Shown piece by piece: positions 1-37,235 of a DNA stretch of 37,235 nt. A program made the position numbers and the translations under genes. Where the stretch lies: NCBI GenBank assembly GCA_003151815.1, contig PLYN01000030.1:1-37235 (forward strand). The letters are read 5' to 3'. Numbering within the stretch: the stretch's first letter is position 1; every line of letters starts with the position of its first letter. Below the pieces are notes generated by a model. That model was not told where the DNA came from. It was given only the letters and a program-made list of their open reading frames with translations, and searched no databases. This stretch comes from Bacteroidota bacterium (lineage in GTDB: Bacteria > Bacteroidota > Bacteroidia > 2-12-FULL-35-15).

Positions 1-31
1 ACTTATTCGGTATAAACTCTAATATATAAAA

Positions 32-199
32 ATGGAAAACTTGCTTTATGCCATCGCAGTAATATTAATTATTATCTGGGCTATCGGATTTATAGGCTTT
101 CAAGACGGAGGCATCATTCATATTCTTCTTGTTATTGCAATAATTGCAGTAGTATTAAGAGTTATCAGAGGAAATAAACCTACTATGGGACTTTTTTAA
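32..199 (+). CDS. DUF5670 / lmo0937-family small membrane protein
   Basis: A 55-residue hydrophobic protein starting MENLLYAIAVILIIIWAIGF. It has two membrane segments, roughly residues 4-22 and 27-43, separated by the short hydrophilic turn FQDGG, and a basic tail (RVIRGNK). The pattern MxNLLYxIAVxLIIIWxIGF followed by GGIIHILLVIAIIAV matches my memory of the lmo0937/DUF5670 family of about 50-residue membrane peptides, which are widespread in Bacteroidota and Firmicutes and of unknown function. The upstream region is cut by the window edge, so its promoter cannot be judged. Family assignment is fairly sure; role is unknown. Confidence 0.8.
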   Translation: MENLLYAIAVILIIIWAIGFIGFQDGGIIHILLVIAIIAVVLRVIRGNKPTMGLF

Positions 200-396
200 G
201 TTCCATTAGGAGCGAAATATTTGTAGAAAGAATAATAGAATAATTATAAAAATCTTTTTAGGGGTGGTATAAATTTCTACGAATAAAATCAAACAGTTTC
301 TAATAAATAATATTTTTTACCCCCCTATTAAAATTTAACCAAAATCGAAAATATCTTACATCGGATTATATAAATATGTTAAAAATAATACCTTCG

Positions 397-451
397 TCGG
401 ACAAAAAATGATATTAATCAGTTTTTGTCCGATTTTAAATGTTTAACTTTG
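397..451 (+). promoter_or_regulatory. Fnr-type box and -7 element for the receiver gene
   Basis: The box TGATATTAATCA (409-420, centre 414.5) lies 36.5 nt upstream of the G ending the perfect -7 element TAACTTTG (444-451). The box is embedded in a wider palindrome with the same centre: arms TCGGACAAAAA (397-407) and TTTTTGTCCGA (422-432). If transcription starts a few bases after the -7 element, the box sits near -41, the class II activator position of Crp/Fnr proteins. Confidence 0.75.
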
Positions 452-478
452 TATTAAAATAATTTAAAATTAAGCAAA

Positions 479-885
479 ATGAGCAGTGTAATTCTTATTA
501 TTGAAGATCATTCAGATATTTGCGAAAACACAGCCGAACTTTTAGAACTGGCCGGCTATAAGGTTATTACAGCCAGTAATGGGAAAGATGGCATTGAGCT
601 TGCCCATAAAAACAAGCCCGACTTAATATTGTGCGACATCATGATGCCCCAAATAGACGGATATGGTGTTTTATATGCGTTAGGCAATACGCCGGAGATC
701 TCCGGACTCCGTTTGTTTTTCTTACTGCCAAATCAGAAAATAGTGATATAAAAAAAGGGATTGATCTAGGTGCCTGTGATTATATTGTGAAGCCTTTCGA
801 AAACGAAGAATTACTTAGGGTGGTGAAGGAAAAACTTCAAAAAAATAAATCACCGGACAAAAAAATTGAAAATTTTATTTTATAG
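479..885 (+). pseudogene. Single-domain response regulator (receiver), frameshifted
   Basis: Reading from 479 gives a CheY-like receiver start with the acidic pair E9/D10 and phospho-acceptor Asp53 in CDIMMP. After PEISG (about 705) the frame is lost and the rest (TPFVFLTAKSE, then K of VKPF) continues in another frame to the stop at 883-885. Comparison with the paralogous receiver at 20112-21173 (EMIGTPFVFLTAKA) shows that restoring one base between 705 and 706 repairs it to a protein of about 135 residues with all receiver landmarks. It would have no output domain, so it would act as a phospho-relay or compete for the kinase encoded just downstream. A one-base sequencing error is an alternative to a true pseudogene. 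It has its own Fnr-type promoter. Confidence 0.8.
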
Positions 886-1000
886 ATTGAGCCAGGCAAA
901 CATCAGGTCTTAAACATTTATTTTCAGGTTTTTTATTACCCTTTCCACAGTTTTTTCTTACATTCATTTTCCATTGTGGTTTAATGTCTTCTTCCATCAT
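875..1000 (-). CDS. Small Cys-containing protein, 41 aa, unknown
   Basis: A 41-codon reading frame from the double ATG at 1000/997. It reads MMEEDIKPQWKM, then a basic stretch with RKNCGKGNKKPENKCLRPDV and a third Cys before the end. It is convergent with the receiver gene and overlaps its last 11 bases. Three Cys, many Lys and no low-complexity bias look protein-like, and it fills an otherwise empty 220-bp gap. I do not recognise a family, and no promoter element was identified. Confidence 0.5.
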   Translation of the reverse strand: MMEEDIKPQWKMNVRKNCGKGNKKPENKCLRPDVCLAQSIK

Positions 1001-1108
1001 TAAACGGATGAGAATTAAAAATGCATAATATATAACTGACAAACTCGTGAAAAAAGCTGCTCCTAAAAAAAAGATTAAAAAAAAAACGAAATCGATTACA
1101 AAAAAGAT

Positions 1109-2398
1109 ATGAGTACAACAAATTTCAAAAAAAACAATTTTTTAGAATTGCGCCAAAAGGCTGAAGAAAAAATTCAAAGAATAATTAAAAAGGTGAAAAC
1201 GGAAATTGTTCCGAAACATGAACTTGAGCATGAATTAAGTGTTCGGGAAATTGAAATGGAAATGCAATACGACGAACTGACTTTAACAAAAAACGCTTTA
1301 AAAGAATCACTAAAAAATTATTCCACTTTTTTTGATTATGCTCCCATAGGTTATTTTATTCTGGACAAAAATGGTGTGATACGTAATGTAAATCAAACTG
1401 CCTGTTCTCAGTTAGGAATTGATAAGATGCAATTAATAGCGAAAGCCCTTTCAACATTTTTAAGAACCGAACAGTGTCAGGATGATTTTTACCGACATAG
1501 AAATCTGGTGCTTGAAACCGAAATATCACAGCAAGTTGAATGTGAAATTAAAAGAAAAGATGGGTCTTTTTTTATAGCTTTGATTGAAAGTAGTTATGTG
1601 AAGGAAAATGAAAATTTCAATTTTTTCCTTTCTACAGTAAGCGATATATCCACGAGAAAAAAGCAGGAACGAAAAGTTGAAATGGCCCTGATCAAAGAAA
1701 AGGAACTAAATGCGATGAAATCTCAATTTATTACCATCGCATCCCACGAATTCCGAACACCATTAACTACCATTCTTTCATCTGCTAATCTCATTGAAAA
1801 ATACGGCAATCCGAAAGATGAAGAAAAGAGAAACAAGCATTTTCATAAAATTAAAACTTCTGTATCCAGATTAAAAGAAATTTTAATGGATTTCCTATCT
1901 GTTAGCGAAGTTGAAAAAGGCAACATAACAAATAATCCGGAAACTTTTAACCTGGTTAAATTTATAGAAGATATTATAGAAGAAACGAAATCATTTAACG
2001 GAACACATAATGTAAAATACATACACATCGGCTCCCACCAAAATGTGTTTTTGGATATGAAATTATTGAAGATCTGTTTGACAAATTTAATTATAAATGC
2101 CTATAAATACTCACCAAAAGGAGGTTTGATCGAAATCACAACAGAACAAAACACTCCTGAAAATCTTGTAATAATAATTAAAGATAACGGGATCGGGATA
2201 CCTGACGCTGATGCACTTCATATATTCGAAACATTTTTCAGGGCAAGAAATGCCGAAAATATTCAAGGAACAGGTTTAGGTTTAAATATAACAGAAAAAT
2301 TCGTTGGTATAATGGGTGGTAGCATTTCATTCATCAGCAAAGAAAATAAGGGTACCATGTTTATACTTAAATTCCTGCATTATAATAATGTTTTGTAA
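1109..2398 (+). CDS. PAS-domain sensor histidine kinase (soluble)
   Basis: A 429-residue kinase without a membrane segment, so a cytoplasmic sensor. Order: Lys/Glu-rich helical N terminus (1-70), PAS domain (about 71-188, FDYAPIGYFILDKNG to VSDISTRKKQ), HisKA dimerisation domain with phospho-acceptor His213 in ASHEFRTPL, and HATPase_c with N box around N326/N330, G1 box DNGIGIP at 359-365 and G2 box GTGLGL at 387-392. It follows the receiver gene at 479 and probably phosphorylates that protein and/or the receiver-Crp protein at 20112-21173, whose receiver is very similar. The PAS domain may sense redox state, O2 or a small ligand; no ligand residue can be named from sequence. The start is at an ATG after a very A-rich leader. 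Confidence 0.93.
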   Translation: MSTTNFKKNNFLELRQKAEEKIQRIIKKVKTEIVPKHELEHELSVREIEMEMQYDELTLTKNALKESLKNYSTFFDYAPIGYFILDKNGVIRNVNQTACSQLGIDKMQLIAKALSTFLRTEQCQDDFYRHRNLVLETEISQQVECEIKRKDGSFFIALIESSYVKENENFNFFLSTVSDISTRKKQERKVEMALIKEKELNAMKSQFITIASHEFRTPLTTILSSANLIEKYGNPKDEEKRNKHFHKIKTSVSRLKEILMDFLSVSEVEKGNITNNPETFNLVKFIEDIIEETKSFNGTHNVKYIHIGSHQNVFLDMKLLKICLTNLIINAYKYSPKGGLIEITTEQNTPENLVIIIKDNGIGIPDADALHIFETFFRARNAENIQGTGLGLNITEKFVGIMGGSISFISKENKGTMFILKFLHYNNVL

Positions 2399-2439
2399 TG
2401 ATTTTAATATTTAAAATATAAATACCAATGCTTCACGCG

Positions 2440-2496
2440 TTTCTCGACTCCGCTCGAAATGACAGCGCGTATGTCATTTCGAGCGGAGTCGAGAAA
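2440..2496. repeat. Perfect 25-bp inverted repeat (REP-type palindrome)
   Basis: Arms at 2440-2464 and 2472-2496 are perfect reverse complements containing CTCGACTCCGCTCGAAATGA, separated by a 7-base loop. It lies between convergent genes (kinase, and the small basic gene at 2545-2706). It may double as a bidirectional terminator. This core is one of the common dispersed palindromes of Bacteroidota genomes. Confidence 0.8.
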
Positions 2497-2544
2497 GCGT
2501 GCCAGCTTTTAATTATTACAAAAATATATTAAAATTTACTCCCA

Positions 2545-2706
2545 CTAAGCATGCTGTGTTTTTTTTAAGGCCATCAGCAACCGCTGTGGAATTGATTGGG
2601 ATGGATGATTATTATTGGAACGTGCTAACTTTTTTTTCAACTTTCCTTCCAAAAAAATATTTACTGAGGTATTAATTTTTTTGTGCAATTTTTTTTGTGT
2701 TTTCAT
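2545..2706 (-). CDS. Small basic protein, 53 aa, unknown
   Basis: Begins MKTQKKLHKKINTSVNIFLE and ends in a basic segment with HPSQSIPQRLLMALKKTQHA. It is strongly positively charged and possibly nucleic-acid binding, but that is only inference. It lies 52 bp downstream of the 139-aa gene on the same strand, so it may be co-transcribed from the Fnr-type promoter at 3222-3286. No family recognised. Confidence 0.5.
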   Translation of the reverse strand: MKTQKKLHKKINTSVNIFLEGKLKKKLARSNNNHPSQSIPQRLLMALKKTQHA

Positions 2707-2758
2707 TTTTTTAAAATTTAATGTTAAACATTATAAAATTATCTACAAATACTATAAC

Positions 2759-3178
2759 TCATGTTTTTTTAATCTGCTTAAGTAAACTCAAAACATTTTT
2801 ATTCAGGGATTTGAATCGCTTTTTAAAATTCATAAATTCATAATCTAATTGCCGATGCTTTTCTCTATATGTTTCTTCACCATCGTAATTGCTTTCAAGC
2901 AAATGACTTAAAAACTTTTCATGCTCTTCCACTGCATGCTGTAATTCGTCTAATTCTCCATCACTAATACTTAAAATTTCATTTTCAATATTTTCGATAG
3001 TGTCCCTAGAATTTATTGGAACAGATTTAAGTGTTTTTTCAACTAATAAGGAATAAAAAAAAGCGACTTCATCTCTCCAAAAATCAATCTCATTTAACCA
3101 CTCAAAACTTTGCTCGTGTAATGTTTCAAGTCCCACATCCAATAGTTGCATGGACTTGGGAGGTGCTAATAATTCCAT
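2759..3178 (-). CDS. Helical protein of unknown function, 139 aa
   Basis: An acidic, mostly alpha-helical protein without signal peptide or membrane segment. It starts MELLAPPKSMQLL; a long amphipathic region (about 20-60, with FWRDEVAFFYSLL) and a Glu/Leu-rich coiled-coil-like half (65-139, EHEKFLSHLLES, FMNFKKRFKSLN) follow. I do not recognise the family. What marks it is the promoter: two tandem Fnr-type boxes at the conserved distances, which place it with the stress genes of this window. Codon use matches the neighbours. Confidence 0.75.
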   Translation of the reverse strand: MELLAPPKSMQLLDVGLETLHEQSFEWLNEIDFWRDEVAFFYSLLVEKTLKSVPINSRDTIENIENEILSISDGELDELQHAVEEHEKFLSHLLESNYDGEETYREKHRQLDYEFMNFKKRFKSLNKNVLSLLKQIKKT

Positions 3179-3221
3179 ATTTAAAAGATTTTAATTTAAC
3201 AAATGATTTAAAAATTTAGCA

Positions 3222-3286
3222 CAAATATGCATTACATAATCAAAAATTGAAATGACAACGGGCAAATCATTGATTGATAAAAATCA
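3222..3286 (-). promoter_or_regulatory. Tandem Fnr-type boxes and -7 element for the 139-aa gene
   Basis: Minus-strand promoter. The -7-like CATATTTG (3229 down to 3222) has its final G 36.5 nt from the centre of TGACAACGGgCA (3253-3264, one mismatch) and 58.5 nt from the centre of the perfect box TGATAAAAATCA (3275-3286). The two box centres are 22 bp (two helical turns) apart. Confidence 0.65.
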
Positions 3287-3309
3287 TTTATTTTTTAGAG
3301 ATTGTTAAG

Positions 3310-3459
3310 GGCCTGTCTAAATTTTATTTAACTATTTTGTTATTGCCGACGCAATGCCTTCGACAAGGCTCAGGCTGACATCGCGCATGGTCATATTGAG
3401 CCTGTCGAAATATCAGCGATAGGCTTAATGTAAATAATTTTAATAAAATTTAAACAGGC
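3310..3459. repeat. MITE-like element with terminal inverted repeats and internal REP
   Basis: Left end GCCTGTCTAAATTTTATTTA and right end TAATAAAATTTAAACAGGC are near-perfect inverted repeats of about 19 bp. The interior carries the palindromic pair CTTCGACAAGGCTCAG / GAGCCTGTCGAAA. No reading frame of its own. The right end abuts the stop codon of the broken phosphatidyltransferase gene (3461). Related to the elements at 5027-5301 and 34967-35242. Confidence 0.7.
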
Positions 3460-3460
3460 T

Positions 3461-4085
3461 TTAATTTTTAATAATAGTTTCATCCAATAAATTTTGGTTT
3501 ATTGAGTTTTTAGCAATGGCTTTTTTATCTTTCAAAATCCAGTAGAGTCCTTTTACATTGCTTGTCCATTTTGGGATGATAAGAATAAGAATTATTTCCT
3601 CCACTGAAACAAGTATACTGGAAACAACGGTAACAAAAAAAATATTTTGTCAGGACCGAAAAAAATAATGTTAAAAAAAGTGTACCCTGAAATAGTGCTG
3701 TTACTTTTGCCAGATACGTATGAAAACTGGAAGGTTTTTTGTAACGGACAATAGATAATAAAAGTCGCAAAAGATATAGTGTGAAAGGGAAACTTAAAAA
3801 GCTAAGTTGTTCTCTAAAAAAAACATCTTCAAATTTTACAACCCCTATTACTCCTACAATAAATGTTATTGTATCACCAACGGAGTCTAATTAAGAGCCT
3901 AAATTGCTGGTCAGATTCAGTTGCCTGGCAAGATAACCATCAAGAATATCTGTGATAAAACTTATCAATAAAAGATATGCGAAAAAAACTTTCTCTCCTT
4001 CCAGAATAAGTAGTATTAATAAAGGCGCAACCAGGATTCTATATATAGACAACCAGTTTGGAAAACTAATTTTTTTAATGAACAT
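3461..4085 (-). pseudogene. CDP-alcohol phosphatidyltransferase-like gene, broken by a stop and a frameshift
   Basis: From 4085 it reads MFIKKISFPNWLSIYRILVA, then a membrane segment and the family motif region DILDGYLARQ (the D-G-x-x-A-R-x-x part of the CDP-alcohol phosphotransferase signature, here followed by TSNLGS). A TAA at 3893-3891 interrupts exactly before LDSVGD, the last part of the signature. The frame continues (RYKKPSSFHTYLAKVTALFQG) until a run of eight A at 3635-3642, after which the protein sense continues in another frame (FVTVVSSILVSVEEI to WTSNVKGLYWILKDK) to the stop at 3461. Two independent lesions favour a real pseudogene, though the homopolymer step could be a read error. 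Intact, it would be a membrane enzyme making phosphatidyl head groups. It follows hpf with a 6-bp gap. Confidence 0.8.
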
Positions 4086-4091
4086 AATACT

Positions 4092-4439
4092 TTACGAATA
4101 TATTTTTTCTATTTCTTCTATTATCTCTTTATTTTTCTGCGCTTGATTTCTTATTTCCTCCTTGCGTTTTTGCAATTGACGTCTCATTTCCTCAATAGCC
4201 AATGTTGCTGCCACTTCAAATTTTTCAGATTGATCTACCACAAACAGTCGGGAACCCGGAATGCTTAAATTTATTTCTACCACTTTATTTTTATTCTCAT
4301 TGTTTTTGTCAAGTCGCAATGTGATGATGCAACTTTCAATTTGCTTGAAGTTTTTCTCCAACTTGTAAACTTTTTCAAGTATTATAGTTTTAAGATGATC
4401 ATCAGCAATGAAATGAATGGATTGAATTTGTGTTTTCAT
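4092..4439 (-). CDS. hpf: Ribosome hibernation-promoting factor (HPF/YfiA, short form)
   Basis: 115 residues. The N-terminal part (MKTQIQSIHFIADDHLKTII, then KVYKLEKNFKQIESCIITLR) and the LSIPGSRLFVVDQSEKFEVA segment followed by AIEEMRRQLQKRKE match the beta-alpha-beta-beta-beta-alpha fold of HPF/protein Y. The long C-terminal dimerisation domain is absent, so this is a short type that binds the decoding centre of resting ribosomes. It heads a short minus-strand unit with the broken phosphatidyltransferase gene. A degenerate box-like palindrome TGACCTATGACA (4528-4539) lies 35.5 nt from a TTTATTTG, too weak to claim. Such factors belong to stationary-phase and anoxia responses, fitting the island. 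Confidence 0.9.
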   Translation of the reverse strand: MKTQIQSIHFIADDHLKTIILEKVYKLEKNFKQIESCIITLRLDKNNENKNKVVEINLSIPGSRLFVVDQSEKFEVAATLAIEEMRRQLQKRKEEIRNQAQKNKEIIEEIEKIYS

Positions 4440-4650
4440 GTTTTTTCGAATATTGAATTGAATGAGAATAATTTAAAATGTTTTTTAATATGTTGTGCAA
4501 ATAAATAAAATAAGGTAATCCAAAGTAATGACCTATGACATTTTTATCAATGATTTAGGCGTGAGTATCAAAATGTATATTTTAATAACAAGTTTCACCG
4601 TTCGAAAAAAAATGCCTCTTCAGGATGATTAAATTGAAATAATTGATAAA

Positions 4651-4715
4651 TGATGAATGTTATTTCTGCTTTTGATTGCAGTCATTCCAGAACAGATTAA
4701 TATCCAATACTTTTG
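4651..4715 (+). promoter_or_regulatory. Tandem Fnr-type boxes and perfect -7 element for the 33-aa peptide
   Basis: TGATGAATGTtA (4651-4662, one mismatch) and TGATTGCAGTCA (4673-4684) have centres 58.5 and 36.5 nt from the G of the perfect -7 element TACTTTTG (4708-4715). The next ATG is only 6 nt after the -7 element, so the mRNA would be leaderless or nearly so. Confidence 0.65.
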
Positions 4716-4720
4716 ACAAA

Positions 4721-4822
4721 ATGAATCAGAAAATATTTCAGGAAAGGTTTGTAAATGGGGTGTTAATTGCATTGGCAGTGATATTTTTATGTGCAACAGG
4801 CATTACATTTTTTGGTCTTTAA
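4721..4822 (+). CDS. Single-span membrane peptide, 33 aa, probably leaderless
   Basis: MNQKIFQERFVNGV is followed by one hydrophobic span (about 14-32, LIALAVIFLCATGITFFGL) that reaches the C terminus. A basic/polar N terminus and a single helix make it a candidate small membrane regulator or subunit. I do not recognise it. The case for a real gene rests on its promoter: a perfect -7 element plus two boxes in the same spacing as the larger regulon members. The region 4823-5026 after it shows no other gene. Confidence 0.55.
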   Translation: MNQKIFQERFVNGVLIALAVIFLCATGITFFGL

Positions 4823-5026
4823 ATTCGGATATGTTTTTAACCACATCAAAAATTATTTGATATTAAAAATTTGCAAAAATGTGTTCATCAAAAACTCCGC
4901 AGATCATTTATAATTTCTTGAAAAACAGAACCCATATTCTTACCAGAATGGTATCTTTTTTTTGTAGTTCAATCTTGCGTATTTCTGATCGTTAGGAAAA
5001 TGAAAAAGTTTGGAATGATATTAAGT

Positions 5027-5301
5027 AACTGTTTAAATTTTGTTTGAAAATTTTGTTATTGCCGACGCAATGCCTTCGACAAGCTCAGGCTGACATCGCG
5101 CGAGTCATATTGAGCCTGTCGAAATATCAGCAATAACCATACATGTAAATAATTTGAATAAATTTTATTCAAATTATTCACAGGTATGCAATCACACGGA
5201 TATTTTGCTTTGCTCAATATGAAAAAAATCTGACACACGCTTTGTCATCCTGAACGCTTGAAGAATCTCATAACAAATAAAATTATAAAATTTAAACAGT
5301 T
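5027..5301. repeat. Non-autonomous element with perfect 15-bp terminal inverted repeats
   Basis: AACTGTTTAAATTTT (5027-5041) and its exact reverse complement AAAATTTAAACAGTT (5287-5301) bound 275 bp without a gene. Inside are the REP pair CTTCGACAAGCTCAGGCTGA / GAGCCTGTCGAAA shared with 3310-3459, a secondary AT-rich inverted repeat (about 5144-5178) and a fragment TGTCATCCTGAACGCTTGAA. Its right end is 9 bp from the start of the lipoprotein gene at 5310. Confidence 0.75.
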
Positions 5302-5309
5302 TCATAAAA

Positions 5310-5738
5310 ATGAAAAAATTAAAATATTTATTTCTTGCTTCAATGCTAGGAGTAATTTCCTGTAACGGTCAGAAAAAAAATGCTGATAAAAACCAGGAAA
5401 CAATTACCAATAAGGAAATCCCGGGTCAGCCGAAAGTTGATATCAAAGTAAACAGGCGATATGATGATAAAGGAAAGTTGATAGGATTTGATTCGATATA
5501 TACTTCTTATTATTCACATTCTGAAGGGGACACGGTACTAATGGATACATTGATTAAACGGTTTGTGCCCGTTTTTAAAGAACACTATTCTTTTGATAAA
5601 AAATTAAATAAACTTTTTTTTAATGATACATTATTATATGAGGATTTTTTCCATAAAGATTTTTTTAAACAACGTTATGCATTAAATGATAAATATTTCC
5701 AACAAATAATGAATGAGTTGGATTCTATAAAAAATTAA
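5310..5738 (+). CDS. Putative lipoprotein, 142 aa, unknown
   Basis: Signal peptide MKKLKYLFLASMLGVISCNG with a lipobox (VISC) and lipidation Cys18, then a Lys/Asn-rich linker and a compact region (about 43-142) with many aromatic and Asp residues (RRYDDKGKLIGFDSIYTSYY, HYSFDKKLNKLFFNDTLLY). Probably attached to the inner face of the outer membrane or the periplasmic side of the inner membrane. No catalytic motif is visible. It is transcribed alone, with a strong terminator 69 bp after the stop. The repeat element at 5027-5301 occupies its promoter region, so its expression may start inside that element. Confidence 0.75.
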   Translation: MKKLKYLFLASMLGVISCNGQKKNADKNQETITNKEIPGQPKVDIKVNRRYDDKGKLIGFDSIYTSYYSHSEGDTVLMDTLIKRFVPVFKEHYSFDKKLNKLFFNDTLLYEDFFHKDFFKQRYALNDKYFQQIMNELDSIKN

Positions 5739-5806
5739 TTTTATAGAATCCATAGTGAACAGGAACAACATAAAAAGCCTAAAAATTAAACTTTTCAATC
5801 GCATTT

Positions 5807-5839
5807 AAAGCGTTTCAATTGGAACGCTTTTATTTTTTT
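5807..5839 (+). terminator. Intrinsic terminator after the lipoprotein gene
   Basis: A 10-bp stem (AAAGCGTTTC 5807-5816 / GGAACGCTTT 5821-5830, one G-T pair), AATT loop, followed by a T-rich tail TATTTTTTT. Confidence 0.85.
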
Positions 5840-5882
5840 AGTGCAATTTTTATCCAAACCTTATTTGTGCTCCTGTTTTTTA

Positions 5883-5925
5883 TGAGTTATATCATATATT
5901 ATTTCTCTTGATGTTTTTAGTTTTG
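5883..5925 (+). promoter_or_regulatory. Fnr-type box and -7 element for ftsH
   Basis: TGAgTTATATCA (5883-5894, one mismatch) has its centre 36.5 nt from the last G of the perfect -7 element TAGTTTTG (5918-5925). The leader to the ATG at 5969 is about 40 nt. Confidence 0.6.
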
Positions 5926-5968
5926 TAGGATAAATTTTAGAAAATCATTTAATGTTAAATTCAAATTA

Positions 5969-7903
5969 ATGGATCAATTTCCAAATCAAGATAATTTGCA
6001 ACAAAAACCTGAAAGAGGTTTTAGGTTGGGATGGATATATATTATAATAATCATCTCCTTGATACTTTTAGCCATACCCGGATCATATTTTACTGCTAAA
6101 GAAATCAACTGGCAGGAATTTGAAAAATACATTTTAAACCGTCATGCGGTTGAAAAAATTGATATTGTTAATAATGAAATAGCAGAAATATATATTAAAA
6201 AAGAATTTGCAAATGATGTTTTTTTTAAGGATGTTCTTCAACCTAAAATTGGAAAAGCATTAAATCCGGGTCCTCATTATATTTTTAATATAGGCTCCAT
6301 CGAAACGTTTGAAAGGAAAATGGAAGAAGCAGAAAAGAGTTTTTCTGAAAATGAAAAAATAGACGTTACCTATGTTAAAAGAACAAATATATTTTATGAA
6401 ATCCTTCCTTTGATAATTCCGATTATTTTGGTAGTACTGATGTTCAGGCTTTTTGCACAGAATGTCGGTGCCGGAAGAATAGGGGGGTCATCTGTTTTTA
6501 ATTTTGGAAGATCAACAGCTATGTTATATGAAAAAGAGAATAAAAGTACTATCACATTTAATGATGTAGCCGGATTGGAAGAAGCCAAACAAGAAATAAA
6601 AGAAATTGTTGATTTTTTAATGGACCCGAAAACATATACTAAGCTGGGGGCAAAAATTCCTAAAGGGGTTATTATTGTTGGCCCTCCGGGAACAGGGAAA
6701 ACGCTTTTAGCCAAGGCGGTAGCAGGTGAGGCACAAGTTCCATTTTTTTCTTTATCAGGTTCTGAATTTGTGGAAATGTTTGTGGGAGTGGGAGCCTCTC
6801 GCGTTCGTGATTTATTTAAAAACGCAAAAGAAAAAGCGCCTTCTATTATATTTATTGATGAAATAGACGCTGTAGGAAGGTCGAGAGGGAAAAATGCTTT
6901 TTTTACCGGTGCGAATGATGAAAGAGAAAGTACTCTCAATCAACTGCTGGCGGAAATGGATGGTTTCGGTACCAATAGTGGTGTTATTGTTTTGGCAGCA
7001 ACCAATCGCGCAGATATGCTGGATCCTGCTTTATTACGACCAGGTAGATTTGACAGACATATTTATTTAGAGTTACCTAATTTTAATGATCGTAGGGAAA
7101 TTTTTAAAGTTCACCTAAAGCCACTTACAGTTGAAAATACTGTTGACGCTGATTTTTTGGCTGCACAAACTCCCGGTTTTTCGGGAGCGGACATTGCTAA
7201 TATTTGCAATGAAGCTGCGTTGATTGCGGCAAGAAGAAAAAAAGAAAAAGTAGAAAAGCAGGATTTTATTGATGCAATGGAAAGGATTGTTGCGGGTGCA
7301 GAAAAGAAAAGTAAAATAATTTCTCCTGATGAAAAAAAAATAATTGCTTATCATGAGGCGGGGCACGCAGTGGTGAGTTGGTTATTAAAAGATGTTGATC
7401 CATTGGTAAAAGTTTCTATTGTTCCCAGAGGCAAATCATTGGGCGCTGCATGGTATCTCCCTGAAGAGCATCAGTTGAGAAATACTGCACAGTTTACAGA
7501 TATGCTTTGTGCTGCTTTAGGTGGCAGAGCCTCGGAGGAAATAATTTTTGGAGATGTGACCTCCGGAGCATTAGATGATCTTGAAAAAGTCACGAAACAG
7601 GCATATACCATGGTCGCATTTTATGGTTTTAATAAAAAAATCGGTAACATCAGTTATTACAATTCTAACGGCTTAAATGAAACAGGATTTCAAAAACCAT
7701 ATAGCGAAGAAACAGGTAGAATAATTGATGATGAGGTTCGTATTTTGGTTGAAAAAACGTATCAACAGGCAAAAGATTTATTATTAAAAAATAAAGATGC
7801 ATTGAAAACGCTTGCAGAATTATTGTTGCAAAAAGAAGTTGTTCTTAAAGAAGATCTTGAAAAAATATTAGGAAAACGTTCGGAAGTAGCCATTACAAAA
7901 TGA
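5969..7903 (+). CDS. ftsH: ATP-dependent zinc metalloprotease FtsH
   Basis: 644 residues in the usual order: membrane span 1 (about 22-41), periplasmic domain (42-142), span 2 (143-161), AAA+ domain with Walker A GPPGTGKT (238-245), Walker B IIFIDEID (293-300), second region of homology [17 protein letters not shown] (346-362), then the M41 protease with zinc motif HEAGH (462-466). It degrades damaged membrane proteins and short-lived regulators. It is monocistronic between the terminator at 5807-5839 and a convergent nitroreductase. Its promoter has the Fnr-type box, which suggests a stress-specific copy rather than the housekeeping one; many Bacteroidota have more than one FtsH, but copy number cannot be told from this window. 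Confidence 0.96.
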
Positions 7904-8064
7904 TTTAACCATAATTACAATTTATTTAGAGAGATGAAAAAGTTTTAGAAACGAATTGCACCAATTATTGCAAATGAATATTTGTTATTGGCATTGGATA
8001 ATACATATTTTCAAATTGTCAAATCTTCAAATTATTTCCCAAGTCTATTGATTCTTGTTCTTTT

Positions 8065-8655
8065 TCAGATATAATATACATTATCTTTTTTTCTTTCTTT
8101 GCCAATGGGTTCTTCATCACCATAACCAATAATTATTGCAATATTTACGTGTTCTGATTCCGGAATATTTAGTTTTGAATATAGTTTTGTTTGCTCTACA
8201 AATTTCCCTAAACCAACAGGACAACTTTCTAATCCCATTGATTTTGCGGCCAGCATCATATTTTGCGAACACATTCCTATGTCCAAAGCAGCCCATTCAT
8301 CATCCTTTGATGATGTTATGAAAATAACAATTGGAGCGCCATGAAATATAGGATCTGTCGCTTTATGGAAATCAATACCATGAGATAAATGAATGGCATT
8401 GGAAACTGTTTTTACAATGTTTTTTATTCCTGACTTTAATACTCCTTTTGCAGCGGCTTTAGCTGTTTCAATTGAAAATTCATGTATGTCCTCTTTTTTT
8501 GTGAGAACATAAAATTTCCAAGGTTGCATATTTATTGCCGATGGAGCCATTCTTCCTGCATCAATTAGTTGTTCAATAATTTCTTTTTGAACAGATTTGT
8601 CTTTAAATTTTCTGACTGCCCTTCGTTCATAAATGGTTTTTAATGTATCGTTCAT
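8065..8655 (-). CDS. Nitroreductase-family protein
   Basis: 196 residues with the FMN-binding N terminus ERRAVRKFKDKSV, the conserved RMAPSAINMQPWKFYV, the mid-protein APIVIFITSS segment, LDIGMCSQNMMLAAKSMGLESC and the C-terminal IIIGYGDEEP. A homodimeric flavin enzyme reducing nitro-compounds or quinones, or serving as an FMN store. It is the second gene after the 65-aa membrane protein (34-bp gap), so it should be read from the tandem-box promoter at 8901-8965. DosR-regulated nitroreductases of mycobacteria (Acg type) give a functional parallel. Substrate unknown. Confidence 0.92.
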   Translation of the reverse strand: MNDTLKTIYERRAVRKFKDKSVQKEIIEQLIDAGRMAPSAINMQPWKFYVLTKKEDIHEFSIETAKAAAKGVLKSGIKNIVKTVSNAIHLSHGIDFHKATDPIFHGAPIVIFITSSKDDEWAALDIGMCSQNMMLAAKSMGLESCPVGLGKFVEQTKLYSKLNIPESEHVNIAIIIGYGDEEPIGKERKKDNVYYI

Positions 8656-8689
8656 TTTTTATAATGTTAGATTTTTAAAATAGTGTTTA

Positions 8690-8887
8690 TTAATAATTAT
8701 TTTTTCGTGAAGAATCTTTGCGAATGAGTGAATCTGTATTTAAATTTCTTTTTGAAAAATCAATCTGCTCTTTGATGGTAGGTTCGCAATATTTTCCGGA
8801 ATCGCCTATAAATAGTAGAATAACTAAAAAAACAATTATCGCAATCAGTCCTACTATTATTACTATATATATATTATTATTTTTCAT
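8690..8887 (-). CDS. Small membrane-anchored protein, 65 aa, unknown
   Basis: MKNNN then one strongly hydrophobic span (about 6-28, IYIVIIVGLIAIIVFLVILL), followed by a charged tail with EQIDFSKRN and DSLIRKDSSRK. One Cys (in GKYCEP) follows the span. No family recognised. It is the first gene of a two-gene unit with the nitroreductase. The ATG is 13 nt after the -7 element, so the leader is very short. Confidence 0.6.
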   Translation of the reverse strand: MKNNNIYIVIIVGLIAIIVFLVILLFIGDSGKYCEPTIKEQIDFSKRNLNTDSLIRKDSSRKNNY

Positions 8888-8900
8888 GAAAAGGTTTCAG

Positions 8901-8965
8901 CAAAGATGAACTTCAAAAATTAATAATATACTGATGTTTGTCGTAAAATAGTTTGATTGATATCA
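8901..8965 (-). promoter_or_regulatory. Tandem Fnr-type boxes and -7 element for the 65-aa/nitroreductase unit
   Basis: On the minus strand CATCTTTG (8908 down to 8901) has its G 36.5 nt from the centre of TGATGTTTGTCg (8932-8943, one mismatch) and 58.5 nt from the centre of the perfect box TGATTGATATCA (8954-8965). This is the same two-box layout and the same imperfect CATnTTTG as at 3222-3286. Confidence 0.65.
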
Positions 8966-8995
8966 TGATTTTTTAAATAAAAATAATTTCATTCT

Positions 8996-10222
8996 TTATT
9001 CATATCTCAATGCATCTATTGGATTCAATGCTGCTGCTTTTCTTGCAGGGTACCACCCAAAAAAAAGTCCAACAACTGCTGAAAAAAGGAAAGATAAGAG
9101 AACGGAGGATAAGGTAATCACAACAGGCCAGCCTCCGAATTTCGCAACTAATTCTGAAACTGTAATTCCCAATGCGATGCCAATTAATCCTCCTACAAAA
9201 CTGATAACGATGGATTCGATCATGAACTGAATCAATACATCTCTGCCTTTTGCGCCAATAGCCATGCGTATTCCTATTTCACGAGTACGTTCGGTAACAG
9301 ATACCAACATGATATTCATGATGCCAATGCCACCCACCAATAATGAGATACTCGCAATGCTTGCCAATAATATGGTCATCACTTTGGAAATTGTTCCGAA
9401 TATATTACTGATATCTGATTGTGTACGGACAGTAAAATCATTATCATCGGAAGGAGCGAGCTTGTGTTTTTCGCGTAGCAGACTTGAAATTTCGTCTACC
9501 GCATCATTAATCTGGTCTTCTGATATTCCTGACGCAAGTATACTATTTACATAGGTTGTAGAGGACATCATTCTTTTTTGAACGGTTGAAAATGGAGCGA
9601 TAATAATATCATCCTGATCTTGTCCGAATGTATTTTGACCCATTTTTGAAAGTACGCCAATAATTTTCACAGGAATACTATTGATTCGAATGATCTGCCC
9701 AACAGGATCAGCATTTTCATCTCCAAATAAATTCAAAACAACTGTAATGCCAACAACGCAAACCTTCGCAGCGGCACGGTCATCAGAAGTTGTAAAGCCA
9801 CTGCCTTTTTCTATAGTAAGGGAGCGTATGGTAAAGTAATCGTTTTTGACTCCCAAACAAGAAGTACCCCAGTTTTCTGAACCGTAAATTGCCTGAACTC
9901 TTTTTTGATCAACCGGTGAAACATGACTCACCAAATCACAACGGGTAGCGATGGCTTCAGCATCTTCTAATTTAATTGTTTGTATGGAAGATGCCCCAGC
10001 CCGCACCCCTCCCTGAAAATTAGCTCCCGGGTAAATCATAATGGTATTGGTTCCCAAACTGGCAATGGATGCTTTTATATTTTGGTTAGAACCCTCGCCA
10101 ATAGCGAGCATAGCGATGACGGAAGCCACACCAATGATAATACCAAGCATCGTCAAAAAACTCCTGAGTTTATTTCTGTTCAGCGAACGATAGGCGACTT
10201 TAAATAAATTAAGGATTCTCAT
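8996..10222 (-). CDS. macB: ABC transporter permease, MacB type
   Basis: 408 residues. The N-terminal span with the family start YRSLNRNKLRSFLTMLGIII, a large periplasmic MacB core domain (about 45-270), then three C-terminal spans of the FtsX domain (about 280-400) including GGIGIMNIMLVSVTERTREI and RMAIGAKGRDV. It ends PARKAAALNPIDALRYE. It overlaps the ATPase gene by 4 bp (ATGA), showing translational coupling. In enterobacteria ATPase and permease are fused in one MacB; here they are separate. It couples ATP hydrolysis in the cytoplasm to efflux through the MacA/TolC channel. The substrate (macrolide, peptide, lipid or siderophore) cannot be told. Confidence 0.93.
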   Translation of the reverse strand: MRILNLFKVAYRSLNRNKLRSFLTMLGIIIGVASVIAMLAIGEGSNQNIKASIASLGTNTIMIYPGANFQGGVRAGASSIQTIKLEDAEAIATRCDLVSHVSPVDQKRVQAIYGSENWGTSCLGVKNDYFTIRSLTIEKGSGFTTSDDRAAAKVCVVGITVVLNLFGDENADPVGQIIRINSIPVKIIGVLSKMGQNTFGQDQDDIIIAPFSTVQKRMMSSTTYVNSILASGISEDQINDAVDEISSLLREKHKLAPSDDNDFTVRTQSDISNIFGTISKVMTILLASIASISLLVGGIGIMNIMLVSVTERTREIGIRMAIGAKGRDVLIQFMIESIVISFVGGLIGIALGITVSELVAKFGGWPVVITLSSVLLSFLFSAVVGLFFGWYPARKAAALNPIDALRYE

Positions 10223-10983
10223 GTCGTTGCTTTTTCTGCTGTTAGCGCCGCTATTTTTTTCAATTCTTCTGTTGCATTTTTTCTTTCTTTCACAGGATTA
10301 TTCGCAATGATCTTTCCATCTTTGAAAACGATATTACTCTTCGCAAACTGGGCAATATCCGGTTCATGTGTAACCATCACAATGGTAATTCCTTTATCAT
10401 TCAGCTTTTGAAATATTTCCATGATCTCATAGCTGGTGCGCGAATCAAGGTTTCCGGTAGGCTCATCGGCCATGATGACCATCGGATCATTCACTAATGC
10501 ACGTGCAATAGCTACACGTTGTTGCTGTCCTCCTGATAATTGATTCGGCATCGAATTTACACGATCGGCTAATCCCACAGATTTAAGTGCGTTAAATGCT
10601 TTTTCTTTTCGCTCATTGGCTTTCACTTTGTTATTGTATAACAAAGGCAATTCCACATTTTCCTGAGCTGAAGTTCTTGGTAAAATATTAAACGATTGAA
10701 AAATAAAACCAAATTTATTGTTCCTCAGTTCCGCTAATTTGTTTTTATCACGACTGAGAATGTCCATTCCTTCCATAAGATACTCTCCACTTGTCGGGCT
10801 ATCCAAGCAACCTAAAATATTCATAAAAGTAGACTTACCCGATCCACTCGCACCCATAATAGCCACAAACTCTCCTTTATTGATATTGAGTGTAACAGCG
10901 CTCAGGGCATGAACTTCTATGTCGCCTGTGCGGTAGGTTTTAGTGAGATCTTTGACAGTAATTAAATTTTCTGAATCAGCCAT
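10219..10983 (-). CDS. ABC transporter ATP-binding protein, MacB/LolD type
   Basis: 254 residues. Walker [10 protein letters not shown] (about 43-51), Q-loop [12 protein letters not shown], signature LSGGQQQR, Walker [13 protein letters not shown] and the H-loop in MVTHEPD. This is the MacB/LolD/FtsE subfamily. It lies between the adaptor gene and the permease gene; 135 bp, mostly a palindromic repeat, separate it from macA. A C-terminal extension of about 30 residues ([19 protein letters not shown]) is beyond the minimal domain. Confidence 0.95.
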
Positions 10984-11000
10984 TTTTTATTTTAATCGTA

Positions 11001-11113
11001 AGCCTCAGCCCCAGCCCCTCTCCAAAGGAGAGTGGAGACTGTGTGTGAAGTACTTTGTAAGTTTCTCATCTATCGCCCCCTCTCCTTTGGAGAGGGGATT
11101 AAGGGGTGAGGCT
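11001..11113. repeat. Palindromic repeat inside the efflux operon
   Basis: Left part AGCCTCAGCCCCAGCCCCTC-TCCAAAGGAGAG (11001-11032) and right part CCCTCTCCTTTGGAGAGGGG-ATTAAGGGGTGAGGCT form a long imperfect inverted repeat around a short spacer. It sits between macA and the ATPase gene on the transcribed strand and would fold into an RNA hairpin, possibly attenuating or protecting part of the operon mRNA. This GC-rich core is a well-known dispersed repeat of Bacteroidota. Confidence 0.75.
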
Positions 11114-11118
11114 ATTTA

Positions 11119-12360
11119 TCATTTTTTCTTTGTTGTAGGAAACTTGGGCATGAAAGGGCTTTGTGAAGACTGAGTTTCCTTAGCAGTGGGCGCATGATTG
11201 ATTCCTGTTGCCACTTCATCTTCTTCATGCACATTCCCCTTTATTTCAGTGAACGATCCATCATTCAAACCTTTTGTTACCTCCATTGGAAAAACATCTT
11301 TTCCTTTTATTAACCATAAGTAGCCAGTTGTTCCATTTGATTCAACGATTTGCTGTTTTTTTAATTCACCGGTTTGCCTCAATTTTATTGTCCAATATTT
11401 TTTTATCGAGTCAGGAAGAAGTTTGGATGCTTGAATATATTCAATAGGTGGAACGAAGGTAAAAGCGTTGGTAGGTATTTTTAATACATTATTACGCTCT
11501 TGAATAAAAATATTTGAATTGGCTGTGAGTCCTGGCATCAGCTTTAAATCCGGATTCGGAACCTCAATAATTACCACATAATTAACCACGTTCTGCACCA
11601 TTACAGGCTGATGTCTAATTTGTGTTACTATACCTGTAAACACATCGTTGGGATAAGCATCAACAGTGAACTTTGCCTGCTGTCCCATTTTTACCTGGCC
11701 TATATCAGCTTCATCAACGTCTGCCTGTACTTGCATTTTAGTGAGGTCATAAGCAATTGTAAAAAGTACAGGGCTGTTAAAACTTGCGATCACCATATTT
11801 CCAACCTGCACGTTTCTTGCGATTACCATACCTTTTATGGGCGCTGTAATTGTACAATACTGAAGATTGATAATTGCTCTGTTTAATTGAGCTTTGGCTG
11901 ATATTAAATTGCCTTGAGCAGTTTGATAGGAAGTAAATGCCTGATCATAATCCGCCTGCGCTGCCACTTTATTGTCAAATAAATTTTTTGAACGATCGTA
12001 TTCTCGTTTGGCTTCATCCAAAGCTACTTGCGCCCTTTGCAAAGCCGCATCGGCATCTAATTTAGTGGCATAATAAAGAGTCGTATCCAATATAGCGATC
12101 ACTTGTCCTTTTTTTACAATATCATTAAAATCAACTTTTATTTTTGCGATGATACCTGAAACCTGAACACCAACATCCACCGATGTATCCGCAGCCATAG
12201 ATCCTGTTGCTGTAACGATAACATTCACATCACCTTTTTCGACAGGTACGCTTCTCCAATAATATTCGGTGGTCTTATTACCTAAAAAGTAATTAATAAG
12301 CCCTGTCAACAGAAGTAGTACAGAAACAACAGAGATTATAATAATTATTTTCTTTTTCAT
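11119..12360 (-). CDS. macA: Efflux periplasmic adaptor subunit, MacA/HlyD family
   Basis: 413 residues. One N-terminal span (about 3-25), then the barrel-sandwich halves (GDVNVIVTATGSMAADTSV; CTITAPIKGMVIARNVQVGN) flanking a coiled-coil hairpin (about 95-165, AQVALDEAKREYDRSKNLFD), and beta-barrel and membrane-proximal domains (VDEADIGQVKMGQQAKFTVD). It bridges MacB in the inner membrane and the outer membrane channel. Its start is 6 bp after the stop of the tolC-type gene, so the two are co-transcribed. The tail is short and Ser/Lys-rich (TKKK). Confidence 0.94.
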   Translation of the reverse strand: MKKKIIIIISVVSVLLLLTGLINYFLGNKTTEYYWRSVPVEKGDVNVIVTATGSMAADTSVDVGVQVSGIIAKIKVDFNDIVKKGQVIAILDTTLYYATKLDADAALQRAQVALDEAKREYDRSKNLFDNKVAAQADYDQAFTSYQTAQGNLISAKAQLNRAIINLQYCTITAPIKGMVIARNVQVGNMVIASFNSPVLFTIAYDLTKMQVQADVDEADIGQVKMGQQAKFTVDAYPNDVFTGIVTQIRHQPVMVQNVVNYVVIIEVPNPDLKLMPGLTANSNIFIQERNNVLKIPTNAFTFVPPIEYIQASKLLPDSIKKYWTIKLRQTGELKKQQIVESNGTTGYLWLIKGKDVFPMEVTKGLNDGSFTEIKGNVHEEDEVATGINHAPTAKETQSSQSPFMPKFPTTKKK

Positions 12361-12366
12361 TTTTAT

Positions 12367-13794
12367 TTACAATAAAGGTTTTCCTAAGTAAAAATTAACC
12401 ATTTTGGTTTTCAATACATAATCGTATTTTGCCTGGATCAAGGACATGGATACCTTGTTATAATTATTTTTTTCAATAAGAAAGCTGGTTGCATCGAGTG
12501 CACCAACAGTGTATTTTTTTTCCATATCAGTGTATGTTCGCTTTTCCAATAGCATTTGCTCTTCAGTTGCATTCAACTTTTTTCCTGCTGAAACCTGATT
12601 CGTGAAAGCTGTTTCAATACTTTTTCTCAAGTCGTTTTTTGTTTGCTGTTCGTTCAACTTAGCATTCATGACATTTATTTTTGCTATGGCAACATTACTT
12701 TTCACTTGTAAATTATTGAATATCGGTACAGATAAACTGAAGCCGACAACCTTACTGAGATTATTGTTCAATTGATCTGAGACAGATTCATTTTGTCTAT
12801 TAATGATTGTAGAAGGAATATTTCCGATAACAGGCTGAGTAGGATCGTTGTTAAGATATCCTACTGTTGTCTGCTGATAGATTGTACTTTGAGTGATATT
12901 ACTTCTCAAACTGGAATATCCTGTTTTAAGTGTGCCGGTCATCGATAATTTTGGAATCCATCCGCTTTCCGCCATTTTCAGACTGAACAGAGCTGCACTG
13001 GTTTTCAATGAAGCACTTTTTATCTGTGGCAAAAAACTTTCGGAAATCTTATCTATCTCTTCCGTGGAAACGGGTATTTCCGGAAACAGATCTTTTAATT
13101 CTCGTTTCTCAATATCAAAATCATTGGTCGCAGGTATATTCATTAGTTGAAGCAATGTTATTTTATCCAGTTGCAATTGATTATCTGCATTCACTTTGGC
13201 GAGTTTATCAGTGGCTAATTGCGATTGTATCTGAAGAAGATTTAACTCCGCTACCTTCCCGAACTCAACGAATTTTCCAGTCTGTTCTTCCTGCGTACTC
13301 GTGGCTTCCACCTGTGCTTGCGCAACATTAACGGCTTCGTGATCCATGAGCACCTGCATATAGGCAGCCAGAATGTTGAGTGTAATATCATTCTTTATTT
13401 TTTCAACATCCAGCATTGCTGCATCGTAAATAAGTTTATTTTGTCTGGCAGTATTGAGTAAGAGATATCCGTTAAAAAGTGTAACCGAACTATTTAAGGA
13501 GAGATTATTTATTGAAATATTTTGGGTAGTATATTGGTATGTATAAGGATCCAATGAATATCCTGAACTGAAATTATGTGCATCACTCAGATTAAGATTA
13601 GGAAGTGAGGCGGCTTTTGACTGGGCAAGATTTATTTTATTTGTTTCGCTGGTTAGTTGTCCTTGATTGAGGGTTACATTTTTATTAAATGCGGTATCAA
13701 TACAAGCCTTTAAAGACCAAACTTTAGTTTGAGCATGTAATATAGTAATAGAACACAATACTGATATACTCAGAAAAAAAAACTTCATGTTCAT
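12367..13794 (-). CDS. tolC: Outer membrane efflux protein, TolC family
   Basis: 475 residues with a signal peptide (MNMKFFFLSISVLCSITILHAQ) and the two TolC repeats: WSLKACIDTAFNKNVTLNQG near the start, the long helical part around 120-225, and a second repeat in the C-terminal half (ETAFTNQVSAGKKLNATEEQ, then the conserved YTVGALDATSFLIEKNNYN). It forms the trimeric outer membrane duct. First gene of the operon tolC-macA-ATPase-permease. Two exact Fnr-type boxes lie upstream, which would put the complete efflux pump under the same control as the dormancy-type genes. Confidence 0.93.
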   Translation of the reverse strand: MNMKFFFLSISVLCSITILHAQTKVWSLKACIDTAFNKNVTLNQGQLTSETNKINLAQSKAASLPNLNLSDAHNFSSGYSLDPYTYQYTTQNISINNLSLNSSVTLFNGYLLLNTARQNKLIYDAAMLDVEKIKNDITLNILAAYMQVLMDHEAVNVAQAQVEATSTQEEQTGKFVEFGKVAELNLLQIQSQLATDKLAKVNADNQLQLDKITLLQLMNIPATNDFDIEKRELKDLFPEIPVSTEEIDKISESFLPQIKSASLKTSAALFSLKMAESGWIPKLSMTGTLKTGYSSLRSNITQSTIYQQTTVGYLNNDPTQPVIGNIPSTIINRQNESVSDQLNNNLSKVVGFSLSVPIFNNLQVKSNVAIAKINVMNAKLNEQQTKNDLRKSIETAFTNQVSAGKKLNATEEQMLLEKRTYTDMEKKYTVGALDATSFLIEKNNYNKVSMSLIQAKYDYVLKTKMVNFYLGKPLL

Positions 13795-13823
13795 TCAAAT
13801 TTATTTTGTTCGGGAATTGTCAA

Positions 13824-13888
13824 CGAAGGTTGGGATATTTTAAAAATAGGAATATGACTATCATCAGTTCAAATACTGATAATAATCA
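13824..13888 (-). promoter_or_regulatory. Two exact Fnr-type boxes upstream of the efflux operon
   Basis: TGACTATCATCA (13855-13866) and TGATAATAATCA (13877-13888) both fit TGAYnnnnRTCA, 22 bp apart. At the predicted -7 position (13831 down to 13824, minus strand) the sequence is AACCTTCG, a poor match to TAnnTTTG, but its final G is exactly 36.5 and 58.5 nt from the box centres. Boxes are strong; the core promoter is weak. Confidence 0.6.
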
Positions 13889-13981
13889 TATTTATCAATT
13901 GTTTTGAGAGTTTAATTATAATTGATCCAATTGAAATTAAAATAATTTGGAAAATATATTTGTATTTAGTTTTATTTAGAT

Positions 13982-14623
13982 TTAATGGTTCATATGCATT
14001 TCTCTGCTATTTGCTTTCTGCAATAATTGAATAACTTCATCATCACTCACCTGAGAAAAATCTTCATAAAATTGTCCTACACCTAAGAAATCTCTGGGAA
14101 CAGAAAGACAAATAAATTCATCAGCTATGCTTTTTAATTTACTGACAACGCTGGTTGGGGCAATGGGAACAGCAATTATAATTTCTTTTGGATTTCTTTT
14201 TCGTATAGAATGAACAGTAGCTATAATTGTACTTCCTGTTGCAATACCATCATCTACTACTATTACTGTTTTATCTTGGAGGTCAGCCATTTTTCTGCCA
14301 CCCATATAATAATTGAATTTTGCTTTTAGGCTATTCAGAATTCTGTTTGATTCCTGTTGAAAATAGTTCATCGAAACATCCATCACATTATCATTGATCG
14401 TTGCTCCATCCAAAGAAACGGAACCTATTGCATATTCCGGATTTCTTGGATGCCCAATTTTTTTGGAGAGTATTATTTCTAATGGAAACCCAAGTTCTTT
14501 GGCAATTATATATCCAATAGGTACGCCACCACGAGGAACAGCAAGTACGATTCCGTTTAGATTTTTGTATTTTTTTAGTTTTTCTGCAAGCTGCAATGCA
14601 GCGTCTATTCTATCTTTAAACAT
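13982..14623 (-). CDS. Phosphoribosyltransferase-domain protein
   Basis: 213 residues with a type I phosphoribosyltransferase fold: AVPRGGVPIGYIIAKELG (28-45), ILSKKIGHPRNPEYAIGSV (51-69), and the PRPP loop VIVVDDGIATGST (120-132, Asp124/Asp125). The exact substrate is unknown; this subfamily is not one of the defined purine or pyrimidine salvage enzymes. Last gene of the minus-strand run 15825-13982. Domains of this type are, as I recall, joined to dienelactone-hydrolase or erythromycin-esterase domains in the mycobacterial dormancy proteins Rv0571c and Rv2030c; here the counterparts are separate neighbours, which supports a shared pathway. Confidence 0.9.
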   Translation of the reverse strand: MFKDRIDAALQLAEKLKKYKNLNGIVLAVPRGGVPIGYIIAKELGFPLEIILSKKIGHPRNPEYAIGSVSLDGATINDNVMDVSMNYFQQESNRILNSLKAKFNYYMGGRKMADLQDKTVIVVDDGIATGSTIIATVHSIRKRNPKEIIIAVPIAPTSVVSKLKSIADEFICLSVPRDFLGVGQFYEDFSQVSDDEVIQLLQKANSREMHMNH

Positions 14624-14786
14624 GTTGATTTGTTTTTTGTGATGTTATTATTTTGTTTTGTAAATTTTTTGGAATTCCCCTGCAACCACAATTCTTGGCG
14701 TGTTCTAAATGCCATTTTATTCTTTCAGCTTCAGTAGGATTTTTTGGCATTTTATTTTTTTGGTGCCATATTTTATTTATTGTCAT
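14616..14786 (-). CDS. Small protein with NCGCR motif, 56 aa
   Basis: MTINKIWHQKNKMPKNPTEA, then ERIKWHLEHAKNCGCRGIP and a basic tail. The His-x-x-His-...-Cys-Gly-Cys cluster (H26, H29, C33, C35) could bind a metal. A second in-frame Met (M13, MPKNPTEAERIKWHLEH) is a possible start. The gene sits 20 bp after the hydrolase gene and overlaps the start of the phosphoribosyltransferase gene by 8 bp, so the three are translationally linked. I remember short sequences with a similar core beside such genes but cannot name the family. Confidence 0.65.
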   Translation of the reverse strand: MTINKIWHQKNKMPKNPTEAERIKWHLEHAKNCGCRGIPKNLQNKIITSQKTNQHV

Positions 14787-14806
14787 TTTAAAAATGTTCT
14801 AATTCT

Positions 14807-15481
14807 TTAAACTTGCGCCAATTCTTTTTCAGCGTTTTTTAAATATTTTTTAAACCAACCGGCAGCCAAAGAAGCCACTTCTTCCAACGTTCCGGGTTCT
14901 TCAAAAAGATGAGTGGCAGTTCTCACTATTTCCAGTTTTTTTTCGCATCGCAAAACTTTGAAAACTTTTCTGTTCATTTCCAACACATCATAATCCGCCC
15001 CACCAACAATTAATAAGGTCGGTACCCTTATTTTTGTGGCAACATCCATAGCTAAATCAGGCCTTCCTCCACGTGAAACAATAGAATGAACAATATCAGG
15101 TAGCACAGCTGCTGCTTTCAGTGCAGAGGCTGCGCCTGTACTTGCTCCAAAATATCCTATATCCAAATCATCAAACTGAGGTAGAGATGAAATATATTTT
15201 GTTACCTGAATAAGCCGATCCGTGAGCAGTTGGATATTAAACCTATTCGCATAAACTTCATCCTCTTCCTTGGTGAGTAAATCAAAAAGAAATGTGCCAA
15301 TATTTTGCTTGTGAAGTTCTGAGGCTACAAAATTATTTCGTGGGCTAAACCGGCTGCTTCCACTTCCGTGTGAGAATAATACTAAAGAACTTGCATCTTC
15401 CGGAATAATTAGTTCTCCCGATAAGTCAATGTTACCAACCGGTACAAGTATTGTTTTGTTAAATCGAAGTCGTAATTGCAT
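14807..15481 (-). CDS. Dienelactone-hydrolase-like alpha/beta hydrolase
   Basis: 224 residues without signal peptide. Oxyanion region LFSHGSGSSRFSPRNNFVAS (35-54), nucleophile Ser114 in GASTG, Asp163 in GGADYDV and His191 in ATHLFEEPGT complete the catalytic triad. This subgroup (Ser nucleophile, SHGSGSSRxSPRN) is common next to the phosphoribosyltransferase encoded downstream. It hydrolyses an ester or lactone of unknown nature. No box fitting the regulon pattern was found directly upstream; the promoter of the unit may lie beyond 15825, where a repeat element sits. Confidence 0.9.
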   Translation of the reverse strand: MQLRLRFNKTILVPVGNIDLSGELIIPEDASSLVLFSHGSGSSRFSPRNNFVASELHKQNIGTFLFDLLTKEEDEVYANRFNIQLLTDRLIQVTKYISSLPQFDDLDIGYFGASTGAASALKAAAVLPDIVHSIVSRGGRPDLAMDVATKIRVPTLLIVGGADYDVLEMNRKVFKVLRCEKKLEIVRTATHLFEEPGTLEEVASLAAGWFKKYLKNAEKELAQV

Positions 15482-15507
15482 TTCTTAATTATTTTATTGT
15501 TTATAAT

Positions 15508-15612
15508 TTAGTTTATTAGTTGTTTCTTATCCTTTAGAATTTCATAAAGATAATTTGTCTTTTTCTCCATGGCTTGTACCTTACCGAAAACACAAGCTAT
15601 TTCGCAGTCCAT
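15508..15612 (-). CDS. Possible small protein, 34 aa
   Basis: MDCEIACVFGKVQAMEKKTN then YLYEILKDKKQLIN. It fits neatly between its neighbours (18-bp gap before, 26-bp gap after, all on the minus strand) and ends with a helical Lys-rich stretch. It has no recognisable family, and the support is position and composition only. Confidence 0.35.
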   Translation of the reverse strand: MDCEIACVFGKVQAMEKKTNYLYEILKDKKQLIN

Positions 15613-15630
15613 TATCAGCGTGTGAACATC

Positions 15631-15825
15631 CTATTTTAATGTATTTGTAATTAATGTATTTTCAGAATTATCCGAGTAAATGTTTTTCAATAATTTTTTC
15701 GAGTTGTCAATTATTTCTTCTATTATTTTGTTTTCTGAATGGTGTAAATCTTCGTGAATAATGAAAAAATGATGATTTAAAATTTCAATTTGTTCGTAAA
15801 TGTTTTTTGTGCATTTATCTAACAT
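15631..15825 (-). CDS. Small His-rich helical protein, 64 aa, unknown
   Basis: MLDKCTKNIYEQIEILNHHF followed by FIIHEDLHHSENKIIEEIID and a Lys/Asn-rich tail. Five His lie within residues 18-29, flanked by amphipathic helices. It is first in the minus-strand run leading to the hydrolase and phosphoribosyltransferase genes. No recognised family, and no clear -7 element upstream (15826-15940). Confidence 0.45.
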   Translation of the reverse strand: MLDKCTKNIYEQIEILNHHFFIIHEDLHHSENKIIEEIIDNSKKLLKNIYSDNSENTLITNTLK

Positions 15826-15942
15826 TGTTTGAATTTCTTTTGACTTGATTTTTCTTTCATTGTTCTTTCTCTTTTTTATTATTCCGATTGTTTGTAAACC
15901 TTCAATTATTGAGGAAAATTAAATAGCTTATCTACCCAGTTT

Positions 15943-16150
15943 ATTTTTTTCAGTTCGTTAGTTCAAAACTATGCACTTTAAGTGCAAGACTTTCAGTTTC
16001 TACAAAATTCCACTTGTTGGCGTCATTGCGAGGAACGTTCTCGATTTAATATTTGCTAAAAATAATTTCATTATTTTATTTTTTGAACCTCTGCACTTTT
16101 AGTGCAGAGTGGTTCAGTTTCATAATATTTATAAAATTGTAATTTGCTTT
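15943..16150. repeat. Degenerate copy of the AACTGTTTAAATTTT element family
   Basis: Shares with 34967-35242 the left block TTCAGTTnGTTAGTTCAAAr (about 15957-15976), a small palindrome TGCACTTTAAGTGCA, the central ACAAAwTT stretch and a right-hand hairpin TCTGCACTTTTAGTGCAGA (about 16091-16109). It also carries a fragment GTCATTGCGAGGAACG of another dispersed palindrome. Approximate ends. The stretch 15826-16188 holds no gene I can support. Confidence 0.6.
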
Positions 16151-16188
16151 CGTCAAAAGGCAGCTATTAAAAAAAATGTTTTTAATTT

Positions 16189-16605
16189 TTAATGGTTAAT
16201 GATGGATTGTTTTTGTTCCACAATAGAACTTTCATTTTCGAATGTTGCTGATACTAATTTTCCGAAAATATTAAATTGTACTCTAAATGAATTATAAACC
16301 AATGAACTGGATTCCATTATGAATCCGTCTTCCCTATATGGTTTTAATTGAACTTCAATACTTTTTTCATTCGGTAATAGAAATGTTATTTGACAAAATA
16401 TTCCTTTATTTTTAATTGGCTGTTTTTTGTTATCAAGCAAATAAGAATAAAAGAACGGATATATTGTTTTTACTTCAATATTATAATTTTGAACTGATTT
16501 ATATTCGCCTCCATGCGGACCTGTCATTAATTGAAATGAATCAAAAAAGTATATGAAAAATGCAAACAAAAAAGGTAAACCATACAAGAAAAGTTTTAAT
16601 TTCAT
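16189..16605 (-). CDS. Membrane-anchored protein with GPHGG motif, 138 aa
   Basis: An N-terminal signal/anchor (about 3-22, KLFLYGLPFLFAFFIYFFD), then MTGPHGGEYKSVQNYNIEVK and a beta-rich remainder (KGIFCQITFLLPNEKSIEVQ; VRVQFNIFGKLVSATFE-like). A Gly-x-His-Gly-Gly segment preceding a short beta strand recalls the metal-binding N-terminal part of CzcB/CusB-type adaptors and related small periplasmic proteins; a copper or zinc role is inference. It is monocistronic with one of the clearest regulon promoters in the window, divergent from the erythromycin-esterase-like gene. Confidence 0.75.
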   Translation of the reverse strand: MKLKLFLYGLPFLFAFFIYFFDSFQLMTGPHGGEYKSVQNYNIEVKTIYPFFYSYLLDNKKQPIKNKGIFCQITFLLPNEKSIEVQLKPYREDGFIMESSSLVYNSFRVQFNIFGKLVSATFENESSIVEQKQSIINH

Positions 16606-16623
16606 GATTTCATATTATTGTTA

Positions 16624-16688
16624 CAAATCTAACATCAATGCCTTTTAAGGGTAATGACCGGAGTCATAATAGGTGAAGATTCTTATCA
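16624..16688 (-). promoter_or_regulatory. Fnr-type boxes and perfect -7 element for the 138-aa gene
   Basis: Minus-strand -7 element TAGATTTG (16631 down to 16624) with its G 36.5 nt from the centre of TGACCGGAGTCA (16655-16666, exact) and 58.5 nt from aGATTCTTATCA (16677-16688, one mismatch). Confidence 0.7.
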
Positions 16689-16803
16689 TTTTTAATGGGT
16701 TGTGCTAAAAATTTGTTTAAAAAAAATGATAAATCCATAATTCAGAAAAATCGACTTCTTGTATTTTCTGGATTATTCAATCTGGTATTATCATGAAACT
16801 TTG

Positions 16804-16846
16804 TGACTATGATCATTTCAATTATTGAGACATCATTATTACTTTG
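16804..16846 (+). promoter_or_regulatory. Fnr-type box and -7 element for the erythromycin-esterase-like gene
   Basis: TGACTATGATCA (16804-16815, exact to TGAYnnnnRTCA) is centred 36.5 nt before the G of TTACTTTG (16839-16846). A half-site ATCA at 16790-16793 is at the distal position. The ATG follows 17 nt after the -7 element. Confidence 0.65.
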
Positions 16847-16862
16847 CATTAAAAACTAAAAA

Positions 16863-18203
16863 ATGATGAATGTTGGGAACAATGAACAAAGTTTGTATAA
16901 TATGAGCGATGTTATAGATTTATTACGCCATACTTCTTCCCCTCTTGAAAATATTGGAGATTTAGATCCATTGATGGATTATATTGGTGATGCAAAATAT
17001 GTTTTACTTGGTGAAGCGTCACATGGAACGCATGAATATTATACTTGGCGCATGAAAATTACACAACGTCTGATCAGGGAAAAAAAATTTTCTTTCATTG
17101 CTGTAGAAGGAGATTGGCCCGATTGCTACCGTGTAAATCGTTTTGTGAAAGGGTATGCTTATTCCGGAAAATCTGTTCATGAGGTTTTGAACGAGTTCAA
17201 TCGCTGGCCTACCTGGATGTGGGCTAATTGGGAAATGATGGCATTTGTAAAATGGCTTAAAAATTTCAATAAAGATTTGTCTCTTGAAAAGCGAATAGGT
17301 TTTTATGGATTAGATATTTATAGTTTTTGGGAATCGATGGAAGACATCATAAAGTATCTTGAAAAAAATGATACCGATGCATATAAAACTGCAAAGCAAG
17401 CAATGAAATGTTTTGAGCCTTTTGGAAAAGATGAGGGACAAAGCTATGCGCGCGCTTCTGCCCTTGTTTCGGATTTATGCGAAGGTGAAGTGATGAACCT
17501 TCTTACTGAAATTCGCAGCAAAATATCTCATTATAATTCCGATCATGAAAATGTTTTTAGCACTGAACAAAATGCTCTAATAGCAGTAAACGCTGAAAAA
17601 TATTACCGCGCGATGATGAAGGGTGGTCCGCAATCATGGAATATCCGGGATCGGCATATGGTATCAACGTTGGATCGACTGATGAAATTTCACGGAGAAA
17701 ATTCAAAAACAATTATTTGGGAACACAACACGCATATTGGTGATGCAAGAGCAACCGACATGGCTTCCGAAGGAATGGTTAATGTTGGACAATTAGTTAC
17801 CGAGCAACATGCTGAAGAAGGTGTGGTATCTGTTGGTTTCGGTTCATACAGGGGCAGTGTGATTGCCGGAAGAAATTGGGGTGATATGATGCGGGAAATA
17901 AAACTTCCAAAAGCGATTGATGGTAGTTGGGAGCATATTTTTCATATAGCAAGTCGGGGAAAAAACAAGCTTCTGATAATGGATAAAGTGAAAGATGAGG
18001 ATTGCGTTTCTTCATATATCGGGCATAGAGCAGTGGGTGTTGTTTATAATCCCGAGTATGAAAAATTAGGAAATTATGTTCCAACAATTTTACCGATGAG
18101 ATACGATGCATTTATTTATATTGATGAGACAACTGCGCTACACCCTTTACATATTGAGGCTGATGGACATCAAACTCCGGAAACTTTTCCATTCGGTGTT
18201 TAG
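16863..18203 (+). CDS. Erythromycin-esterase-family protein
   Basis: 446 residues. The family core YVLLGEASHGTHEYYTWR (46-63; Glu51 and His54), the segment VEGDWPDCYRVNRFVKG (81-97), GFYGLDIYSFWESM, and WEHNTHIGDARATD carry the conserved acidic and His residues of the Ere/succinoglycan-synthesis family. Despite the name, chromosomal members are rarely macrolide esterases; several belong to stress or dormancy regulons. Met2 is an alternative start. Divergent from the HGG gene and followed by an unknown protein gene. Together with the phosphoribosyltransferase at 13982 it parallels the two domains fused in mycobacterial Rv2030c (recalled). Confidence 0.92.
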   Translation: MMNVGNNEQSLYNMSDVIDLLRHTSSPLENIGDLDPLMDYIGDAKYVLLGEASHGTHEYYTWRMKITQRLIREKKFSFIAVEGDWPDCYRVNRFVKGYAYSGKSVHEVLNEFNRWPTWMWANWEMMAFVKWLKNFNKDLSLEKRIGFYGLDIYSFWESMEDIIKYLEKNDTDAYKTAKQAMKCFEPFGKDEGQSYARASALVSDLCEGEVMNLLTEIRSKISHYNSDHENVFSTEQNALIAVNAEKYYRAMMKGGPQSWNIRDRHMVSTLDRLMKFHGENSKTIIWEHNTHIGDARATDMASEGMVNVGQLVTEQHAEEGVVSVGFGSYRGSVIAGRNWGDMMREIKLPKAIDGSWEHIFHIASRGKNKLLIMDKVKDEDCVSSYIGHRAVGVVYNPEYEKLGNYVPTILPMRYDAFIYIDETTALHPLHIEADGHQTPETFPFGV

Positions 18204-18317
18204 TTTAAATGATAAATCGCATAAAATTATTTAATGCTTTATATTTTAAATCTTGCCAACTCATTCTTTCTTTGTAAAGAAAATATAAAATTTAACGTGT
18301 ATCCAAACAAATCAATT

Positions 18318-18794
18318 ATGAACTCAACAGAAGTGAAGAATGCAAACACTTTAAAAAGTGAACGTTCGGAAATTCGACATTTTAAGATCAGAAAAATTTC
18401 AGAATTAAAAAGAATTAATGTGTTTACTTCTTTTGATGGATTGGATATTGAATTGATAAAAGTAATTGATATTAAAATTCCGTTGATATTAGAATCGCTG
18501 AATGATGGTGAAATGAAGGAAGATCGTTTAGAAATTACAAATAAAGTTTATCCATTTTATTTGAACGATGAAATTGACGATGCATTCTACCCTTTTAGTT
18601 CAGATCAATTGGAGGAAATTTCGATTGTAAATAGTTTAAGGAAACTGGTAGATTTTTTTTCTTTGGAAAATCTTTTTACAAACTTATTTGATAGGAAAAA
18701 GTTCAGAAAATCTTTTTCATCCTCAAACAAAAAAGAAAGAGATTCAGGTTTTAGGTATAATGATAAATATTATTTTGGTTTTTTTTATGCATAG
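18318..18794 (+). CDS. Unknown acidic protein, 158 aa
   Basis: Starting at the ATG 18318 it reads MNSTEVKNANTLKSERSEIR, then a likely beta-sandwich half (KRINVFTSFDGLDIELIKVI) and a charged, Ser/Phe-rich C terminus. The frame is open from an upstream ATG at 18234 (186 aa), but that extension is hydrophobic and unlike coding sequence, and a possible -7 element TTTCTTTG (18267-18274) lies within it, so the shorter form is preferred. At the distal-box distance (18210-18221) stands TGATAAATcgCA, two mismatches, not enough to claim. Function unknown. Confidence 0.55.
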   Translation: MNSTEVKNANTLKSERSEIRHFKIRKISELKRINVFTSFDGLDIELIKVIDIKIPLILESLNDGEMKEDRLEITNKVYPFYLNDEIDDAFYPFSSDQLEEISIVNSLRKLVDFFSLENLFTNLFDRKKFRKSFSSSNKKERDSGFRYNDKYYFGFFYA

Positions 18795-18851
18795 AATTTC
18801 TTTGAATTTTAATAAAAAAGTATTTGCCTATTTTTAAAAAGCTGCACAACA

Positions 18852-19244
18852 ATGAAACATAAAATTATTTTATTAGTAATAGGGTTAAACATTTTTTTCA
18901 GTTTTTTAACTTCGAAAGCAATTGCATCTGATATGGATTCAAAAAATTTCGGCGGAAAAAGTTGTGATAAACTGATCTCAGAATTGAATGAAAATTTCTT
19001 TGCAGGAAATATTTCAGTATTGGTTTATCCCAATCCAGGCAATGATCATGTGATAGTCGGAGCGAATGGTTCCATTATACAATCTCTTAAAATCATTAAT
19101 TTTCTTGGTCAGATTATGCTGCAAATGGAACCCAAAAGCACACGGTTGGAAATAGATTTACTCGAACTGCAACCAGGTATATATTTTATACAATTACAGA
19201 TCAATAATATATTGCTAACAAAAAGATTGGAAATTATCAGATAA
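18852..19244 (+). CDS. Small secreted protein consisting mainly of a T9SS C-terminal sorting domain
   Basis: 130 residues. Signal peptide (about 1-25, MKHKIILLVIGLNIFFSFLT, cleaved near AIA), a linker with one Cys, then from residue 54 the whole Por secretion C-terminal domain: VYPNPGNDHVIV, LKIINFLGQIM, and ELQPGIYFIQLQINNILLTK ending RLEIIR. In the usual case this domain is the last 80 residues of a much longer cargo, which it directs to the type IX secretion system. Here the cargo is only about 30 residues. It may be a decapitated gene or a free sorting domain. Confidence 0.8.
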   Translation: MKHKIILLVIGLNIFFSFLTSKAIASDMDSKNFGGKSCDKLISELNENFFAGNISVLVYPNPGNDHVIVGANGSIIQSLKIINFLGQIMLQMEPKSTRLEIDLLELQPGIYFIQLQINNILLTKRLEIIR

Positions 19245-19281
19245 GGTTAATTTATTTTTCAAATCTTTAAAATTGATTATG

Positions 19282-19324
19282 TGATAAATATCACTGCATT
19301 GTTTTATGTTTTTCATTTCATTTG
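19282..19324 (+). promoter_or_regulatory. Fnr-type box and -7-like element for the CBS gene
   Basis: TGATAAATATCA (19282-19293, exact) has its centre 36.5 nt from the G of TTCATTTG (19317-19324), one mismatch to TAnnTTTG. The leader to the ATG is about 45 nt. Confidence 0.65.
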
Positions 19325-19375
19325 TCTAAAAATATCTGATTTCTTCGCGAGTGAAAATTTTTATTAGTTGAGTAT

Positions 19376-19813
19376 ATGAAAGTGAAAGATATTATGACTT
19401 CAAATTTATTGAAGTATTGTAATCCTGAAACCAGCATCCATGATGCTGAAGTATTGATGAAAATAAATAATTTGAGAGTTTTGCCGGTCCTCGATAACTC
19501 TAATAAAGTAGTAGGTCTTATAACAGATCACGATATCAAAAATACACTTTCAAAAGTTCATGGAAAATTATCCGCGTTATTAAACGTAGGTGAAATAATG
19601 ATCAAAAAAATTCATACTGTTAACGCTGATGATAACATTTCTTCTGCTCTTGACTATATGATAAAAAATCAGGTTGGCAGCGTTCCTGTGGTCGATGAAA
19701 ATGGAAAACTGAAAGGAATTGTTTCCTTATTTAAGTTAATTTCAATTAACAATAATAGAGTTATAGCAATAAAGAGAATGGAAGCAAATTCTGTTATGGA
19801 AGAAAGTTTTTAG
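19376..19813 (+). CDS. Two-CBS-domain protein
   Basis: 145 residues forming a tandem CBS (Bateman) pair: VKDIMTSNLLKYCNPETSIH to VVGLITDHDIKN (1-60) and VGEIMIKKIHTVNADDNISS to LKGIVSLFKLI (72-125). The typical hydrophobic and Asp residues of adenosyl-ligand binding (GLITDHD) are present. No other domain, so it probably senses AMP/ATP/NAD-type ligands and regulates a partner. Hypoxic response protein 1 of mycobacteria (Rv2626c) is of the same design. Single gene under the box promoter just upstream. Confidence 0.92.
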   Translation: MKVKDIMTSNLLKYCNPETSIHDAEVLMKINNLRVLPVLDNSNKVVGLITDHDIKNTLSKVHGKLSALLNVGEIMIKKIHTVNADDNISSALDYMIKNQVGSVPVVDENGKLKGIVSLFKLISINNNRVIAIKRMEANSVMEESF

Positions 19814-19830
19814 GTAAGAAAGCAATACAA

Positions 19831-20007
19831 TCATTTTTCTTTTGAAGGACTTATCTCCGGATTAAAATTAGGTTTAATTTCCGGCGATGGGTGATATGGT
19901 TCATTCTTTTCCGGCTTCGGTGATATCTCAGGTGTTTTTCTTGGCGAATAAGGAGGAGCTTGAGGTATAGGTTCAATTTCCGGGTTTTGTTTTTTTTGAC
20001 TTTTCAT
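19831..20007 (-). CDS. Small proline-rich repeat protein, 58 aa
   Basis: Contains four imperfect PEI-x-P units (PEIEPIPQ, PEISPKPE, PEIKPNFN, PEISPSKE) with Pro, Glu and Lys making up much of it; no Cys, no signal peptide. Likely unstructured. The regular period of the PEI units and the absence of stops argue for real coding. Convergent with the CBS gene; the promoter region is occupied by the palindrome at 20030-20103. Function unknown. Confidence 0.55.
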   Translation of the reverse strand: MKSQKKQNPEIEPIPQAPPYSPRKTPEISPKPEKNEPYHPSPEIKPNFNPEISPSKEK

Positions 20008-20029
20008 TTATTGTAATTTTATCTATTGC

Positions 20030-20103
20030 CGTCATTACGAGGAACGAAGCAATCTCCATATGAAGCTCTTCAAAGAGATTGATTCGTTCCTCGCAATGAA
20101 CGT
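20030..20103. repeat. Dispersed palindrome (GAGGAACGAAGCAATC type)
   Basis: CGTCATTACGAGGAACGAAG (from 20030) and TTCGTTCCTCGCAATGAACG (to 20103) form an imperfect long inverted repeat around a short loop. Part of the same core occurs at 16020-16035. Confidence 0.75.
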
Positions 20104-20111
20104 AACAAATT

Positions 20112-21173
20112 TTAATTCTTCAAGTCGGTTAATTTTTTCAAATTCAGGATTCTGATAATTCCATTGTTTGTTTCTATTAATCCTTCTTCTTTGAAATCGG
20201 TAAGGTTTCGGCTTACTGATTCCGGTGATATTCCTGCTATTGCGGATATGTTTTCGCGGTGAGCAGGAAATGTAGATTCTTCAGCATCTTCAATTTGGTA
20301 TTTTTTGAAAATAAAGATCAATGCCTCTGCTACTCGTTTTCTGGCAGAATCGTATGCCAGCTTTATTAATTTTTCTTCTGCCTGCACAAGGTCATTGGTA
20401 ATGAATTTGATGAATTTTAAAGACACATCATTATTGGAATACAACAATTGAAAAAAGTCTTCCTGAGGAACTAAAGCTATTTCAGCGTTTTCTATCGCAA
20501 CGGCAGATTCTTTATATTTGCTTTCATCCAGCAAGGCCAAATGCCCGAAAAAATCTCCTTCTCCGTGAATCTCAGTAATATATTCTTTACCCCATTCATT
20601 CGTTTTATATGTTTTTACTTTCCCCGACACAATGAAATAAAGAAACTTGGTTAAATCCCCTTCCATGAAAACAAAATCTTTTTTTCTGATTTTTTTTATG
20701 GTTCTGTTTTCAGATAAGATATTGATGTTTTGAAGTGTTTTAGCGGTGTCAATAAAACTATTTAAACCCTCCAGATTATTTTTATATTTTGTTTTTAACA
20801 ATTGATTTTTTCTCAATCTTGAACTCACTATTTTTAATAGATCCTCCCCTCCGAAAGGTTTGGTAAGATAGTCGTCTGCGCCAAGATCCATTCCTTTTCT
20901 GAAATCAGCTTTATCTGCTTTTGCTGTTAAAAACACAAAAGGGGTTCCTATCATTTCCGGAAGATTTTCAATGGCTTGTAAAACGCCATAACCATCCAAT
21001 TCCGGCATCATGATATCGCAAAGTATCAGATCGGGTTTATCCTTTTTGGCGCGGTCTAGTCCGTCCAATCCATTATTGGCTGTAAAAACTTTGTATCCGG
21101 CTAATTCCAATAGTTCGGCTGTATTCTCACGTATGTCAACGCTATCTTCAATTATTAAAACTGTATCACTCAT
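20112..21173 (-). CDS. Receiver-Crp/Fnr hybrid transcription regulator
   Basis: 353 residues in three parts. A CheY-like receiver (1-120): acidic E9/D10, phospho-acceptor Asp53 in CDIMMP, Thr83, Lys105. A cyclic-nucleotide-binding-like domain (about 155-250, FVFMEGDLTKFLYFIVSGKV; GEGDFFGHLALLDES). A Crp-type winged helix (about 275-345) with recognition helix SPESVSRNLTDFKEEG: E318, S321 and R322 match the E-x-x-S-R of E. coli Fnr that reads TTGAT half-sites. It has no N-terminal Cys cluster, so it senses through phosphorylation, not through an Fnr iron-sulfur cluster. The kinase at 1109-2398 is a likely donor. Two exact Fnr-type boxes precede it, suggesting autoregulation. It is the prime candidate for the regulon described in the findings. 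Confidence 0.94.
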   Translation of the reverse strand: MSDTVLIIEDSVDIRENTAELLELAGYKVFTANNGLDGLDRAKKDKPDLILCDIMMPELDGYGVLQAIENLPEMIGTPFVFLTAKADKADFRKGMDLGADDYLTKPFGGEDLLKIVSSRLRKNQLLKTKYKNNLEGLNSFIDTAKTLQNINILSENRTIKKIRKKDFVFMEGDLTKFLYFIVSGKVKTYKTNEWGKEYITEIHGEGDFFGHLALLDESKYKESAVAIENAEIALVPQEDFFQLLYSNNDVSLKFIKFITNDLVQAEEKLIKLAYDSARKRVAEALIFIFKKYQIEDAEESTFPAHRENISAIAGISPESVSRNLTDFKEEGLIETNNGIIRILNLKKLTDLKN

Positions 21174-21245
21174 TTTATAGGGGTTTAATTGGTTTTAAAA
21201 TATAATTTATAAATTCTTAGAAAGTTCAAATATTAAATTAAGATG

Positions 21246-21319
21246 CAAAAGTAGATAGATAGATTTAATATAATATGATTAATATCACTTATCATTCGAT
21301 TAATGGGTGATATTAATCA
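21246..21319 (-). promoter_or_regulatory. Promoter of the hybrid regulator with two exact Fnr-type boxes
   Basis: Minus-strand -7 element TACTTTTG (21253 down to 21246, perfect). The box TGATTAATATCA (21276-21287) is centred 35.5 nt away, one base closer than at other promoters, and a second, TGATATTAATCA (21308-21319), lies 32 bp further upstream. The second box is identical to the one before the receiver gene at 479. Confidence 0.65.
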
Positions 21320-21511
21320 GCAAATTAATTTTTATCTCTCTGTTTTTAAATCAATTACAATTGATTTTTTAGATGTAATTAATTGAAAATAAATTAAATA
21401 CGAACAATTAATCTGAAAGTTTTAAAATGTCAATTGATTAAAAATTTAGTGATATTTTTTTAATTTTTTTTAAAGCGAAGAAGTTTTCGTTCGCTTCAAG
21501 CATCCTTACAG

Positions 21512-21519
21512 TATATTTG
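21512..21519 (+). promoter_or_regulatory. -7 element of dcp
   Basis: TATATTTG matches TAnnTTTG perfectly. A GC-containing hairpin (AAGCGAA...TTCGCTT, 21473-21497) lies just upstream. No Fnr-type box at the regulon distance. The long leader to 21753 contains the repeat at 21566-21706. The rest of 21320-21752 is AT-rich and holds no gene. Confidence 0.55.
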
Positions 21520-21565
21520 CATCAAATAAAAATCATTCTTCAATAAGTCATATGGGATAAAAATT

Positions 21566-21706
21566 AAACCACATAGGCACATAAGGAAAATAAGATAAAC
21601 AAACTAAGAAAAATAAATTTTTACACATAGTCTTTCTCTCTTTCCCAATTTATCGGGAACTATGCAAAACTTTAAATAAGATATAAACTATGTTTCTATG
21701 TGGTTA
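21566..21706. repeat. ACCACATAG repeat element, copy 1
   Basis: Ends AAACCACATAGGCACATAAG and TATGTTTCTATGTGGTTAA are inverted repeats. The interior shares AGAAAAATAAATTTTTACAC-ATAG and the ATTTATyGGG(A/G)-ACTATGyAAAACTTT stretch with copy 2 at 29977-30136. No coding potential. It lies in the leader of dcp. Confidence 0.75.
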
Positions 21707-21752
21707 AATAATTTAAATACGAGAAGCAAATAAATACTTAAAAAAATCAAAT

Positions 21753-23792
21753 ATGAAAAATCCATTATTAGAAGAATTTAACACTCCGTTCAATACTATT
21801 CCTTTCGAAGAGATAAAATTAGAACATTATCAACCTGCCATGGTAAAGGCAATGGAAATGGGTAAAGCAGATATTCAAGCGATTAAAAATAATTCTTTTA
21901 GCCCTGATTTTAACAATACCATTGAAGCTTTGGAAAGAAGCGGTAAACAATTGGATGTCATTTCCAGCATTTTTTTTAATCTGCATAGTTGTGAAACCAA
22001 CGATGAAATGCAACAGATTGCTCAGGAGCTATCGCCCATGTTGTCGGCGTATGCGGATGACATATTGTTGGATGAGGATCTGTTTAAAAGAATTAAAGTT
22101 GCCTACGAAAAAACCGACAAACAAAAGCTTTCTAAAGAAGCAGCAATGCTATTAGAAAAAACATATAAAAGCTTTGTCAGGAATGGCGCTAACCTGGATG
22201 ATGAATCGAAAAAAATACTGAAAGAACTCAATACCCAACTCTCAATGTTAAGTTTAACATTTGGAGAAAATTTATTAAAAGATTCCAATCAATTTGAACT
22301 TTGGATAGAAAATGAAAAAGATCTGGCCGGTTTGCCCGATGGCGTTAAAGAAGCAGCTAGCATGTCTGCTAAAGAAAAGGGTAAAGACAATTTATGGTTA
22401 TTTACTTTAGATTACCCTTCTTATATTCCATTCATGATGTTCTCCGAAAAAAGAGAATTGCGCCAAAAAATCTACATGGCATTTGGTTCGAGATCCTTCA
22501 ACGACAATGAATACAACAATGAAAAAATCGTTAAAGAGATAGCTGCGGCTAGACATAAAAAAGCTGTATTGCTTGGTTATGCATCACATGCAGATATTGT
22601 TTTGGAAGAACGTATGGCTGAAAAACCCGCCAGAGTTTATAGTTTATTAAATGAACTTTTAGAACACGCGAAGCCTGTTGCCATAAAAGAACTAAAGGAA
22701 ATACAGGAATTGTGTAATAAGCTGAATGGGCCGAATCCAATGGAACGATGGGACTTCTCCTATTATTCAGAAAAATTAAAGAACGAGAAATTTGCCATCA
22801 ACGATGAAATCCTAAAACCTTATTTTCAGTTGGAAAAGGTAATTGATGGTGCTTTCAAAACTGCTCAGAAATTATATGGCATTACTTTCGAGAAACGCGA
22901 TGATATTCAAAAATATCATAAAGAAGTTACAACTTACGAAGTAAAAACAGAAGATGGAAATCATCTGGCAGTTTTTTATGCCGATTTTTTTCCAAGAGCA
23001 AGCAAGCGCAATGGTGCATGGATGACTTCTTTTAGAGGTCAGAATAAATACGATAACAAAGAGCAACGGCCACTGGTTTCCATTGTTTGCAACTTCACCA
23101 AACCTACCGAAACAAAACCTTCTTTACTTACTTTTAATGAAGTAACAACTTTGTTCCATGAGTTCGGGCATGCATTGCATGGTATGTTAGCGGATGGACA
23201 TTACGAAAGTTTAAGTGGCACTTCTGTATATTGGGACTTTGTAGAGTTGCCGTCTCAACTAATGGAAAACTGGTGCTACGAAAAAGAATGCCTGGATATG
23301 TTTGCGAGGCATTATCAAACCAACGAATTAATTCCAATTGAATTGGTGCAAAAAATAAAAGACAGCGCTAATTTTTTAAGTGGATATCAAACGGTTCGTC
23401 AGGTTGGATTAGGACGATTAGATCTTGCGTGGCATAACCTAACTGAGATACCAACAAATTCTGTTAGCGAATTTGAAACCAACGCTACCATAGAAACTGA
23501 ATTGTTCGCGCCTGTTAAAGGAATTAATACTTCCTGCGCATTTTCGCATATATTTCAAGGAGGATATTCTGCAGGATATTATAGCTATAAATGGGCGGAA
23601 GTGCTGGAAGCAGATACTTTTGAATATTTTTTAGAGACAGGAGTTTTTAATAAAGAAACAGCAAAAAAATTCAGGGATAATATCCTTTCCCGCGGTGGCA
23701 GCGAACATCCAATGGAATTGTATAAAAAATTCAGGGGGCAGGAACCTTCTACAAAAGCGCTATTAAGGAAGAGCGGACTTTTGAAAAAATAG
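21753..23792 (+). CDS. dcp: M3-family peptidyl-dipeptidase / oligopeptidase (Dcp-like)
   Basis: 679 residues, the normal length for the M3A group. The zinc site HEFGHALH starts at His469 (H469, E470, H473), with the third ligand region VYWDFVELPSQLMENW about 27 residues later and the substrate-binding C-terminal GYSAGYYSYKWAEVLEADTF. It begins NPLLEEFNTPFNTIPFEEIK, typical of Dcp. A cytoplasmic enzyme that trims peptides from protein breakdown. The last 230 bp are repeated downstream at 24361-24599, with a broken toxin-antitoxin pair in between. Confidence 0.95.
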   Translation: MKNPLLEEFNTPFNTIPFEEIKLEHYQPAMVKAMEMGKADIQAIKNNSFSPDFNNTIEALERSGKQLDVISSIFFNLHSCETNDEMQQIAQELSPMLSAYADDILLDEDLFKRIKVAYEKTDKQKLSKEAAMLLEKTYKSFVRNGANLDDESKKILKELNTQLSMLSLTFGENLLKDSNQFELWIENEKDLAGLPDGVKEAASMSAKEKGKDNLWLFTLDYPSYIPFMMFSEKRELRQKIYMAFGSRSFNDNEYNNEKIVKEIAAARHKKAVLLGYASHADIVLEERMAEKPARVYSLLNELLEHAKPVAIKELKEIQELCNKLNGPNPMERWDFSYYSEKLKNEKFAINDEILKPYFQLEKVIDGAFKTAQKLYGITFEKRDDIQKYHKEVTTYEVKTEDGNHLAVFYADFFPRASKRNGAWMTSFRGQNKYDNKEQRPLVSIVCNFTKPTETKPSLLTFNEVTTLFHEFGHALHGMLADGHYESLSGTSVYWDFVELPSQLMENWCYEKECLDMFARHYQTNELIPIELVQKIKDSANFLSGYQTVRQVGLGRLDLAWHNLTEIPTNSVSEFETNATIETELFAPVKGINTSCAFSHIFQGGYSAGYYSYKWAEVLEADTFEYFLETGVFNKETAKKFRDNILSRGGSEHPMELYKKFRGQEPSTKALLRKSGLLKK

Positions 23793-23847
23793 TTGTTAGT
23801 ATTGAAATTATTGAATAAAGGTTATTTAATTTGACAATATTTTTAAG

Positions 23848-23855
23848 TAAATTTG
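23848..23855 (+). promoter_or_regulatory. -7 element of the RelE-type module
   Basis: TAAATTTG fits TAnnTTTG perfectly and lies 15 bp before the ATG at 23871. No Fnr-type box upstream. Confidence 0.5.
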
Positions 23856-23870
23856 TTAAAACAAAAAACA

Positions 23871-24062
23871 ATGACTGGGCTAAAAATAAAAAAATCGCTT
23901 TTAGAAATTGCTAATAGAGTAGCACCTTCTACCACACTCGAAGAAGTATATGAACAACTTTCATTACTTGCAGATATTGAAACATCGGAAGAACAAGAAA
24001 AACAAGGGAAGGTATTTACGCACAAAGAAGTGGAGAAAAAAGCAAAAAAATGGTTGAAATAA
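23871..24062 (+). CDS. Antitoxin-like protein of a RelE/ParE module
   Basis: 63 residues from the ATG at 23871: MTGLKIKKSLLEIANRVAPS, then TTLEEVYEQLSLLADIETSE and a Lys-rich C terminus (THKEVEKKAKKWLK). A TTG at 23853 in the same frame would overlap the -7 element, so ATG is preferred. Helical and short, overlapping the toxin gene by 13 bp in the classical antitoxin-first order; its C-terminal pattern (HKEVEKKAKKWLK) resembles that of the antitoxin at 27478-27657 (SHSKVKKMVAKWNK). It would bind and neutralise the toxin, but that gene is broken. Confidence 0.7.
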   Translation: MTGLKIKKSLLEIANRVAPSTTLEEVYEQLSLLADIETSEEQEKQGKVFTHKEVEKKAKKWLK

Positions 24063-24352
24063 TTTGGACAAAATTAGCTGTCAACCAACTTGAAAGAGCT
24101 GTTAAGTATATACAAATTGAGTAAGGTAAGTTTTATGCTAATTTAGTTCTTAATAAAGTAATAAACAAAGTTGATAGTTTAGGAACTCATTCCAAAATAG
24201 GCCAAATTGAACCTTTATTGATACATAAGAAGAGCGAATATAGATATTTGCTTGTCTGGAGTTATAAAATTATTTATCGGGTTACCCCAAACAAAGTTGT
24301 TGTTTCCAGAGTATTTCACACTTCCCAAAAACCTTCTAAAATATTTAAATGA
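24050..24352 (+). pseudogene. RelE/ParE-type toxin with an internal stop
   Basis: Starts MVEIIWTKLAVNQLERAVKY, reaches IQIE, then a TAA at 24122-24124, and continues in frame (GKFYANLVLNKVINKVDSLG; IHKKSEYRYLLVWSYKIIYR; VVVSRVFHTSQKP) to the stop at 24350-24352. The full length (about 100 aa) and the central YRYLLVWSYKIIYRV strand pattern are those of RelE/ParE mRNA-cleaving or gyrase-poisoning toxins. The stop replaces what is probably a Gln or Glu codon (IE-x-GKFYA). A single substitution therefore silenced the toxin while the antitoxin stayed open. Confidence 0.8.
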
Positions 24353-24360
24353 TTTCTAAA

Positions 24361-24599
24361 TTTTCAAGGCGGCTATTTTTCGGATACTATTAGCTAAATG
24401 GGCCGAAGTATTGGAAGCGGATACATTCGAATATTTTTTAGAGACAGGAGTTTTTAATAAAGAAACAGCAAAAAAATTCAGAGAGAATATCCTTTCCCGC
24501 GGTGGCAGCGAACATCCAATGGAATTGTACAAAAAATTCAGGGGACAAGAACCTTCTACAAAACCTTTGCTAAGAAAAAGTGGCTTGCTGAAAAACTAG
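24361..24599 (+). pseudogene. Duplicated 3' end of dcp
   Basis: From TTTTCAAGGCGGCTATTTTT the sequence follows the dcp C-terminal region, first with small indels that break the frame, then as a clean frame from about 24398 (KWAEVLEADTFEYF to LLRKSGLLKN, stop 24597-24599). Against dcp it has only a few protein changes (D to E, A to P, final K to N). The middle contains blocks of more than 40 identical bases, while both ends carry many synonymous differences. It is a remnant of a second dcp copy or of an insertion event that duplicated the gene end. No start or promoter of its own, so not a functional gene. Confidence 0.8.
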
Positions 24600-24610
24600 A
24601 AGGTATTTTT

Positions 24611-24700
24611 GCGCGCTGATTTCGCAAATCTACGCAGATTTTAAAATAACATTATTTCTTCTTTTTATTTTATCTGCGAAACTCAGCGAAATCTGCGAGC
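24611..24700. repeat. Palindromic element (TTTCGCAnATCTnCGCAGAT type)
   Basis: GCGCGCTGATTTCGCAAATC (from 24611) and GCGAAACTCAGCGAAATCTG (to about 24696, then CGAGC) form an imperfect inverted repeat of about 35 bp per arm around an AT-rich centre. A common dispersed palindrome; here in the leader region of asnB. Confidence 0.7.
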
Positions 24701-24728
24701 TATTTATTAAAATAACAACAATAATGCG

Positions 24729-24736
24729 TAAATTTG
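24729..24736 (+). promoter_or_regulatory. -7 element of asnB
   Basis: TAAATTTG is a perfect TAnnTTTG 51 bp before the ATG. No Fnr-type box at the regulon distance (24694-24705 reads TGCGAGCTATTT). Confidence 0.6.
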
Positions 24737-24787
24737 CAGCACTACGTTAAAAAATAAGAATATTGTAAAACAAAAAAACAAAAGATC

Positions 24788-26455
24788 ATGTGTGGATTTG
24801 TAGGAGTTTTCGATTTAAAAACAGATGCTGAGAAACTTAGACCTCAGGTACTGGCAATGTCTAAAAAAATTCGTCACCGTGGACCCGATTGGTCAGGTAT
24901 TTTCAGTTGTAATAATGCTATTTTATCTCACGAACGTTTATCAATTGTTGACCCTGAATCAGGCGGACAACCATTGTACAGTAAGGATAAAAAATTAGTA
25001 TTAGCCGTAAATGGGGAGATCTACAATCACCGAGATATCCGTAAAACAACCGAAGGAACATATGAATATTTAACACAATCTGATTGTGAAGTGATCTTAG
25101 CTTTATACCGTGAAAAAGGTGTTGATTTTTTGGAAGATCTTAACGGGATCTTTGCATTCGCATTGTATGATATTGAAAACGATGAATATTTAATTGCTCG
25201 TGATCACATGGGTATCATTCCACTTTATATTGGTTGGGATGCTGCCGGCACATTGTACGTTGCCTCTGAACTTAAAGCATTAGAAGGTGTTTGCATTACG
25301 TTCCAGGAATTTTTGCCAGGTCATTATTTGAGCAGCAAAGATGGTGAAATGACAAAATGGTATAAACGCGATTGGACAGATTATGAAAATGTAAAAAACA
25401 ATAAAGCAGATATCGGAGAATTACGTGCTGCTTTAGAAGCCGCCGTGAAACGCCAGTTGATGTCGGATGTGCCTTATGGAGTGCTGTTATCAGGTGGTTT
25501 GGATTCTTCCATCATATCTGCAGTAGCTAAAAAATATGCTCCGAAAAGAATTGAATCGGATACGAACCAGGAAGCCTGGTACCCTCAGTTACATTCATTT
25601 GCTGTTGGTTTAAAAGATTCTCCCGATTTAGTTGCAGCAAAAAAAGTTGCCATTCATTTAGGTACTATTCACCACGAAATTTATTTCACAGTTCAGGAAG
25701 GTTTGGATGCCTTAACAGATGTTATCTATCATTTGGAAACATATGACGTAACTACTGTAAGAGCTTCTACTCCTATGTATTTGCTGGCACGTGTGATTAA
25801 ATCGATGGGAATTAAAATGGTATTATCAGGCGAAGGTGCAGATGAAATTTTTGGCGGATATTTATATTTCCACAAAGCACCTAACGCACAAGCATTCCAT
25901 GAAGAGACCATTCGTAAATTAGGTAAGCTTCATTTATATGACAACTTAAGAGCTAATAAATCTCTTGCTGCATGGGGTGTTGAAGGTCGCGTGCCATTTC
26001 TGGATAAAGAATTTATGGATGTGGCGATGCGCCTGAATCCGGAAGAAAAAATGTCGAAGAACGGACGTATGGAAAAATGGATCTTGCGTAAAGCATTCGA
26101 AGATTATCTTCCTGAAAGTGTTGTTTGGAGACAGAAAGAACAGTTCTCTGATGGAGTGGGTTATAGCTGGATCGACTCCTTGAAAGAGATGGTAAATGCA
26201 AAAGTGAGCGATGAAGAAATGGCGAAATCTGCCGCTAAATTTCCGATCAATCCACCCATGTCGAAAGAAGAATATTTTTACAGATCGATATTCCATAAAC
26301 ATTTCCCTTCAGATTCAGCAGCTAAATGCGTACCATCAGTACCATCGGTAGCTTGCAGTACACCTGAAGCATTGGCTTGGGATGCATCTATGCAAAATGC
26401 AAATGATCCTTCAGGACGCGCTATGAAAAGCGTTCATAACGATGGGTATAAATAG
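24788..26455 (+). CDS. asnB: Asparagine synthetase B (glutamine-hydrolysing)
   Basis: 555 residues, close to E. coli AsnB (554). Met is followed by the nucleophile Cys2 (MCGFVGVF) of the class II glutaminase domain, with RHRGPDWSG, the LSIVDPESGGQPL segment and NGEIYNH. The synthetase half has the ATP pyrophosphatase loop LLSGGLDSS and the conserved SGEGADEIFGGYLYF and EGRVPFLDKEFMDVAM. It makes Asn from Asp, ATP and Gln in the cytoplasm. Codon use looks more optimised than in the stress genes, consistent with high expression. Confidence 0.97.
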   Translation: MCGFVGVFDLKTDAEKLRPQVLAMSKKIRHRGPDWSGIFSCNNAILSHERLSIVDPESGGQPLYSKDKKLVLAVNGEIYNHRDIRKTTEGTYEYLTQSDCEVILALYREKGVDFLEDLNGIFAFALYDIENDEYLIARDHMGIIPLYIGWDAAGTLYVASELKALEGVCITFQEFLPGHYLSSKDGEMTKWYKRDWTDYENVKNNKADIGELRAALEAAVKRQLMSDVPYGVLLSGGLDSSIISAVAKKYAPKRIESDTNQEAWYPQLHSFAVGLKDSPDLVAAKKVAIHLGTIHHEIYFTVQEGLDALTDVIYHLETYDVTTVRASTPMYLLARVIKSMGIKMVLSGEGADEIFGGYLYFHKAPNAQAFHEETIRKLGKLHLYDNLRANKSLAAWGVEGRVPFLDKEFMDVAMRLNPEEKMSKNGRMEKWILRKAFEDYLPESVVWRQKEQFSDGVGYSWIDSLKEMVNAKVSDEEMAKSAAKFPINPPMSKEEYFYRSIFHKHFPSDSAAKCVPSVPSVACSTPEALAWDASMQNANDPSGRAMKSVHNDGYK

Positions 26456-26478
26456 TTTTTGAAAATAATAATAATCGG

Positions 26479-26515
26479 CTCCTTTAAGTGTTTCTTGAAG
26501 GGGTCGTTTTGTTTT
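26479..26515 (+). terminator. Intrinsic terminator after asnB
   Basis: Stem CCTTTAAG (26481-26488) / CTTGAAGG (26494-26501), one G-T pair, extended by flanking G/C bases, then a T-rich tail (TCGTTTTGTTTT). Confidence 0.7.
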
Positions 26516-26518
26516 AGG

Positions 26519-26598
26519 ATTATGACAACGGCAAAGTCTTCGACAAGCTCAGACTGACCGCGCGGCGTCATGTTGAGCTTGTCGAAACATATGCGAGG
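26519..26598. repeat. REP palindrome (TTCGACAAGCTCA type)
   Basis: TTCGACAAGCTCAGACTGAC (from 26539) pairs with GTCATGTTGAGCTTGTCGAA (to 26585). Same core as inside 3310-3459 and 5027-5301, here without the AACTGTTTAAATTTT ends. Confidence 0.75.
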
Positions 26599-26622
26599 CT
26601 TCAATATTAACATTATAATAAA

Positions 26623-27144
26623 ATGAAAACCCTTCTCGCTTTTTCAGTATTAACAACCTGTTTGGTGTTTCTATCATTCAAAATACCTTCCATTAAGTCA
26701 ATTAAAAAACATCAAAACAATATTGAATGCGATAGCATCCCATTATTAAACAAACAAATTATTGATTTTGTAAAAACCAAGATCAAGAAAAAAGTTGGAA
26801 GAGGTGAATGTTGGGACCTTGCTTATGAAGCCTTAGAATTAACTAAAGCTACCTGGGATGGAAAATATAAATACGGAAACGAAATGACTGTTGAACACGA
26901 TTGTATTTTCCCGGGTGATATTATTCAGTTTGAAAATATTGTTTTAAAATATACCATGGATGGTAGAGAATACAAAGAAAAAATGTCTCACCATACTGCT
27001 ATTATTTATGAAGTAAAAGGTAAAGGAGATTTTATTTTAGCACATCAAAATACAAGTTTCACCGGAAGGAAAGTAGGTTTGAGTCCGCTTGATTTAAAAA
27101 ATGTTATTAAAGGAAAATTTAAGATCTATCAGCCGGTTAAGTGA
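26623..27144 (+). CDS. Secreted CHAP/papain-like fold protein, 173 aa
   Basis: Signal peptide or anchor (1-22, MKTLLAFSVLTTCLVFLSF), then a compact domain: GRGECWDLAYEALELTKATW with probable nucleophile Cys63, PGDIIQFENI (97-106) and MSHHTAIIYEV with His123/His124, then LAHQNTSFTGR as a possible third site (His141/Asn143). The order Cys-...-PGDIIQF-...-HHTAIIY is that of NlpC/P60 and CHAP amidases; GRGECWDLA also recalls the BBC1/AIM3-type cysteine-proteinase fold domain. Whether it cleaves peptidoglycan or is inactive cannot be told. Transcribed alone. Confidence 0.7.
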   Translation: MKTLLAFSVLTTCLVFLSFKIPSIKSIKKHQNNIECDSIPLLNKQIIDFVKTKIKKKVGRGECWDLAYEALELTKATWDGKYKYGNEMTVEHDCIFPGDIIQFENIVLKYTMDGREYKEKMSHHTAIIYEVKGKGDFILAHQNTSFTGRKVGLSPLDLKNVIKGKFKIYQPVK

Positions 27145-27208
27145 GGCCTTTTTTAGAACAGGATGGTTATTGGCAGATAGTTTTTCTGTATATTATAATC
27201 GTCCCCGG

Positions 27209-27490
27209 TTATTTAATTCTCCGTGCTGAATTATGGATTCTAAGAATGGTGATTTTATCTTTTTTGATTCGATAAAATATTCGGTAATTGCCTTCAATCA
27301 ATTCATGGATTTCGGAGTCATTTTTTTCGGGAACAATTCGTCCGGATTCAGGGAATTCAATTAATTGGTCAACTCTTGTAATGAGTTTAGAGATAAATCT
27401 AGTTGCATAAAATGTCGAATCGAGAGAAATGTAATCGTTGATAGCTTTTAAATCTTTCAACGATTTTTTCGTCCAACTTATTTGTTCCAT
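27209..27490 (-). CDS. RelE/ParE-family toxin
   Basis: 93 residues, intact: MEQISWTKKSLKDLKAINDY, then IEFPESGRIVPEKNDSEIHE, IEGNYRIFYRIKKDKITILR and the end IHNSARRIK. These are the typical ParE/RelE features (N-terminal W-T-x-x-A/S-x-x-D-L, the central PxxGRxVPE, and YRIxYRI). Its N-terminal 13 bp overlap the antitoxin gene. Likely gyrase inhibitor (ParE-like) rather than ribosome-dependent RNase, judged by the PESGRIVPE segment. Confidence 0.9.
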   Translation of the reverse strand: MEQISWTKKSLKDLKAINDYISLDSTFYATRFISKLITRVDQLIEFPESGRIVPEKNDSEIHELIEGNYRIFYRIKKDKITILRIHNSARRIK

Positions 27491-27657
27491 TTAGCAACCA
27501 TTTTTTTTACTTTACTGTGGCTAATAGTTTTACCGTTTTTTTCATCCTCCAATCCTTCATCAATTTTTTGAATGACAATTAAACGTTCAAGAAATTCGTC
27601 CAAGTCGAATTTTTGAGGAAGTTCATTCAGAGTATGTATTACTGTCGATTTTTTCAT
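27478..27657 (-). CDS. Cognate antitoxin, 59 aa
   Basis: MKKSTVIHTLNELPQKFDLD then EFLERLIVIQKIDEGLEDEK and a basic end VKKMVAKWNK. This follows the pattern of small antitoxins of ParE/RelE pairs (xTLNELPQKFDLDEFLERL-type), short and helical. It lies upstream of and overlaps the toxin gene. Probably also represses the promoter. Confidence 0.8.
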   Translation of the reverse strand: MKKSTVIHTLNELPQKFDLDEFLERLIVIQKIDEGLEDEKNGKTISHSKVKKMVAKWNK

Positions 27658-27718
27658 GCAATAAAGATAAAAAAATAAAAGCTTCTATGAAAGTATATAA
27701 GTTTTATTTTTTTGACTA

Positions 27719-27972
27719 TTTGCACATAACCCCCGCTAAGCGGCATTTGCAATGCCGCTTGAATATTTGGATAATTTGTAATTATCCTATACTGTAAAAT
27801 TAAATCAATCTATTTTTGTAAAGCGGATATTGTGTGCAGAATTATACCCGCCTGACCGAACGGGCAGGAATTCTGCAATGTTCCGAGCGGCAATACAATT
27901 GACCGCTCAGCAGCTCCGTCATTTTATTTATTCAAAACGATGAACATTCCGCCTAGCGGAGTTGTGCAACAG
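27719..27972. other. Palindrome-rich non-coding element
   Basis: Bounded by TTTGCACATAAC (27719-27730) and GTTGTGCAACA (27961-27971), whose TTGCACA/TGTGCAA ends are inverted. Inside are four stems: AAGCGGCATT/AATGCCGCTT (27738-27760), GCAGAATT...AATTCTGC with an inner CCGCC/GGGCAGG (27836-27876), GAGCGG/CCGCTC (27885-27908) and TCCGC/GCGGA (27949-27960). A further AACAG/CTGTT hairpin follows to about 27984. GC-richer than its surroundings. No reading frame fits; the rest of 27658-28294 also holds no gene I can support. Confidence 0.6.
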
Positions 27973-28233
27973 TTACTGCTGTTAGCTGCTTTTTTATTTG
28001 TCGGTTGGTAGTCTTAATGGTATTAAGTTTTTTTGTCCTAATTTGTCCGATATAAATAACAGTAAAGTGTATTCTTCGATAGAGGAAGGTTTAACATTCG
28101 TGTCTCTTGCAATTGGTTCATGAACGCCGAATCCTGTAATTCCGTTAATAACTTATAGAAAACCGAAAGGAATTGCCCAGACTTATTTTTTATTTTTAGC
28201 GTAATTATTTTATAATTCATATTACTATTTATA

Positions 28234-28241
28234 TACTTTTG
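28234..28241 (+). promoter_or_regulatory. -7 element of the GMC oxidoreductase gene
   Basis: TACTTTTG, a perfect TAnnTTTG, 53 bp before the ATG. No Fnr-type box at the regulon distance. Confidence 0.55.
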
Positions 28242-28294
28242 TCGTGTTTTTATAAATAAAAGCATCAACAAAAATCTTTTCAAAAATCAATAGT

Positions 28295-29935
28295 ATGAAA
28301 TACGATTATATCATTATTGGCGCGGGTTCTGCGGGTTGTGTGCTCGCCAACCGTTTGTCGGAAGACAGCAATGTTTCTGTATTACTTTTAGAAGCCGGAG
28401 GAAAAGATACAAAACCCGAACTTGCAATCCCCGGTGCTTATGGCAAACTGATGAAATCAGAAGTGGATTGGGGATTTTCTACCGCTCCTCAACAACATGT
28501 CAATAACAGAGAGATCTATTTGCCTCGCGGTAAAACATTAGGAGGTTGCAGTTCAACCAACGCTATGGCTTATGTACGTGGACATAAGGAGGATTTTAAT
28601 GATTGGGAAAAATTAGGTAATAAAGGATGGGGATATAATGATGTATTACCTTACTTTATTAAATCGGAGAACAATGAACAGATCTCAAATAAATATCACG
28701 GTAAAGGCGGAGAGTTGAATGTTACGTTTGCGCAACAATATAAAACACCATTAGGAGATACTTTTGTTAAAGCTTGTATAGAAAAAGGTATTCCGGAAAA
28801 TAAAGATTATAACGGGATCGAAATGGAAGGTGCCGGATTGTTTCAGTTTACGATTAAAGATGCCAAAAGACATAGTACTTCAACGGCATTTTTAAAACCT
28901 GCCAATGATCGTAAAAATTTAACTGTGATCACTAAGGCACACACTAAAAAAATTATTATTGAAAATAATAAGGCTGTCGGAGTGGAGTACCTTACAGGAA
29001 AAAAATCCGAAAAAGTGTATTGCAACAAAGAAGTAATTTTAAGTGCGGGCTCTTTCGGATCACCGCAAATACTAATGCTTTCCGGTATCGGTGATGCCGA
29101 AGAACTTAAAAAGGTTGGTATTCCTGTAGTAAAGAATTTGCAAGGGGTTGGTAAAAATTTACAGGATCATTTATTTTATCCTGTAACGTGTTTGTGTAAT
29201 CAAAAAATTAGCTTAAACTCATTTATCGCTACAATCCCACAGATTGGCGCATTGGTAAAATATTTATTATTTAAAAAAGGACCCTTTACCATCAGTTTGT
29301 TAGAGGCAGTAGCATTTTTAAAGTTAGACAAAAGTTTAGATCGCCCGAATCTTCAATTTCATTTTGCTCCAATACAAGTTGGTAGTGACGGGAAAACTGA
29401 TTTTTATGATGTAACCACTTTCCCTACAGAAGATGGATTTGCGATTCTTCCAACCCTGTTAAAACCTTTAAGCAGAGGTTATGTAGCACTTCGTTCTGAT
29501 AATCCAACAGATCCGTTGATCATCCAACCCAATTTTTTGGAGAAGGAAGAAGACAAACAAGTATTGATAAAAGGATATTATAAAGCCAAGGAAGTTTTGA
29601 TGGCGGATGCATTTAAGCCATACAGAATAAAAATGAATTTTCCGGTAGATGACAGTTCTGATGAAAAAGTTTTCGAACATCTTAAAACATATTTAGAAAC
29701 CGTGTATCATCCTGTAGGAACTTGTAAAATGGGAAATGATGCGATGGCTGTTGTTGATGAGAACCTTAAAGTGATTGGTATAGAAGGCTTGCGTGTGGCT
29801 GATGCTTCTATTATGCCAACTATTGTTTCCGGAAATACAAATGCAGCATGTATCATGATAGGAGAAAAAGCTGCTGACCTAATAAAAGGAAAGGTTGTTA
29901 AAAAGCAATATCAAGATGGATTTCAAATGGCTTAA
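28295..29935 (+). CDS. GMC-family FAD oxidoreductase (choline dehydrogenase-like)
   Basis: 546 residues. FAD-binding GxGxxG in YIIIGAGSAGCVLANRL (5-21) with LLLEAGG, the first GMC signature PRGKTLGGCSSTNAMAYVRG, the second GSFGSPQILMLSGIG, and the active-site region YHPVGTCKMG with His472 and GNTNAA with Asn514/Asn516. Soluble, no signal peptide. Resembles BetA-type alcohol dehydrogenases, but choline is not certain; a long-chain or polyol alcohol is equally possible. The SDR gene follows 240 bp downstream in the same direction. Confidence 0.93.
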   Translation: MKYDYIIIGAGSAGCVLANRLSEDSNVSVLLLEAGGKDTKPELAIPGAYGKLMKSEVDWGFSTAPQQHVNNREIYLPRGKTLGGCSSTNAMAYVRGHKEDFNDWEKLGNKGWGYNDVLPYFIKSENNEQISNKYHGKGGELNVTFAQQYKTPLGDTFVKACIEKGIPENKDYNGIEMEGAGLFQFTIKDAKRHSTSTAFLKPANDRKNLTVITKAHTKKIIIENNKAVGVEYLTGKKSEKVYCNKEVILSAGSFGSPQILMLSGIGDAEELKKVGIPVVKNLQGVGKNLQDHLFYPVTCLCNQKISLNSFIATIPQIGALVKYLLFKKGPFTISLLEAVAFLKLDKSLDRPNLQFHFAPIQVGSDGKTDFYDVTTFPTEDGFAILPTLLKPLSRGYVALRSDNPTDPLIIQPNFLEKEEDKQVLIKGYYKAKEVLMADAFKPYRIKMNFPVDDSSDEKVFEHLKTYLETVYHPVGTCKMGNDAMAVVDENLKVIGIEGLRVADASIMPTIVSGNTNAACIMIGEKAADLIKGKVVKKQYQDGFQMA

Positions 29936-29976
29936 AATTATTGTACTTTAGTAAAAAACATTTCTAATAAAAATTT

Positions 29977-30136
29977 GAACCACATAGGTTCATAGGAATA
30001 AAAAAAAACAGAGAAAAATAAATTTTTACACATAGACTTTCTGTGTATCCCCGATTTATTGGGGTACTATGTAAAACTTTTAATTAAAACGAAACTATAT
30101 TTCGGAGTTTATCCCGACAAAGGAAGGATGGTTAAA
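29977..30136. repeat. ACCACATAG repeat element, copy 2
   Basis: Starts GAACCACATAGGTTCATAGG and shares GAGAAAAATAAATTTTTACA and TTTATTGGGGTACTATGTAA with copy 1 at 21566-21706. The right end (GGATGGTTAAATAA) is degenerate and carries an extra AT-rich insertion. It lies between the GMC and SDR genes, likely within one mRNA. Confidence 0.7.
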
Positions 30137-30175
30137 TAAATTACAACCAGAAATATTGTACTAAAAAAATAACAA

Positions 30176-30970
30176 ATGAGTTCGATCAAAAATAAAGTTG
30201 TTTGGGTTACCGGCGCTACATCAGGCATTGGAGAAGCTATTGTGGATGAATTGGCATCGCATGGAGCTAAAATCATTATTTCGGCCCGCCGTGAGGATGA
30301 ATTGAAACGTGTTGCTGAAAAATATAAAAGTGCTGATGTTTTTATTCTTCCTCTTGATCTTGGCGATCAAAGTAATTTTGAAGAAAAGAAAAATATTGTA
30401 CTGCAAAAATTTGGACGTATTGATATATTAGTAAACAACGGAGGAATCAGTCAACGTTCATTGGTTAAAGATACTTCTGTAGATGTTGATCGCAGAATAA
30501 TGGAAATAAATTATTTCGGAACTATTGCACTCACTAAAGTTGTATTACCTCAATTTTTAAAACAAGGCAACGGTAAATTTGTTGTAACCAGCAGCACTGT
30601 TGGTAAAATTGGTACTCCCTACCGAAGCGGTTATTCAGCAAGTAAACATGCCTTACATGGTTTTTTTGATTCGTTGCGTGCTGAGTTACACGACAGTGGA
30701 ATTAGTGTACTGTTAGTATGTCCGGGATTTATCCAAACAAATATTTCTATGAATGCATTAACCGGCAGCGGTGAAAAATTGGGTACCATGGATAAAGCTA
30801 CCGCAGCAGGTTTAACGCCTAAGCAGTGTGCAAAACAAATCATTGATGGGATCATCACCAACAAGCAGGAAATTGTTGTTGGTGGAATGAAAGAAAAATT
30901 TGCAATCATAACCAAACGTTTTTTTCCATCATTCTTTTCTGTATTAATCAGAAAAATGGCTGTGAAGTAG
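30176..30970 (+). CDS. Short-chain dehydrogenase/reductase
   Basis: 264 residues of a classical SDR: cofactor motif TGATSGIG (12-19), NNGG near residue 87-90, catalytic Ser in VTSSTVGKIG, Tyr153 and Lys157 in YSASK, then CPGFIQTNIS. It resembles DHRS7-type membrane-associated SDRs, with a basic-hydrophobic C terminus (RFFPSFFSVLIRKMAVK). NADP use is likely but not proven by sequence (Arg after strand 2, SARRED). Substrate unknown. Confidence 0.93.
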   Translation: MSSIKNKVVWVTGATSGIGEAIVDELASHGAKIIISARREDELKRVAEKYKSADVFILPLDLGDQSNFEEKKNIVLQKFGRIDILVNNGGISQRSLVKDTSVDVDRRIMEINYFGTIALTKVVLPQFLKQGNGKFVVTSSTVGKIGTPYRSGYSASKHALHGFFDSLRAELHDSGISVLLVCPGFIQTNISMNALTGSGEKLGTMDKATAAGLTPKQCAKQIIDGIITNKQEIVVGGMKEKFAIITKRFFPSFFSVLIRKMAVK

Positions 30971-30979
30971 GTTTTATTT

Positions 30980-31017
30980 TTGCTTTCAAAATGTATCTTT
31001 GATTTATTGATAGACAA
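30980..31017 (+). repeat. Short direct repeat flanking the MazEF-type module, left copy
   Basis: TTGCTTTCAA, TATCTTTGA, TTATTGATA and ACA blocks occur in the same order and spacing at 31740-31777, about 32 of 38 bases identical. The left copy also has a perfect TATCTTTG but no plus-strand gene follows it, so it looks like a displaced promoter. Confidence 0.65.
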
Positions 31018-31056
31018 CAGATAAGATAAAAAGCAACAATCAGCTTCATTTATTAT

Positions 31057-31389
31057 TTAATAATCCATTATTTCATTCAGAGTTTGCTTTATTTTATTGA
31101 TCTCTTCAGTAGTAATTTCCCCGATTTTTTTTGTTAACCGTTCTTTGCTGATGGAACGGATATGAAATGTAAGGATTTCAGAAGTTTGTTTTAGCTTGTT
31201 TTTAGTGCTTGCATGAAGTACCACATTACCTTTGTAATTTTTTATTTTTGTAGTAAGCGGACAACAAATAACAATGTTTAGATGTGCGTTTAGTAAATTA
31301 CCACTGATAACAACTACGGGTCGAATGCCGGACTGTTCTTGTCCTTTTATCGGATTAAGGTTGGCATACCAAATATCTCCTTGTTTCAT
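31057..31389 (-). CDS. mazF: MazF/PemK-family toxin (endoribonuclease)
   Basis: 110 residues: MKQGDIWYANLNPIKGQEQS, then GIRPVVVISGNLLN, the central VICCPLTTKIKNYKGNVVL and the C-terminal IRSISKERLTKKIGEITTEE. All the MazF landmarks are present (G-D-I-W, G-x-R-P-V-V-V-I, P-L-T, R-S-I-S-K-x-R-L). It cuts mRNA at short motifs. It overlaps the antitoxin gene by 4 bp. Confidence 0.93.
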   Translation of the reverse strand: MKQGDIWYANLNPIKGQEQSGIRPVVVISGNLLNAHLNIVICCPLTTKIKNYKGNVVLHASTKNKLKQTSEILTFHIRSISKERLTKKIGEITTEEINKIKQTLNEIMDY

Positions 31390-31628
31390 ATTTCATCCGA
31401 TTTTAGTTGAGTAAGGTAATCACTCATGCCTTCCTCGGCAATTTTTAAAATATCAGTATCGGCAGCCATTTTTTTATAGGAGCGGATATATTCAGCTTTA
31501 TTTAGTTGAGTTAAATAAATGGACAAAGCTTTTTCAATTAGCTTGTTTTTAGGCATATTCAGCTCTTTTGCTTTTTTATTAAGCAATTCAAGCAAGGAGT
31601 TTGGGAGGGTACTGGTAAATGTTGTCAT
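31386..31628 (-). CDS. Ribbon-helix-helix antitoxin of the MazF pair
   Basis: 80 residues: MTTFTSTLPNSLLELLNKKA, then KELNMPKNKLIEKALSIYLT forming a ribbon-helix-helix fold, and a C-terminal tail (ADTDILKIAEEGMSDYLTQL) that would occupy the toxin groove. First gene of the pair. It binds its own promoter region as a dimer, as known for such antitoxins. Confidence 0.88.
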   Translation of the reverse strand: MTTFTSTLPNSLLELLNKKAKELNMPKNKLIEKALSIYLTQLNKAEYIRSYKKMAADTDILKIAEEGMSDYLTQLKSDEI

Positions 31629-31739
31629 GTGTTTTTATATTTATAAAATACAAATATAATATATATTTACAATATTAACATGTTATTTGTATTTTTTAGG
31701 CAGTCCGATTTTTAGGAGTGGTTATAGTACACGTTGTGA

Positions 31740-31777
31740 TTTGCTTTCAATTTCTATCTTTGACTTATTGATATACA
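31740..31777 (+). repeat. Short direct repeat flanking the MazEF-type module, right copy
   Basis: Partner of 30980-31017. This copy holds the perfect -7 element TATCTTTG (31755-31762) that should serve the hydrolase gene at 31822; no Fnr-type box stands at the regulon distance. Confidence 0.65.
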
Positions 31778-31821
31778 CTGTAGGTGTATTAAATTATCAT
31801 AAATTGTAATATAAATTTCGC

Positions 31822-32664
31822 ATGCAAACAATACTCAATAAAATCATAAAAGGGAGTCGTGATAAAGACATCAGTGTAGATGTGTTTTTTAAATCGAGCA
31901 AACAACCCAAGTCCATTGTTATTTTTTCGCATGGCTTTAAAGGCTTTAAAGATTGGGGTTGTTGGGATATAGTGGCGAAACATTTTGCTGAAGCAGGTTT
32001 TGTATTTGTGAAATTTAATTTCTCCTATAATGGAACTACCATTGATCAGCCTTCCGATTTCGCTGATCTGGAAGCGTTCGGAAATAATAATTATACCACT
32101 GAATTGAATGACCTTGGATTGGTTATCGATTGGGTATTAAGTACCGAACTTTTAAATGATGAAATTGATAAACAGCAATTGAATTTGTTGGGACATAGCA
32201 GAGGTGGAGGGATCACCATTTTAAAAGCAGGAGAAGATAACAGGGTAAAAAAAATTACCACTTGGGCAGCCGTTGCAGATCTTATTCAAAGAATGAAAGA
32301 TTATAATTTAAACGAATGGAAAGAAAAAGGTGTGCTGTATAGTATGAACGCACGGACTAAACAAGAGATGCCTTTGTATTATCAATTATATGAAGATACA
32401 ATTACAAATGCTCCCCGCCTTGATATTCAAAAAGTAACTGCTCAACTTTCTATTCCATTTTTAATTATTCATGGTACCAATGATGAGGCAGTATCTGTGG
32501 AGGATGCAAAATTACTTCATTCAACATGCAAACATTCTGAGTTGTTTTTAATAGAAGGTGCAGGACATACATTTGGTGCCAAACATCCATTTGATGGTAA
32601 GGAACTTCCCATATATGCCGATATAGTAGTAAATAAAACGATCGAATTTTTCAAGACAATTTAG
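31822..32664 (+). CDS. Alpha/beta hydrolase
   Basis: 280 residues: FSHGFKGFKDWGCWD forms the oxyanion loop, LLGHSRGGG carries the nucleophile Ser in G-H-S-R-G, and IHGTNDEAVSVED (Asp) and GAGHTFGAKHP (His) complete the triad. No signal peptide. A serine hydrolase of the dienelactone-hydrolase-like or peptidase S9-like group. Single gene with its own promoter at 31755-31762. Confidence 0.9.
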   Translation: MQTILNKIIKGSRDKDISVDVFFKSSKQPKSIVIFSHGFKGFKDWGCWDIVAKHFAEAGFVFVKFNFSYNGTTIDQPSDFADLEAFGNNNYTTELNDLGLVIDWVLSTELLNDEIDKQQLNLLGHSRGGGITILKAGEDNRVKKITTWAAVADLIQRMKDYNLNEWKEKGVLYSMNARTKQEMPLYYQLYEDTITNAPRLDIQKVTAQLSIPFLIIHGTNDEAVSVEDAKLLHSTCKHSELFLIEGAGHTFGAKHPFDGKELPIYADIVVNKTIEFFKTI

Positions 32665-32685
32665 AAATGTAAATTCGGCGCAATC

Positions 32686-32812
32686 AATAAAAAAAGCAGG
32701 TACTTACGCACCTGCTTTACCTAACAAAAACAAAACAAAAAACAACCGATTTTTCATCGACCTTGGATTTGACAGTTTAACCATTTTTTAAAATGGGTAT
32801 ATCTGCTTCAAT
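32686..32812 (-). ncRNA. Candidate small RNA with its own promoter and terminator
   Basis: On the minus strand a perfect -7 element TATGTTTG (32820 down to 32813) is followed by about 120 nt without a reading frame. It contains CCATTTT/AAAATGG-type and CGAT/ATCG stems and ends in the hairpin AAAGCAGGT (32710-32718 side) / ACCTGCTTT with a tail of T (32691-32696). A run rich in GTTTTGTTTTTG precedes the terminator. No known RNA family could be assigned. It may instead be the 3' end of the 68-aa gene's transcript. Confidence 0.4.
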
Positions 32813-32901
32813 CAAACATATAGGTTATCCTTACATGTAGCAGGTTACGCTGCCTTTGAACTATAAAATAAAATATCATTGCTGATACAAAATCTTCTAG
32901 T

Positions 32902-33108
32902 CTATGTTTTTGTTTTAATCATTAATAACAAAAAAAAGTCGTAACTGTTTTCTTCGGAAATTGGAATGCATGCATCATCAACCTCTGACCAATTGGGATT
33001 CTCACCCAAAAATAGTATCAACTTTCGTTGCCTTTGTATCTGCCAGTTTGTAAAGTCTTTTACAACTCCATTATCTGACCTAATAAATGTTAAAATGATT
33101 TTTTTCAT
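32902..33108 (-). CDS. Unknown small protein, 68 aa
   Basis: MKKIILTFIRSDNGVVKDFT, then NWQIQRQRKLILFLGENPNW and an acidic end with DDACIPISEENSYDFFLLLM. Mixed alpha/beta, no signal. No family recognised. Support comes from the promoter: a perfect TATATTTG 11 bp before the ATG and an Fnr-type box at the exact regulon distance, divergent from the methyltransferase promoter. The leader would be only a few bases. Confidence 0.6.
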   Translation of the reverse strand: MKKIILTFIRSDNGVVKDFTNWQIQRQRKLILFLGENPNWSEVDDACIPISEENSYDFFLLLMIKTKT

Positions 33109-33118
33109 TAAGATAAAA

Positions 33119-33183
33119 CAAATATATACCTGTCGTAAAGAATTTTCAATGACTATTATTATAAGATATTGTGACTATTGATA
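33119..33183 (-). promoter_or_regulatory. Fnr-type box(es) and -7 element for the 68-aa gene
   Basis: Minus-strand TATATTTG (33126 down to 33119). TGACTATTATtA (33150-33161, one mismatch) is centred 36.5 nt from its G. At the distal position (33172-33183) TGACTATTGATA has one perfect half-site and two mismatches in the other. Confidence 0.55.
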
Positions 33184-33237
33184 CTTTAGAATGATTAAGG
33201 AATGAAATTTCAGAATGATCAAATTCTTTTCTTGATT

Positions 33238-33280
33238 TGTCCTAAATCATTATAATCACAATTCGATTGGATTTACTTTG
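33238..33280 (+). promoter_or_regulatory. Fnr-type box and -7 element for the methyltransferase run
   Basis: TGtCCTAAATCA (33238-33249, one mismatch) is centred 36.5 nt before the G of TTACTTTG (33273-33280), the same -7 variant as at 16839. A half-site TGAT (33216-33219) is at the distal position. Confidence 0.55.
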
Positions 33281-33336
33281 CGCTCTTAATGAATGTGTGA
33301 TTTTTCTTACTGATTAAATAAATTTTACCTGATAAA

Positions 33337-33978
33337 ATGATGATGCTTAAAACAAAACCTTTCGAAAAACATGCTTTAGAATATGATAAATGGTTCGAAA
33401 AATATCCATATGTATTTGAGTCGGAGGTAGCCGCATTGCGCGATGCACTCCCTTATGGCGATCTTCATGGCATTGAAGTGGGACTTGGAACAGGTAGATT
33501 TTCCAATGCATTGGGAATAAAGGAAGGTGTTGAGCCTGCTGAAGCAATGCGGGAAATAGCATTAAGCAGGGGCATTGATGTGTTTGCTGCCTCGGCTGAA
33601 CATCTTCCATATAAAGATCTCCGTTTCGATTTTGTTTTGATGACCTCTTGCATTAATTATTTCAACAAGCTAAATCCGGCGTTCAGAGAGGCAAATCGCG
33701 TATTGAAACCCGGCGGTACGCTGATTGTTGGTTGCATAGATAAATTCAGCACGATCGGGAAGTTATATGAAGCCAAGAGACCTGAAAGTATATTTTATAA
33801 ACAGGCAATTTTTTATCCGGTAGACAAAGTGGCAAAGGAAATTCACAAAGAAGGATTTAATAAACCGGAATTTACGCAAACACTTTTTGAAAATCTTGAC
33901 AAAATAAAAGAGTTTGAACCTGCTAAACCTGGTTATGGTGAGGGTTCGTTTGTTATAATCAAAGCCATTAAAAAATGA
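33337..33978 (+). CDS. Class I SAM-dependent methyltransferase
   Basis: 213 residues. Motif I is IEVGLGTGRFS (about 48-58), followed by GVEPAEAM, the acidic motif near ASAEHLPYKD and the post-motif FDFVLMTSCINYFNKLNPAF with RVLKPGGTLIVG. A UbiE/Methyltransf_11-type enzyme of unknown substrate. The stop overlaps the start of the YbhB-like gene (ATGA), so the two are translationally coupled. A second in-frame Met is at residue 2-3. The box promoter makes it a regulon member. Confidence 0.9.
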   Translation: MMMLKTKPFEKHALEYDKWFEKYPYVFESEVAALRDALPYGDLHGIEVGLGTGRFSNALGIKEGVEPAEAMREIALSRGIDVFAASAEHLPYKDLRFDFVLMTSCINYFNKLNPAFREANRVLKPGGTLIVGCIDKFSTIGKLYEAKRPESIFYKQAIFYPVDKVAKEIHKEGFNKPEFTQTLFENLDKIKEFEPAKPGYGEGSFVIIKAIKK

Positions 33979-34451
33979 TCGCAACAGAATCTATTCCCAA
34001 AACAGATATCAGGACATTAGATATTTCAAGTGCTGCGTTTGCCGGTAATACTTATATTCCCAGCAAATACACTTGCGATGGTGAAAACACGAATCCTCCT
34101 CTAAACATTGGTAATATTCCAAAAGAAACAAGAAGTTTAGCATTGATTGTTGATGATCCTGATGGACCAATAAGGATCTGGACCCACTGGATCGTTTGGA
34201 ACATTCCACCAACAAAAAAAATTAAAGAGGGCAATACAATTGGTCTTGAAGGGTTAAATGATTTCGGACAATACAATTATGGAGGACCTTGTCCACCTTC
34301 CGGAATACATCATTATCATTTTAAAGTATATGCATTGGATAATGTTCTTGACCTAAAAAAAAGCAGTGCAAAACATGATCTGGAAAAAGCGATAAGTTCA
34401 CATATAATCGCGTTTGGCGAGTTGATAGGATTATATAAAAAAGCCTTATAA
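33975..34451 (+). CDS. YbhB/YbcL-family PEBP-like protein
   Basis: 158 residues with PSKYTCDGENTNPPLNIGNI, LALIVDDPDGPIRIWTHWIV (the D-P-D and G-x-x-x-H-W anion pocket), GPCPPSGIHHYHFKVYALD. This is the bacterial Raf-kinase-inhibitor-like/phosphatidylethanolamine-binding fold. No signal peptide, so cytoplasmic like YbhB. Physiological role in bacteria is not established. Confidence 0.93.
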   Translation: MIATESIPKTDIRTLDISSAAFAGNTYIPSKYTCDGENTNPPLNIGNIPKETRSLALIVDDPDGPIRIWTHWIVWNIPPTKKIKEGNTIGLEGLNDFGQYNYGGPCPPSGIHHYHFKVYALDNVLDLKKSSAKHDLEKAISSHIIAFGELIGLYKKAL

Positions 34452-34474
34452 TTTTCAATAAAAAAACATCAATT

Positions 34475-34885
34475 ATGACATACAAAGATTTTTATGCCGA
34501 ATTAGGTAAACTCCTTTATGCAGTTGCTGATATTGATGGTATGATCACTCAGGAAGAAAAAAAAGCGCTGCAAGACATTGTAAAAAAAGAACTTGTTCCC
34601 GCTGAAAAGCACATAGATGGTTTTGGCAGCGACACTGCTTATTACACTGAAATAGAATTCGATTTTCTGGACGATGAAATAGCAGATACAGAAGCAGCTT
34701 TTAATTCTTTTATTGATTATGTGGAAGAACATCATACCGCTTTTGATGAAAAAATGAAAAAAACGGTTCTTCATGTAGTGCGAGAAATCGCCAAAGCCTA
34801 TCGCGGTACCAATAAAAAGGAAAATGAATTAATAAAAAAATTAGAAAAAAAACTTTTAAAGATTGAATTTAAAAGCGATAAATAA
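34475..34885 (+). CDS. TerB-like helical protein
   Basis: 136 residues, all helical: LGKLLYAVADIDGMITQEEK (10-29) with the acidic D-x-D-G-x-x-x-x-E-E pattern of TerB-like proteins, a middle region rich in Asp/Glu (DFLDDEIADTEAAF), and a Lys-rich end. It may bind Ca2+ or a membrane-stress complex, as TerB does. It lies 23 bp after the YbhB-like gene and is probably in the same operon as the methyltransferase. Confidence 0.7.
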   Translation: MTYKDFYAELGKLLYAVADIDGMITQEEKKALQDIVKKELVPAEKHIDGFGSDTAYYTEIEFDFLDDEIADTEAAFNSFIDYVEEHHTAFDEKMKKTVLHVVREIAKAYRGTNKKENELIKKLEKKLLKIEFKSDK

Positions 34886-34966
34886 ATATTATCTGAGTAT
34901 TGAAAGCAATACCAATTGCTGAGTTATTACCAAAACCAATCCTTTTAAACTTATTTTATATTTAGT

Positions 34967-35242
34967 AACTGTTTAAATTTTATTGTTTTCAGTTTGTTAG
35001 TTCAAAGCTATGCAATTCAGTGCAAGGATTTAATTGCTACAAATTTTTCAATTTTCTTTTGTCATTTTTGAGAGCAGAGAAAAATCTTGCTTTTCGATTT
35101 GTAAGATGCTTCATTGCCTGCCCAACTGCCTGTCGGCATTCATTCAGGAGGGCATTCAGCATGACAAAGAATTTCATTCTTTGTTTTAAACCTCTGCAAT
35201 TCAGCGCAGAGTTGTATAGTTAAAAACATGTTTATTTAAACT
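34967..35242. repeat. AACTGTTTAAATTTT element, third copy
   Basis: Left end AACTGTTTAAATTTT (34967-34981) is identical to that of 5027-5301; the right end (TTTATTTAAACT) is degenerate. The interior (GTTAGTTCAAAGCTATGCAA, TGCAATTCAGTGCA, CTCTGCAATTCAGCGCAGAG) matches 15943-16150 rather than the REP interior of 5027-5301, so the family has two kinds of filling. No gene. The following 35243-35514 is AT-rich and empty as far as I can see. Confidence 0.7.
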
Positions 35243-35514
35243 CCGCCGATTTGGTTTTATGGCTCATAAAATTCATAAAGCCATACCGCTTTTTTCTTGA
35301 TAAGACGAAAATAAAAACGAATGTTTTTTTGTCTTTGTTCATATTTCCCTTCAGAATTCCCATATTAATATATTTATGAAATCCCCATATACCAAGCATA
35401 AAAAAGACTTTCCTGCTTTTTGGCAGGTTTATTTCTGCATTTCTTACTCCTGCTTTAGTAGTAAAAGGTTATTTGGAACTATCATATCCCCTATAATATA
35501 AATTATTTGCCATC

Positions 35515-35522
35515 TACTTTTG
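35515..35522 (+). promoter_or_regulatory. -7 element before the 60-aa reading frame
   Basis: TACTTTTG, a perfect TAnnTTTG, 22 bp before the ATG at 35545. No Fnr-type box at the regulon distance. Confidence 0.5.
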
Positions 35523-35544
35523 TAACGAATCAAATGATAAAATT

Positions 35545-35727
35545 ATGAAAACATTAAAAACAAAATTGCGAATCTGCATTAATTTAAATCGAATAGAAGG
35601 GATGAAAAAAAAATTGTTTCAAAAAATAGTTTATGGAATGGATTTGTTAGTGATACATTTTAATTTGTCACAAGTTCAATTCATTTTAAGAGATCAACTG
35701 CAAAATCAAATAGAAAATAGTACCTGA
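35545..35727 (+). CDS. Possible small protein, 60 aa
   Basis: MKTLKTKLRICINLNRIEGM, KKKLFQKIVYGMDLLVIHFN, then QVQFILRDQLQNQIENST. A basic N-terminal half and amphipathic C-terminal half; no signal or motif recognised. The perfect -7 element with a short leader supports transcription. Could be an RNA instead. Confidence 0.4.
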   Translation: MKTLKTKLRICINLNRIEGMKKKLFQKIVYGMDLLVIHFNLSQVQFILRDQLQNQIENST

Positions 35728-35829
35728 TAAGAATGGACATCATTAATATGCTGTTCGACAATTTTTCAGCTTTATAGAATTAAAGTTTTCTATAAATAAA
35801 TAAAATCATTATTAATAAAACTAAATCTT

Positions 35830-37179
35830 ATGAAAAGTAAATTAACTCTAATTCCGTTTATAGCACTGATAGCAGTGAGTATATATGCAGTATTCAACCA
35901 AGGTTTGCCAAGTGGGATTCCGGCTCTTGGTGTAGATAAAATTAATACCGGAGATGTAGCGTGGGTATTAACAGCAACCGCCTTAGTATTATTTATGACA
36001 CCGGGTCTTGCATTGTTTTATGGCGGTATGGTAAACTCAAAAAATATTATCTCTACCATGTTACAAAGTTTTATCAGTATGGGTATTATAAGTATTGTGT
36101 GGGTGGTGGTTGGATTTAGCGTTGCCTTCGGAACCGATGTAGGCGGCTTATTCGGAAACCCCCTTTCTTTCTTTATGTTAAACAATGTATTGGATGGCAG
36201 TCCTTGGTCATTAGCACCAACAATACCTTTGATATTGTTTGTTCTTTTTCAGTTAAAGTTCGCCATCATCACTCCGGCTTTAATAACCGGATCGTTTTCT
36301 GAAAGAATTAAATTTACTTCTTATGTATTATTTATTTGTTTGTTCAGTGTTTTTATTTATGCTCCTTTAGCGCACTGGGCTTGGCATCCTGACGGATGGT
36401 TATTTAAAATGGGTGTGTTGGATTTTGCCGGAGGAACAGTTGTTCACATTTCTGCGGGTTGTGCCGCTTTGGCTGCTGCTCTATACTTGGGTAAAAGAAA
36501 AGAAGGCGCTGAAGAAAATACTCCTGCAAACATTCCATTCGTATTATTAGGAACTGCCATATTGTGGTTTGGATGGTTTGGTTTCAATGCCGGATCTGCT
36601 TTAGGTGCAGGAAGTTTAGCGGTAACTGCTTTTGCCACTACTAACACTGCTGCTGCAGCTGCAGGTTTGGCTTGGATATTTTTTGATGGCGTGAGTGGAA
36701 AAAAACCCACCGCAATCGGTTTCTCCATTGGAGCAGTTGTTGGTTTGGTTGCGATTACGCCGGCAGCAGGTTATGTGAGCATTCCTGTTAGTATTTTCAT
36801 TGGAACATTGGCAAGCATCATTAGTAACCTTGTTGTTAGATGGAGAGCAAAATCAACATTGGATGATACTTTAGATGTGTTTCCTTGCCACGGTGTAGGT
36901 GGAATGACAGGAATGTTACTGACAGGTTTGTTTGCAAGTAAATTGATCAATTCAGCAGCCGTTGATGGTTGGGCAAATGGTGGAGGATCCGGTCTGTTCG
37001 TTTCTCATCTTATTGCTTTGCTTGCTGTTGCAGCATTTGCTTTCTTCGGTTCATTACTGCTGCTAAAAATTACAGATATGATTTCTCCTTTGCGTGTTAC
37101 TGAAGAAGAAAAAGAAATCGGTTTAGATGTTACTCAACATGGTGAAGAAACATTAATTAACAAAGTAACCAGAAGATAA
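35830..37179 (+). CDS. amtB: Ammonium transporter (Amt/MEP/Rh)
   Basis: 449 residues with a signal-like first span (1-24) and about eleven membrane helices. Family signatures: WVLTATALVLFMTPGLALFY-GG (45-66), the first pore His in FAGGTVVHISAG and the second in DVFPCHGVGG, and GAILWFGWFGFNAGSAL-like helix 6. Forms a trimer that moves NH3/NH4+ across the inner membrane. A regulatory PII gene would be expected next to it but is not in the window; another gene starts 47 bp downstream. Confidence 0.96.
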   Translation: MKSKLTLIPFIALIAVSIYAVFNQGLPSGIPALGVDKINTGDVAWVLTATALVLFMTPGLALFYGGMVNSKNIISTMLQSFISMGIISIVWVVVGFSVAFGTDVGGLFGNPLSFFMLNNVLDGSPWSLAPTIPLILFVLFQLKFAIITPALITGSFSERIKFTSYVLFICLFSVFIYAPLAHWAWHPDGWLFKMGVLDFAGGTVVHISAGCAALAAALYLGKRKEGAEENTPANIPFVLLGTAILWFGWFGFNAGSALGAGSLAVTAFATTNTAAAAAGLAWIFFDGVSGKKPTAIGFSIGAVVGLVAITPAAGYVSIPVSIFIGTLASIISNLVVRWRAKSTLDDTLDVFPCHGVGGMTGMLLTGLFASKLINSAAVDGWANGGGSGLFVSHLIALLAVAAFAFFGSLLLLKITDMISPLRVTEEEKEIGLDVTQHGEETLINKVTRR

Positions 37180-37226
37180 AAAACAGTAATCAATAATTAA
37201 TTTAACAATCAATAAAACTTAACAAA

Positions 37227-37235
37227 ATGAAAAAA
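37227..37235 (+). CDS. Start of the next gene (truncated by window end)
   Basis: ATG AAA AA after an A-rich leader typical of Bacteroidota starts, 47 bp behind amtB. Only three codons are visible, so nothing can be said of the product; a signal peptide (MKK) is likely. Confidence 0.35.

Follow-up and report, generated by a model that had tools for sequence, protein, structure and literature searches.

A fixed Fnr-type promoter layout in a Bacteroidota bacterium and a receiver-Crp fusion protein as its proposed activator

Stress and persistence genes in the window (the whole 37,235-nt stretch of contig PLYN01000030.1 that was analysed) share a fixed promoter layout, in which a TGAYnnnnRTCA box stands at a constant distance from a TAnnTTTG core. 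This layout is real and larger than the first-pass annotation had seen. These genes probably form a regulon island for low oxygen and persistence, under a two-component system with its receiver fused to a FixK/Fnr-like activator. The earlier interpretation, that one Crp/Fnr-type activator controls the genes from a class II site near -41, is partly supported. Coordinates are collected in Table 1.

Table 1. Boxes and genes of the window
Feature	Positions	Strand	Remarks
Proximal box of gene 479	409..420	+	Exact; core TAACTTTG at 444-451
Stand-alone receiver	479..751	+	54 of first 76 residues identical to the fusion's receiver; reading frame broken
PAS histidine kinase	1109..2398	+	One of two close to partner-type DHp profile among 11 compared
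139-aa protein	2759..3178	-	No Pfam match
Tandem boxes (22 bp) of gene 3178(-)	3253..3286	-	
HPF/YfiA-type ribosome hibernation factor	4092..4439	-	Pfam Ribosomal_S30AE over cut-off; NCBIfam yfiA below its cut-off
Proximal box of gene 4439(-)	4529..4540	-	One mismatch; core TTTATTTG; absent from first-pass annotation
Tandem boxes of gene 4721 (33-aa ORF)	4651..4684	+	
Proximal box of ftsH	5883..5894	+	One mismatch; core exact
FtsH protease	5969..7903	+	Pfam Peptidase_M41, AAA, FtsH_ext
Tandem boxes of gene 8887(-) (65-aa ORF)	8932..8965	-	
Tandem exact boxes before OEP/HlyD/ABC/MacB-type run	13855..13888	-	Core weak (AACCTTCG); products by Pfam
Tandem boxes of gene 16605(-)	16655..16688	-	138 aa, no Pfam match
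Proximal box of gene 16863	16804..16815	+	Exact; erythromycin-esterase family (PF05139)
Proximal box of CBS-domain gene 19376 (Pfam CBS)	19282..19293	+	Exact
Receiver-Crp fusion, 353 aa, proposed activator	20112..21173	-	Pfam Response_reg 5-116, cNMP_binding 160-244, HTH_Crp_2 280-350
Exact box nearer receiver-Crp gene	21276..21287	-	Centre 35.5 nt from final G of core
Second exact box of receiver-Crp gene	21308..21319	-	32 nt further upstream
Proximal box of gene 33108(-) (68-aa ORF)	33150..33161	-	One mismatch; core exact
Proximal box of gene 33337 (methyltransferase by Pfam)	33238..33249	+	One mismatch

Proximal and distal boxes

The distance from the box centre to the final G of the core was 36.5 nt (box-N23-core) at all eleven promoters for which the first-pass annotation had claimed it. 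Further details of it were reproduced as well: the proximal box is exact in six promoters (479, 4721, 13794, 16605, 16863 and 19376) and has one mismatch in the other five, the box of the receiver-Crp promoter lies at 35.5 nt, and in all six TAnnTTTG promoters cited as controls without a box the slot holds 3-6 mismatches. The core is exact at 479, 4721, 5969, 16605 and 33108, has one mismatch at 3178, 8887, 16863, 19376 and 33337, and two at 13794, whose -7 element had already been called poor.

The spacing was then counted over 32 gene starts hand-picked from the ORF list, with 4721, 8887 and 33108 among them because the first-pass annotation had named them; up to one mismatch was allowed in both box and core, and N23 was compared with 54 other spacings. 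Box and core were found at N23 in 11 of the 32 starts (13794 falls out under this rule and 4439(-) comes in), against a mean of 0.54 elsewhere (0 starts at 30 spacings, 1 at 21, 2 at two and 4 at one, N45). The N45 spacing is the tandem position. The Poisson probability of the N23 count is ~2e-11 if spacings are treated as independent. Removal of the three starts taken from the annotation left 8 of 29 at N23, with 0 at 35 other spacings, 1 at 16 and 2 at three, whereas with a core of up to two mismatches the contrast shrank to 12 versus at most 7 gene starts. The number of boxes alone was ordinary (71 found, 63 expected), so the spacing is the signal. Exact TAnnTTTG occurs 62 times on both strands of the window, with a box (up to one mismatch) at N23 in five.

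The layout had been proposed as possibly genome-wide, and this was borne out by a scan of the bacterium's own assembly (76.6% complete) for TGAYN4RTCA-N27-TTTG. Nineteen exact sites were obtained, 18 of them outside long ORFs, versus roughly 4 expected (133 matches over 31 spacings, an expectation that may be somewhat low because, in at least one case, a forward site was listed under its shorter gap alone) and 1 in the reversed-pattern control. The same spacing is conserved in related species: sites number 181 at the layout spacing versus about 9 at others across 80 receiver-Crp loci and the window, although these loci, the best 80 of 583, include near-duplicates (e.g. L067/L068 and L089/L095) and the counts are therefore not independent events. 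A chance origin of the spaced boxes in AT-rich intergenic DNA would fit the ordinary box number and the relaxed count, in which another spacing reaches 7 genes, but both peaks and the reversed control stand against it, and we regard it as extremely improbable.

At five of the eleven window promoters (3178, 4721, 8887, 13794 and 16605) a second box with up to one mismatch stands exactly 22 nt upstream of the first, and at 33108 and 33337 there is one with two mismatches. This second box is absent from the first-pass annotation. Among 153 promoters it was present (up to one mismatch) at 22 bp in 61 and at 23 bp in 6, versus no more than 4 at each remaining offset between 12 and 55; 71 of the 153 showed no second box (up to two mismatches) at 22 or 23. 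In its inner part the box is like that of FixK, and the outer T/A of TTGAT-N4-ATCAA is not conserved. A 24-site peak at N8 was discarded as a separate spacing, since the final spacer bases and the next box of a tandem together spell TTTG.

Candidate activators of the box promoters

The fusion matched PF00027 (8e-22) and PF13545 (8.2e-14), and this combination of a cNMP-binding-type domain with a Crp-type HTH places it in the Crp/Fnr superfamily. It belongs to a very large family, with 7,681 of the 7,998 candidates scored reaching E<=1e-60. Source names among 120 listed members are absent or of the kind 'response regulator' and 'CRP-like cAMP-binding protein/CheY-like', and three of the 120 are named 'polysaccharide utilization system transcription regulator'. 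Cyclic AMP and an Fe-S cluster were both rejected as inputs on residues: the fusion has one Cys and no Fnr-type N-terminal cysteine cluster, and H, K and E are aligned at E72, R82 and S83, the cAMP-pocket positions of Crp. It also departs from FixK, a Crp/Fnr protein that has no receiver and binds TTGAT-N4-ATCAA: it carries a receiver, and the outer base of its proposed box is free though the inner box is alike. FixJ is a receiver with a NarL-type HTH output, and the output of the fusion is cNMP_binding plus HTH_Crp_2.

That the fusion binds the boxes is suggested by its recognition helix (ISPESVSRNL) and by the position of the sites. The E..SR helix is of the Fnr type, and among the seven cNMP-domain proteins of the genome only the fusion has it, the other six reading E..VR, D..TR, E..IR, E..IR, V..SR and D..SR; more distant relatives have GTATES-type helices, not E..SR. 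Of 90 sites listed (out of 257) for 19 further genomes with the fusion, 21 fell within 20 kb of the receiver-Crp gene, versus 0.89 expected, and the fusion is the first gene behind a box promoter in 16 of the 80 loci. In the window, the fusion's own promoter has the proximal box one base off and the second box at 32, not 22.

The proximal spacing was rejected as a signature of the fusion, since fusion-free genomes carry it nearly as densely: 30 genomes of the same class without a detected fusion hold 150 sites (5.0 per genome; 27 of the 30 have it) and 43 with the fusion hold 257 (6.0 per genome), the absences being soft because at most 7 candidates were scored per genome. The distal box was weakened in the same role, and its tie to the fusion is less than hoped. 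It occurs 64 times in the 43 fusion-bearing genomes versus 20 times in the 30 others (reversed-pattern control, 7 in each group), tandem boxes are readable in the fusion-free genomes G017, G111 and G273, and the strict distal pattern gave one match in the own genome, as did its reversed control.

The claim of a single activator is less secure in view of the 27 fusion-free genomes with the layout and the six further cNMP-domain proteins in the own genome, three of them unfused with an Fnr-like cysteine cluster; what found support is a class II-type layout, genome-wide, conserved and clustered at the receiver-Crp gene. An ordinary unfused Fnr-type activator (here one of L102-L104, or L101) might be the main user of the boxes, leaving the receiver-Crp gene as just a target or co-regulator. 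The fusion-free genomes speak for this, with Fnr-like unfused proteins in the nine looked at, as do the three cysteine-cluster proteins of the own genome, but the sites cluster at the fusion gene, the autoregulatory layout recurs there and the helices of the Fe-S-type proteins in the own genome read E..IR or D..TR; we consider it unlikely. A shared regulon, in which fusion and unfused Fnr use the same boxes, the fusion dominating the local island and the others elsewhere, is a real possibility, if somewhat short of an even one, and is compatible with the fusion as activator of the island. It accommodates both the clustering and the fusion-free occurrence, and FixK and FnrN share anaeroboxes in Rhizobium leguminosarum according to the part of PMC7888657 available, but the two sets of sites are inseparable in the data here.

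Candidate partner kinases and target genes

A histidine kinase ends within 250 nt upstream of the fusion gene in 44 of the 72 loci examined out of 80 (L077 being recognised as a kinase and L068 left out of the kinase analysis). FixL heme columns were analysed in 43 adjacent kinases; the His was present in 35 and His plus Arg in 24, L084, which gave no alignment to these columns, being counted as lacking His. The adjacent kinase of L093 matches FixL structures at 4.5e-33. A part of the adjacent kinases in relatives combine the heme His and Arg columns with the kinase core, and heme binding is predicted for them. In 13 loci a CDO-like gene precedes the kinase and the fusion; three of the 13 were scanned, and all were CDO_I.

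The window kinase does not belong to this type: it scored 0.6 bits to the FixL PAS, with Asp at the His column, and its candidacy as a FixL kinase with a heme PAS was dropped. It is nevertheless the likely partner of the fusion. Against the partner DHp profile it scored 121 bits, with L161 at 135 and the next at 50, among 11 of the 13 own-genome kinases (L167 and L168 lay outside the comparison); the partner-type DHp is also found on kinases elsewhere in the relatives' loci, not just on adjacent ones.

The methyltransferase gene 33337 is followed by a gene that Pfam assigned to the PEBP family and by a TerB match that is weak and stays below cut-off. Pfam was applied to one representative each of most target clusters. 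In L053, cbb3 CcoN/O and a CcoI-like ATPase stand behind box promoters, the cbb3 start lying 186 nt past the core. A reading of the ~1230-aa targets as enzymes was dropped: L022, the only one scanned, has SprB repeats.

Proposed mechanism and comparison with known systems

In the mechanism that we propose, the receiver of the fusion would be phosphorylated by a histidine kinase with a PAS domain, which in many relatives resembles FixL. The active dimer would bind TGAYnnnnRTCA centred about -41.5, in the place of a -33 element. Many promoters would take up a second dimer near -63.5, upstream of the first by exactly 22 bp or about two turns of the helix. The two dimers would assist RNA polymerase in using the TAnnTTTG promoter, so that the fusion would presumably act as an activator and switch on low-oxygen persistence genes. 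Targets, here or in relatives, would include the fusion itself, its kinase, a single-domain receiver, a ribosome hibernation factor, FtsH, CBS, Usp, Hsp20 and BON proteins and a cbb3 oxidase. The layout is of the class II type, as the first-pass annotation had proposed; the position, about -41.5 here and -41 there, is inferred from the core rather than from mapped starts. Oxygen is the putative signal in this organism.

More broadly, and tentatively, there may be close to an even chance that the class Bacteroidia has a widespread oxygen circuit of its own, with a FixL-like kinase, a FixJ-receiver/FixK fusion, paired boxes near -41.5/-63.5, a persistence island and, in some genomes, a FixT-like feedback receiver. 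A fixed, searchable promoter grammar makes candidate targets readable from genome sequence and low-oxygen sensing by these Bacteroidota a testable question. No description of the receiver-Crp fusion or its promoter layout was found in the literature searched, which covered few subscription journals.

In E. coli, Fnr and Crp activate class II promoters from a site centred near -41.5. The position is alike here, whereas the fusion is without Fe-S cysteines, has changed cAMP-pocket residues and has gained a receiver.

Crp/Fnr homologues of Flavobacteriales and Saprospiraceae have been assigned a MalR-like carbon role (PMC8510549), and the word 'receiver' is absent from that text. The elements found here resemble those of the rhizobial FixL-FixJ-FixK cascade, as far as the accessible part of PMC7888657 describes it: a FixL-like kinase, a receiver, a FixK/Fnr-like activator, a TGAT-N4-ATCA-type box and, in at least one relative (L053), a cbb3 oxidase among the targets. 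Unlike that cascade, receiver and Crp-type activator here form one protein, and there is therefore no separate fixK transcription step; the unconserved outer T/A, the Bacteroidota core and the 22-bp tandem also differ. In the same part of that source, fnrN carries a dual anaerobox in which the distal site activates and the proximal one represses, an arrangement other than the tandem here. Like FixT of Caulobacter (PMC7078487, in the part available), the window receiver is a single-domain receiver within a FixL-system regulon; unlike FixT, it resembles the fusion's own receiver and its frame is broken in the assembly. Finally, the lxa locus of Burkholderia cenocepacia, in what could be accessed of PMC6127331, likewise clusters low-oxygen genes, among them those for universal stress proteins, alpha-crystallin and nitro-compound reduction; it belongs to another phylum, and the likeness is one of gene content, the regulator aside.

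Box-to-core spacing in the window and its genome

The first-pass annotation had described eleven promoters with an Fnr-type box (TGAYnnnnRTCA) whose centre is 36.5 nt away from the last G of the −7 element, and all eleven were found as described. The total number of boxes in the window is unremarkable (71 versus 63 expected). The box and the TAnnTTTG core, each with at most one mismatch, were found at the corresponding spacing (box-N23-core) at 11 of the 32 gene starts, and at 54 other spacings the same starts gave a mean of 0.54 and a maximum of 4. Three of these starts had been included for being named in that annotation; without them, N23 was found at 8 of 29 starts and the other spacings at 2 or fewer. 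The gene of an HPF/YfiA-type ribosome hibernation factor belongs to the 11 starts; the gene starting at 13794, which has a poor core, lies outside them. Short core-to-start distances at three promoters (Table) imply, as far as the sequence can tell, transcripts that would be leaderless or nearly so; distances of 12–15 nt were also seen repeatedly in relatives.

The genome scan that had been set beforehand as a possible refutation was run on the whole assembly (2.53 Mb in 61 contigs, 76.6% complete, with the window as contig C59) and brought no refutation. Nineteen exact box-N27-TTTG sites were obtained, against 1 for the reversed-pattern control, and 133 matches were summed over 31 spacings (12 to 42), which leaves roughly 4 per other spacing. 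The window represents 1.5% of the assembly yet holds 5 of the 19 sites. Among all 19, a single site falls inside a long ORF, in antisense orientation. Beyond the window, the genes that follow such sites include those of Hsp20, BON and SprB-repeat proteins. No convincing ORF was found downstream of a site pair on contig C4, where a small RNA is possibly encoded.

Table. Coordinates of promoters, genes and sites
Feature	Location	Remark
Receiver-Crp fusion gene	window 20112..21173 (-)	353 aa
HPF/YfiA-type gene start	window 4439(-)	
Short core-to-start distance	window 4708-4721; 33108-33126; 8887-8908	5 to 13 nt
Receiver and kinase run	window 479-2398	behind exact box
Stand-alone receiver gene	window 479-1108	divided over two reading frames in the assembly; real break or sequencing error
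Site pair, own genome	G000:C4:670-743 (L001, L002)	box sites head to head, overlapping each other
Tandem shared by two divergent promoters	G064:C11:986315-986410; G292:C1:1378362-1378457	each box proximal for one promoter, distal for the other
SprB-repeat proteins behind box promoters	L022:4061-7753 (relative); L007 (own genome)	

Tandem boxes and the receiver-Crp gene in relatives

The best 80 of 583 receiver-Crp orthologue loci (1.30 Mb altogether) were analysed. The exact box stood 95 times at N27 from TTTG and about 7 times at most other spacings; further peaks at N49 (65) and N50 (26) correspond to the tandem position, and one at N8 (24) is a by-product of the tandems. With total mismatches of at most one, the window plus the 80 loci gave 181 matches at N23, 24 at N24 and about 9 elsewhere. 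Among 153 promoters with a following ORF, a second box with at most one mismatch was located exactly 22 bp upstream in 61, at 23 bp in 6 and at any other offset in at most 4; allowing two mismatches, 82 carried it at 22 or 23 bp and 71 did not. In the profile of these promoters there is no −33 TTG, the outer T/A known from the classical anaerobox is not conserved, and T's follow the box solely on the promoter side.

Of the 90 sites listed for 19 other genomes that carry the fusion, 21 are no more than 20 kb away from its gene (0.89 expected). In 16 of the 80 loci a box promoter is followed first by the fusion gene itself; in 13 (L034, L036, L046, L047, L049, L057, L065, L067, L068, L070, L071, L088 and L092) a small CDO-like protein comes first, followed by kinase and fusion, and all three of these lead proteins that were scanned matched cysteine dioxygenase (CDO_I). 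An SPES.SRN-type helix is present in 7 of the 9 nearest relatives' fusions (L020-L023, L025-L027), with close variants in L024, L028 and L021, and mostly GTATES-type helices in farther relatives. We take the E..SR helix to denote Fnr-type DNA recognition.

Signal input and the proposed activator

The Crp half of the fusion has neither cAMP-pocket residues nor Fe-S cysteines, and the receiver is therefore the remaining input. A kinase gene ends within 250 nt upstream of the fusion gene in 44 of 72 loci examined. The FixL heme-ligand column is His in 35 of the 43 kinases analysed (His plus Arg in 24); a strict motif search picked out 12 sequences from a set of 44 that takes in the window kinase, and FixL structures are matched at 4.5e-33 by one Mucilaginibacter kinase. 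The window's own fusion gene is solitary, and the receiver beginning at 479 is identical to that of the fusion at 54 of 76 residues. The DHp of the window kinase fits the partner profile (120.8 bits), as does L161, a kinase encoded elsewhere in the genome (135.0 bits; next 49.5, among 11 own-genome kinases compared). Since the FixL-like PAS was not found in the window kinase, and L161 has this domain with the His kept and Met in the Arg column, the sensor input is less certain in this organism than in its relatives.

Exact box-N23-TAnnTTTG occurs in 124 of 296 genomes sampled from the phylum and in 66 of 73 of the same class, namely 39 of the 43 genomes in which the fusion was detected (257 sites, reversed-pattern control 8) versus 27 of the 30 in which it was not (150 sites, control 4). 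Because genomes with no detected fusion carry it too, this proximal arrangement belongs to the class as a general Fnr-type grammar and is not specific to the fusion. At least one exact site, mostly one or two, is also present in 58 of 223 genomes from outside the class (raw counts). One of these, G271, has 28 sites, no detected fusion and an unfused Crp/Fnr protein (L107) with an E..SR-type helix. Genomes with a detected fusion are richer in distal sites (64 in 43, versus 20 in the other 30; controls 7 and 7), but tandems also occur where no fusion was detected. The boxes are perhaps shared between the fusion and unfused Fnr proteins.

The fixed spacing is thus confirmed and extended. As to the proposal that one Crp/Fnr-type activator controls these genes, the regulon is well supported and the single activator is not proven. 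Most likely, and we hold this with reasonable confidence, a FixL-like kinase would act on the receiver/FixK-like fusion, which would in turn work through single and tandem boxes. Our confidence is slightly reduced because the strict distal pattern in the window's own genome gave a match count equal to its control, and because the comparison covered 11 of the 13 kinases of this genome.

Candidate target genes

Targets near fusion genes include, by Pfam analysis of representatives, CBS, Usp, P-type ATPase, BON, OsmC and YtxH, and likewise patatin, hydroxyacid dehydrogenase and SprB-repeat proteins. Single loci add the cbb3 oxidase CcoN/O, with its start 186 nt past the core (L053), pyruvate phosphate dikinase (L090) and a radical-SAM protein (L091). 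FtsH, HPF, Hsp20 and CBS are candidate targets in the window and its genome. Judged from gene content, these together look like a low-oxygen persistence set, to which the nearest parallel among the descriptions consulted is the lxa locus (PMC6127331).
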